Part shown: positions 1 to 64,000 of the stretch, piece after piece
Position numbering within the stretch: position 1 is the stretch's first letter
Layout of the letters: every line of letters begins with the position of its first letter
Source of the DNA: Paramacrobiotus metropolitanus
Lineage: Eukaryota > Tardigrada > Eutardigrada > Parachela > Macrobiotidae
NCBI RefSeq assembly: GCF_019649055.1
Contig: NW_026570392.1
Span: 62,001 to 126,000 of the forward strand
Direction: 5' to 3'
Length of the DNA stretch: 64,000 nt
Made by a program: the position numbers and the translations under genes
The notes under the pieces: generated by a model
What the model was told of the DNA's origin: nothing
Database searches by the model: none
What the model saw: only the letters and a program-made list of their open reading frames with translations

Positions 1-3000
1 TTTATTAATAATATAATAAAACTAACATTTTAACTGTTATAGAAATAACGTAACAGTTTGAGAAGGTGCATTTTTTGGTGAGTGTTTTTTATTTTTTTTT
101 AAGTTCAAAATATTTGTATGCATTATTTTCGACACATTTCGGTTAGAATCTTTCCAGTTTACTTTTGCATGTTGGATCTTACTCAAGCACCACAAAAATA
201 TTCCAGGAAAAAATAAAATTATAATTGCTAGATAGCCATAATTGATTTGTGTACAATTCGCCGCCATACAGGCCGTGCAATTTATCCCCAAATGGTAAAT
301 ATAATTCCCGCTGGGCGTTGCCGTTGCCGTGTCTGGCTGACATTGGATTCATTAAACACGGGGGCATCCATTACACTGGGGGCATTCCATTGCCGGTCCT
401 AACTGGTGTAATTTTGTCAGTTTAAACGCAGCTCACCGGTGGGTCCATGCGCCTGTACTAGGCAGTAGGCACATTTTACGCCGCAATCACCGCGCCGACA
501 CCGCGTCCATTTCCAGTTTGGCACACACTGCGGCTTATCGGCCGGCATCCATCGCACAGATGGACAGTGTCGCCTGCGGCCGGCTGCAACGTCCGCGATG
601 CCATGATATCCGCCTGAAATTGCCTGCATCTCTCGCGTTTGCCGCTGCCAGTACGTTACGATGCTTATCGTTGCGCCATCATCATTATCCGCTGACCTTT
701 CCCGTCGCCTTATCCAGCCTGTAATTTTATTTTTTTTTTGCTTAAAATTGTATACAAATTGCAAATCTTTTAGAGTACGTTCTATAAATAAATAACGGAT
801 TAAAAACCGTATTATGAACACGTGAATAGCAAACATAAATATTCAAAAATAAATAAAAAAACATATAAAATATAATTTTAAAAAACTTTACAAATATAAA
901 AATTTAAAAAAATAAATAAATGACAAGAAATAATAATTATTAATAAAAAAATTGGATTGTACGAATATTACTTAGTTGTTTTTCAATAAATGATTTCTTC
1001 GTTGCCGCGGTGCCGAGTTATATTTTAATTTTCTAAACATATACATCTTCTTTCTGGAAGAAGTCTTCAAAAGATAATAATCTATCGGTAATTGTATTAT
1101 TCCGATAAAGGAGAAAACTCACGAAGCAGAAGCAAATCGTACAAGCGACTGAACAATGTTAGACAAAGCCCGGGGAATTCTTTAAAGCGTGGCCGCATTA
1201 AAATGCATTCGGTTATTTGTATGCATCGCAGACCCGCTCACCGAGCACCAACAATATCCTCCTCCCCTCCTATCTTTTCTCTCCGCAGTCAAACAGGAAA
1301 ACGAAGAAACACGACTGTCAGTCAGGCGACGATCATGTACAGTATACACGCATGTATATCAGGGTTAGTGCCTTACATGCTCATCAATATTCATCGACTT
1401 ATTAAATACAGCCTGTGAGCTGGAAGATTAATACAATCATCCCCGCTGCATTCAGCGTTGCGCCTGTCTGCACCGGGATAATGTACAAAAGGGGATAGGC
1501 ACGGAATATATATACACGCTGACATGCATCCATAAGCAGAAAGACACTGGCAGGAAACAACAGTGTAGCAAAAAGCAGAGTATGGGCGCTGGATGACGTG
1601 TGAGTGAGCGGCTTGAATGGGGCACGGCCAGCACGAAGACGACACCAGCGATCCATCATCCGTCGCTCGGCCAGTGCTTCACATTCGGCGCTTGTGTATG
1701 ACTGTACGGCTGATGCTGAACGGAAGAGACTTCGCGTCAGCCGCTGCGCTGCATGCATGCGCTGTCATGTGCGTCTGCTTTTCTTCAGTCGGCTTTTTCT
1801 GTCTTCGTGTGTTGGAAGAAAAGTTTGGCATTGAATCAACTTGAGGCTTGTCATTTGGATAACGTTTTTTGTACAGAATCATGTTGCTGGATGAGTGCTG
1901 CGGCAGATAAAGCAGAGTATGAAAAGCGTTCCCACGAAATACATTCTTGGGAACCAGTTTTCTCCAATCCGTGAAGGCTTTGATTTCATCGTATACCTCT
2001 TGTACATAATAATACATATTGATGTTATTAGCTTGGTTATCTTTTTTCTTAAATTCTTAATGCTATCATTTCGTTAATTTCCAAGATTAACGACGAACGA
2101 TTATTTTATTTCAATTTTATTTACGCTTTCTTAATTAATGTTTTGATCAAATCTTGAATTATTTAATACGCGTCCAAAATAACATTATTAAATTATTTTC
2201 TTCTCTCTAACTTCTTTCTGTTGCCTGAGAAACTCGATGTTCAATAAATCTTCCCCAGCCACGAAAAAAAGTGGAAATACTTTGATGATGAATTTATCAT
2301 GCCGCCGATTTTCTGTAATTATCGTTTTCAGCATGTAATACATATGTAATTAAAGATCTTATCGGATGTTGTACGCTGCGCTCGCTCCTTTTGTTTCCAC
2401 GATCTTCGATCGCGGAGATAATTCAGTGACTGTTTTGATTTAATAAGCAACATCCATTGTCCAGTATATCGGTTTACTTGCGTTGGCGGTTAGTTTCCGC
2501 TGGGTAATGAACAAAGAGCGAACACGCCGCTTCATTGGAATGCAGTCGCAGCGGGAGAAAGTCTTTCTCATGGGCCACGGTATCGGTGTGTGTGTAGGCG
2601 CCCCCTGCCGGGCATTGTGGTCCCGTCGGGGGGTCATGCACGGCCACAAAGCCCGGCAGCCGCACGCGGCCACGTGTGCTCATGTTACGGAATCGGGGGG
2701 CCGAAAGGCGACACCGTGTACATGCACTGGACACTGGGCATGCAACCGGCATGTCACAACAGTTTGATCCCGGTGCGCACAACTGGGATTGGTTACGCTT
2801 CAGTGCCGGCTATTTTCGGCCTGGTCATTTGTAATCTATTGCCTTATCAGCGTCGCTGTAACCGTAGATGGTTCAGTTTCCTTGTGTTTTCCTTGAGAAA
2901 AAGAAAGCCGGACTAGAAAACCAGACACTTCAGGTGCAATGTACGTTGCGCCACCAAGAGTTTCTCTGTTACCAATCAGTGCTATCGATTTGTGCGCATT

Positions 3001-4740
3001 AGATAACCGATTCTCTTACACACTGTTTGTTGATTTTATTAAGAAATTTTCGAGCCGCAAACCGACCGACTGATTGCAAAGGTGTTCTATATTTACATTG
3101 TATAAACAAATCACAGTTTACCGGTACATGTTATTAAGTTACAAAATAAATCGGGCAAAGATGAAAAACAAGAGAGAACTGACGATTTAATTGTACGAAT
3201 TCTGCTAATAGGTAGCAAAAGACGAAACAAATGTAAAAAATTCTGGGCAAAACCAGCCAGGAATCTAAAGGGAATAAACCCGGTGAGAACTATTACGAAG
3301 CACAGTATGTTTTCGGTTTATAATTATTTTACTGCCACCGCCGTGCGCTCGAACGTGTCCCCGTTTCCCGGCTGCCCCACGCGCTGCACTTCGCATATAT
3401 CGCAGAATGAGTGTGTGTGTTTGCGCAATCGCTGGGAGAGGAAATGGGACGCTTCGCGGGATGCCGGGTCGGGCGGTGTATGGCAGGCTCATCCATCTTC
3501 CTTACAAGGGCCATTGAAGTGCCAGTCGACACGGCAGGGCCCGGGCCACGACGATTGGGCAGATTGCTCGACAAACAACCTGCAACAACACAGCCATGAA
3601 TACAGCCCACCAGCAGCAGCACGCAGCAATTGCCGCACTTGCATTTGCCATTGTAGCCATTTATACAGCCACTTCCCGCTGATCGCTGGTGTTTTTCATT
3701 GGGGATTGTGTGAAGTGGCGCCGATCGGTGTCGGTTGGAAAAGGGTGCTCATGAATGGTTCTTAATAGTTTTTATTGAAGTCTGTTTTGTCAAAAGGTTA
3801 TAAAACGAAAATTCTGCTCGGTCATATTACGAAATTTGTTGGGCAAATAATCGTGTTCTACATTCGTTCGTGGAAAAGCGTAGCTGAATAGATATGCATG
3901 CTCTTAAGCATTACAAGCAGCAACCATATTTTAAAATTTTAGCGGCGCTGTAATTCCCACTTACTGGAATATTTTATGTATATCTTGTATATTCAGTATA
4001 CATATATTAAATATTATTTGTTATTTTATTTTTCTGTTGAATCTAATTACAATCTTTTTAAATTCCTTTTTGATTTTATCTTAATTAAAAGGCAAATGGG
4101 TTATTTTATCCATGTAAGCACTAATTTATCTTATAGAAATTACAAGCACGCAACTTACTCTTCTCTTTCATCTCATTAAAAATTACATTATGAAAATTTT
4201 GCTTCAGAGAAATTTACAAAAAATAAAATTTAGTTTCTAATCCCGCAAATTAAAATTTTCAATCTACAAACTTATTTTGCAATGAATAAATGAAAACCAA
4301 AGTTATTTACAAAACAAAGTAATTCAATATACAGATACATGTAGTTCGCAAATGGTAGCACAAATCTCTGAAATAATTGTCGCATAAAAATAATTCCACA
4401 CCGAAATAGTTTGGCCGTGGGAACAACATTGCCGGCCGTCGGTGTAAAGCGCGCAGCAAACAAACTTCACCAAACCAGCTTTCGCGCCGTGTTCTCTCCG
4501 CACTGCCCCAAGGACGCGCGCCCTCCCCCCGTACACACCATAATACACAGCGCTCACATTCAAATCCATCAAACAAACACGCACAGTGCAAACGTGCAGC
4601 TCAGCTTGATTCGTAAATTAAATATTATTTTAGTCAAAATATCCCCTCCACACAACCAGCGCGTCTCTCTCTCGCTCGTATCGCTGTCTCTCTGCCTCCC
4701 TCACAAACTGGGCCTTTGTTCGCGCCGGCAACTTTTGACA
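1..4740. other. Intergenic DNA upstream of labial, no gene recognised
   Basis: AT-rich, low-complexity DNA with scattered short open frames. None has a recognisable domain, a convincing start context or a paralogue in the window. GC-richer islands around 420-700, 1600-1800, 2480-2770 and 3340-3640 give longer open frames on both strands at once, which points to base composition rather than coding. I see no tRNA, rRNA or conserved microRNA hairpin here. Confidence 0.6.
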
Positions 4741-5256
4741 AGCCTTGAGAGCTGTCAAAACTACAAGCCGATGAAGGGGCGCGGCTTTAAATCCGCACAC
4801 CGACCAATCAGGACGCGGAGCGGCCGCTGACAGGGACGGAGGCGGAGCCAAGTCTACACAGCTGTCAGCAGGGCTGTACACGGCGCAATGGACGCTGCTT
4901 AGCGATGGTGATAAATTATATGCCAATCTACGGGACAGGCAACTTGTGATTTATTGCCTATCAGAAAAATGAATTATTGCTTTTTCTCTGTCGCGGTGTC
5001 TGTCTGCTCTCTCTCTATCCCGTCTTGTCTCTCCCGTCGTAACACACACAGCACATAACTTCACCCGTTTAGAAAACCCCGGTTTTCCTGAATAGCGGAA
5101 TAAAAATATTCCCCCTTTGTTTTTCCCATAATCCCTGGGTAATTTTGCTAAAGACAAGGCTGAGAACAAGGTGTGCAAGGAAGCGGGAACGAATGTGTGT
5201 ATGAGAGAGTGGATGCTTCGGCAGTTACAGTGTCGACGCGGGCCGCTATCGTGGCC
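4741..5256 (+). promoter_or_regulatory. Promoter-like region and 5' leader of labial
   Basis: The 500 bases before the first labial codon differ from the AT-rich DNA further out. There is a CCAAT box (CCAATCA, 4804-4810) between GC-rich blocks, and three copies of the Meis/Homothorax/TGIF-type core CTGTCA or its complement at 4752-4757, 4828-4833 and 4862-4867. Pyrimidine-rich CT tracts lie on both sides (about 4664-4700 and 4978-5035). No TATA box sits at a convincing distance. The transcription start cannot be fixed from sequence; an ATG at 5201 would open a frame overlapping the labial start if it lies in the leader. Confidence 0.4.
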
Positions 5257-5268
5257 ATGGCAGCTTGA
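5257..5268 (+). other. Three-codon upstream ORF overlapping the labial start
   Basis: ATG GCA GCT TGA sits directly before the labial start, and the last base of its stop is the first base of the labial ATG (TGATG). The upstream ATG has a strong context (GCCATGG), while the main ATG at 5268 has T at -3 and a second in-frame ATG follows at 5271. If the leader includes it, this arrangement would favour termination-reinitiation control. The sequence shows the overlap; the regulatory role is inference. Confidence 0.45.
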
Positions 5269-8200
5269 TGATGATAGATGCGAAATTAATGATGATGATG
5301 GCAGCAACTAATAATCTGACTAGTCCGTCACTGAGCACCACGACCAGTGCGGCAGTACAGTCTTCCTCGTCTAGTCCTCTTGGACTCTATGCTCCCCATA
5401 CGCCGAGCTTTAACAAAATAGATGCGGATTTATCATCACCACCACCATCGCAATCGCAATGTACGGTACCTTTTTACACGGTCACGCCGACCTCGGTCCT
5501 CCATCATCTTCCGCCATCCGGGATCGTCTTCCCTGACAGCCAGCAGTCGGCCGGTCCACACTGTACCCACATTGATAACGGTAAGGATTTATGGATTATC
5601 CATCACTAATTTAAATCTATTAATCATTAAAATTAAATGCCGATAAGCGGCGAAAAAGTTTTTTATAATCGATGCTGCTGTGAGCGGTTAGTGATTTTGA
5701 CATGAGAACGGTGAAGAACACCTGCCTCGTAGCGATGTCGCATCGACGCGGTACAGTTTGGTCTTGACATTTTTGTGGCTGGCTGGTTTGACGCGCAGGA
5801 ATGCGTCGTGTCAGAAATTTTTGTGTGGTGGAAAAACCTAGTCTGAAGCTGCTTTTGGTTGGCCTAAATTTGCCGATATATGTCGCTGATGGATAATTAT
5901 ACTCGAGATTTTGGTCATTACATAACATGTTAGTTTATACTACAGCGTTTTTCGACGCACGCGTTTACGTAATAATTTTCGTTAAGCAATTAGCTGACTT
6001 GAATTAAAATACATATTGCGAGTATTGTACGTGACGTGATCACGTAAAATATTCATTTCGATTCGCAATTTTATGTAATCTGTCAGGCCTGCAATGTACA
6101 ATACATACGTAGTGAGCGAGTAAGAGCTGTACAATGTTGATTCATCTGTCGATTTTACTGGGGAAATCATTGCGCATTAAACTGAATTTTAAAAAATTCT
6201 TTAAAATATCAATGGTAGGCACTAGGATCATTGTTTGGTGAAAAAATATTTGATATTTTTCCACATTGTGTGGACCGTCCGCTGGTGACCTCGGCAGAAT
6301 TTGACATGGTATGCACAACACACACCGCGGCATTCGGCACACCACTGCCAAAGGCCGGCCGCATTTGATGCAGCGCATACGCCAATTAATTCCTAACAAA
6401 CTCATCAAACATGAGACTGTTTGTGTAAGGTCTCCTTCAAAACCCGACGCGCATGCATAATGAATTATTCATCGCACTGTAAAATCCAGCCATCGCATCA
6501 TACGAAGCTGTGTAACACGCTGGCATGTAAACGGAAACGGAGAGTTGTTGCCGGTAATTTCCTTTTCATTCCGCGCCATTAATTCCGCGTGTAACAGCAG
6601 CAACATATCCCGTACTTGAGCGTCTAATAACGCGCGCCACGATTTACGACACATTATCAATCCCATTGACAGAAGAGTTGATGGGCTAATTAACGGCCGT
6701 TGTATTTAAACGGCTAACAAATCGCCGGTTGATTAGGTGAACAGTCCATAAAAAGTGTGTTAATGATTTAGTTGGTGAGTAATCAATAAAAAGGAGTTGT
6801 CTTCATTTAGCCAGGGGATCATAAATATTCCAGCTGGAGCTGTAATGAAGTGAGCGCGAGACAGAGAGACAGGGTGACTACTTGACCGGTCGTTGAGGCG
6901 CCGTAATCCCACTTGGCGGGTGTAATGCGATACAGCGGCGGCCGTGCGCCGCACTGCCCACCACGCGGACATTGCTAGCGTTTGGATACAACCACGCGGG
7001 AATGGTTAATAATTAATTTGCTGCTTAGATTGTAAGGGGAGACGGGATTAGGAGATTTCTGTATCGTCTGCATTTCTGTATGTTGGTTGAATGTCGGTGT
7101 AGATTGTCCCATCCATCATTATTAGTTTGCAACCGCTTTTCATCTAGTTTGTGTTAATCATGCTATTTATCTGTTATTGATCGCTCCCGATATCCTCAAC
7201 ACTGCACGTAGGTTGTAAGTTACATGTGTTGCACATAATGTAGCTAATAATATGTAACACAGATTTTCTAAAGATTAGTTTAAAAATTAAATATTTTTAC
7301 AAACACATTTTAATCAAATAACTCATTTATGGTTAATTTGAATTCAGTGAATTGTCAAATTCATAATCAAATGAAGAAAATTGTTCAGCTAAACAGAGTG
7401 ATTTCGTTACATAATTTCTCTAAGTGAAGCGGCTTGCCTGTTTTTGGCATGCTAATTATTCATCGCGTTCCAGTTATTAAGATTTTAATTAGTGTTAGAC
7501 AACTGAATACTGCCATAAATTTTATTTCTGCAAGGTTTTGAAGGAAATCGTTTAGGTTGAGTGCCTTCATTCTGATCATTCAACACACTGTAATATTACA
7601 GCGGCAACGTGTTCGTTTTTAATGCTCGTGAACGTCAAAATTTTAAATCGGTTGCGCCGCTGGCAGCTGGTGCTCCAACCGAGCCAACGAAACAGATAAC
7701 ACACAAACTGAGTATAATACTCTGTTTGTGTACTTCAGTATGCGAACACCGACGATCATCAGTCTGTGTTGTTAGTGAGCCGATCAATCCAGTCCCCCGG
7801 TAAACTAGCGACAAGTAACATTCTCCAACGCTAATGGACTGCCTAAGTAGCCGCGGCGCATTAATTGAACAATTCCGTGTCGGAACCGATAGAAACGATA
7901 TATGCGTTACAAGTACTACGCTGTGTTAGTGCCAGTGATAGATGGCTGTATTTGTTAACGGTGGCATTGTCCATGCTGACGACAGATCGGCAAACATGGC
8001 CAATTAGTGGAGAACTAACTGTATGTAGATCACTGGGTGATGGGGTGTATTTGTCTGTCGTCAATAAATGAGCACTGAAGGAATTATTTAGATTGGCCCG
8101 CTTCTCGGGTAATGCGCGCGGTGAATTATGGCTGGTTGTCGCTAATGATGCTGTCATATAAAGCAAGATATGGCAATTAGTATGATTGTCACATTAACGA

Positions 8201-11200
8201 CATGAAAGAAAAATCGTTGAATTCCCTAATGACCTTTACACAGCGGTTCAAAAAATAGTTACTACAATACAACTTAAAAATTACAAACTAATTTAAAAAA
8301 TAAATCTTTTAGACTACCAGAACGAAATTATGATTTAAAGACAGTATATTACGAGTAAGGTAAATCTGTGTGCTCTCCGGCAAACGCGGCGCAGAATGTT
8401 TGGACTGTGTACCCCGATTCTCCGGGCTCTTAGAATTTAGCTGTGCGCCCGGAAAATAATGTGATTTCTAAGCGCCTCGATCAACGACCATTTGTGCGCC
8501 ACGTTAAAATAAATTTAATTTTAATTGTGAAGTGTGCCGTGATATCTAACAGTAACCGGTACCTAAACTGTTAAGTAAACGCGCTAATCTTGTTGTGAGT
8601 TGTTGTAAAACATACGCTGGCAGGCCTTGATGAATGCCGCCGTTTAACCACCGATAATCCCCCGTTGATGACCCTGTACAGGTTACCCCGCCCCGGCCCC
8701 GCCCTACAGCAGTCCCCCCTTCGACAGTAAGGATCTGCCGGTCCTCACCAAGCGCAACACCACCTCACCGCCGCCCGCCACCTACACCGGCACCAGCGGT
8801 TTCCATCCGGCCGTCAATGGCCGGCCCACCGCCGCGGGCCAACCGAAGACGGCCGCTAAGGTGAAGCAGCAAGCAGCCGGCAAAGCCGTCCCGCATAGCC
8901 GGTATCAGTGCGATGAGAACAACAGCAGCAACAGTATAGTGTGCAATCAATCGGCCGTGCAACAGCAACAGCAGCAGCAGGCGGGTAACTATACGGATTT
9001 ACTGCCTCCCCCCTCGCACGCCTATTACAGTCCCCCCGAGTCAGCCTATCTCCCGGTTGCGTCGATGCCCTATTATTCCTGTCAGGCTGCCGGCACTACT
9101 CCTGATTTTCCTTCTCCACCCCTAGGGGCGCCCCATAACACCGCGTGGAGTTATGAGCTGCTGCCGGACGGTGGCGGACACACCGGGAATATGATCTATC
9201 CCTACGCGGATAACAACGTCCCATTCCAGGTACGATTCGGAATACGCACGCTAAATATATATTATAATACCGTACGTAATGCTAGTATATATGATACCGA
9301 ATGTAACGCGTAAGTAACTAAAGCGTTACTTGATGTAATATTCATTCAACAAAATTTATATGAAAATTAATTATGTATTTATATAATTATCTATTCTAGA
9401 ATTCACTTCTCAGTTACTGTCCTCTAACTATGTGATCATATATCTGGTAAACACCTTTTTCAAGTTTTAAATTTTTGCGATAGCCACGTAGAAAGGTTTT
9501 AAATTGCCGAAAACTATGCGAAATATTGTGTACATAACCTTGAATTTTGCCTGAATTTTTACTTTTCTCTCAAGTGCAACGTCAAGCCCCTAAAGCTCGA
9601 GAAATTTACAAGTGTCGGCTGACCTTCAGCGATAATTTCCTTGCTACATAGATACTGTGGCTTGTAACTTATTCGAAATAATGTATTCTAAGTTTTATTC
9701 TAATTCTGCTATCGAAAAGCATACGTCTGGAAAAACGCATACGATGGGAGTAATTCATATTGATATTTTTTGTACGAGTAGCTTGATCTAGTTAATTGAA
9801 TGCCAAAATTACTGCACTTGTAGATGGATTCGATGTATCCAACCATAACAGTCACTCTGTGACATTACAATCTCCAGTAACTATTTCTTAAAAAGTCGCT
9901 TCGATGTTTGCAAAATTTCCGTGCTTCGAAATATTCCTATTGGATTTTGATTTGGTAATTACACGTTATCGCTGGTAGATCGATCATATTTAGCAAATGC
10001 CTCATGGTTTCCGCTCATAATAATGAGTAGGTTGCACTGCAAGGTAACGTTAACTGCCGGTCATAAATAAGCACATCCACAGTTCGCGTATATCGTTGAA
10101 TGGCGCTGTTTACACAGTACAGGAACATATTTCGCTACTTCTAGACATCTATTAAGTTTGCATCCGACGTTATGTTCATTTGCTGTATGCGTTATTTATT
10201 GCCGGTATTTGTCTAATAAAAATGCAAGCATCGTAGCGCATTTAAGCGCACAAAAATATAAGGTCAGGCACAAATCATTTTCTGTATTTGAGTAAATATA
10301 TCATAGTTTACATATTATGTGTCATTTCAATATCTATCACTATCTAAGCATTTTCTGGAATTTATGGTTAGTAATTTAAAAGCTTAAAAAAATCCTTTCT
10401 AAATAATGCGCATGCAAAAACAGAAAAGTTTGGTCAGTACATGTAATTTTTCCATCGGCCTGATGGAAAGGGTTAAAAATTCGGCAATCCTATTTTGTAG
10501 CGATAATTTTATAATATCAGTACAAACGTACAATATATTGTTTTCATAAGTGCACACGATATAATGTAGTTCGTGGGACTATAACGAAAGCCTCCAAGTT
10601 AGCTCCTGGTCCAGATCTGCAATACCTTAATTAGCAATTCCTTGTTGTTCGACAGCATTACGCTTAGCTTTCCCGCTAAACTATTATTACCACGCTATCT
10701 CTCGTAACGTTCCGTTACTTAAGAAGGATGAAATTTTGAGGGTATTTTGCGAATTCAGGGCAACGACTACCCGGCACACCACGCCGCCCAACCGCCCCCG
10801 GTACGCCACTACCCGCACACCCAGCCCCTGGCCTACCCCTTCACGAACCCTCCCCTGCCGCATCCCCACCATCCCAAATACCATGACCCTTATCTCCACC
10901 ACACCAACGCCCCGACGGCGGCCAACGTCGTCTATTCCACCAACACCGCCTCCAATACTCCCGAGCGATCTCGCACTTATCAGTATATGTACGACGTCGG
11001 CGCCGTCCCGCCGGTGCTGTACGGCAAGCACAGTCCGGAGCTGGAGATGGGCGGGTACGAGGACGGCGGGGGCACCGAGCCGGTGGACTACAGTCAGCTG
11101 CAGTCCATGCAGCAAGCCCCGCCTCCGCAGCAGCAACAACAGCAGCAGTTGTCGCCGCATAATCAGCCGACGAAAAAGGCCCCGACCTACAAATGGATGC

Positions 11201-14200
11201 AGGTCAAACGCGGCGCAACCAAAGGTAAGAAGCCGAGAGACGGAGTAGAGTGTGCTTTTCGATGCTTATCTGAGTAGTTCAACGGAATTTCATGTAGCGA
11301 AGTATATCGGCCGGTGTGTTGTGTGATGGGGAGAGCAATTAGCAACGCGTATTAAAGTGTCGTTAAATTGTCATTAGGTGCGATAAGCGGCTGTTTTCAT
11401 GACCTTCTGCTGATACAACAGCCGGTTTTTTCTTAGACCAAAACATTAGAAATGCACCGTTTTTTTCGACAGAAGTTTTTTCGGCTGCGTGACCTTTCCG
11501 ACATCGTACGGAACTTTCTAAAAATAATTAGCAAAAAATAATGAAAAAGTTACTGACATGCATTTTACATATTTGGTAAACCGGTTGGCGTGGTTTTTTC
11601 ACGGTTTGGAGAAAATCCTGCTAACCATAAGTATACCTCGAAACACAGAGATTTTGTATTCATAAAATTACAGTCTAACCATTATGAAGCTTAAAAACGA
11701 TGCTTCGTAAAAAATTTATTTGCATTTTGATGGTAATATTTTTGTCATAGTCCGGTGCAATAACAGTTGCTGCAGCGTTATGCGGGTGATCAATAAGTTG
11801 TTTCTCCGCTTTCGACATTGGATACATATGCCATTTTGTGTGTTTAAATTGTATATCTGTGTGGTGAGAAACGGTCGATGGTGTTGGAATGCCGAGGCGA
11901 ATGATTAATGGCCCATCAGAACAGTAGCACAGCAGGAAATAACATTAAGTGGCCCTTAAGCTAAACAAATACGGCCAATGTGACATTCTTTTCCCAAAGA
12001 CATCAGCTGCAGCGCCAATCGACGTTTTCACTGGCAATTCTCTCTCTACTCGTAGAGTAGCGAGAGGCAGTTAGACAGCACGCACACTGTTTTTCCTGTC
12101 CATTTCAGCGTTTTCGTCATCTGTACAGCCAGCAAAATCAATTAACCGGCACATAAAATGTCCTAAAGCACGTTTACGAGTACCGTCAACAACACACCGT
12201 AGCTACTAAGAAAAATATGGATATTGACTGAAAATAATTACTTGCGAATAAATAACCGATTTTTCATGGATGACAATTTAACGACTAACTGCTGTATCTT
12301 CTTTAAATTGTTTTAATAAATGTCATGAATTACATTATTTACATATTAAATTGTTAACGTGATTGATGGGGGAACATGCTGTAAAAGACACTATTATTCT
12401 GATCAAGTTATCTTTGATTTATTTTCACAGTAACTTAGTTAATGCGTACTTGACTTTACATGCCTGAAGCCCGCATTAGGTTCGGTCTTATAATCGTCCA
12501 TATTTCAATCGTCTTGTGATTGCCAAAGATCAAATAATTACGATTAGAAATGTTAAAATTTTTTAAGGATTCAGAATGATCTGCGCTTGAGCTAATTCAG
12601 TTAATAAAGCTTGGTACCTCGTAATAAAGTACTGAGCCAGTTGTCATAATAGTTACTACAGATAGTTGCTAACAAATTGAAACTATACTGGCAGTGAAAA
12701 ATGCGACATTCTGATTTTTATCCTTTAATGTACATATATATACAAACAGATACAATAATTTGTTTCTTAGTTGTTTTCTATCTACTCTGTACAGCACACT
12801 TCTCCATTTTAATGGAGCCCTTGGTGACCTTTCATATAAAAGAAGTAATTCCCGAGATTTTCACTAACTTATGCTTGTTGTTTTGTTGCCCACTCTAGTG
12901 GCCGGTTACCCGGGCGGTGGCGGCGGAAATGGCCTGGGCAGTATTAAAGGAAACGGCGCCATTAAGGCCGGCGAGCTGAAGCAGGAAGTGGGCGCCCTGC
13001 AGCACAGTCCCGTCGTAGCCCTGCCGCCGGATGCCGGCGTCCCGCCCCCGGCCGGCATGCCCATTAACAAGAACATCCAGATCCTGTCTAACGGCACCGG
13101 AAGGACCAATTTCACCATCAAACAGCTAACGGAGCTGGAGAAAGAGTTCCAGTACAACAAGTATCTCACGCGTGCCAAACGCATCGAGATCGCTAACCAG
13201 CTCGGATTAAACGAGACCCAAGTCAAGATATGGTAAGAACTCTAGCACTGTAAGACGTAATCCTGAGAACGCCGCAGCGCCACCATTAAACGCCCCATTT
13301 ACTCTTGACTTGCAGAAACTAACCTAAAAAAGAGCAGTTTATTCGTTTTATTTTGGAACATTTTGACATTTTAACGATACATCCAGGCATTTATTCAAAA
13401 AAAAGTTTTTCTACATTAAAATCCTAATTATTAAAACTGTCAATCTGCCAAAATAATTAACAAATAAATAGTAAACAGGTAAGCTTAGAAAGCTCCTTTC
13501 TGCAATACGAATAACTTTTTCAGAAGGTTTCCTACGTTAAAATTTTATTAGATTAAACTTTTACACACTAATATAGTTGTCAAAACAAACACCAATAACT
13601 TTCGATAAGTAAATACATTTTTCGTTCATTCTAATAAATAGTAATTCTAAAAAATTAAATTAAAATAACCTTTATTAATTTTTAAGGGCATAAAAATGAG
13701 TAAAAACTGAAGTAACCATTCGAATATTGGATTTATTTATATTATGCCCATTCGTTGCTGCGTACGAGCACAATATTGTCAGCAGTTAATCGCTGACTCA
13801 TAACTTCATTAAGCGACGAGCAGCATAAATCTGATGGAAACCGATATCAAAACGAGTTTACAATATTCTCTACCACCCATGCACTCATTCATAAATCCAT
13901 GTCGCACTCTCATTATAAAATCACCAGCACGCTTTTATATTCCATTCATCTTGTGTGGCGAGACCGTTTGTACATCTTGATAAAACCCAGAATCCGGAAA
14001 TCTTATATAAACAACATATATCATTCTCTACGGAATATCGCAAGAAATCTAAACCTTATCGAACCGAATTGTAAACGAGATTTATCATTCGTATATCGAC
14101 TACTGCAATAAATTTCAACAAGTCGCACTGTGTTCTAACGGAGTGTATCGTAACAGGTTCCAGAACCGGCGTATGAAGCAGAAGAAACGTCAGAAGGAGG

Positions 14201-14298
14201 CCGGCCATTTCCTGTCGGCCTCGCCGCCGTCCACGGTGCCGGGCAGTCTGGGCGGCCTGGATCATATGGCCGACATGGCCGTGGTGGATTCCGTGTAG
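5268..14298 (+). CDS. lab: Labial / Hox1 homeodomain transcription factor
   Basis: Five exons: 5268-5580, 8682-9229, 10759-11224, 12899-13232 and 14157-14298, with GT-AG junctions in phases 1, 0, 1 and 2. Together they make 1803 nt, about 600 residues. The N-terminal part is rich in S, P, Y and Q, with poly-Q runs near residues 197 and 412. The labial-type hexapeptide YKWMQVKR has its Trp at about residue 433. A long Gly/Pro linker leads to a homeodomain at about 507-566 whose [16 protein letters not shown] and [10 protein letters not shown] segments are diagnostic of labial; W48, F49, N51 and R53 are present. Intron 4 splits the W48 codon. The C-terminus is short and ends DMAVVDSV. Labial proteins are nuclear, bind DNA with Exd/Pbx and specify the anterior head. 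The start chosen is the first ATG after an in-frame stop at 5202. Introns 1-4 contain no other gene that I can see. Alternative 5' exons cannot be excluded. Confidence 0.95.
5887..5896 (+). promoter_or_regulatory. Candidate Hox1-Exd/Pbx composite site in labial intron 1
   Basis: TGATGGATAA matches the bipartite Hox-Pbx pattern TGATNNATNN in its Hox1-preferred TGATGGAT form. It lies about 300 bases into intron 1. A weaker TGATTCATCT follows at 6138-6147, and a CTGTCA (Meis/Homothorax type) lies at 6080-6085. Labial and Hoxb1 autoregulatory enhancers are known to use such sites. Function here is inference from motif match only. Confidence 0.35.
12360..12369 (+). promoter_or_regulatory. Candidate Hox1-Exd/Pbx composite site in labial intron 3
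   Basis: TGATTGATGG is an exact fit to the Hox1-Pbx composite consensus known from Hoxb1/labial autoregulatory elements. It lies in intron 3 (11225-12898), about 540 bases before the homeobox exon. I found no CTGTCA partner within 50 bases. The motif is visible; autoregulation is inferred. Confidence 0.4.
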
Positions 14299-14903
14299 AA
14301 ACCGGGCGCCTGCGTCGTCCGCACGTGGCGCCCCCTGTGCATTCCCGTATCCCCGTGCTAACGTGTATAATTCTCTCACTCGTACTTTCCTGTGTAATTC
14401 GGAATTCCATGGAAGCACTCTAATGTTCATTGACTATATATGAAGGTGTTTTAACGCGGCGCGAGCTGTACAAGGTTTATTTTCCTTTTCTAAGAAGTTG
14501 ATTATTCCGTTTTCTGTTTTTCAGTATGTTATAATTATATTTTCTTTGTGATTATGTGCAACGAGATTACACCTGTCACTGTGCAAAGCTGGGATTTCGC
14601 ACCGAGTTTACGGACTATTAAAATCAGTCTGAAAGGTTTATTTGTGGTGCAAGAAGAAAGCCGGGCTACCGACAGTTGCGTGTGAGTGTGTTTTGTAAAC
14701 GGAAGACACAATTTTTGGGAGAAGAGAGTGAGCATAATTACATATACGGCGACGACATCACTATGAATAATCTAAATATGAACGTGAATATTTCTGATGT
14801 GAGTACTTGGATGTCAGAAAGGTACAGCGCAGCAACGAGGCACAATAACATAGACATAATTATTACAAAAAACAAAAAGAAAGTACAACGCATTTCTGTA
14901 GAG
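14299..14903 (+). other. Labial 3' untranslated and flanking region
   Basis: No coding sequence is recognised. A variant poly(A) signal ATTAAA occurs at 14617-14622, about 320 bases after the labial stop; I saw no canonical AATAAA before it. The transcript end is therefore tentative. Confidence 0.35.
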
Positions 14904-17070
14904 TCAGGATTTCCTTTAGTGCAAACACAAGAACCGAAAAAGTTTGCGAATTACGATTACCCATTACTGCGGGCATTTCGATGAAGATGAACGATAACGA
15001 CAACACGGCTAAATTCTCCGTGCTCAATATCTGAAAATTTAACTCGCAATGCAAGTAAAATTAACTAAGCACTGAATTAAGTAAGTACTAAGCACGAACT
15101 AAACACTGAACTACAATGTATTTTACAACAAATTAACATACTATTCAGTGATACCGGCTACAAAATTCGTCTCTTGTTTTGTTTTTTCTCGCACATTCGT
15201 ATCGACGTGACCCATTCGACTCATTCGATAATGTTTGACTCTTCGATTAACTTTAAATACCGCGTGAATCTGGCTTTTGGATTCATCTTCAACAACAATC
15301 TCATCGATGGCAATTTCTTGTACCCACACAGTTAAGCTCCGAGGATCGTACAACATAAATATTTTCAACTGTTTCGGCGAAAACAAACCACGAAAACAAA
15401 CCACACGAAATTATCTGCTCCCAGGGTATTATCTGGTGCCAACCGTTGATCGAAAGCAGTATTAACAGTGGCTGCATGACACGGGACTAAAACAATGCAG
15501 ATTTGACTTCTAATTGTAGCTACAATTGTTCCCAGAAACAAACTGTCAAATACCACCATCACCTTCCGTCCCGGCATCGGCTGCAGTACTTCTCGGTGAG
15601 CGTGGATAAATCGCAGGCAGTCTACCACGTCGCTGTTCTCCTCGTAGTCGTAACCTGACCCGAAACAGTAATAGCTACATTATGTCGAGCTGGCGACGCC
15701 ATTCCACAAACTCCGGGCAACCCTGACAGTTACGCGCCTGTTTGATGCTGTGGATTTTGGTAAAAAGGACACCCACACTTCTTGGGAGCACTGCGGTTGA
15801 GTGAGCACAATATTCCACAGCATACATGTGCGACGACATTGCACTAGGTGAATACTATCTAAATACTGGAACACTGCGCCGAATATTTCTACCGGCAAGG
15901 GGAATAGGCCTGCGTTTGGATCGACCGGCTCCCATTCGACGCATCCAGAGCAGGGTGCCAGCTTCGGGGGAAGCCACGCAGAGCCGTTAAATGTCCACCC
16001 TGACTTAACGAGCTTCTCCATATCGCACTGGGCTTCTGCTAGGAGTGCGAGGATTTCCTGTTGTGGCAAACACAAGAACCGAAAAAAGTTGTGCGAAGTT
16101 ACGTATTACATTGCATCTACTGTACACGTATACCGAATGAAGAAAAAACGAACGAATAACGACAACACGGCTATGACATTCTTTCCGGTGCTCAATATCA
16201 TGAAAATTTAACTAAGCAATGTACGAAGTAAGCAATTAACTAAGCAATGAATTAAGTAAGTACTAAGCACGAACTAAACACTGGTTTAACTAAGCAATGT
16301 ACCTTTTACGAACAAATTCAACTCGCACTGACGCGTTCAGGGATACCGGGTGGCTGACAAAATGGTCGTCTCTTGTTTTGATTTGTTTCTCGCAGATGCT
16401 TTATCGCACCGTGACCCATTCGACTCATTCGATAAATGTTTAGACTCATTCGATTAATTTTAAATACAAAATGAATAAAAGGCTTTTGAAAGAATTAAGC
16501 CATCTACGTTTGCAAAGGTGCCAAATGAAACGAAGTGTAAAGTTTTCGTATCCCAGTTCACGAAATATAAAATCTCGTGCCATTTGTTCCCCTTACAGAC
16601 ATTTTAAATATTTTCAACTGTTTCATCTAGCGAAATACATTTATTTTCAACAGAAAATAGTTGTGGACATGCTGCATACACTAAACGAGTTATGCAGTCA
16701 TGACACAATGTGACGTTTTCAAAAAATGCCATGTTTTATCTGGATTTTCGGATATTTTGGTTAACAGTTTTGGCTGCATGACAGGGTGAATAAAAAAAAT
16801 GCAGATTTGACTTCTAATTGTAGCTAACACATTGCTTTTTCAGAAACAAAACTAAATCAGATAAGGTTTTAGAGTGTTCGATCGACATTTGTTTTCAAAA
16901 ACTCTGTTTGCGGATTTCACGAGAATTACTCGTGCGGAGTCTCTGTTATTTGCAGTGCGCTGGCCACGCACCTTGCCAGAATATTGCATTTCCTTGCAGT
17001 AAAAAAAACACAAGACGCAACCCCTCGACCCGAAACAGTAAAGTAGCTACATTATTATCGTTAGCTGAAC
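14904..17070. repeat. Imperfect direct duplication, about 1.15-kb period
   Basis: Sequence starting at about 14904 (AGGATTTCCT..., then CAAACACAAGAACCG) recurs at about 16050-17070. Shared landmarks include GACAACACGGCTA, AAGTAAGTACTAAGCACG, GACCCATTCGACTCATTCG, ATTTTCAACTGTTTC and GCAGATTTGACTTCTAATTG. Both copies carry many small indels. The copies flank the F-box exon at about 15691-16057, and the left copy includes a scrap of the exon's own start, so this looks like an old tandem duplication of an exon plus its intron within the array unit. Confidence 0.6.
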
Positions 17071-18549
17071 AAGCAAGAAATTTTAGAACAGAACAGCAAG
17101 AAAATTCCAGTCTTATGCTAATTTTGACTTGACTTAATTTTTTTATGTTAAAAACAACGCTTTTTCGAATAATACTAACCAGGGCCCGGTCACCGCCCTC
17201 AGAAAAATTTCATATTTTGCTTGAAGACAGAGTAGGTATTGGGAATACCTAAAATAATATTTTCATCGGCAATGGTGCAGTAGGCGTGGCCAAAAACAAA
17301 TCTAACTGCCGAATGTATTGTTAGTGCACTGGCAATACATATGGCGCTTATACAGATATATGGCCAAGCCAGCCGTCAGTTTACGTGTTTACCGTGTACG
17401 TATTCTCATTATTAAATGGTGTTCATCGTACTGGTGAAAACTTATGTTTTGAACTTTTTCTTCGGTAAATTTACTTTTTACTGACTGGCTTGACAATGTA
17501 AAAGTTTTCTGAACTCTTTGTACTTGCCAGCATCGCGCGCGTGGTGCAGTACAGATAATAATTAAGAGGTGAGCAGTGTAATCAAATCAAATCTACTACC
17601 GGTTAAATTTTTACAAAAATGGATGTTGTAAAAACAAAAATTAAGAAATAGTACGGTAGTCAACAAGCTAGTCTGTAAATGCAGTGATAACAGGTAACAC
17701 TGATCGGGGTGCCGTATGTACTGCCAATACAATCGATGTACATTGACAATACATGCGACACTTAAATTTAATTGTTTCTGGCCACGCCCACTGGACCAGT
17801 GCCGACAATTGTATTTTTTTAAGTGTACCCCATACGGTCCATACCTGTTCTGTCTTCAAACAAAAAATAAAATTTTTATGAGGAGGGAGGTGGTGACCGG
17901 TCACCCTACAACTCACCGCATGACCGACGGCGTATATCCACATGCCGCTCGTAGTCTGCTCTTGCACGCACAGAACCGCGTTTCCGACTTGACGCACTGG
18001 GTGAAAATGCCAGAGGTCCAGGTAGTTTTTCCAAATACTCCACAGCGGCGCCGAAATCGGCTCACTACAAGCATATGATGCAATCATGAAGTGAGTTGGT
18101 TGAAGGGCCTTCTTGGACGACACAATGCGGACCACCTCGACTGGAAAGCAGTCCCGGACAATCACAGAGCCGCACTGCACCTCGATAAACACGCACTTCG
18201 TGCCGAACAGTCCGGGAACGAGGAACTTGGCCGGATACCATGTCCACGGTTGATTTGACGATGGTCGCGCTAATACCTGAATCTGCTCGCTGGAACCTGC
18301 GCTTAGGGTTGCTTTCAGCTCCTTAATTCTCTCGGAATCTGCACCTGTAGGTATCAGACACTGAAAAAGCTTTCTGGATATATTATGATGCTCTATAAGC
18401 TGTGCATGCTGCCCGGGACAGTCGAAATCCAGGACGAAGCCATCAGCCGTGACATCGACGACGTGTGCAAGCTGGAGCTGACCATCGTCAGTGAGGACAT
18501 CCACCGTGTTCCAGCTGGTTACTCCGGACAGTTTGACGATTAAGCGCAT
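15365..18549 (-). pseudogene. Agenet-like/F-box family unit 8, decayed
   Basis: Exon A (17917-18549, 211 codons) is open from ATG through a GTGAGT donor after ...VGHA, and has both Agenet-like segments (WNTVDVLTDDGQLQ near residue 12; then QPWTWYPAKFL). Exon B starts after CAG at 16057 and still shows WTFNGSAW and the F-box LPVEIFGAVFQYLDS, but hits a stop at about 15680. The family block VDCLRFIHAHREVL (about 15540-15628) continues in another frame and the rest has decayed. No exon C is found before labial. A TIR element (17183-17903) sits immediately inside the intron at the exon A donor. Probably non-functional, unless exon A is used alone. Confidence 0.7.
17183..17903. mobile_element. Non-autonomous DNA element with long imperfect inverted repeats
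   Basis: Both ends carry CCGGTCACC followed by a CCTC-rich stretch, and about 180 bases of each end match in inverted orientation. Shared blocks include GAAGACAGA, GGCGTGGCC, GGCAATACAT and its partner. The interior is AT-rich and non-coding. I could not identify a clear target duplication or assign a superfamily. It lies within the intron of F-box unit 8, abutting the splice donor. Confidence 0.55.
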
Positions 18550-19090
18550 TCTAGCAAGTTCGCCGGCAATGGGAAAGCGTTGTTTGAGGCGCTGTTTCCT
18601 CAGTAACAACTCAAGATTACTGCATGGCCTGAAAGCTGTTTGTTATGTTTCAACAAGTGCAGAAGATGCAGCCTTAATGACCAAGACTCGAAGTAATCGG
18701 GATAGTGGGTCACTATGCTTGGATGTGAATCGATTAATGCGGTCACGCTCTTTGTGCACGAGACAAGCCGCATCCATGGTTTCGCATCCGCAATGCGTTG
18801 CTTTCTGCTAACGGATCTGATTTAAAAAAAGATGTACGCTGTCTCTCTGTCGCGCCAAGCAAGCTTTGCGAAGGAGTAGACGGACAAAACCGTGGCCCAT
18901 TGTTCGGGATATAGTCGCATCTCTTAACAGGCTCATTGTTCAGCCTTCATACGCTGAACATAGCGGCTCATTGTCCAGTCAGTCTTCATAGTCTCTGGTT
19001 GGTGTTCCCTCGTTCAACTTAGAACGCCCAGCCCGCCTTATGAAACGCCTTTTGCACAGTCACAGCCAGTAGAACTGCAGGTGTTCACGT
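18550..19090. other. Non-coding stretch between array unit 8 and repeat DNA
   Basis: This is the 5' flank of the unit 8 exon A start and further DNA with no recognisable coding sequence or repeat. A short partial repetition of GGCTCATTGT occurs at about 18928-18975. I see no other structure. Confidence 0.4.
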
Positions 19091-19109
19091 TCCACAGGTT
19101 TTACTGGAT

Positions 19110-19490
19110 TTTAAATTATTCTGTAGACGGATGAATCGTATACATTGGCGCGAGAACCGTTTGCGCGCGCAATATCTGGTTGGGAAATTATGATTGCCAA
19201 AAAAATTCCAAAATTCCATGAAAACGCACATTGGCATTTGACATGAAGATACTTTTACACTGAACCAGGTTTTCACATGTTTTTGAAATTTTAAAGTGAG
19301 TTTCCAAAATTGTAAAAATCAGTTTAGCATTTTAAAAATGTGAAGCAAACTTTTATGGTACTTTCAAAATGATCCCACACAGAGTGCTTTCGCTGCGTTG
19401 TGGAGACCAAACGTCTCATATCTTCTCCCAATTTTGCGTAAAAACGCACATTTAGCATGAGGACCGTTTTTACAACCAACCAAGTTTTCA
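19110..19490. repeat. Diverged copy of the foldback repeat found at 26 kb
   Basis: About 19130-19190 matches 26130-26190 (shared GTATACA.TGGCG, GAACCGTTTG and GCGCGCAA blocks). Further segments with ACGCACATT, TTTTACA and TTTTGAAATTTTAAA resemble the inner arms of the 26-kb palindrome. No open frame is maintained. It shows that the palindrome is part of a dispersed repeat family. Confidence 0.55.
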
Positions 19491-19886
19491 CAGTTAATGT
19501 CCTTTATGGAAAGACTTCTCACTGTCATACAAAAGTAAACTAATTATCCCTGCTATGGAATTTCGCATTCCGTTCGCTGTCTTTCAGCTTTGGCGCCTTC
19601 GGTGAAATGAATATGCATGATTCTTTGAGCAACACCTGCGCTGGGAAAAGCCGGTGGATGTAGGGAGACTGGCGCATTTGACGGCAGAGTTAATGCAGAA
19701 CCCAATCGACTCCATTATGATTTGCTCAAGATACAGATACTTCCTGATTTTCCCTATAGTCCAGATACATAGGTGCAGGTACATGCATACAAAGTACTAT
19801 AAAAATTTCTTTTAGATATTCCATAGCATAGCGTTTACTGTTAAGATTTCCCTGTAGCTCAATAAACATTTGCTCATCATTTGAAG

Positions 19887-20195
19887 ATTTTAAAGAGATT
19901 CCAGACGAACGATCCGTGACCATCCGCGCATTATGTAGGTCGAGAGTGGATGCCAGACAACGTGGAAGACGAACTGAGCGATTTGGATGTGCGCAAGCTA
20001 AACAAAATATGCCGGTACGCGTTGTCGGGTCATGTAGCGAAGTACAGCGATCGGTCATCGCCAGACAGCGAAAGCGCCGAAGAAGACGATTCTATAAAAT
20101 ATGTCGTAAAATACGCTCTGAGTCAGAGTCAGAGTTCGAGTGTGGGCCGTAAAAGGCCCCCAACATTTCGTCCCGTGACCACGCTAGACAAATAG
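19887..20195 (+). pseudogene. Relic of an F-box-family exon C, on the opposite strand
   Basis: After an AAG acceptor the frame reads ILKRFQTNDP, a TGA at 19917-19919, then PSAHYVGREW and LSDLDVRKLNKICRYALS. This aligns with exon C of the divergent unit at 49739-49897 (ILRDYQ..., PSAHYQGREW, DVRKLNRFCLYALS). The stop falls where that paralogue has Arg, consistent with CGA to TGA. Unlike the array members it continues into an acidic Ser-rich tail (SESAEEDD) and ends at 20195. No F-box exon is seen upstream on the + strand, so this is an isolated fragment. Confidence 0.65.
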
Positions 20196-20640
20196 CGTTT
20201 GCGAAAAGCGTCAGTACTCTCCGCTGTCGAACGGTACAACGGCTTTGTAACGGTTCACAGGTTGTTTCATTACAGCCACAGGCAACGGCTTAATCGTAAA
20301 CCACCTGTTCTATCCATTTGTTGGCCTTTTGATTTTGATAAGCCGATGCTGATACCTACCGGGTAGCTAATGTTGTCTATACTGGTATAAGAACTGCCAT
20401 GTTCGTGCGGTTACCTCTCGGATTTCGGTTCGTTGTGCAGTTTTTTGTGTATCCAACAGATGAGGCCATTGGTGTCAATTCGAAAACAGACCTGAACCAG
20501 CTGCGCGTATACAGATGGCGCGATTCAAAACTTATTATGCTTACAGAGCCAGAAGTTAATTACGATTTACGTCTATTAACATAAACTTTTTAGGCTGAAG
20601 CTGAACCATCTCGATTCATATTGCGATTCGAAAAATCTCT
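20185..20640 (-). pseudogene. Rearranged fragment of the gustatory-receptor-like genes
   Basis: About 20190-20235 matches part of receptor gene 1 (near 28655-28700; shared AAATAGCGTTTG and TCTCCGCTGTCGAA). 20255-20290 and 20395-20620 match the flank at 29340-29740 (shared GGTTCACAGGTTGTTTC-like and GACATGTTCGTGCGG-like blocks). The order is compressed relative to the source and no frame is kept, so this is a deleted, decayed duplicate. Confidence 0.5.
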
Positions 20641-21615
20641 TATTACGGAAAGTCGCGTGTGTGAAGTGCGTTTCGTATAGTTTACGCAACGTAGCGTATG
20701 CAGAAGCGTATCATCTCCCGGGATCCTCGACCACTGCCTCAAATGGCAGTAACGTGAGCGCAGATACCGTATACTGTAATATAGAGGTTACGTTTTCACT
20801 AGCTCTTAAATTTTGCTGCTGTTTCCTATTAATTTTGTAGTTCCTCCCCCAAATTCGTGATGTTTAGCGCAAGACCATTTGAGCCACGACGATACCGTGC
20901 GAAGTTACGGTAAGGCCTGCGCGCTTAGCAAAGCATTGGATATCCGGGTAACCGGGTTGAGTTTTAACAGCGTTCAGCGATCAGTCGAAAGAAAAACTTA
21001 ATCTGTCTAATACCAACATTATGTGTGTTCTCATTACGCTTGATTTTCAGTAAATTCGATTTTGTTTCGTCACTGGGTAATATGAATCACTTTGCAACCA
21101 TGGTCGCGCAATGAGAGTTCCATAATCCCTCGGCGAATTTCACTTAGTTTCGCCTCCACGTGTGTCAAAACGGATTTCAAGCGGGCACGCTTCGCTCGCC
21201 CGCGTTTTTGTAACTCTGATTTTTGTCTTTTGTGTAACTTTTGTGTGACAGTAGACTGAAACGACTGCTGTTTAGTAGCTCTAGCTACAGTACGACAAAA
21301 TCTATAAACTAGTACAAATTACAAAATGTCAAAATTTAATCTACTTGTACAGTTGTACGTAGTCGTACTCACAATTACAGTAAATCTACTGTGCGGCGTG
21401 TGCGCTCATTACGCTAGGCGGTCGGCTGGCTGCTACGTGAACTCATCTCATCAGTGCCTAGTCCTACAATCTTCACGTCAGCGGTCCGAAGTACAGTTTT
21501 GAGGTACTCCTAATATTCGAATTTTAGTGCGTTTGAACTTTGAAGTAGCTCTTTTATTCAGCTGTTGATTTGTTTTCCTATTTTGAACAGTTTTTTCGTC
21601 CTAAGTTCGCACACC
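20641..21615 (+). other. Upstream region of the Kelch gene
   Basis: No gene is recognised. 21178-21202 can form an imperfect GC-rich hairpin (GCGGGC ... GCCCGC), and GTA/TAC-rich sequence follows at about 21270-21380. The promoter of the Kelch gene must lie here but no core element stands out. Confidence 0.35.
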
Positions 21616-24600
21616 ATGTCGAAGCTGAACAGTTCTGATTTGACTCATGATTGTCCCGCTGACACTGTGGAGCTCTTGCGCGAACTGCGTGTTCTGCAGT
21701 CAACAGGGATCTTGTGCGATGTCAAGTTGACAGGCAGCGACGCATCCTCGGTGGGCATTCCCTGTCATCGCTGCGTGCTCACCGCGCACAGTCCTTATTT
21801 TCGCGCGGTTTTCACCCACGATTGGAAGGAATCCTCGGAACCAGTGTTCCGCCTGGGCAACATCGATCAGCGCACGTTGAAGGAGTGAGTGACAGCGTAC
21901 CACAGCTTCTAGCATCGTGTAGAACGGGTTCCACGATTAATCATGACAGTCTTTGACTTGATAACGCGGCAATAATTGGTATCTTGGTGACTTTCAATTT
22001 GCTCCTTGGCTGATTTATGGATAACGCTGGTTTTGCCCAGGTTGGTAGGATACGCGTACACCATGGACCTGAACCTCAGCGACGACAACGTGACGTCTGT
22101 TCTGATCGCGGCGCAGTTTCTGGGGATGACTCCGGTGGCCGCCAGATGCTGGAAATATTTAGAAGAGCATCTGTGCGTGTCCACTTGCTTGACCGTCCAC
22201 GCGTTGGCCTCCCACCACCACAATCCCCATTTGGCCGCGGCAGCCCTGGACTTGATCTGTCGTCACTGTCTCTCTTTGACGCAGGGCCTGGACTTTCTGC
22301 AGATGGACGCGCAACAGGTACGGCCCTGTGATAGTCATCATGATTGATTGATTGATTTTTAATAGAGTACTCTACAGATGTCACACGTTGGCTGGAATTT
22401 AGTGTTTTAAAAATTACTTGAGGCACAGACATGTCGAAGAAGTTCGCACCGATGTTCAGGATGATGCAATAATCGTGTAAATACCGATGCCTTATTTAGC
22501 CAGCAGTCTATGGACTGCATCACCTGCCATAATCCCCAGACCACAGATATTCTTAAAATATCATATTCGAGCTCAGCGTTATTCATTCATCTTAGAAACG
22601 GCATTTAGAATGCAGAAAAAATTTCGTCTTCAACTCAGTTGCTACCGCCCACAGAAACGGTGGGGCACCTGGGGGACCGGCAGTCAGAAATTTTTTCTTC
22701 CGAAAACAGTTTGAAAAAAATGGTTCCTAGATCAGAAAAATTCGCTGATTATTAATAAGTGGCCAGATTTGGCTTAAAAAATAGTACATGGTTGATGGGG
22801 GTCTCGTGTAAGCCCTTCGTATCACTCTAAATCGTATCCGTATCAAAGGTGCACAGAATGCAACATGCTGCAGTGTACCTGTTTGTTGGGCAATGTTGGC
22901 AGGTGGCCGAGCTGTTGGCGTCGGATGACTTGGAGGTGTCCAGCGAGGATCAGGTGTGGGAGGCGGTGCAGCGCTGGCTGGATCACGACCGTCCTGAACG
23001 ACTGCCGCATGTGTCCGCCGTCCTGCAGGCTGTCCGTGCGCCGTTCCTCAGCGCGGAGGCTCGACAGGAGTACGCGGCGCTTCTGGCCGTTGCGCCGGTG
23101 GGGATCCCGTCGGGCCAGTCCGCGGAGGACGGGCAGTTGGCCGACGGGACAGCGCAAAACACCATCCACGACATTCATGCGGTAATTGTTCTGTATTTAC
23201 GATCTGATTCTGTGTCCACTATGGAGCGAATTATTGGTGGCGTCTACTAGTTAGCCAGGGGTTGTTCCTTGTTTGTAGCGATTTTACTGTGTTAGGTGAT
23301 CTTAGTGTAAATTACTAGAGCTAGCCTTTGGCTGGCCGACGCGGACGCTGAACGCTGCGCGCATGTTGTGGTTCTCGTATAAATGTTTGATAGTTCTGTT
23401 TGTGTGTGTTAGGTGCGCAGGACGTGATCGTATGCGTTGGCGGTTACAGTGATATTCCGCATAACGTCGAAGATTTGGTGCACGTCATCAACCCTTCCAT
23501 CCCGGCTGCGTGGTCCATGAAGGCGCTGCCAGCAACCGTGGATGGCTGCGTTGCAGAGATGCTGGACGACCGCTGGATGGTCATCGCCACCGCTGAGCAC
23601 ATCCGCACCGTACAGCGCGACAGCCACTTCACTGGCCTGCGAACCGAGGGGGCCAGGTGGCCGCCCTGCCGACACCGCGCCATCCCAACACCGCCGGTGT
23701 GGCCGTCCTCAATGGGCGCCTGTATGTCATCGGTGGCACCCATCGTGATGACGAGGACGATCTGTTGGCGTGCGTGGAAGCGTACGATTTCCTCAGCCGT
23801 TCCTGGAGTGCTGTTTCCGCGCTGCCCCACAGTACTGGCTACTGGGTAGCGGTGGCGTGTGCCGGCCGGCTGTATGCCTTCGGCAACGACGGTAGCAGTC
23901 TGGCCTTGGCCTACGATCCTGCCGGTGACACCTGGACCCGACTGGCCGATATGCCCACGCCGCGTGCCGGGGTGGCTGCCTGTGTGACGCCCAGCGGACT
24001 AATTTACATTGTCGGTACGCACTAGTACGAGTGTCTATCCAAATACAACGGGGAAACGCGATTGTATAATGGGTACGATCCCCGATCAGGATAGCATAGA
24101 GGAAGGGATTCTAAGAAGTTATAACGTCGTTTTGCTTGGTACTTAGTTTGTACTCGCATTATGATAAGTACTTATTAAAGTTCATCTGGTACGAGTAGTA
24201 GGGAGAGTAGCTCATGGCGGAAGGGTCCACAGTCTGTACACTAAATGTTGCGGGTGCATTTGTGTAGGCGGAGCTGTAGGTGTCGCTCCCGGGAATGTGG
24301 AGGAATTGGTAGCATGCGCGCTAGTGGAATCCTACGACCCCACCACCAATCAGTGGCAGAGAAAAGGTGGGTCTCATATGGTGATGCTGTAGACGTTGCT
24401 GGTATCAACAGGTGTTGGACAGTACGAGTGTGGGTCGGCATGAACCGTCGGGTATCAGGTGTGTTGTTCTTATCATAGGAGACCTCCTCAAGAAGCGCGG
24501 TCGTCCCGGATGTGCCTGCGTGGGCGGGAAGCTGTATGTGCTGGGTGGATATGACTATAACGAGTCAGCGATGGTCGTCGGTGTCGAAGAGGACAGCATC

Positions 24601-24705
24601 GAGGTGTACGACGAAGAGGCCGACAGCTGGGCGCTGCATGGATGCCGCCTGCCACTGGCCAAGCACGGCTTCAGTTGCGCTGTGATGAAGCTAAAACCGG
24701 GCTGA
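21616..24705 (+). CDS. BTB-BACK-Kelch protein (KLHL-like, CUL3 adaptor)
   Basis: Exons: 21616-21884, 22041-22317, 22903-23181, 23421-24014 (possibly split by a 47-nt intron at 23610-23656), 24268-24366 and 24479-24705. With the small intron the coding length is 1698 nt, about 565 residues. The BTB domain (about 30-125) shows GILCDVKL, PCHRCVLTAHSPYFRAVF and ELVGYAYT. BACK follows with CWKYLEEHL and EAVQRWLDHD. The C-terminal half has Kelch repeats with the GG and spaced Y/W pattern (VCVGGY, LYVIGG, LYAFGND, VESYDPTTNQW, LYVLGGYDYN). Such proteins recruit substrates to CUL3-RING ubiquitin ligases. The start ATG has context CACC. The open question is 23610-23660: either a very short in-frame intron or a net 1-nt frameshift, since GARW next to VAALPTPR would make a better Kelch blade if joined. 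The last four junctions are clean GT-AG. Confidence 0.85.
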
Positions 24706-25130
24706 CCAGCATTCGTTCAGCGAAGAATTTTGCCAGGATCTGGCAATCGCTAAATTACTGGTTTATGCGTTATGTTTTTTAACTTTTTTTGTACCGGTTA
24801 ACTGTTGACCTCGATCTGCTGAAAGTTTTTACGGCCAAAGAGTTATGGCGAGGATCAGTTTTTAAGTTTGTATAGTGTATAATCGACCGGACCGCAGCGA
24901 GAGTCCTCTAGTTCAACAAAAACAGTTGTCTATCTGTCCTGGAAGTCAGAAAAATTAGAAAAGCCAAACTTTAGAAGAAATGTAGAAGGTCACGGTTGCT
25001 TATGCAAAAAAACTCGCCTGCAGATAGGTGTCAGTTTGGATATGGTGTGTCTACTAGTAAGTTGTAACTCAAAATTTAATTAATGCATACGTATTATATA
25101 CTTGTAGTATTACAAACATTTCGTTACCGT
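24706..25130. other. Kelch gene 3' flank, nothing recognised
   Basis: Non-coding sequence following the Kelch stop. I see no clear AATAAA near the stop and no repeat shared with the rest of the window. Confidence 0.35.
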
Positions 25131-25132
25131 GG

Positions 25133-25345
25133 AATGCAAGATTTCAATTTTATTTTTATTCTGCGGGCGTTGCCCTTCATGTACTGTCATAACAAAGTTT
25201 ACGAAAATCGCGGCAACATGCTAACACATCCTCAGCAGGGCGCCATCCGAGGGAAACCGAGAAACGGCCGAAAATTGCGTCGATAGGGGAATCGAACCCC
25301 GGCTACGTCGTTAGATCCGCGTAGGCAGTACCACTGCACAAAGTG
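25133..25345 (-). repeat. tRNA-derived SINE candidate
   Basis: On the - strand, TGTGCAGTGG (25331-25340) resembles an RNA polymerase III A box, and a T-arm-like GGGGTTCGATTCCCC (25286-25300, with its 7-base loop) is a B box. They are spaced as in a tRNA. The acceptor stem does not pair and the anticodon arm would have a 12-base loop, so this is not a functional tRNA. About 150 bases of non-tRNA body follow, ending in an A-rich region at about 25133-25160. This order (tRNA head, body, A-rich tail) is typical of SINEs; no second copy is visible in the window. Confidence 0.5.
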
Positions 25346-25885
25346 TTAAAGCCCCTTTAAAGACTTGCCGCTGTACATGAGCCGCTTCTCTCCTCACAAC
25401 ATCGTATCGCATGCTGGCGCAGCAGACTCGAACAAATTGCACTCTACTCGTAGAATTTGTGTAATTGTGAGCACATGGGCGTATAAAGACACTTGATGTT
25501 CTTTTGTTGTTTGCCCCAGATAATGCAGCACTTTAAGGCACAGCTTCGTCAAGACACTACAGTCGGCATTCGAAAAAAACATTATGCAGTTGTAAAATAC
25601 GAGAACCGTTTAGACTCTTACCTTTTACTAGCAGACCCCACGCAATTTGCGCGGAGTAATTATTGCGATGGACTAAGGACATAACCCAGTGCAAAAATTA
25701 TAACTGCATGGCATGAATTACAGGTATTATGGAAAATTTGCCTGTCTCTTGACTGACTGCAGAGATGAACTTAAAGAGGAAAAGTGATATTTTTCTCCCA
25801 AAGGCGGATAAATTTGCTCATTTGTTTCCGGTCTATTTCTTAATTTCCAAATCCGGAACCAATCATTTACCTACTTGATAGTCGA
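25346..25885. other. Non-coding stretch, nothing recognised
   Basis: Short open frames exist on both strands but have no domain, no paralogue in the window and no splice support. Confidence 0.35.
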
Positions 25886-27055
25886 AATTTAAACATTAAA
25901 AAACAACCAAAATCTCTATCTTCTCTTGGTTTAAAAGGTATCGTCCGTGGCATTTCCTTTAGCAAGGGCGAGACTAAAACGCTGCTTAAGGAAAGCAGTA
26001 GAACGTGCTTCTCCAGTTAAGGGAAGTGGGCCGGTACATGGTACCGATTTCGTATACATGCACGAAAACTTACACTTTCGCGCACTCCCAAACACATTTT
26101 TGTTTCGGTTTATGACGTTTTGTAGCCAGAAGGTTTGTATACACTGGCGTGAAAACCGTTTGTGCGCGCAACATCCGGTTCGGGAGTTATGGCTGTTACA
26201 AAATTCCAAAAAGTTTAAATGCGTTCAGGTGTAAAACAAAAGTCTCATTATAGACCGATCTCCCTCAAAATTTGCACGTAAATGCACATAACCACGAAGA
26301 ACGTTTTTACACCGATCCACTGTTCTAGCATGTTTTCAAATTTTAAAATGAATTTCAAAATTTTAAAATTCATTTTAAAATTTGAAAAAATCATGGAAGT
26401 CTGGATCGGTGTAAAACGATCTTCATGGACATGCGCATTTACGTGCAAAATTTGAGAGATCGGTCTATAATGAGACTTTGTTTACACCTGAACGCATTTA
26501 AACTTTTGGAATTTAACAGCGAACATGTTCGCGCACAAACGGTTTTCACGCCAGTATCAAATTCTGGCTGCAAACGTCATAAACCGAAACAAAATGTGTT
26601 TGGGAGTGCGCGAAAGTGTAAGTTTGCGTGCATGTATACGAACTCGGTACCATGCACCGACCCACTTCCCTTAAGTCTCGAATTTTGCGGCCCATAAAAT
26701 GCAACAGTTCACTCAGAGCGGGCTAAATACTCTCAACGTCTCAATCACTAAAGTATAGAAAAATATCCATTTTCCAAAAACGAATATGTGCGACATTTGG
26801 CATTTTCTGCAAGCTGAGCCACGTGTCCAGATTTTTTCGAGCTGCCGGTGACATGCGATTCTGCGACCGTAGATGTACACCAGCTAGTTGCATCCCACAC
26901 CAGCAGTTTCCCTTGGCGGACAGGAATCAGCGTCATCCCAGCTTCCTTAAGCAGCGTTTTAGTCTCACCGTTGTTACTGCCAAGGCTGTTGTGAGCACGT
27001 GACCTTTTAACCTAAGAGACGATAGAGATTTCGGCTGTTTTTTTAATGTTTAAAT
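25886..27055. repeat. 1.17-kb near-palindrome of retroelement origin
   Basis: Outer arms 25886-25996 and 26941-27055 match in inverted orientation (shared AATTTAAACATTAAAAAA, AATCTCTATC and GAGACTAAAACGCTGCTTAA). Inner arms 26017-26345 and 26350-26674 also match (shared CATGTATACG, CGCACTCCCAAACACA, TTTCGGTTTATGACG, TATAGACCGATCT). The centre is the AT-rich palindrome at 26341-26380. The right half has an additional 265 bases (26675-26940) with a retroelement coding fragment that the left half lacks. A transcript through it would fold into a very long hairpin. Confidence 0.8.
26748..26975 (-). pseudogene. Fragment of a retroelement C-terminal domain
   Basis: The - strand reads ETKTLLKEAGMTLIPVRQGK then LLVWDATSWCTSTVAESHV, ending soon after YSFLENGY. 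The same domain type is present more completely at 59950-60351 on the + strand (CLAWDVTCVDTVALSHV). I recognise this block as one that follows reverse-transcriptase regions in invertebrate retroelement proteins; the element class is not certain. It is truncated after about 65 residues. Confidence 0.5.
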
Positions 27056-27059
27056 TTTG

Positions 27060-27720
27060 GTTATTAAATTTTAGTAATGTAACGGCGCTTGCAATCTTTG
27101 CTATCCTGGCGGCTTTAACCGATTAAATCTGTTAAAAATTAATCTTTACCTTAATTTCGTGCAGCTACCGCATGGAGACTGTAATTTATTTGTTGTTCTA
27201 CCTTCCCGTGTTTTAGTCATTTTGCGCTTTTTCAAGCTGTAAATTATCCTATTACAGTTTATTTACTTTAGTTTCAGTTCCAGTTTGGCCACTAACACCG
27301 CTGGTGACTTTCGTACCCCAGCTAAATAATCAGTATATTAACAGAGTAATTGCTCTTGCTATTCCTTTTACTATTGCTCTGACCACAGCCAAACACTTCT
27401 AAGTAACTAAGGACAGAAGCATTTCGTTGTGTTTCCTTCCCGGCTTTAGCTCTTTTTCAAAATCGGCGCATTACATTACGAATACATTTCGCTGACGTTT
27501 CATACAAATCGTATGTTATTAGCAAAACCAAGCTAGCCGTGCAAGATTAGCGTCCACAATGCGTAAGTGTTTTCCAAACAAAGTCATATCCGCACGTCTA
27601 GGTTGTCTCCCCAGCGGCTTTATAAGACCTGCAGTGCATACATAAAGCCGAGCGATTACTAACTTTCGAGGCGACAAAAATTATGCGGTACTCCGTTATC
27701 ACTGCGCCGCACAACATACA
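27060..27720. other. Downstream flank of receptor gene 1
   Basis: AT-rich DNA in which the last exon of the receptor gene would be expected. I could not identify a convincing final exon carrying the TY...QF-type motif of arthropod gustatory receptors. Confidence 0.3.
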
Positions 27721-27723
27721 AAC

Positions 27724-29186
27724 CTGAGTGGTGCTGATTGTGCAGTTGCTCGTTTCGCCGCTAGTGCTTGCGCGGGCCAATTCGGCAAACACCAAAAGAG
27801 TACTTAACAATGCGGCACATGCCTAAAATCAGCTGAAAACAATGATTGCGGTTTCGTTCAACACTAACTGCATAGTCGGCATTTATAGTAACCTTTGCAT
27901 TTGTTACATAGCTATAAGCGAAACCGTTACAGTTTTTTGCCCGACGGAAATAATAGTAAGGCCGCGCAATGCGCACCTGCATTGCGCTTTCCCGGGTGAC
28001 CATTACGCCGGCCAAAGTAAAACAACCCGGTCCATAACGCTCGCTCCGATAACACAAGGCATTCCATTCGGCACTTTTCCACGTCTCTTTTCCAATAGAT
28101 AAACCAACCCTGGTGATCTTAAACAATGTTTCGCCCTGCAACACAGACGGATTATTCAGCTACGCTTACGTAAAGAAGTTTGTTGATGGAGATTTCCTCC
28201 TGATTCGCAGCATTCGTGGACCAGTACTTGCCTGTTCATTCGAGTATACGCAGGCAGCGATCAAGCTAAACAAGCACAAAATGTATGCCACCAATACGAT
28301 GACGATTCCGGAAGGGGGCTGTTGGCCGATACTGGACTGACTGCAGCGAAAGGTGAAGACGATTGTGCCGGCTAAGGCAGCGTAGCACTGAAGCCCAGCG
28401 ATCGGCGACAGACATTCATCCAACCCGCGAACAAGCGTGGTCAAGTGCGCCTGCTTGGAATACTCATCAACAGCAGCGGCACCATTTCGTATTAATTGCG
28501 TGTCTAGGTTAACTGCAGCAGCACGAACGGCTTCAGCGGTCAGCAATATAATGGTCACCATAAACCCGACGAGACATTGGCGTCCCACGATGAGCATGCG
28601 ATTGAAAACGCTGTAAATGCGGTACAGCCATTCAGCGAGGTCACGCGACTGGTTGGGCAAATAGCGTTTGTGAAAAGCATCAATACTCTCCGCTGTCGAA
28701 GGGCCAGACTGTTCCATGTAAAGCCGATAAGTGTCTTTCATTGCGAAGATCAAAATAAAGAACACCACACCGACGACTATAACGTGCAACCTTCTCCCGG
28801 CGATAGAGACGCAGTAAATTTCATCGAGCGTGTTCATCAGATGCATGATTTTTCTACTGGACAACCATACAAGGATTATGGACAGAATGTCCACAACAAC
28901 TTCCGTTGCGTTAAGTAGCTGCATGATCTGGAAAGTGAACCAATTGGACAGGGTAGGATAATCCCACACGAAACCGTCATTTAGGCAAACAGCACAGGCG
29001 AGGAAGTAGCAGCGCAAAGTATATATACGACAAGCAGCGCACAGACACTGTCCAGCGGCAGCCTTTTCCCGAAGGCGAGAAAACAAAACCACACAACTGC
29101 AAAAGCGTCATCCAGGCCACGGTCAGTTTCCAAATTAAACCATGTTTTGGCTTTACAAGACGGGATAGTTGCGATTTCGCGGCCAT
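27724..29186 (-). pseudogene. 7-TM gustatory-receptor-like gene 1, one frameshift
   Basis: Exon 1 spans 28232-29186, starting at ATG 29186 (MAAKSQLSRL). Exon 2 spans 27724-27822 (33 codons, ACAALLSTLLVFAELARAS). Multiple hydrophobic segments alternate with short basic loops (LTVAWMTLLQLCGF; VVVDILSIILVWLSS; LHVIVVGVVFFILIFAM; VGFMVTIILLTAEAV; IVIVLVAYILCLFSL). Length, topology and small 3' exons resemble the insect gustatory receptor superfamily; assignment is by pattern only. The frame shifts by 1 nt near 29010, between RCLSYIYFALL and CLNDGFVWDYP. The exon 1 donor is GCAAGT after ...YSNEQ, a GC-AG intron. Either a recent pseudogene or a consensus error; expression data would decide. It forms a tandem pair with the next gene. 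Confidence 0.5.
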
Positions 29187-29189
29187 GTT

Positions 29190-29961
29190 CGATCGCCTGG
29201 CGGTTGCAAAATAAAGCGGCTATCGATCAGCACAGCGCATCAACTATCAATAGAGTAGTTAATTTCTGGTGGCATTTCGACCAAGGAATTACTGCACCAA
29301 TGCCGTCACGAGTTGTCGATATTCGACAATACTGGAACATGACAGGTTTGTGTATACTGGTACACCGGCTGTGTAAAGATTCACAGGTTGTTTCTGTACA
29401 GATACGGCCAGCGGCATGGTCGAAGCGAACATTTTCTCCATGTGCTGAGCGTTTTAACATCGAAAAGCGATACAGATATCAAGCACATTTTGCCCATATC
29501 GGTATACAAACTGACATGTTCGTGCGGCTACATCTCGGACTTCGCTTTACGATGCACAGTTTCTTGAGTGTCCAACTGATGGGCCGCCTTTGTCAATTTC
29601 ACAGCAGCCCTATCCTAGCTACACGTATATATTGTACTCGTAGATGGTGCGTTTCAAAACTTACTATTTTCGCAGGAGCCAGAAGCTTATTACGTCTGTT
29701 AGCTCAAACTTTTTAAGCTGAAACAGAACCGTCTTGGTTCACATTACGATTCTCAAAATCTTTTTGAACGTATGATTCACTGGAAGCTAATCATTCACCA
29801 TCCGGTTGGTTTCACAGGAAAGGCGTTCGTATAAACTACTGAAGCGTCACGTAATCCAGGATTTGCAGAGAGTTACTGAAACATTCAAAAAGCCAATTAA
29901 CACAACAGGACTGTGTATAGAACACCGTAGCATAATATATCAGACGTTCGATGGCACTGAC
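29190..29961. other. Spacer between receptor genes 1 and 2
   Basis: About 29340-29740 is duplicated in decayed form at 20255-20620. On the - strand a possible short last exon of gene 2 may be present near 29530-29610, but no frame is convincing. Confidence 0.35.
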
Positions 29962-31632
29962 CTGAGTAATGTTTCCAAGGGCTTTTCCCAGGTCAGCGCT
30001 TTTTGCACCGCTTGCCAATTCGGCAAAAACCAGCAGAGTACTGAGAACAGCAGCATATGCCTATAAGATATGAAGTTAATATGAGAATGTGGTCACTAAG
30101 TAATCTATTTACCCATATGCACACCTCAGTTTTGAATCGGGAATAGCGAAACGCCGGTTACAAAAGCGATGAGGAATTTCACGTTACCTGGAGAACGCTT
30201 TCTCGTGTAAGCACCACACCGGATATCGTGAATCGACCCGGCTCACATTGCTTGCCACGCAACTGCATCATACTCCAGTCTTCGCTCTTCCATTTCCTCT
30301 CCCCAACACAAAAGCACAAATCCGCGATCTTCACTAGCTGCTCGCCCTACAGAACAATAGGTAAATTTGGGAGGAAGCTGTTCAGCCAGTTATTTGACAG
30401 GATTTGGGCGGAAGACGCTTTTGATCGCTATCCACATACAGATTTGTAGGCGCTGTGCTTAAATTACCGTACTTAAATATATTTTAAGCGTGACCTTTGT
30501 AAACATCAAGACAACAACCATTGGTCATTGCACCTTTTGAGTTTTGCTGTTTTTTGTTGCTCTAAGAAAAGCCCAGTCGTGAAAATTGTGTTCGGGATTT
30601 TTTTTGGTATAGCAAACCTGTTCCGTAGAATACACGCAGGCGCTGGTTAAAATCACCAGCGCGAAAGCATATGATACTAATACAATGACAATATCCGCGG
30701 AAGGCTGCTGACCACCCGTGTACTGGCTGCATTCAAACGTGAGAGCAATGGCGCCAGATAAAACGGCGAAGCAGCGGATGCCCACTAGGGCAGAGAAAGA
30801 TGCATCCAAATCCCGGATAGTCTGTGTCAGCTGCAGTTGCTCGACGTAGTCGTCTACCGGCACATATCCCGCCTTGTCCAGCTGATCCTTTAATGACAAT
30901 TTAACTGCTCGCATGATTTCGCTGGCGAACAGCATAACGGTCACTAGAAATCCTAGCAGCATGTCACGACCGACAAGTGTTATACGGATGCCAATGTTAT
31001 ATGCGTGAAAAAGCCTTTCCAGCATGCAGCGAAGAAATCCCACGACAATAGTGCTCGATAAACTCGTTAATTTTCTTCGGTACTTCAGCTGATGATAGCT
31101 CGGAGTAAACTCGATAGGCGCTTTTCGCCCCGGCAGTAAAAGTATATAGCGCCAAACCGAAGAGAATTACATGGAGTCTGCGCGGGGCGATCGAGACGCT
31201 GTAGCTCTTATCGAGGTCTTTCAACAGACGCAGAATTTTCTTGCTAAACATCCACACCAGCAGCATGCACAAAATGTTGGTGATGTAACTGGAGATGTTC
31301 AACAGTTGAATGATCGACGAAGTAAACCAGTTTAAGATGGACGAATAGACTGACAGGCTTCCATAAAGTGCAAACGAATTAACGCCAGCAATTACGGCAA
31401 AGTAGGCGCATGATAAATAATGCAGAAGTACCGTCATTCGTGAACGCGGTTCAGAATGAACGAAAGCGTACCCACATAACTGCAGAAGCGTCAGCCAGAT
31501 CGTAATCGTTTTCCAGATCATACTATGCTTCGGCATTTTCTCATCAGTGACGCAGGAGTTTTTACCGCAAAATCTCTGCTCATCAACGAAGGTTGACCTT
31601 AGAGTGTTCATCGCAAATGCTTGTTGGCTCAT
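29962..31632 (-). pseudogene. 7-TM gustatory-receptor-like gene 2, one frameshift
   Basis: Exon 1 spans 30618-31632 (ATG at 31632) and exon 2 spans 29962-30060, exactly 99 nt as in gene 1. The two genes align throughout: LNWFTSSIIQLLN with SNWFTFQIMQLLN, APRRLHVILFGLALY with AGRRLHVIVVGVVFF, and AYAAVLSTLLVFAELASG with the gene 1 exon 2. Six or seven hydrophobic helices are visible. The frame shifts by 1 nt near 31030 (EHYCRG to RCMLERLFHAYNIG). The exon 2 donor is GTCAGT; the exon 1 donor is a weak GTTTGC. Receptor type is by resemblance; no family-defining final motif was found. Confidence 0.5.
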
Positions 31633-33150
31633 ACAGAGTGCAATTGTATTCTCCTGAGGGGAAATTTTGTGCGATAGGAATACAGTTCACAAAAACACAA
31701 CGCAGATGTTGCCTAATTCTTACCTGTCCTGCAGTGTTGTTATATAGTATGTACTGTATCTGACACTGGCGGGGCTTGACAGCCGGAGGTATCAGATTCG
31801 CTTCATGTCTGACGGGGTACTGAATTTCAGCTGCCAAACAAAAAAGGTACTGAAATGACTACGGTAGTACGCGTTTATAAAAATTGTTTATCTTGAGCGG
31901 AAAAGAAAATTAATTTCCAGATAATAACACCCATTCTTAACAGATATCTGTAAAGCGGTACAGCAATAAGAAAATTTGTTATAATAATTTTAGCGGTATA
32001 TGTCTTTATCGATAGATAAAGCAAAAAGGCACGGACGCATTGTGCCAGTCAGTAAAACTGAATACAAAAATCCAAAAGTTTTCACACGCTACAAATAATT
32101 TTTGGAGAAAATCGATGAAAGAATTTCCAAAGAACTGTAGTTCATCTACAAAGATATTCCTTAAATTTACGCTGCGTTTTTGCATTACAGCAAATCATTA
32201 CTGCAGAAAACATTAGAATAATAATCATTATCATTATGACAGAAAAATAATTACCCTTATAAGTATTATCATTATAAGTTATAACTCACCTTCAACTGGT
32301 GTGACGTTGTGACGGAGTCGTCAACCGGCTCAATGTATGGTGGAAGAGCCCATTAAAAAGGTTCTGACAGAACGGCGCGCCTGACATCTTCGGCAGTCTT
32401 TCCAGCATGAAACTGTGCAACGCTAGCAGCATCAGTTTATATAACTTGAACACATCCGGACAGTGCAACTGATAACGTTGATCATTCAGTTATTCGCTTC
32501 CGCTTTTTAGGTCAACAGGCTAGTTACGGACCAGCGGTACAACGAATGCACAAGAACAAGCTCAAATGAAGATGAAGCAGACCGTCCGTCGTCTGGCCTC
32601 ATCGTGATCTTTCTGATATTGAAGACCGGTTTGAGCTGTCTTTGCTGGTTATTCTCGAATGTACTGTAAATGCATCTTGGGGTTTATTTTTATGGTGCAA
32701 ATTTTGTTTTTGTTTATCCAGACGGTGGTGCAGTTGAAGAAAACTTGAACACAGGCTTGTTGCAGTCGCACTTCAATTATGTTATATTTCGGCTTCTTAG
32801 CGTAATTGCGGTACCATAAACTGGTCACCCATGTATCCCAATTTTTAAACGAAACGCGATATGATCGTTTTCCAAAAAAACGACAAGGGACTGTGGCCAA
32901 CCATGGCGAGGGGCCAAAACAAAGAATAATCATTCAAACAGATTACGAAAGAATCATGGCGACTCTCGGCCAACGAATTACAACGATTTTGTTAGTAAAC
33001 CATCCAATATTTAAAGTAACCATCCAAAGTAAAACCATTCAACATCGAAAACATTATAAAAATTACGGATGCTAGTTAATAAGACCATGCCGATTCTCGT
33101 TAGCGCTCGTTCTTCGAAAGCAGTATCCGCGGCATTTGATGGTACTAGTG
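31633..33150. other. Intergenic DNA, nothing recognised
   Basis: AT-rich. The segment at about 33085-33150 is the conserved 3' flank of F-box exon C, seen again near 36120-36200 and 38120-38220. No other gene or repeat is recognised. Confidence 0.4.
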
Positions 33151-35455
33151 CTATCGGCTGTCTTTACGACCTTTATCCACTGAATTCTGATTGGATTGAC
33201 TTTCCATCATCAAACGATGCAAAGCGTGCAATGTCAGTTTGGTCAACTTGAAGACGTCCAGACAGCGCATTTCATCGGGGGTCCAACTGCGTTGCTGGTA
33301 GTGGGTACTTTCACGGCCATCGCCATTCTGGATAGTGCACAAAATCTGTTGAATGGAAATTCAGAAAAATGAGTTATGTTAATGTACTTATTATGGCATT
33401 ATGCCATATCTCTTATGCGATATAGCTGAGCTATTTATTTTTTAAATTCAATAGTACGACTTCGGTCTGCATGACAGATTAAGGCACGAGCGAACGCATG
33501 ACTAGTAGTAACTTATCATAACTGTTGCGGGTACTCTCGCTTTGATTTTCCTGCATTGCGAGGCTGTGTTCTTTGTATATACGAGTATCATATCTCGTTG
33601 TTCTAGGTAGTAGGTACTACCTGCTAAGCGATAAAAATGCATCCAGAACCGTAGTACTAAAATTACTCCTTAGAGCTCCTAGATGCCATTGATTAGCCAA
33701 CTCGCCTGTTTGACATTGTGACGATACATGGAGGCCTCCTGGTTTGCCACGGCCTGTATCCATGCCGTAAGGCTAACTGGATCGCCCGGCAGTGCTGGTA
33801 AATGTTCTTCTAACATGCGGTATACTTCACAAAGCAAATCGGATGCGTTTAAATTCCGCAAGCTGTACGAAATGAGCATCTGCCACGGATCGCGGAGGTA
33901 CAGATAGCAATCGCCTGAAGTGAACGGGCAGTTCCTCCAAATTACCGCGGCCACGGTCGGTATCGCACCGGCACAAGCGTCCGCGACACGCTGTACTTCC
34001 AGGTGGAAGCGATGGAACATCTTCCACGCACACCTGTCAAGTATTACCGTCAGTTTCCGTCCCGACGCGGACTGCTGTAACTGCCTGAGAGCATGGATGA
34101 ATCGCATGCAGTCGACCCAATCGGTGTCGTCACCACTTTGCAAAGCGTGCGTTATGATAATGCGTTCCGTTGTGCCGGTAATACATTTCCACAAACTTTT
34201 CGCAACCATTATTGTTCCACGCCGATAGGATGTGGGTTTTAAAGGAAATGATACCCGGATTTCTTTTGTATATTGTTCCTGGCTGAGCAGACAATTCCAC
34301 AGTGCGCATATGCGACGGTATTTTTGTTGGTCAATGCTGTCCAACAACAGCAGCACCTCGCGGAGTACTTCCACCGGCAACATCGATAGCTCCGGATCAG
34401 TTGGCTCTTGCTGTGGATCTTCTGATTGACGTTCCTCGGTCGGTGGAATCCATTCCGATCGGGAGAACGTCCAACCTCCGTTCATGCGGAGCTCCATATC
34501 GCGTTGGGAATCTCTTAAGAGGATTTCCTGTTGTGTCATACAGTAAGTTACAATTCAAAGTACCAGGAAAGCGCCAACAAAAGAAAAATCTAAAATTCTG
34601 TTAAGTATTCATTTGCTGTTAAATATCGCTAATCGCTCGCCAACCAAAGCCGCAATAAAACTATGCACTAGTAAATAATAAACAAATACTACGACGAACT
34701 AACGTAACGACAGTACGGCTAGCACGAGTTCAAGATCCTGTCTGGATGATTAGGATTGGTATCATAAATAATAGGGTAGTGCGTTGGGCGCTCACCACAT
34801 GGCCGCCATTTATCCCACTCTCTTCCTTCTTCAACCTCAAGCACACCACTGCCTTTCCGATGTGACACACAGGGTGAACTTTCCATACTGCCAACTTCCC
34901 CTTCCAAATATTCCACAGGCTAGCCGACATCGGCCCATCACCTGTATACGACTGGGTCAATGAGTACGAATAAGTACAAAACGTAGAAGGACGGATGGCG
35001 CGCTTCTTTAGATCCTTATGGGACGGCACAATGCGGACCGCCTGGATAGGAAGGCAGTCCTGGACGATGCAACCGCCACACTGCACTTCGATAAGCACGC
35101 ACGCTTTCCCGAACACACCGGGAGCGAGGAACTTGGCTGGGCACCATGTCCACGGTTGATCCGCCGATGTGCGGACTAACGCCTGGATTTTCTCGGTAGG
35201 ATTCGCGCGCGATGCGATTTCCAGCCTCTTAATCCTGTTATCGTAATGTGGACCCGTCGACATCAGACAATGAAAGACCCTCCCGTGTAAATGATGGTCC
35301 ATAAATTGAGCGTTTTGCCCGGGGCAGTCAAAGTCCAGAACGTAGCCGTTCTCCGTGGCATTGACAACATGTGCATGCTGCAGGTGACCGTTGTCCGCTA
35401 GCACGTCCACCGCGTTCCAGTTGTCCACTCCGGAGATTTTGCAAAATAAACGCAT
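33151..35455 (-). CDS. Agenet-like/F-box family protein, unit 7 (intact)
   Basis: Exon A 34796-35455, exon B 33706-34527, exon C 33151-33345; all junctions are phase 0 and the total is 1677 nt, 558 residues. Exon A (1-220) has two Tudor/Agenet-like segments: NAVDVLADNGHLQHAHVVNA to LDFDCPG (about 14-50), then EKIQALVRTSADQPWTWCPA to VLIEVQC (about 90-130). The second resembles the FMRP/FXR N-terminal repeat (VEV.SR...WW.AKV). Exon B starts EILLRDSQRD, has WTFSRSEWIPP, then the F-box LPVEVLREVLLLLDS with CALWN (about 270-305), and a long conserved region with DCMRFIHAL and RKLTVILDRCAWKM. Exon C reads NGDGRESTHYQQRSW and LTKLTLHALHRLMM. An F-box implies binding SKP1 in an SCF ubiquitin ligase. 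The exon B donor is GCGAGT, a GC-AG intron. No disabling change is seen. Confidence 0.8.
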
Positions 35456-36205
35456 CTTATTTATCGCGTCGGCAATGTGAACAATTTGTTTTGCGATGCT
35501 GTTTGCTCAGTCAAAAATATTTCCGAAAGTTACCGTCGCGTGCACTTCACGCCACTCAGCTGCAAGCCTGCAACTGCCGAAAATGCAGTCGTTATCGCAT
35601 TGCTTGAAATGATTGGGAAAATGTGTGTCTAGGATGTGTATCGATTTTAACAAGAACATTCGGCTCTAGTCTTCATTCATACCACTTCTCCGCAATTTCG
35701 TTTGTGTATTGTCTACCGAATTTGGGTCAAAAACAAAGAATGACACATTTTGATCAAGAACCCATGATGACAGGTGATCGACAGAACCTATCGCTGACAG
35801 CGGCCAGTACAGAAACACAGTAACTTTTTTTCACTTGACGCCTCAACATAATGTCCGTGAGGTTAGCGTAAACTCATTAGGCGTGGAAACATTCTCCCAG
35901 ACATGCACTTATCATCTTATAAGTAATAATGTTATGCTGTGACAATATCATCAGACATGCAAAGTATTAGTTTCTGGTAAATACGTTCTAAAATGTCCTT
36001 TCCATTCTCAGGGAAATTATTCAAACAAATTACGTAAACCATGGGCGGCGATCATCTCTGTCAAAATTAAGAAAGTCATGTTAGTAAATCCATCCACCAT
36101 GGCGATCGAAAAATGGACCTAGCATTAGCGCTCGTCCTCAGAAGACGCTTTTGCGACATTCTATGGTGGCCGTGGTATCGATCGCCCTTTCTGAACATCA
36201 TTCAC
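35456..36205. other. Spacer between array units 6 and 7
   Basis: 5' flank of unit 7 followed by DNA similar to the 3' flanks of other units (about 36110-36205). No other gene is seen. Confidence 0.4.
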
Positions 36206-37860
36206 TCAATTTGGCTGGGGCTTCCTTTGCATCATAAAATGGTGTAAAGTGTGCAGTGTCAGTTTGGTCAATCTGGAGACATCCAGACGGCGCAGTTCAT
36301 CCGTGGTCCAGCTGGATTGTTGGTAATGGACACCGTCACGTCCGTCGCCATTTTGGATGGCGCGTAAAATCTGTTGCAAATGGGATTGCGATACAGTACA
36401 GATACTTTAATTATTTCATAATATTTTAATTATGATGTACAGCGCTATAGACTCTGTATTTATGTACTGTTATGAGTATGGCTGGTTGAAGTACAGTTTG
36501 TATGGCAGTCATACTGTGACGTCGTTTGCAACGGAAGGAAGTGGCCATAAAGTATCAGCCAAGTAGAAATGTGCTAAGTGTACTTTGATCTCTCATAAAA
36601 CATTCAATAAAATGTTGTCTTATGGTTTGTCTATGAGTGCTTTTGAGATGGAGACGTGTTCTATCATCTTTAATATTTTGTATCAAAAATCACTGATGAG
36701 TGCTCGAGGGAGAAAGAACTTCTTGTGAATGAATTATAGAAATAGTATCATCCTGCATGGCTAGCAGCTCTGGAATATCTTGTCTGGAAAGTTTTCCCTG
36801 GAATATCTTTTCAACCCTGATGTAGTCGCTCTGTTAGCTTGAATGAGTTTAAATAAAGGTCAGCGTGATTATGGTCGATTGGGTTTAGCGTCACCTTAGT
36901 TATTATACGGCCATAAGGTCATACCACCACAAACATCAACTAACATCAAGCTGTTGACCGTACATATTGTGGATTTTATGGCATTTTGATCATAAACGCT
37001 ATACTACTTAATAAAAAGTACTATGGTTCCCGCTCTCCCTTCCGGCGCTGCGAGAATCAATGCGAGTCGCCTGCCAGGACAACATCGAAAATGTCTTTTA
37101 ATATTGCGTCCGTGATCAAAATGCATTAAAAATTTCAGCACTGCCACTGTTTTAACCGCTCCCAGGTAACTAGAAAATTAAGTTACCAGAGAAGAAAACA
37201 GAAAACACTGAGAACTCACCTGTTCGACACCACGACGGTAAACGGGACCCTCTTGGTTCGCAGTTGCTTGTATCCATGCGATAAGGCTAGCTGCTTCGTT
37301 AGGCACGGCTGGCAAATGTGCTTCCAGCATGCCGTAAACATCGGAAAGCAAATCAGGTGCAGACAAATTCCGTAAGCTATGCGAAATCAGCATCTGCCAT
37401 GGATCGCACAAGTTCATAATATCCCAATCCCATGCAAAAAACACGCAGTTCTTCCAGAGTATAGCGGACACCGTCGATGCCGCATCCGCGCAAGCGTCAG
37501 CCACACTGCGTATTTCCCGGTGGAAGAGATGGAATATCTTCCAGGTACATCGATAAAATACCACCATCAGTTTCCGTCCAGATGTCGGCAGCAGTGCTTC
37601 TTTAACAGCCTGGATAAATCGCAGACAGTCGATCCAGTCGGTGTCGTCACCAAATTGTAGAGCATGCGTTATAATGATGCGTTCTGTCGTGGCCGTAACG
37701 CATTTCCATAAACTTGTGGCCGCCATGGCGGTTCCGCGCGTTTCGCTACAGTTGGGCAGAAATGACACCCGGATTTCTTGGGAGAACTGGGCATGAGTGA
37801 GTGAGCGCAGAATTCCACAATGTGCATACGCGGCGCAGTTTCTTTAGGTTAACGCTGACT
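36206..37860 (-). pseudogene. Agenet-like/F-box family unit 6, 5'-truncated
   Basis: Exon C (36206-36370, 55 codons: NGDGRDGVHYQQSSW, LTKLTLHTLHHFMM) and the 3' two-thirds of exon B (37220 to about 37768) are open, with DCLRFIQAV, GRKLMVVFYRC and the donor CAG/GTGAGT at 37219. Towards the 5' end the frame breaks just after the F-box second half (LRRVCTLWN at about 37800-37860). The first half of the F-box, the WTFSGS.W motif and all of exon A are missing. A 5' truncation plus frameshift make it a pseudogene. Confidence 0.7.
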
Positions 37861-38494
37861 AAATCGCCGATTTTTAGTTTTTTTTATGCAGTAAAAACAG
37901 AAAGCTGAAATGAAGCAAGGAGCCAATATACAAAACATCAGACATGCAAAAATGAGAGAATGCCAGACGCGCCCGGTATTATATCATTTATACCTTGGTT
38001 AAGTGTTCGACCCAATTTCAGCTAAACCATTCAAACAAATTGTGAAAAATCTGGCTGGTAAGCGGCAATAAGAAAATTAATTACATAGACTTGTTAGCGA
38101 TTCCACCAACAAAAATACTCCTTGACGTTTGCGCCGTTTCTTCGAAGGCCGCATTTGTGACATTCGCTGGGACTATCAACTCTCTTCCTGACCTTTATTC
38201 ATTGAACTCTGCCAGTCGTCTGTTTGTTTAAGTTTATTTATAAGTTTGTATGTCAATAATTATCACCGCATGCTCCGTATCAAATTAAAAAAAGGTTTTT
38301 CCGTGTGGTACAGTCCGGAGATTTCCTTGTCTCTGATGTTCGGAATGTGAAAACATCGAAGTCACTGTTTCAGTTGTTAGGTTCAACTGACCGACACCAA
38401 TAAGAACAAACCGTTCCGTACTTCGGCATCGACAAATGGCGAGTCACCTCCAGTAACCCGCTCACCGAAGTATGGGAAAAAATTAACAACTTGC
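37861..38494. other. Spacer, 3' flank of unit 5 without exon C
   Basis: About 38110-38220 matches the flank that follows exon C in units 7 and 6, but the exon C sequence that should lie just above it is absent. This suggests that exon C of unit 5 has been deleted. Confidence 0.45.
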
Positions 38495-41065
38495 CTGCAT
38501 CACGTGGTAACCGATTTCGTAGTTCTCCCCATCCACGATCTTCTGTATCCACGCAGAAAGCCTCGCTGGATCGGTGCACATTGTCGGTAAAGCTGATTCC
38601 AACATGCGGTGCAAATCAGACAGCAGGCGGATGGAATTCAAGTTCTGCGAGCCATCGGCGACTGTCACCTCCCACTGATATCACGAGTGACAACCGTCCG
38701 CAGCGACCTTGCAGTTCTTCCAGCTGACAGTTGACACCGTCGACGCAGCAGCGGCGAAAGCGTCAGCCATACTGCGTATTTCTTGGTGAAAATGATAGGA
38801 CATATTCCACGCACATCGGGCGAACGTCAACCTCAGCTTGCGGCGGGGTGCCGGCTTCAGTACTTCCCTGAAAGCTTGGACGAATCGCAAGCAGTCATTC
38901 AAGTCAGTGTCGGCATAATTTTGCACAGCATGTACTATAATGACGCGCTCCGTCGTGTTGGTAACGCATCTCCACAAACTTTTGGCCACTATGAGAGTCC
39001 CGCGCGCTGTGAGAGGGTGGAATAATGCTTCGTAGTGGGACAGAAATGACACCCGGATTTCTTTGGAGTATTTCTCCGGAGTGAGTACAGCATTCCACAG
39101 TGTGCATACACGACGGCATTTCACTAGGTCGATGCTGTCTAGATACTGGAACATTTCACCGAGCACCTCCACCGGCAAAGCTGACAGATATTTACCGGGA
39201 GCGATCGGCTGCTGCGCGTCTTCAGAATACTGTGGGCCCTTCGGCGGAGTCCACTGAGATCCAGAGAAAGTCCAACCTGCACTAACGCGCTTTTCCAGAT
39301 CGCTTTGGGCGTCCCTTAAGAGGATTTCCTGTTGTGGCACACACAAAAACTAAAGTATGTGAAACGTCATATGCCTGAATTGTTTAAATTACTTTATGAC
39401 GCCAACAGAGGTACTACCGACTACCGCTTCTTGATACATAGTTGTTAGCGATGTCAACCATAAGTTCATAACCATAGCAAATGCAACAGCAATCAGCGAA
39501 ATATTAATACAAATGCTATCGGCAAACCTAAATGTAGCACCTCAAATCGATTATTTGAATCTGAAAGAAAGATGCGATATTATTGCCGCTAAAAACATAG
39601 TAATCTATAGCTTTTCAGTGGACTGCAAAATGATGTTCACACTCCAGCTATTCGAGTACGAGCTACTGAAATTGTATCCACTGTCGTTGACCCTTTATGT
39701 CGTGTACGCACAGTCGAAGTACGAAGCCTGAGTACAAGCCTAAGCAACTCGCTACGCTGGGTTCAAACAAACGCTAATAACAAAGCTATACAGTAAAGTG
39801 AAGGAAAACGACCCACGAGCCCGCTCGTTGTCTACTAGAAGAACAGCTCAAAACCCATTTTCTGCTATTAAAATACACAACTGCGCTCTTTTAACTATAA
39901 CTATGAGTATGTACTACTCGTACTGTATTAACTACCAGTGTTATAAAGTTTATCACTCGCCTACGTTCGGTTTCGTTGCATATTTCTGTGCGCCGTAAAG
40001 GCAGATCGGTTATTTTAGTATCAGTTTGCTTCCAAACAACGCATTTGGAACACAAAAATCGTTTCTTATAATTAATTCCTCATTTTTCAAAAGAATAATT
40101 AAAGATAAAGCCACTTTTCGCTACGCCTATCATGTAGGAAAAGAATGGGATTTTTAAAAGTAATACCGCATTATGCAGCCACACCGGGCGGCTAAATTGT
40201 TTCATGCGGCGGAAGTCCCGATTTTCCCTAGTTTTAAAGTCTCTACATTCCGTTAGTCAGAAAAGTTATTTCCGCAGCAATACAGGCCAACTTGAAAAAA
40301 ACCGTTTGTGTGTGCAACGAGCGATACGTCCGGAACGGTCCTACCTGCCTTTTCGGCAGCGAAAATAGAGCGAGTAGTGACGAAACATTTAGCACTCACC
40401 ACCTGATCGCCATTTATCCCACGGTTCTGGCCATATTCGTTCTGTTCCTGCAAGCAAATTGCCGCATTGCCGATGTAACACACTAGGTGAACTTTCCATA
40501 CTGCCAACTTCTGCTTCCAAATATTCTACAGGAGAGTCGACATCGGCTCATCGCCTGTGTGCGATTGCGCCAACGTGTAGGATTCAACAAGAAATCGCGA
40601 GCGACGGATGCCGCGCCCGTTTAAGGTCTTCTTGGATGGCACAACGCGAACCGCCTGGATGGGAAGGCAGTCTTGGATAGTGCAAGCGCCGCACTGCACT
40701 TCGATGAACACGCACGCTCTACCGAACATGATGGGAACGATAAATCTGGCGGGGCACCATGTCCACGGTTGATCCGGCGTTGTTCGCGCTAATACCTGGA
40801 TTTGCTCGTTAGAGTCCGCATGTGATGCCTTTATCCATTCCCTAATACTGCTGCTGTAATATTCGTTGGCGGACATGAAACAATGGAAGATACTTCTGCA
40901 CTGACCTCCCATAAATTTGGCATGTTGTCCGGGACATTCGAAATCCAGAACGTAGCCAGTATCCGTGACATTTACGACGTATGCGTGTTGCAGCTGACCA
41001 TCATCCTGTAACACATCCACCGCGTTCCAGTCGTACACTTCGGAGGTTTTGGAGAATAATCGCAT
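38495..41065 (-). pseudogene. Agenet-like/F-box family unit 5, two nonsense codons
   Basis: Exon A (40400-41065) keeps one frame of 222 codons with a single TAG at 40526-40528, replacing the conserved Trp of LWNIWK (TGG to TAG). Exon B (38495-39328, 278 codons) keeps one frame with one TGA at about 38681-38683, after WKNCKVAADG. All motifs are otherwise present: NAVDVLQDDGQLQHAYVV, QPWTWCPARF, WTFSGSQWTPP and the F-box LPVEVLGEMFQYLDS with CTLWN. The exon B donor is GCAAGT (GC-AG). No exon C is found. Two point stops in otherwise clean frames suggest recent death. Confidence 0.75.
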
Positions 41066-41970
41066 CTTTACTAACGCGTGGGCAGTGTATCAGTATTGTT
41101 ATCCGCGCGTTATCCACTCACTGCCCAGTTAAATACAGTTCGCAAATTTGGAATCCATTGCGTTACGATTAAATACAGAAAAGGCGCTGCAGTCACCATG
41201 GCCGACAGCAACGGGAACTAACGCATTTAGAATGTACGGTGTTTTAAAACTTTGTATAAGGACTTCTTGTGCCCTGTCGGTAGAGTGCAAGTCCGTCTCC
41301 GTGGCCTCTTATTCAAGATTTCGTTTGGTTAGCTGTAAACCGGAGTTGATTCCAAGAACAAGGGGTGTCATCTTTTGAGAGCTTTGTGCCGCCGTGACCG
41401 TACGGCCATACGCCATTAGCAACCTGAAATTTCGCTTAACCACTTTATAGCAGAGCTTTCAACATCCATTATAAAAGTTGTATAGAAAGGTGGCGATGAT
41501 TGATACCTGATTTCTTCACGCCTTGGCAGTGACCCTTTGTACATAAGTTTCAACAGTAAACCAGGATACATTACATTGGTACATCAGTACTTACAGACTG
41601 TATGCCCAGTCGGTGAAATCGAATTAATTCTAAACTTAAAATTCGAATTAAAAAAACCTTCGTTTCGAATAAACGAATTTTTAGGAACACCCGATGACAT
41701 GTAGCCAGATTTATTATGAAACCCATATAGCATTATTGGCTGGTCAAAATCTTCCAAACATGTTAACGCTATGCTACATTATACATACATAAAAAATCAA
41801 ACGTATAACGGAAAACTACTGGCCAGTGGCAACCATTAACTCCGCGTTAATGAAGAAAAAATTATTAGTAACAGAATGCACTCGTCGCTAACACCACACG
41901 TCGTAGAAGGCGCATTCCCGACCACTGCATGGCACTAGCTTCTGCCTTTCCGACCCGCATCCGCAGAATG
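41066..41970. other. Spacer between units 4 and 5, nothing recognised
   Basis: No open frame with recognisable content. AT-rich with short GAATT-type runs near 41620-41680. Confidence 0.4.
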
Positions 41971-44925
41971 TTAATCAGACATCAAACGATGTAACGCATG
42001 CAGCGTCAGTTTGGTCAACTTAGAGACATCCAGACAGCGCAGTTCCTCGGTGGTCCAGTGTGTGTGCCGGTAGTGAATACCTTCACGTTCATCGCCGTTT
42101 TGGAAATCGTACAAAACCTGTTCACCGGGGCTTCATGTAATACTGCAATGATTTACATCTAATAACATGTCGTACACCGTAATGCGCTCCTGTCGTAGTA
42201 CCTCTCGCTGCTCACTCCTAAAGCAGCTTGAAGCGTAAGTGCGATTTTGGTTTAAAAAACGGGCCAAAACAATCGAATTTTAAACACTTAAGGGTACAGA
42301 GCACCTAAAGGTGGGGCCTAATGTATTTTCGACCTCTTGAGCTAGGGGGAAATCGCAATACCTCACCTCACAACTGCGTTTTTAGGTTTACATCTTGTAT
42401 CATAAGAAATATCTCCATAAGGGAGTAAAAATTCACTAACAACTAACTACTTACTCACTAAGACACTAACTAATAAATCAGAAATAACAAACCAGTAATC
42501 ACCTCTCTGACATTACGTCGGTCACGCGAGTTTTCCTGATTCGCAGTTTTCTCAATCCACGCTGTAAGGGTGGCCGGATCGAAATTTAGTGTCGGTAAAG
42601 CTGTTTCCAGCATGCGGCACAAATCAGATTCCAGTTCGGATGAATTCACATTCACCATGCCATACGAAACTGGCACTTCCCACGACTCCATCAAGAGCCC
42701 ACCGCCCGGAGAAACCGTGCAGTTTTTCCAGATTACCACGGCCACCGTCGATGCAACATCGGCACAAACGTCAGCCAAGCTGTGTATCTCCCGAGTGAAC
42801 CGATTGACCATCTCCCAGACACCCCGATCAAATATCACCGTCAGCTTCCGTTCCAGAGCCTTCACTTCACCGAAAGCGTGGATGAATCGCAGGCAGTCTA
42901 CCAGGTCGGTGTTATTGCCTCTCTGAACAGCGCGTCGTATGATGATGCGTTCTGTCGAGGTAGTAACACGTTTCCACAGGCTTTTGGCCAGCATGACGGT
43001 CCCACGCTTTAGTTGCGTGTCACAAATTGTGGAATCCACCAAGTACGACACGCGAATTTCTTTGGAGTACTGATCCTGAGTGAGCACACAATTCCACAAC
43101 GTGCAAACACGACTGCATAGCACTTGATCAATACTGTCCAGAAACTGCAGCACTTCGCCGAGTAGTTCCACCGGCAGCATTGTGATTAATCGGCAGTCGT
43201 CTTGGTCGACCGGCTCTTGCTCAGAAGTTTCCACATCGTGTTCGTCCTTCGGCGGAATCCAGTTAGCCCCGGAAAAGCTCCACCCTGCGCCAAAGCGCCC
43301 TTCCACAGCGCTTCGGGCATCTCGCAAAAGAACTTCCTGTTGTGGCACACAAGAGATAAGAACATTTGTAATGCTATTCCAGCAGCAAAATACACTACCT
43401 TTCATTCCGTGCACTACCTTTTTGCACTACCATTCATTCGGTGCACGTTCTTTTCAAGCCCTATCATTCAACACTACGTTTATTTGCTTGCACGACCATT
43501 GATCTTTTAAAACGTCAACATTATTTTTCACGTCAATATTATTTCCGAAATTGTGGTTTTTTTGTTAACAGCTGTCAAAGCTGCGTAATTTAAAGCATCA
43601 TCAGCATACGCAAAAGCGAATTTCCGCGAGTAACTTAAGTAAGTGACTCTCGGTGCCCGTTTTCCGCGGAAAAATAGAGGAGTCGTTCATGGAGCTGTTT
43701 GCCGTAGATTCTAAGATAAAAGCAAAAAGTTTAAATTGTCAGTGACTCAGTAGAAGTATTTTATTTCCGTGAAAACCTTTCAGCTGTAAGCTTATTTTCA
43801 TTCTTAGATTTTTATTCTTCATTCTTTTAATTATAACATAATGAAATGAATGAAATCGATCGCTTTTGTGAAACACGGAACCTGCAGAGGTTGCGCCTAC
43901 TTTTTCACGGCCTTAACGCACTACAGCTGCCACACCAGATGCGAAAACCATTTCAGTGGCATATCGTAATGGGCAACTGACGAACGTCCCCGAGTAAGGG
44001 GAAATAGTCCCTCCAGACTGTCTGAGACAAAATACAACACTGCGTCAAAACTGACATCAATGATCAACCGGTAATCGTTAAACAAATAGACCTACGTGGT
44101 ACGCTGGGATACATTCAGGATATTTTCTGACAGTAGGAACCAAGGTATCTCACCCTCACATTTGCGGCTTACAGTCAGTGCTATCTGTTAACGTGCATCG
44201 TTCAACTGGCAATAGTTTATGGAGTTCGACGTAATGATAGCGGATGGAAAGATTGCGCTGTAGCTTACCACATGATCGCTGTTTAAGCCGTCGTGGCGCT
44301 TCCTCGTCAGGCACACCACTGCATTTCCCATGTGACGGATCGGATAAACGCTCCATCCTGCTAACATCTCCTTCCAGATATTCCACAGCGGCGCCGGCAT
44401 CGGTGCATCGTCTGTGTGCGACTGCGCTAAGGTGTAGGATGCCAGCAGAAATTGAGAAAGGCGAATGGCGTGCGTCTTTAACACCGTTGTAGACGGTACA
44501 ATGCGGACCGCTTGGATAGGAACGCAGTCCTTGACGATATGAGAACCACAGAGCACTCCGACAAAGGCGCATGTTTCGCCGAACAGCCCGGGCGAGAGGA
44601 ACTTAGCCGGGTACCATGTCCACGGCTGGTTAGGGGAGGTTCGGGCTAACACCTGGATTTTCTCGCTGGAACCCGCGCGCGCGACCCTGTCTAATCCCCT
44701 GCTCCGTTCACCACGATGCCCAGCTATACACAGCGAACACTGAAAAAGCTTGTCGCGGATTTCGTGGTCCATAAACTGTGCACGTTTCCCGGGACAGTCG
44801 AAATCCAGGATGTAGCCATTATGCGTGACATTGACGACGTGTGCATGCTGCAGTTGACCATCATCAGTTAACACATCCACTGCGTTCCAGCTGTCGATTC
44901 CCGAGGTTTTGCAAAGTAAACGCAT
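41971..44925 (-). CDS. Agenet-like/F-box family protein, unit 4 (intact)
   Basis: Exon A 44269-44925, exon B 42503-43336, exon C 41971-42117; GT-AG junctions all phase 0, total 1638 nt, 545 residues. Exon A (1-219) starts MRLLCKTSGIDSWNAVDVL and carries two Agenet-like segments (HAHVVNVTHNGYILDFDCPG; EKIQVLARTSPNQPWTWYPA). Exon B has WSFSGANWIPP, then the F-box LPVELLGEVLQFLDSIDQ with CTLWN (about 273-310), followed by DCLRFIHAF, RKLTVIFDRGVWEM and a final LCRMLETALPTL block. Exon C reads NGDEREGIHYRHTHW and LTKLTLHALHRLMSD. No disabling mutation is seen, so with unit 7 this is the best functional candidate. Expected role: substrate receptor of an SCF-type ubiquitin ligase; the ligand of the N-terminal module is unknown. 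Confidence 0.82.
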
Positions 44926-45960
44926 CCTGAATAGAAGAACCGCAGTAAGTATTCCACTAACGATTCTGCTGTCCCAGACGCTATTTCTCGTTCAAAGCCA
45001 CTTGAACGGTAAACCTAAATTGCGCGATTATAAGCCAAATCTATTCGAACGCGACACTTGTTACTAGCATATAAACTGATTTTAAATGCAAGGGTTACGC
45101 ATTTTCAAATCGAAGTTCGTGCTCCTAGTTCAATGTAAGAAATCAAGTTTTGGGCGACAGACAAGTCGCTAAAATTTATCGGAACGATCCACGATGTACT
45201 GTACTGAAAATTTCGAACTTTCAATATGCAACCGAATGACGCTGCCATAACGGGCGGCTGTAATTGGGTAGCGGATGAGTTTTGTCATTCTGATTGTGAG
45301 AAAGTAGCTCTACCTTTGAAAATTTGTATCTTTGTTATGTTTAACAAAGATTTTTTTCAGTTAACTCCAGTCTGATGAAAATTGTCTGTATCTTTCCAAA
45401 ACGTCAAACCCAACGTTGTTTCAAAGGAATAATATATTATGCCAAATTTTATAAAGGTAATCACGACTTTTACTCATACAAATTTTTGTCGCGTTTCCGA
45501 GCAATTTGTAGGCTTACTGAATGATGTTGAAAGGTAGAAATGATATTCTGAATTTTTAAGAAACTTTCTACAAGAAACTGAGATACAGGTATGAGTTATC
45601 AGTCTGCCAAACAGACAATAACGAAATATAAGCATCGGGCATATGTGATGACGCCTTACAGGCTTTTTGGAGTGCGGTAACTGTTGATCCCTTTCACTGG
45701 ATAAACAAAATCCGCAAGCGAAAGGGTTGAACTTGCGTAATGGCCTTTGGAGGGGGCAGCGACAACAGTGCTGATATCAGCGGATGAGACGAAAATGATT
45801 AGGACTTGCCCGACACAAAGGCTAGTTTTACTTTCGTAAGTCGACATTTCTTAGGTACGCGGCGGTATAGACATAAATGGCATAGGGATTATGTAGTGTA
45901 CAATGTACATAAATAAAGAGTAGCTTTACGCTGTACAAGCTAGGTAAGGCGAACTTGATG
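44926..45960. other. Spacer between units 3 and 4, nothing recognised
   Basis: No recognisable gene or repeat shared with the window. Confidence 0.4.
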
Positions 45961-45963
45961 GTT

Positions 45964-46850
45964 ATTCACTGCTGGTAAATGCGCTTCCAGCATGCGATAA
46001 ACGTCGGAACGCAAACAAGGAGCATAGAAATTTGATGATTTATACGAACTTAACGTCTGCCATGAATCGCACACGTACATACTCGTAACATCCCAGTCTC
46101 ATGCAAAAAACACGCAGTCTCCCCAAGTATGTTAAATTCCAGTACAACCTTATTGCGCATACATTCACAAAAAGTTGAAAAAAATCTTCCGATTACAGCA
46201 GCAAAAACACTACAGACACGCATAAATGTAATTTCTGGATGCGTCCGAAAATTTTCGGTTCACCGTTCTTCAATAGTGCCACGAAGAATTACTGGCGAGA
46301 AATGGGCCCTGATAGTCATTACGGAGACCTGTAAATAATTTCATCAGCAAAGGCATTCCACTCTAGTATCATTGGATGAATAGTACTATCGGCTGTCTTG
46401 CTGACCTTCATCCACTGAAACCCTTTGACTTTCCCTCATCAAGCGATGTAATGCGTGCAGCGTTAGTTTGGTCAACTTGGACACATCCAGAGCGCGCAGT
46501 TCATCGGCGGTCCAACTGCGCTGTTGGTAGTGGACACCGTCACGTTCGTCACCGTTTTGGAAGTCGCATAAAATCTGCTTTAAGGGACTGCATTACGTCA
46601 CTGACTGTGCTTGCCGTACTTTGTAACGCATTATAACGAACAACCTTTAGGTATGGGGCAAGTACTGACCTCTTCTACTGCCTGACGGGAACCGGGTTTC
46701 TTCCGATTGGCAGTTTCATGTATCCATGCAGTCAGGCTCGCCGGAGCGGTACCGTGTGTTGGCAAATTTGCTTCCAGCATACGGCACAATTCACAGCGCA
46801 ATGCGAGTTTCGAGTAAGTCAAATTCAGTACATGAAACGGAGATGCAGCT
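45964..46850 (-). pseudogene. Agenet-like/F-box family unit 3, fragments
   Basis: Three pieces remain. Exon C (46386-46574, 63 codons: NGDERDGVHYQQRSW, LTKLTLHALHRLMR) is intact. The 3' end of an exon B (46670 to about 46850: LCRMLEANLPTHG, SLTAWIHETAN) ends in a GTCAGT donor. A second exon B scrap at about 45964-46130 resembles unit 6 (CVFFA, stop, DWDV; then RMLEAHLPAV) and carries TGA where unit 6 has Trp. No F-box or exon A remains; a GPCR relic occupies the upstream side. Confidence 0.65.
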
Positions 46851-47257
46851 CCCCTCAGCCTTTCTGCTGGTGACAGACACATGCCGGAGGCGACGGAGTA
46901 GCTGCTGTTTCCAACCGAAAATTACCTTATGCCCATGTGACAAAGGCTGGGATGAACGTTCATCCCACTGTGGTTACGTAGTGCAAGGTATACGCAAGAG
47001 TTTATTAGCAAGTATATGGAGCGAGATGGCGGGCGAAGAGAACTTATGAGCCATACCAGAGAAAAAAGAATTAATTAGCAAGATTCTGAGCAAGCAGCAC
47101 CAAGACTGGTTTCGAGATGATTCAGACCATGAGATGGCGTCGGTAAAATGTAGAGGATAAGGATTCTTATCTTAATTAATCCCACAGCCAACACACCGTA
47201 GGGAAAAGCAAATAACACTCCTACAGATGCTGGGCCGCTGGCTGTGCAATATAGTTT
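46851..47257. other. Spacer, nothing recognised
   Basis: Non-coding between the unit 3 remnant and the GPCR relic. Confidence 0.35.
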
Positions 47258-48258
47258 CTATCGTTTCTTGAGACATTTCTGTATGATTATCAGATAGGTC
47301 TTCCGTACATCATGCAGACAAACAGCAAACAAAAGCGGATCCATGACTGCCTGCAAGGAATACTGTACGCTAGCGACGCCATGCCAATCAGCCAGGCAGG
47401 GATCACAATTTTCGTCTGACGTGCCAACAATTGTACAACATTATTGGGTGTCCATAAGACGAGGAAGCTGGTGGTCATCGCCGTAAGTGCCAACAGGGCG
47501 TGCGACTGATTTTTTCGCCAAGTAGTCCCAGCTACAGCATGCGGACGACTGGAGGTATTTCCGATAGCAGGGTGTAGCTTGCGACTCCGCCATGCATTAA
47601 GGCCGATAATGCACGGAAAAGATAACAGTACGATCGCGGTGGGGATGTAGAAAATTAGTGGCATGTAGTACACCATAGCAAACCTCTCTTCCGCAATCTT
47701 CGCTATGCAAGGGATCTTGCGAGCTCTCTCAAATACAAAGGAATTCCGCAGAATAATTGGCAAGCAGAGCGCATGCATTGATACCCATAATACAATGCAG
47801 ATGTAAATGGCAAACTTGCAAGAGTGATAGTTACGATAGGTCAACGGTGAACCGATAGCCCATAATCGATTTAAAGAAATGCAAACATGGGAGTATGTCG
47901 CCACACCCTGCAGCAGCCAAGCACCGTACAAATAAAACTCACACGACGATCGCCCGGAAGCCGTCGTTTGCATAAAATCTCACGTGGCTGCCAACGGAAG
48001 AACGCAAACACACCAGCAAAACAGGTTACTGATCATGAGATTGATGACATAAATGACAAAACCGTTGATCAGGTTTCGATTGGTTAGGAATGTCACCAGC
48101 AGTGTCCCATTTGAGATTAAAATGAACAGATATACGGCAGCGTCTCTAAATAATCTAAAATCTCTATCGTCCACACCTGCCGTATTTTGACTGCTTGATA
48201 TCACCGAGGCATTTTTCTGTACAGGGAGAGACAATGTCATGTTGAAATAGTCCTTCAT
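47258..48258 (-). pseudogene. Class A (rhodopsin-like) GPCR, nonsense plus frameshift
   Basis: ATG at 48258. TM1 and TM2 (AAVYLFILISNGTLLVTFL; IYVINLMISNLFCWCVCVLP) are followed by an in-frame TGA just before 47973. The frame then continues with the TM3 end SLNRLWAIGSPLTYR (NR in place of the usual DRY), TM4, TM5 (YMPLIFYIPTAIVLLSF), a basic loop and TM6 (FLVLWTPNNVV). Near 47370 a 1-nt shift moves TM7 to another frame, where DPLLFAVC (the NPxxY-equivalent region) and a basic tail ending at 47258 are readable. The order of helices and the DRY, WxP and NPxxY-like marks support a peptide- or amine-type receptor; the ligand is unknown. Two independent lesions indicate a pseudogene. Confidence 0.75.
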
Positions 48259-49360
48259 GTTGATGTTAGGACGTGACGGAGTGATCTTTGCGTGGCTGGC
48301 GCAATTGGCAATGTCTGATCATAAAATTACCACAAAATGACAAAACAACGTAGTTGGTTTGCTGGTGGATACGTTTTCTACACTGATGATCATGGCATCC
48401 GGATGCTTTATTTTAAATGAGTGTCGTTGCAATTTTAAATTAGTGTAATAAAAAACCCAGCGTTGCAATTTTAAATTAGTGTAATGAAATGTCGCACGCA
48501 CTTTGGATTGAGTGCTTCTCGCTCTTCCTGGAATAAGGGCAGTGTTCAACGGCGTATAAACGCTCATGGTGGGCGAATGCGTTTTGCATCCCATAATGCA
48601 ACTACTCAAATGGCGTGGGATGCGCATCACAATCGTAGTCATTCAAGTATCCAGTATCCGCATTCAAACAACTTTACCGGAAAAAATCAATGCCAGCAAA
48701 TTAAGGAGGCAAGCATCGTCTGACTTCTGGAAATTAGGGAATCCGCATAAACAACGATTTAACGAAACCCTGTTTTTGGCGGGGAGTGGGATCAGACCAG
48801 TTTCTAACGCACAGTCCTAATACATCCTAATTAACTTTTAATCAATATGCCCGAATACAGGCGCGCTAAATTCCGTTCATCCTGTGTATCTTCAAATGTC
48901 TGGAATTGTGATCTTCATTAAAAAATTGATCGTTCTTGGTGCACACAATAATGATTTCAGAAGAAGCAGGCGTTGTTAGCTCTAATTGCACAATTATAAT
49001 AATATTATGGTACGAAAAAACCCAGCACCCAATATCCGGAATGTACATGCCGGGTATTGGTTGCCGTGTTAGAACCAGAGCGCAGCCGGAATAGTGTACG
49101 AGGAAGACGTCAACTGGTGTTTCTCTACAGATGGGATCCGATGAACATACAAAGGACATTCCAAAAGTTTCTTTCCCTATTTTGCCTGCGTGCCATTTCA
49201 AGTGATATGCGAACGAACGTTCTTCCTATCATGAATCGCTATAAAGAAATAATAAAATAAGTTATTTCCTATTGCGGCATTACCGAATAAACCATAAATT
49301 ATTAAAAAATGCTACATTGTAACACCTGCAGAATTAGGGCTGAGTCTCAACGAGACTTAA
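48259..49360. other. Non-coding stretch with a short tandem duplication
   Basis: GTTGCAATTTTAAATTAGTG occurs twice in tandem at about 48426-48485. No gene is recognised elsewhere in this stretch. Confidence 0.45.
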
Positions 49361-49364
49361 TCGG

Positions 49365-49562
49365 GCACCGCGGCATTTCGCCGTCGACAACTCGTCAACT
49401 CGTCGCAGACATTTCTCCGCACGGTCATTTCGCCTTGCGACGCTTCGTCGCGGGACATTTAACCGGCAGGACATTACGTCTTGAGACATTTCGTCGTCAG
49501 GCCGTTTCGACGCCGAGCCATTTTGCCGCAGGGCTGTTTCGACGTAAAGTCCATTTTAGCAG
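49365..49562. repeat. Degenerate tandem repeat, about 20-bp unit (CATTTCGtCg type)
   Basis: About ten imperfect units built around rRCATTTCGyCg recur from 49365 to 49562, variously CATTTCGCCG, CATTTCTCCG, CATTTCGCCT, CATTACGTCT, CATTTCGTCG and GTTTCGACG. The GC content is much higher than in the flanks. Confidence 0.65.
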
Positions 49563-49738
49563 ATAATTTTTTTATCAGGCTTATTCAAACTGGTATAAGC
49601 AAAAAATTCATGACCTCAAAAAGAAACTAACTAAGAAAATGCGAAGGGTAAGAACCATAAGAAACCTGAGAATAACCTAGAAACCTAAGAATAGCCAAAG
49701 AAAAACCTAAGACTAACCTAACAATAATTTAGAATAAC

Positions 49739-51881
49739 CTAAGAAGCCGTCATGCTGTAGATGAAGCGTGATAAGGCGTACAAGCAGAATCGGTTCAGTT
49801 TGCGTACATCAATAGCGAACGCATTGTTCGCACTCCATTCCCGTCCTTGGTAGTGTGCCGACGGACGCGGATCGCAGGATTGGTAGTCCCGGAGAATCTG
49901 CAGAATTATCTCGCTGGTTACACAATTCGACACCCGAGGAAGCACAAGAAATCATCAGTCTGGTCTGCCAAGAAGTTTTTAGATTTTTCAAAAGATTACT
50001 GCAAATTATCTTTTACCCAATACGTTCGTTTAAAAATACAGGAAAGGAAATAATCGGCCTAAACTTTGGTGTTCAAATCTTCTGATAAGAGCTGGCTGCT
50101 TCTTCAACATAAATTACATGATCGCTGATGATGCCGTTCACCATGGACTCAGTTCCAGCCCAATACTGTACCTTTATCGCTTTCTTGGCATTCACGCTGT
50201 TGTCGATCAGACTCGCCATAAAATGGTCAATGCGTTGCACATCCAACGGCGGTCCCCGCCAATGCAGATGCTGCTCCAACAGATCCACAATCTGCGCCGC
50301 ATCGACGTGTCCCAGAGCGAAGACCGCAGCGGGCATGCGGAATTCCAGGTTTAATAGAGAAAGGGTATAATCTTTCCAAATCACACGATTACAGTACAAC
50401 AGCAGTTTGGACATGTGCGCGGATATCGCGGCGGACAGCGCGCTCAGTCGCTGTCCAGCTGACTCATAATACAGTGTCATGGCTCGTCGGTACACAATTA
50501 AACTGTCGATGCGGCTGCCAGCGTCCTCCAAAATCTTCATAATAAAGTCCGTCGCTTCGTCGCCATCACGGAGACTCCATCGGTTAGGGCAAGGCGTTTC
50601 GCTATCGCGGATGCAGATGGTGCGGGTGGCGGGCGTGATGTGGTTGAAGATGCAAACATACGCAGCGTAATGCAAATCCCACTTTACAGGGTCTGACCCA
50701 CCATGTCCTGCCAGCATTACACGAACCTCTTTGCACAGATCAGGTGACATCAGAATGGCGTCCCACAGTGGACAGGTGCGACGGCAGCGCTGTCGATCGA
50801 CGGTGTCCAGTGAGCGGAAGACCTCGTTCAGTACTTCCAAAGGCAATGCCAACAGACCGTCACTGGCAAACAACGGTTTCTTCCGCTTTAGCTCACTATC
50901 TGCCTGGTCGGTGTCTTCGAGTGATTTGCGGTGAGACACAGATAAAGGAATATTTCTCTCTCCTTCGAAGACAATCGCCTGTGGTAAGAGAAGGCAAAGT
51001 TGTTACTGTAAGTCTGTACTACAGAGCAGTGTAGTTCTAATTAATGGTAAAATAGTGGTTCTGATAGTCGTCATGGAAATGGTTCTCCCTTTTTGGGGAC
51101 TTTGATTTCTCTTTAAGCTACGGTATTTCTTAGGTTTCCTAGGTTATTTCTCAGGTATGCTAGATTCAAGCACGGCTACCAGCACTATTGCCAAATCAGC
51201 TAAGATTCTGAACAAAATAGTTCAACTTCAATGCTGCAACAAGAAGGCCTATCAGCAGTAACGACTTACTAGATCTTCTTTCCGTAAAGGCCTCCTGTGG
51301 CGCCGTTGCACATATTGCATTTCCTGGCTGAGAACCTTGAAAAATCGCACAGCGAACCGTCGCTCAACTTGTCGGAGCAGCCATGCCGATTCAGACGACG
51401 GCCAGAAGCCGTTCGGCACACTGCATGTCTGCATCACGAAATGGTCCTCGGGATGGAGTTCTGGTTTGCCGACATCGGCTGACGGATCGCGAATATGTCG
51501 GTGGGGAATCAGTTCGCGACGCCGCTGTCCGCCCACCGTCACCTCCACCAGCGTCACACCGTGTATTTCCTTGAACTTTGGAACCATCATTTTGCCGGGG
51601 TGCCATTTCCAAGTGCGCTACTGACCGTCATGCAGTAGCACCTCCACCTGATCCCCTTCACATGCGTTACTGCATGGGCTGGTGAAACAGTCCCAGATCT
51701 TGCCGGGAGCAACCAGCACCGCCTGTTGGGTCGGGCATCCGAAATCGACCATTACGCGCAGTGGAGTGCTGCCGTTTTCTTCGAGCCCAGCGACATAGCC
51801 GTGTTGCAGCTGGCCGTCAATCTCCACATCCACAGCGTTCCACGCATACACAGACCGCTCAGCATTTTCGAATAGGTGCAT
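49739..51881 (-). pseudogene. Divergent Agenet-like/F-box family unit 2, one in-frame TAG
   Basis: Exon A 51270-51881 (204 codons, donor GTAAGT), exon B 50118-50978 (287 codons, donor GTAATT) and exon C 49739-49897 (53 codons with stop). One TAG at 51618-51620 interrupts exon A between EVLLHDGQ and RTWKWHPGKM; the frame is the same on both sides. Exon A has WNAVDVEIDGQLQHGYVAGL and a second Agenet-like strand set (KWHPGKM, LVEVTVGGQRRREL). Exon B has the F-box LPLEVLNEVFRSLDTVDRQR with CPLWD and an acidic/basic linker (SDLRRKK-like) in front. Exon C matches the + strand relic at 19.9 kb. It differs strongly from the other units, so it represents an older branch. With only one lesion it could be recently dead, a readthrough case, or a base-call error. 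Confidence 0.7.
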
Positions 51882-52365
51882 CCTTGTTCTGTGACTCCTG
51901 TCTGGGTCAGTTTTATTTCACAGCCAAATTATTAACAATTCACTCGGATTAATCGGATAAGTGATATAATCCGTAACACCGCTGAACAGAAAAACAAATT
52001 GTTGTCAGATAGAGAACACCAACAGATTGCATTTTGGCTGAACAGAAGGAAAAGACGTGTTATAACTTACAAGAAACAGCCTCGGCTTCGCCTCCGCTTT
52101 TCTTGTGGTCTCCAGTCTACGGCCGGTTTATTCAAATGATTTCGATCAGCTATTTAGTTAACATCTTATTCCTTCAACGAAACAAAATGATCCGAAAATA
52201 CGCTAAAACGCAGACAGAATAAAAAGTGAATTTATGGCTTTTGTGCACTCAGACGCATTCACTTTCACTCAGAAGGGAATTTTTGTTAACTTCTCCCTCC
52301 CGAATTTGATCGAATCTACCAGGTACTAAATTTCCACTAAAGGATGCTTGCAACAGATGCTGGTA
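51882..52365. other. Upstream flank of unit 2, nothing recognised
   Basis: Non-coding sequence leading into the minisatellite. Confidence 0.35.
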
Positions 52366-52785
52366 GCGGTCACTCGTTTACCTAGCGGTCTGTGTGCTAT
52401 GGATAGTAGTGGTAGTTCGGTCACTCGTTTACCTAGCTGGGCTGTGTGCTCTGGACAGCAGCGGTAGTTCGGTACTCGTTTACCTAGCGGGCTGTGTGCT
52501 CTGGATAGTAGTGGTAGTTCGGTAACTCGTTTACCTAGCGGGCTGCGTGCTCTGGATAGTAGTGGTTGTTCGGTCATTGGTTTACCTAGCGGACTGTGTG
52601 CTCTGGATAGTAGTGGTAGTTCGGTCACTCGTTTACCTAGCTAAGGTGTGTGCTCTGGACGGCAGCGGTAGTTCGGTACTCGTTTACCTAGCGGGCTGTG
52701 TGCTCTGGATAGTAGTGGTAGTTCGGTCACTCGTTTACCTAGCGGGCTGTGTGCTCTGGATAGTAGTGGCAGTTCGGTCACAGCT
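52366..52785. repeat. 51-bp minisatellite, about 8 units
   Basis: The unit begins CGGTCACTCGTTTACCTAGC and continues to GGATAGTAGTGGTAGTT; eight units are seen, most of 51 bp and some 50 or 52. Because 51 is a multiple of 3, both strands stay open over several units (17-residue repeats such as ELPLLSRAHSPLGKR on the - strand), but starts, splice sites and family support are lacking. Units 2-3 and 6-7 share private variants (GACAGCAGCGG-like, then the CGGTACTCG deletion), indicating a four-unit higher-order duplication. Confidence 0.85.
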
Positions 52786-54065
52786 TGGCTCTGTGAAACT
52801 AAAACCGTCTGGCCGGGTTTTGGAATATGGGCATTCAGATTATGGAAATGGTTTCTGCTGATTCTATACGGGAAAGCTGGGTTCGTGAATCCCTTTTTAT
52901 TTTTTGTGGTAATAAAGATCTAGAATGTACAGTAGAATTAGATACCGTACTATTATTCCGTATTATACGAAATAATTTACGTACTGAAGATGCTGATTAC
53001 CATTTGAATCACTGTCTTTAGTTTTGCTCGGACTGCAATGAAAGGTTTGCCCGTTTGAACGATTACTATGGTCAGTTTTTTTTACAGCTGCCTTCAAATG
53101 TAAACGAAGCCATCCATTTAAACGATTAAACTGTAAACGAAGCCATCCATTTGCAGTATCGTTTGTGCTACTGCTTATTGGCTTTTCTAGTTTTGTAGGA
53201 CTAAAAGTTCAAACCTTTTTGATTTGTTGATCTAAAAAGGGTACCAGTTTAAATTTACTGATTTTTTGCTCCATGCAACAGGACTTTGAAATTTTTTTCA
53301 AGGTCACCTTGAGCTTTCTTCTCTACCGGCACCGGCGTCTGTGCACGGGAGCCGGAGCAGATATTACCAAAGCAAAATGCATGTGACACAGTTTCCAGAC
53401 ATGCTGAATCGAATGGCGTTAGCAGTTTTTCGATTAATTTTTTGGTTTGTTCTGACCGGATCGTACGGGGTTTTCCCTTGTAATATAGATCTTTACCTTG
53501 ATAAGAAGCTCTGATAGTTTGACGTAACCGCTGCCACAGGGCGCTTCTCTGTTAAACTGAGACAAAAGGACGGCAATATTATACAGTATACAGATACTGT
53601 ACATGTTACCGGATGTATAAACGGGTTGAAGGTAAAATAAGCCGCGTCAACCTTTCCGTCGTTTTCGATGGATTTCGGCAGAAAGGCTGGTGCTGATTGC
53701 TGCGCAAACCTCTCTGTCGGCCTGTGTCAGCTTTCTGCCGGCAGCAACCTTTCTGACGGCGGCAGCGAGTGAGCCATTGCAAGCCACAGCAGACTTTCTG
53801 CCGGACCAGTTGCTCCGAAGTTTAGGGGCCTACATTCAACAGTGCACAGTAGATCCATTTTTAAAATACTTATACACATAATTGCGGAAATGAATGACCC
53901 CGAAAGCGCAACTGTTTCCCAAAAAGTCAACTTGCCAGACTGCATTATCGCAAAAATTAGGAGACCAAAACCAAAAGAGCGAAAATGTGTAGGCGGCTAT
54001 GCGGCTTCTTTAACACCAATAGCGCCGCGTAGCAAAGCGGGACTAATAAGATCCTAAATTTTGGG
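52786..54065. other. Non-coding stretch before the DIRS-like element
   Basis: Contains a short direct repeat (TGTAAACGAAGCCATCCATTT-type, twice at about 53098-53160) and repeated CTTTCTGCCGG at about 53727-53810. No gene is recognised. Confidence 0.4.
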
Positions 54066-54069
54066 CTAA

Positions 54070-54245
54070 GGCTATTTAGCCCCAGTACTGCCTAATGGGG
54101 GCGGAACAGCTGGTTGGCTATTTTGCCCCAGTCTGGGGTTGGGTAACCTATTGGCTATTTTACCCCAGTTCTCCGTTATGAGCAGCCAGACGGCTATTTT
54201 GCCCCGGTCTGGGGGTGGATATCCTTCCGGCTATTTTGCCCCATA
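54070..54245 (+). repeat. Left boundary array of the DIRS-like element
   Basis: Five copies of GGCTATTTwGCCCCAGT-type sequence begin near 54070, 54115, 54152, 54192 and 54229, about 37-45 bp apart. The same motif occurs five times in reverse orientation at 58528-58696, on the other side of the recombinase remnant. Confidence 0.75.
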
Positions 54246-54749
54246 CCAGTCCGCTGATTGGTTGCCAAAAACAAGATGCCTTAAAGTGTGTTGGGTAGAG
54301 GTAAAAGTGTTCACACAAGGCACTCAATTCTAGGTAACATAATCTTTAATTGAAAATTTTAAGTTTTTTGCTGAAAGCTCATAGAGGTGGCGAAACTCTA
54401 GAAATTTTCGAAAAGTCACCATGTTTTGTGAGTTTTTGTCGACATTGTGTATATCCGACACCTTCGCTGTATTGCTGACGATCTGGAACATATTCGCTAC
54501 ACTGCTGCGAAGTGCGAGGGTGTCATCCAGATGGTGTTCTGTTTCTGTCTTTTGCTGTCGGAGAGGCCCTGAATGCTTGCAACGACATATCGTCCTTCGG
54601 AAGTTTCGGTTCAGAGGGCGATCACGAACAATAGTGCGCAATGGCTCTAAAATAAGAATGGCGCATTGTATTTTTTGCTATTGAGTTGACGCAAGTAACC
54701 GGTCGGTTCACTAACCGGTGGAACATGGGCGATTCACGATGTTCCACCG

Positions 54750-55530
54750 GCTTGACAGCTGCATGCAGTTACCATATAGATTTCGTTGGATTTGAAAATA
54801 ACGCAAAGCTTAGTAAACTTCAATTGCAGTCGTTACTGGGTTTAATTTGTTTAGCGTCGCGAGCGGTGGAAGGCGCACGGGCGTTTTCCCGAATTTTTAT
54901 AGATGCAGTTACTCAACTGCAACGGCTTCATCACAGATTGAGAGTAACTGCACTAATCCGCAGTGGGTTGGTTTGGTGGCAAACAGTCGCACCGCAGCTT
55001 AATAGCATGACGCAGTGTGTAATCTCCAAGCCACACCGCGTGATTCGCATTTCAATGAACGCGTCGTTTTTGGGATTTGAAGCTACGTTGGGTAATAGCT
55101 GGTTAGCCGGCAGTTGGGATTTAGCGGATATCTCCCATCACCTACGCGTGCTGACAAATTTTGTTCGTCCGCCGCTGGTTGATCATAGTTTACGAACGAA
55201 CATAAATTATTTGGAAATGGTTGCCGCTTGCATCCCGATTTTGGTCTGGGCACCGGCGTTCAGTGGTTGCACGATATTGATTGAAAGCGATAATTCGTCC
55301 ACGGTTGCTTTTTTAAAACGCGGTTCTTGCAAATCTCTGGAGGCTATAAAGTGGTTGAAGTTAGTATTTTATGCTTCGTGCCAGCATGCTTTTTAGGTGG
55401 ACGCTTGCCACATTTTTGGCACCGATAACAGCTTTGCAGATGCTCTGAGCCGCATCACCCCTGCTAACATCTATAGGTCAACCGTTGTTGACTGCATTAA
55501 CAGTGGGCTGGCCAGAGTTGACTGCGACTG
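54750..55530 (+). pseudogene. DIRS-type retroelement: RT tail and RNase H region, broken
   Basis: The frame starting near 54686 shows LQSLLGLICLASRAVEGARA (the region after the RT palm in DIRS elements) and then an RNase H-like domain with NYLEMVAACIPILVWA and ESDNSSTVAFLKRGS. A TAG at 55394-55396 interrupts it; the frame continues with HIFGTDNSFADALSR, the usual end of this domain (H..G..N..AD.LSR). The RT palm with its catalytic YxDD is not found upstream, so the copy is 5'-truncated as well as interrupted. Confidence 0.75.
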
Positions 55531-55534
55531 ATAG

Positions 55535-56529
55535 ATGACTACTGTTCCAGGTACCCAAACGGCCATTCTCAACCGGATCCTGAACTCGTTGCGGCTGAAT
55601 GCTTTGGCGCCGTCCTCCGTTCGCACTAGGAAAGTTCAGTGGTGCCGATACTTAACCGTTTGCGATCGTCATCGCCTACAACCAAAAACGACAAAGCCGC
55701 GCACCATCGGGTTGTACACTGCTGAGCTGTCAGGCAGCTTTGAATTTTCTTCGGTCCAAAATTATGTGGCAGCCATTGTGACGTTGCATCATTTTCGTAA
55801 CAAACCAGCATCTGATCTTAAGCATTTTGTGATTAAGCAAGCCATGGAGGGAGTGCGCCGTCAGCGCAGGGAATTTCCAGATGAAAAGCCTCCTATTCTA
55901 ACACGGCATTTAAAAGGCATCTACAATGTCTTACACCGACTTCCCGCGGAAGTACGGAAAGCGTTTTGGACGGCATGCCTCTGCATTCTTTTCGCTATTG
56001 CGAAAGGGTAACCTATTTGCTGCACCGAAAAATCGATTGCACATTTGCTTTCGGGATATTACGGTGGGAAAAAATAGCCTGTTCGTTTCGGCGCCGGTTA
56101 TGAAAACAAGCAAATATATTGGAAATAATGTTCTTATTCCACTTCCGATGGGCGCCGATTCACCATTTTGCCCCACAAAAGCCTTCTTGGAACTGCGTGA
56201 CTCTGGAGTGCATAAAGGTCACCCACCGATCAGTTTCTTTTACCGTGATAACAGTAGTCAAGTGAAAGAATTATCAGCGGGCCTTTTCACACAGCTACTA
56301 CATACTGCGTTAAAGGCAGCTGGGTATGATGGCTCGAGGTTCAGTATTCATTCCTTCCGGCGCGGTGGTGCAACATTCGCGTCCGAATGTGGAGCGTCAC
56401 CAGATGCTATAGAAGCGCAGGGTAACTGGCGTAGCGCGTGTTTTGAGAAGCACATCGCGCGCGACAACGACAGTCGTTTTGTCTTTGCCCGTGCCGCAGC
56501 CTCGGGTTTTCCTTGGGATTCTTTTGGGG
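55535..56529 (+). pseudogene. DIRS-type tyrosine recombinase, frameshifted
   Basis: The N-terminal core-binding half (NALAPSSVRTRKVQWCRYL) is in one frame to about 56000. A 1-nt shift at about 55995 moves the catalytic half to the next frame (LLRKGNLFAAP, then PTKAFLELR and HSFRRGGATFASECG). The catalytic first Arg, the HxxR (HSFRR) and the GNWRSACFEKHI segment are visible; at the place where the nucleophilic Tyr is expected there is His. Recombinases of this type insert DIRS elements by recombination rather than with an integrase. Frameshift plus the Tyr change indicate an inactive copy. A MITE is inserted at its 3' end. Confidence 0.78.
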
Positions 56530-56816
56530 TAGAGACCAAAAACAGTAGTACTGTACTGCCGTATACGGCATACTGTACGGTCTGCCGTATGTAACCGTAT
56601 AGGAAAAGACTACGGCAAATAGCTGCCGTACCGTAAACGTAAGCCAAAAACACGATTTACAATGGGCTTGCCGTATACGGTACTGCCGTATACGGTATAC
56701 GGTACGGTCAATCCGGTTATTTTTGCCATTTTTGCCGTAACCGTACCGTAACCGTAGGAGCCGTAAGCAAGACCGTACGTGGCCGTACAAAAATTTAGTA
56801 CTGTTTTCCGTCTCTA
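56530..56816. mobile_element. hAT-type MITE, 287 bp, inserted in the recombinase remnant
   Basis: Imperfect terminal inverted repeats TAGAGACC.AAAACAGTA and, inverted, GTCTCTA with TACTGTTTT. Flanking 8-mers TTTTGGGG (56522-56529) and CTTTGGGG (56817-56824) match in 7 of 8 positions, as expected for a hAT target duplication. The interior is full of CCGTATACGG palindromes and CCGTA repeats, like the subterminal transposase-binding repeats of hAT elements. It has no coding capacity. Confidence 0.75.
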
Positions 56817-57847
56817 CTTTGGGGGCTCACTGCGTTGAACTGCTTGTTTATCCGCCTCTCCTTGTGCGTTTTGTTCGTGTTTCTCCTCCTCTGTTTGTTG
56901 TGACGACCTTGTGTTTAGCCAGAATGTTGTCTTCGGTGTTCGCTACGCCCATAATAACTAAAGCTCCTGTGCCGATCAGTCGTTCCGGTATTTTTGTTTG
57001 CACACCATTCACACGCAGAGACATGTTATAAGTCGTAGCAGCAGTCGGAGTGAGTGCGGTTGCAGGGTGCAGACAGACGCCCCTAGCGCGCTGCCTTCCT
57101 GGCCTCTATGCATACGTGCTCGATTCAAGCCACATTTCTACTACTTTACTCGACTCAGATGGTTTTTGGAATTTTGAAAAACAAACTGCAGATTTAAATC
57201 AACGTAAATTTCACTATGGCTTTCTGTCTGTTAAAATTTTGTAGCCTTTGTGGATCGTCCGTAAATGACTGCCACACGTTTACTACTTGATGGCCGTTTT
57301 GGCCATTGTATTTCTTTTGTCTTTCGAGAATTGTTAACGAGGTGTGACGGCAAAAAAGTACCCAGTTTTTCGCCAGTTTCGCTCAGCACTAGATTATCCT
57401 ACTGACCTTGGTTATGGTATAATGACCGGTCATCAAAAATGATGACTTCATTTCCAATTTGTACAAGCAGGTGCCATTTACACTTATACTGTACAAATCC
57501 ATTAATTAGAACAAGTAAAATAACTCTTCTAGCTACTAAGAAAATCGACCGTCCCCAGGCCAAACGCCGCGTTTCCGTGCTGATTTTCTACGCTTAGACG
57601 TTGCCACAAATATTCAGTAGCGCACGCTTCCACTGTTTGCTGTTTAACATGCCGGCCGACTTTACTGATGGCTGACTGGTAGTATTGCCGCAACTTCCCG
57701 TAGTTTCCAAAGCTACTTTGTGCAAAAAATGTCGATCAGTGAGTTCGAAATAAAGGTTTCGTTCTCGTAGTTCCCATCTTCTGCAGCCAAACCCCTTGCT
57801 CTAATGAGCCAGCAATAGATGAATCATCCAAAATTGTATTCTAAGCG
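56817..57847. other. Interior of the retroelement remnant, no clear frame
   Basis: No recognisable domain. It lies between the two MITEs and within the inverted boundary arrays. Confidence 0.4.
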
Positions 57848-58158
57848 CAGGCCCGGCACAAGGAATTTTCGGATGGGGGGGGGGGGCGGAAGGCCGCCGG
57901 GGGGCTGTCGAGCGTGCCAAATTTGCCGGGGGCGGACTGATTTTGGACCGTCCGCCGGGGGGCGGAAGGAAATTTTTGAAAAATTTTAATAAAAATTTAA
58001 AAAATCCGAAAAAAATTAAAAAAAATTCGCAAAAAATTAAAATTTATTCCGCTACCCTGGCGGCTCACCTGCAGCCACGTTTTCTGGTCCGCTTCCCCGG
58101 CGGTCAAAAATCGAAAACAGGGGGGGCGGACCGCCCCCCCCCCTTTGTGCCGGCCCTG
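57848..58158. mobile_element. hAT-type MITE, 311 bp, perfect 8-bp target duplication
   Basis: Ends are CAGGCCCGGCACAAGG and the inverse of CAGGGCCGGCACAAAGG, the typical hAT CAGGG/CCGGC start. The flanking 8-mer TCTAAGCG is identical on both sides (57840-57847 and 58159-58166). The interior has G and C homopolymer runs and an A-rich core with no coding capacity. The intact duplication suggests a fairly recent insertion. Confidence 0.92.
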
Positions 58159-58527
58159 TCTAAGCGCTGCGCCAAAAACTTTTTCCGGCCAGCCGAGCAA
58201 ACAGTTTGTTTGTCTGTTGAGGTTTATATCGGGCCTGCATTTTATGGCATTTTTTTAGCCTTTTCTAATTAGTTTGTAAATGGGTTGCCGCGACTTCAAA
58301 ACAATCGTTATCCAATTTATTTCTTGCATTCTAACCTTTGAGTTATAAGACATTCTTAACGGGAACAGTGCGAGAAAGATCGCTACAAGCAGTTTTTAAT
58401 GTTTTACAGGCGCACTGGTAAAGTTAACAACTGAATATTTGCACATGACATACTAAAATAATCCAGGATTGGCCACGGCAATGTACCAACCTATACCATT
58501 TTTTTCCGTTACCTAGGAAAAGTGTTA

Positions 58528-58696
58528 TGGGGCTAAATAGCCAGAAGGCTACTCTGACGCCCACAATGGGGCTAAATAGCCAAAGACTATGAAACCCCAG
58601 TATGGAGCTAAATAGCCAACTAGCTATTAGACGGGCCCCACTGGGGCAAAATAGCCCAGTAGTTATTTTCCCCCCACACACTGGGGCAAAATAGCC
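58528..58696 (-). repeat. Right boundary array of the DIRS-like element
   Basis: Five copies of TGGGGCwAAATAGCC-type sequence (58528, 58567, 58603, 58642, 58682; period about 36-40 bp). These are the reverse complement of the left array at 54070-54245. Confidence 0.75.
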
Positions 58697-59726
58697 ACTC
58701 CGTAAATTTTGCGGTAAACGCTACAGTAGACAGACACTGACAGTACACTGAGTACAGAACATAATCAAAAGCGCCTTCCTGTCGGTGTGACACGTGCCAC
58801 ACTGCCAAAACACGCAAAGAACATACAAAATGGCGGGAACTAGTTATTTTATTCACCTGGCGCATAAGGGACAGCATCTATAAAAATACCAGCAACACAA
58901 TTAATAAAACCGATCCAAGTTCGAGCGTGAAGAAATATAAGGAAGTAACTGAGCGTTACTACACTACAGCTCTAAAATTAAACGTTTGAACTTAATTAAA
59001 AGAGATACGTAAAGCACATAGATCGAGACTCGCCAGTTCGAACAAACTGATTCTTCCCGATATCAGAAATCAGTAGAAAATTTACTACGAGATATACTGT
59101 GCTCACAGCTCAGACTCAATTTACGCTGGACATCAGTATAGCAGGAAAGGCTGTAGGCTTTCGGTTAATGGATAGGTTGAGCTGTGACGCTGTCTGATTA
59201 TGGACGAGATGAACCAGGTTGAAGTTGGGCGAATAAAACCGTAAAATCTGTACAAATTAACGCTAGCATTTAAAACACAGTAAGCGGCTTCGTTAGCGGC
59301 GAAGGAAATATCAAGTCAAGCAAAGTTTTTCCCAAGCGGCAATGCACTCACATAACTTAAAAACGCTTAAGGGAGTGTCTGGGGGACTAATAATATGTAT
59401 GATAATTATATGAAATCCTTTACTTTCAACTGAACTGCCGATTGTAGGACGATAGTCACGCCTTATTTCATATAGAGGATTACTAGAGTAGGGCAGTACA
59501 CACTTAGTCTGGAAAACAGCTGATTTACACAACTGGGTTTCGCTAATCGCTACTCTGAAAGTAGTCCCCCATAATACCGATAACTAACCGTTATAATTTC
59601 ATCGCCGTTTTAATTAAAAACCGTCTGCCAGTACAGAGCGTTCACCATGTATAGGGCTGCTGTTACAATGTGAGCATCCTGCTCTTTAATTGCGAATTAT
59701 TAACCAACTCAAAACCATAGCAGTCA
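58697..59726. other. Non-coding stretch, nothing recognised
   Basis: No recognisable coding sequence or repeat of the families seen elsewhere in the window. Confidence 0.4.
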
Positions 59727-62700
59727 TTAAGATCGTGGCATGGTTGCCATGCGTACATCACAGCTGCCTTGTTGACCTTTTTCAAAATACTCCGTGGGTA
59801 TCGCGCGATGCAACGCATCCAGCGTCAGTTTGGTCAACTTGGACACATCCAGACAGCGCAGTTCATCGGCGGTCCACCTAGATTGCCGGTAGGGGATACC
59901 TTCGCGTCCATCACCGTTTTGGAAGTCGCACAATATCTGTTCCAACAGGTTAAATATGGGCTGCACGACTTTTGCATGGAAACGCGGATTATGCCTCGCT
60001 TGGGACGTGACCTGTGTAGACACTGTTGCGCTTTCACATGTCAAGGCCACTTCCACCACAGCCGAAGCGGCCGCCATGCAAGCAGAGTTACGGAAATCAG
60101 GACAATATTCCTATCTGGTCGGCCGCTACCTATTCGTCCCGATCGCCTTCGAAACACTGGGCCCGTGGGGACCGTCGGCGATCGCCATCATCAAAGAACT
60201 GGGAAAAAGACTGCAGCAGCACACCGGAGAAGCACGCTCGCACGAATTTCTGCGGCAGCGATTGTCCATAGAAATTCAACGGGGAAATGCGGCGTCAGTG
60301 CTGGGCACGATGGAAGGACTGGATAAGCTGAACGAAATTTTTCTGTTATAGTTTAGCGTGTTTTCTTTTCTTCAAATTGGTGTATTGAGGCATTGATTTG
60401 ACCAATAAAGTAATAAAACCATATGGGTATACTACAGTTTAGTATTCCACGGTATTCTGCCACACAAATGTCAGAAAGCTATTTGAATCGCAAAGTTATA
60501 TGAATCGCTATACTAAGGCAGCTTAATCGCCTAATAAGCTACAGTGTAAGTATATGTACAGTTCTTTACTCGTATTACTACCAAGTCGCATTAGCATTGA
60601 TAACACCAACAAATCGTATGGAACAGTACCAAATGCAATTCGCAAAAATAGCATGCAAGAGGTTCAATAATCTGTGCAACGCCTGTTCTACCGAAGCATC
60701 TACGTTGTAGTCTCGCATATATAACTTTATGCTTCGCGTTTTTCGCATTCGGGACATTTTCACGATACACATCCATGTACTTACCAAACAGCGGAGACAG
60801 TTACTTGTTCCTCATTAGGAAATTCGGTAATTTTGAATGAATATCGTGTACGAGCTTGTATATAGCACCAGTTATTATCAATCAATCATTTTTGGAAAAT
60901 TCTATGTCATGTGGAACAACAAGGAGCATACGGTGTCTCTGATGTCCGGTACGCGAATCCATATTGTGAAAATGTCCGAAATGCGGAAACGTGGCAGTAC
61001 TGTAGAACATCTCCGAAAGGGAGCAAGCACTGCAACGCACCTGCTCAATAATGTAGAAGTCATCTGAGTTCTTGTGCTTTGCAGCTTCCCGTATCCATGC
61101 AGCAACGGCCGTTGGATCGATGTCCAAAGTCGGCGAGGCTGCTTCCAGCATGCGACACAAACTGGAGCGCAGATCGGATGAATTCAGATTCTGCAACCCA
61201 GACATGGGCACCTCCCCATGGGTCCCACAAGTGATGCGCACCCGGATCAACCATGCAGTTCTTCCAAAGCACCGCGGCAACCGTCGGCGCAGCATGGGCA
61301 CAAGCCAGAGCCATCCTATCGATTTCAAGGTGGAAGAAATCGCTCATCCTCCAGACACATTAATCCAGTATCACCAGCAGCTTCCGTCGCGGAGCCGGCC
61401 GCAGTCCTTCCCTGGTATCATGGATGAAGCGCAGGCAATCTGTCATGTCGGTGGCGGTGCCATTTTGTACAGCCTGTCTTATAATAACGCGCTCCGTCGT
61501 CGCGGTGATGCATTTCCACAAACTTCTAGCTATCATGATCGTCCCGCGCGCTGTGTGATTGTTAAACAACGATGTGGAGTTTGACAGAAACGACGCTCGG
61601 ATTTCTTTGGAGTACTGCTCCTGAATGAGCATAGAATTCCACAGCATGCATACGCAACGACATTTCACCAAGTCAACGCTGTTCAAAAACTGCCAGACCT
61701 CGCCGAGTATCTCCACCGGCAACGCTGACAGACAGACTTCACTTGGATGCATCGGCGTCTGCGGAGGAGTGCGGCATCATGTTTGCCGTTTGGCGGAATC
61801 CACTTACATCCAGAAAACGTCCAACCTTCGCCAATGCGCTTCTTCATAGCGTCTTGGGCCTCCATTAAGATGTATTCCTGTGGAAGATGCACATGAGAAC
61901 AATGGCAATATGGTTATTACGGGAGCACAGTTAAATCAAACGAAACGTTATCAACGTTTTACAGGCAAACTTGAAGAAGATCGAACCTTCCTCTTGGAGC
62001 ATGAGAAAACATTACCACTTTCTGCCTCTCTCAATTCGCCATATTAAATTATGTTTGTTGATAACTGTACGCACTACGCAGTCTGTTTTTCTGGCCATTG
62101 TAGCAAAACCGGGGTATTGTTTAGTACGCACATCTGTAACTTGTAAGCGAGTTACACTGTTACACGTACAACTTGTCCCGTAATTTTTCCGCATCAACAC
62201 AGCGTCAATAACAAATTCACTTACAAATTCACGAGTGATATGCCAAACCGCATACTACGGTGCCATATGAATTTACCTTCAACATGAATTTTAAATTTAC
62301 ATTCAACATTAAATTACGTTCACCATGAATTTGAAATGGCTGATGCATGCCAAATATCGATACTCGTATAAACCGTAAAACACCTATATTTTATACATAA
62401 TTATCGACCTGTCGCAAATGCACGCTATCTGTACTCTGTAGTCTGTAGCATGTACATTCACGTTAAAAATTACGGGACAAGCTTGTAGTCTTTAAATAAT
62501 TAAAATACTTACTATAAAAAACATACTGTAATTGTACCCAAACAAAAATGCTGTGCAACTGCAAAAATGCCCCTAAATTCCGCACACCTCTAAATTCCTT
62601 GCGCATTTTTCTGTAAAGAGATCCGCTTCCAACTCTGTACACTGCAGTATACAAGTACATACAGCTTCGGACTGGGCGAAAGGGATTATTAAATGGAGGG

Positions 62701-63487
62701 ATACGAAAATTTAGATCATGTACCGAGATAGTTTCCTTTGATCCTCCTACTGTAGGGCTCCGGTTATGTTATAACAGTGATCAAGTAAAAACATCATCAA
62801 GCCTCGCCTTCACGGCTTACCGCACGATAGCCAGTCATCGGGGTCGACGAATAATATTCCTCCGGCTTCAGCATGTACATCACCGATTTGCCGACATGGC
62901 TCACTGGGAGGACATTCCATCCTGCCAACTGCTGCTTCCACATACTCCATAATGCAGCCGACATCGGCCCTTCACCGGTGGCCGTGTAGGACTGGCACAA
63001 CGTGTGCGACTCAACCAGAAAATCCGAAGGACGAACGACACGCTCTGTCAAGACCTCCCTGGACGGCACAATACGGACCGCCCCCACTGCAAAGCAATCC
63101 TGGACGGTTTGACCTCCGCACTGCACTTCGGCCAACACGTGCGATGTCCCGAACAGACCGGGAACGAGAAATCTGGCCGGGTACCATATCCACGGCTGAT
63201 CCGTCGAAGTTCGCGCTAAACCTGGATTCGCTCCCTAGAATCCGCGCGCGATGCTCTCTCCAGTTCCTGGTGTCGATCGTATTGCGAACCTGTCGACATT
63301 CTACAGTGAAAACGTTTCCGTTTGCATAGTCCATAAACTATGCATGGTGTCCGGGATAGTCGAAATCCAGGATGCATCCTTTATCCGTGACATTGATGAC
63401 GTCTGCATGCTGCAGCTGCGCTCCGTCAACTAGCATGTCCACCGCATTCCAGAGATCCACTGGAATGGTTTTACAGAGTAATTGCAT
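59727..63487 (-). pseudogene. Agenet-like/F-box family unit 1, multiply disrupted
   Basis: Exon A (62821-63487) begins MQLLCKTIPVDLWNAVDML but has TAG in place of the CAG after GHHA, then two frame changes before LAEVQCGGQTVQDC; its donor GTAAGC is intact. Exon B (61041-61877) starts EYILMEAQDA, changes frame before LPVEILGEVWQFLNS (F-box), has an in-frame TAA near 61358 and a further frame change near 61240; its donor GTGCGT is intact. Exon C (59727-59936: NGDGREGIPYRQSRW, LTKLTLDALHR) is open but ends in a divergent tail. Intron 2 holds a retroelement fragment on the opposite strand. At least five lesions make it a clear pseudogene. Confidence 0.75.
59950..60351 (+). pseudogene. Retroelement C-terminal domain fragment
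   Basis: An open frame reads KRGLCLAWDVTCVDTVALSH, then YLFVPIAFETLGPWGPSA, then FLRQRLSIEIQRGNAASVLG and stops at 60351. I recognise this conserved block from the end of reverse-transcriptase-containing proteins of many invertebrates; whether it is a nuclease-like domain is not established by what I see. The 5' part with the RT is missing. The fragment sits inside intron 2 of F-box unit 1, antisense, and has no disabling change over about 125 residues. Confidence 0.6.
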
Positions 63488-64000
63488 CCTCAATAACCCA
63501 CTGGCAAGATAAAATCTGTTGTTGGAGGCGCTGTTTACTTTGCCTAGTCAAAAATACTGAGGAAACCTTAACATGTTCACGCTAGAAAGCATGTTCTGTA
63601 ATCGGTGGACGTTAAAAACCCAAATCATGACATAGTCCGCTGGCTTCGCACAAATCTGGTTTAAAACCGCACATTTACCACTTAAAACTATTCCTGGAGT
63701 TACTTAACTTTTCATTCACAGTCAATTTTCGGTATGGGAAATGACTTTCTGAGACGAAAGGTTGAAAATCAGAAGACTGATGAGAAGTTGACGATGAAGT
63801 TCAAACTTCAAACTGCCAGAATAATTACCAGTGTACACTGCCGCACAGGGCGGTTGTGATTGCGTCAAGCGCCGGAAGTGTTAAAAATGCGTTGTTTGCG
63901 AGATTTGGCAAAACCGTAGATACACTGGACACTGTACAGCAATCAGAAATGGTGGGAAAGAAAATCGGCTATAAATAATAAACAGCTTTTTTGTTGTTGT
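63488..64000. other. Upstream flank of unit 1 to the window edge
   Basis: No recognisable gene. It may contain the former promoter of unit 1. Confidence 0.35.

Follow-up and report, generated by a model that had tools for sequence, protein, structure and literature searches.

A tardigrade gene family that appears to join a Fragile-X-type tandem Tudor module to an F-box

The Fragile X proteins FMRP, FXR1 and FXR2 share an N-terminal domain composed of a tandem Tudor (Agenet) pair and KH0. Large F-box expansions are described in plants and in Caenorhabditis, where they comprise mostly proteins with FBA2 or FTH target domains, expanded by tandem species-specific duplication (PMC8665587). The nematode KSS/KSL F-box antidotes are fast-evolving and clustered and act via SCF through a solenoid target domain; the available part of that report mentions no Tudor domain (PMC12680543). 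Ubiquitin ligases directed at methylated proteins are exemplified by SCF-Fbxo22-KDM4A (PMC4754341) and L3MBTL3-CRL4-DCAF5 (PMC5915600), in which the receptor and its partner (KDM4A in the one, the methyl binder L3MBTL3 in the other) are separate. Finally, in SCF-Fbxo4 an F-box protein is physically linked to a Fragile X protein, Fxr1, which is its substrate (PMC5688124).

The gene family considered here lies in part in the window, a stretch of 64,000 nucleotides from the tardigrade Paramacrobiotus metropolitanus, and it resembles each of these systems in some respect. Its exon A would encode a tandem Tudor pair homologous to that of FMRP, FXR1 and FXR2 over both repeats, but, unlike those proteins, the family has an F-box, gives no match to KH1 or KH2 in the exon-A and exon-B members scanned and has no aromatic residue at the position of FXR1 Y95. 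Like the Caenorhabditis families it is an expanded set of F-box genes, but Pfam matches at E<=0.1 in 27 exon-B members include neither FBA2 nor FTH, and the F-box is central with the Tudor pair ahead of it. Whereas receptor and partner are separate in the methyl-directed ligases, Tudor and F-box would here form one predicted chain, and the Fragile-X-type module, which belongs to the substrate in SCF-Fbxo4, would belong to the receptor. The likeness to the KSS/KSL antidotes extends to action via SCF, which for the tardigrade family we infer from the F-box. No description of a Fragile-X-type Tudor paired with an F-box was found in the literature searched, and the family would represent an F-box expansion built on the Fragile X N-terminal module in an animal of another phylum than Caenorhabditis. 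We regard it as fairly probable that this is a three-exon family, expanded in one genome and multiplied by birth and death, whose members are SCF substrate receptors on a Fragile-X-type Tudor.

Eight units in the window

A sequence-only reading of the window had claimed at least eight units that share exons A, B and C. Profiles of the three exons recover eight units, all on the minus strand, within 15470-63487 (Table 1); the unit count stands, and the pattern goes well past anything expected by chance. Exon A is present in six of the eight, exon B, whole or in pieces, in all eight, and exon C in six. Because all three occur together in only four units (at about 33-35, 42-45, 50-52 and 60-63 kb), one or more modules not being found in the other four, the sharing of A, B and C fails for the full set. 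The exon-A coordinates given in that reading for units 2 and 5 (34796-35455 and 44269-44925) proved to be exact ATG-to-donor exons. The frame is intact in these two units (33.15-35.46 kb and 41.97-44.93 kb), and the remaining six have in-frame stops, frame shifts or absent modules. Both introns of unit 5 are GT-AG, and the second intron of unit 2 starts with GC. A scan of the window against Rfam gave no family at its gathering score.

Table 1. Exons and remnants of the eight units, in positions of the window.
Feature	Position	Strand	Remarks
Unit 1 exon A	17962..18549	-	open
Unit 1 exon B	15470..16057	-	two pieces, broken frame; exon C not found for this unit
Unit 2 exon A	34796..35455	-	open, donor GTGAGC
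Unit 2 exon B	33706..34527	-	open; following intron CAG then GCGAGT, GC not GT
Unit 2 exon C	33151..33345	-	ends at stop TAG
Unit 3 exon B	37265..37862	-	two pieces in different frames; exon A not found for this unit
Unit 3 exon C	36239..36370	-	profile match
Unit 4 exon A	40256..41065	-	one in-frame stop
Unit 4 exon B	38540..39328	-	one in-frame stop; exon C not found for this unit
Unit 5 exon A	44269..44925	-	predicted FMRP-type tandem Tudor; 219 codons from ATG to donor GTAAGC; phase 0
Unit 5 exon B	42503..43336	-	278 codons between acceptor CAACAG and donor GTGATT; F-box and variable alpha/beta region
Unit 5 exon C	41971..42117	-	short C-terminal exon of 48 codons plus stop; contains LTKLTLHALHRLM
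Unit 6 remnants	45946..46849	-	exon B in two pieces, exon C at 46443-46574; exon A not found
Unit 7 exon A	51255..51884	-	59 % identity to C8-seed subfamily, one in-frame TAG
Unit 7 exon B	50109..50951	-	F-box E 1.9e-7
Unit 7 exon C	49766..49897	-	profile match
Unit 8 exon A	62800..63487	-	two pieces; middle absent or out of frame
Unit 8 exon B	61063..61776	-	in pieces, broken frame
Unit 8 exon C	59805..59936	-	profile match

Exon A and the Fragile X N-terminal domain

Judged by profiles and alignments, exon A is homologous to the N-terminal tandem Tudor of FMRP/FXR across both repeats, and the earlier assignment to an Agenet/Tudor domain of FMRP/FXR type is borne out by searches of PDB sequences and by comparison with the FMRP gene of the same genome. 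A profile of eight window copies, run against 177,635 PDB sequences, has FMRP as its sole match at E<=10. The top six matches of a profile of 32 copies (32 of 33 members, one with an unclear exon end and the broken window copies being omitted) are FXR1, FXR2 and FMRP, with a best E of 1.8e-4, and its first protein outside the Fragile X group stands at E 0.12. Aligned with hhalign to the N-terminus of the genome's own FMRP, taken as a single sequence, exon A reaches 96 % (E 4.7e-9 for one comparison), and the exon-A HMM scores 42.7 bits on the FMRP gene, where 2000 shuffles reach 5.7 at most.

As a rival reading, exon A could be a generic pair of the Royal family (Tudor/Agenet) that resembles Fragile X in fold only, without descent from it. 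Identity to FMRP is about 21 %, and single members seldom match the Pfam models that had been suggested for comparison, since Tudor_FRX1 and Agenet are each found in one of 32 (E 0.003 and 0.06, respectively); the lowest Pfam E, 0.002, belongs to the unrelated Glft2_N, again in one of 32. In structure prediction the expected likeness did appear, with four FMRP N-terminal chains as ranks 1-4 in Foldseek (E 1.4e-5 to 6.4e-5), but on a low-confidence model (mean pLDDT 53; TM-score to FMRP 0.20-0.22), and Spindlin1, SGF29 and UHRF1 are also listed, though ranked lower. Against this rival, Fragile X proteins head both profile searches of PDB sequences, in which Spindlin, UHRF1 and SGF29 are absent at E<=10.

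Divergent relatives bear on both sides of the same question. A Tudor_FRX1 search gave 27 matches, and five divergent Tudor relatives (L041-L045) were examined along with L035 and L036, two loci of the search itself; all five carry Tudor_FRX1, a result that is partly circular because they were chosen with that model. Aligned singly to the genome's own FMRP, four of the five are weak (0.3, 8.9, 27.4 and 64.4 %), as a generic pair would allow, whereas L042 reaches 94.1 %. The exon-B profile matches L042 at 1.1e-17 and L041 weakly (0.004), with no match in L043-L045; exon C is found in L042 alone, which is thus the only one of the five with A, B and C. On balance we consider a generic Royal-family origin unlikely and retain descent from the Fragile X domain.

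The FXR1 pocket residues compared were V66, W79 (printed W97; taken as W79), Y95 and E104. Three of these four are largely retained in exon A: the V66 position is V, the W79 position Y or F, and the E104 position E or D, each in 27 of 32 members. The Y95 tyrosine has been lost, with no aromatic residue at its position in any of the 32. The exon-A Tudor may bind a methyl-lysine or RNA-bound ligand, a putative role in which the complete FXR1 pocket is not retained.

The fold alignment, of 208 columns, extends into KH0, where the low-confidence model has a helix-strand-strand arrangement. Identification of the exon-A tail with FMRP KH0 is unsupported by sequence: a Pfam KH_9 search matched the true FMRP gene only and no exon A, an HMM of the tail alone lists 1130 of 2000 shuffles but not FMRP, and 29 of 150 shuffles score at least as high as the observed hhalign alignment of the tail. 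In addition, KH_1 and FXMRP1_C_core are absent both from exon A (32 members, E<=1) and from exon B (27 members, E<=0.1); the FMRP gene gives KH_1 at 1.5e-20 and FXMRP1_C_core at 7.4e-4.

Exon B, the F-box and the case for one gene

Pfam models confirm the F-box proposed for exon B, PF00646 matching 26 and PF12937 matching 24 of the 27 members at E<=0.1 (broken or cut-off copies were omitted from this set), and it lies above the curated cut-off in five of six window exon-B ORFs scanned. Foldseek with the exon-B model gave no PDB structure at an E lower than 0.07. The exon-B profile has 11 matches among PDB sequences at E<=1, of which four are F-box proteins that match along the F-box stretch (E 0.021 to 0.16), one is a hypothetical protein (0.067) and six stand at 0.52 or above.

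Exons A, B and C look like one predicted gene, as the sequence-only reading had proposed, judged by their order and strand, by splice sites in phase 0 and by divergence in parallel. Among the matches listed, exon B lies on the same strand within 3 kb downstream in 70 of 150 exon-A rows, vs 9 and 2 of 150 in controls. At 20 further exon-A loci, B is downstream in 19 and C in 16; fifteen of these loci had no listed B, and 14 of the fifteen do have one. A phase-0 GT is found near the end of exon A in 20 of 21 cases, and in 21 of 21 the exon-C model begins either at a phase-0 AG or 3 bases after one, both counted without a shuffled control. Divergence of A and of B is correlated across 23 genes (Mantel r 0.906; none of 2000 permutations as high). 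That A and B are separate genes, adjacent by chance, might be suggested by several exons that stay open past the predicted splice sites and by nearest neighbours that agree between A and B in just 10 of the 23 genes; two loci also depart from the pattern, one having exon A without exon B (L013) and one lacking the A-B-C order (L030). The order and strand, the splice sites and the joint divergence nevertheless make this alternative extremely improbable.

Copy number, selection and possible function

At least 394 exon-A places, which are not gene models and some of which are broken, occur on 77 contigs of the 169.8 Mb genome; for comparison, the assembly published for Paramacrobiotus TYO has 24,903 predicted genes. 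Mostly dead repeats, spread by transposition and without protein function, might be indicated by the six broken or partial units in the window, the in-frame stops (counted manually) in 18, 23 and 8 of 150 rows in three lists of matches, and a recent copy on contig C10 that is broken in A and C and was left out of the selection analysis because of this. However, 132, 127 and 142 of 150 rows in the same three lists have no in-frame stop, and for each of the two exons, A and B, all 17 pairs have pN lower than pS (13 genes in four groups, the pairs not being independent). Exons A and B are under purifying selection in the pairs tested, and we hold the dead-repeat explanation to be very unlikely.

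In the SCF receptor reading that we favour, exon A would supply a module of two Tudor (Agenet) repeats with homology to the Fragile X N-terminal domain, exon B an F-box and, behind it, an alpha/beta region that changes faster, and exon C a short C-terminal segment. The F-box would dock on SKP1, and the protein would therefore be the substrate receptor of an SCF ubiquitin ligase. The Tudor module would derive from a Fragile X ancestor and offer all members a shared binding surface, the less conserved region behind the F-box would add target specificity, and copies would arise by local duplication and then decay, as for nematode and plant F-box receptors. The genome has four Skp1-family matches, without an expansion such as is reported for nematodes (PMC12680543).

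Nematode and plant F-box receptors have been suggested to act against selfish or foreign proteins. The tardigrade expansion could likewise be an antidote or immune-type pool of degraders, with the Tudor pair as mere scaffold, a possibility that we would entertain with some doubt. The tandem clusters, broken copies included, the better conservation of A than of B in 17 of 17 pairs, and the degradation of toxins via SCF by nematode KSS F-box proteins (PMC12680543) are consistent with such a pool, whereas the gene pairs analysed diverged long ago (whole-exon dS 0.47 to 1.26). A bolder form of the receptor reading, which we put forward equally tentatively, is that in a tardigrade lineage an F-box gene captured the Fragile X N-terminal module and rose in number to several hundred copies or more, giving a new class of SCF receptors that would bring methylated proteins or ribonucleoproteins to degradation through the Fragile-X-type surface, with the region behind the F-box diversified in each copy. 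The family supplies many natural variants of the FXR-type Tudor pair and offers a candidate single-chain 'reader plus ubiquitin ligase'.

Exon A and the Fragile X proteins

An FMRP/FXR-type Tudor had been proposed for exon A, and this is borne out by profile searches of the PDB, in which FMRP, FXR1 and FXR2 rank first. The eight-copy window profile gave four matches at E≤10 among 177,635 PDB sequences, all to human FMRP (0.0078-0.026); the top six matches of the 32-copy exon-A profile were to FXR1 (1.8e-4), FXR2 (0.0024) and FMRP (0.0038-0.011), followed by mitochondrial ribosomal uL24m (0.12-0.16) and then ARID4A (1.1). The true FMRP gene of this genome sits on contig C5 (Tudor_FRX1 7.9e-11, KH_9 1.5e-15), and the family profile scores its N-terminus at 42.7 bits, the top of 2000 shuffles reaching 5.7, while hhalign joins the two over both Tudors (96 %, E 4.7e-9). 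This gene (L035) has an unbroken 610-residue open frame with Tudor, KH0, two KH_1 stretches and an RGG-like part. Pfam scans of four single exon-A ORFs returned nothing at E≤1 for three and a chance-level match (E 0.25) for the fourth; in single scans of the 32 members, Tudor_FRX1 (0.003) and Agenet (0.06) each matched one, the lowest E (0.002) belonging to the unrelated family Glft2_N.

The structure prediction called for by the sequence-only reading agrees in part. An AlphaFold model built from window copies alone places FMRP N-terminal chains at Foldseek ranks 1-4 (E 1.4e-5 to 6.4e-5; next Spindlin1, 0.026), but the model is weak (mean pLDDT 53, pTM 0.35), and its domain arrangement is not trustworthy because the TM-scores are 0.20 to 0.22. 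The modelled order is six short strands, helix, five strands, helix, strand, helix, strand, strand.

Five divergent relatives (L041-L045), chosen via Tudor_FRX1 matches, carry an FMRP-like Tudor at the front of their genes and match the family exon-A profile at E 9.1e-23 to 0.0012. L042 has an F-box and exon C besides the Tudor, and it links the family to FMRP. L041 has a weak exon-B match; profile and Pfam scans of the fetched loci found neither F-box/exon-B nor exon-C matches in L043-L045. Three more Tudor_FRX1 matches lie above the family cut-off, at C106:65813 (L036), C209:97496 and C106:35488, and the first half of L036 also matches the exon-A profile (3.8e-9).

Exons A, B and C as a probable single gene

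Among the 150 exon-A matches listed, 70 are followed on their own strand by a listed exon B no more than 3 kb away; as controls, B lay upstream in 9 and downstream on the opposite strand in 2. Exon B was found downstream in 19 of 20 further A loci, including 14 of the 15 that had none among the matches listed, and exon C in 16, a count biased because a listed exon C often served to fix where the stretch ended. At loci chosen by exon C alone, A and B were present in order in five of six. A phase-0 GT lies 132-156 bases past the exon-A model end in 20/21 cases and a phase-0 AG at the exon-C model start or 3 bases before it in 21/21, both counted without a shuffled control. Inter-gene distances in A and B correlate across 23 genes (r 0.906; 0 of 2000 permutations as high), which may be partly due to subfamilies, and the nearest neighbour by A is the nearest by B in just 10 genes.

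In the window (contig C172, 62001-126000, within a 169.8 Mb genome), profiles of the three exons detect eight minus-strand units, in line with the at least eight claimed. Exon A is present in six, exon B in all eight (as fragments alone in one) and exon C in six. The shared A-B-C structure claimed for these units holds for four, but the other four are incomplete; two of the eight lack a frame break. In the reference unit, phase-0 GT-AG introns join the three exons into a predicted protein of 545 residues (219 + 278 + 48). Locus L038 (C10:722900-728100) is a recent copy of this unit (unit 5), with exon B 96 % identical, exons A and C broken, and unit-6-like remnants adjoining.

The F-box claimed for exon B is recovered by PF00646 in 26 and PF12937 in 24 of 27 members at E≤0.1. 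Behind it, the predicted model alternates strands with helices and is weak (mean pLDDT 57), and a fold search of the PDB with the exon-B model found no match under E 0.07. The short exon C has at least 150 matches genome-wide at E≤1. Merging three differently seeded searches (150 scored of 937, 711 and 1059 candidates) gives at least 394 exon-A places spread over 77 contigs, of which 310 span 500 bases or more; the total is a rough lower bound in which a few places may be double-counted, because broken copies may be split. By hand count, internal stops occur in 18/150, 23/150 and 8/150 of the matches listed.

Constraint, pocket and possible role

For both exons pN < pS in 17 of 17 pairs, which are not independent because they were drawn from 13 genes in four groups. 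Conservation is stronger in exon A than in B in all 17 (once by 0.50 vs 0.49), and in 16 pN is higher behind the F-box than in the portion up to it.

PMC2970552 prints the FXR1 trimethyl-lysine pocket as Y95, W97, V66 and E104; we read the tryptophan as W79, because the aligned FXR1 chain has alanine at 97 and tryptophan at 79. Of 32 exon-A members, 27 have V at the V66 place, 27 Y or F at the W79 place and 27 E or D at the E104 place; none has an aromatic at the Y95 place, and two tryptophans (W102 and W104 of the reference) are kept in all. From these residues, a methyl-lysine ligand would be possible but is not indicated.

The F-box in exon B would imply docking on SKP1. Four Skp1-family matches occur in this genome, unlike the large Skp1 expansion of nematodes (20 and 23 skr genes, PMC12680543). 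Copies may share a partner bound by the conserved Tudor pair and differ in the region behind the F-box. Ligases acting on methylated proteins via a separate partner protein exist (PMC4754341, PMC5915600), Fbxo4 binds and degrades Fxr1 (PMC5688124), and nematode F-box expansions have been proposed to serve in immunity or as antidotes (PMC8665587, PMC12680543). No such Tudor/F-box family appeared among the listed titles and abstract openings of the literature searched, subscription papers, preprints and gene databases lying outside the search; the words tardigrade, Tudor and Agenet are absent from PMC12062965, on F-box domain captures, and neither PMC8277472 nor PMC11191345 mentions the F-box in its main text.

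Other genes in the window and genome

Reference unit and other features of the window
Feature	Positions	Strand	Length or match
Reference unit, exon A	44269-44925	minus	219 residues
Reference unit, exon B	42503-43336	minus	278 residues
Reference unit, exon C	41971-42117	minus	48 residues
Homeodomain	12868-13236	plus	Pfam E 2.7e-16
Lone exon-C fragment	19920-20027	plus	E 4.7e-11
KLHL-type gene within cluster	22831-24022	plus	exons with BACK 7.5e-14, Kelch 2.4e-17
7tm_1 receptor, between F-box units	47293-47979	minus	E 1.8e-13
Similar multi-transmembrane-looking frames	28169-29107 and 30525-31686	minus	gustatory-receptor-like by eye alone
Frames inside cluster	54656-56591	plus	weak Phage_integrase in one, E 0.0059

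The F-box cluster adjoins a homeobox gene, given the homeodomain, which we take to be labial/Hox1-like. The KLHL-type gene would encode a receptor for a different class of ubiquitin ligase. Pfam scans of the frames 28169-29107 and 31000-31686 gave nothing at E≤0.01, and the frames at 54656-56591 are perhaps a tyrosine-recombinase mobile element. A CAHS fragment used as a query has 18 matches in the genome, with identity reaching 71 %, and these point to a tardigrade.
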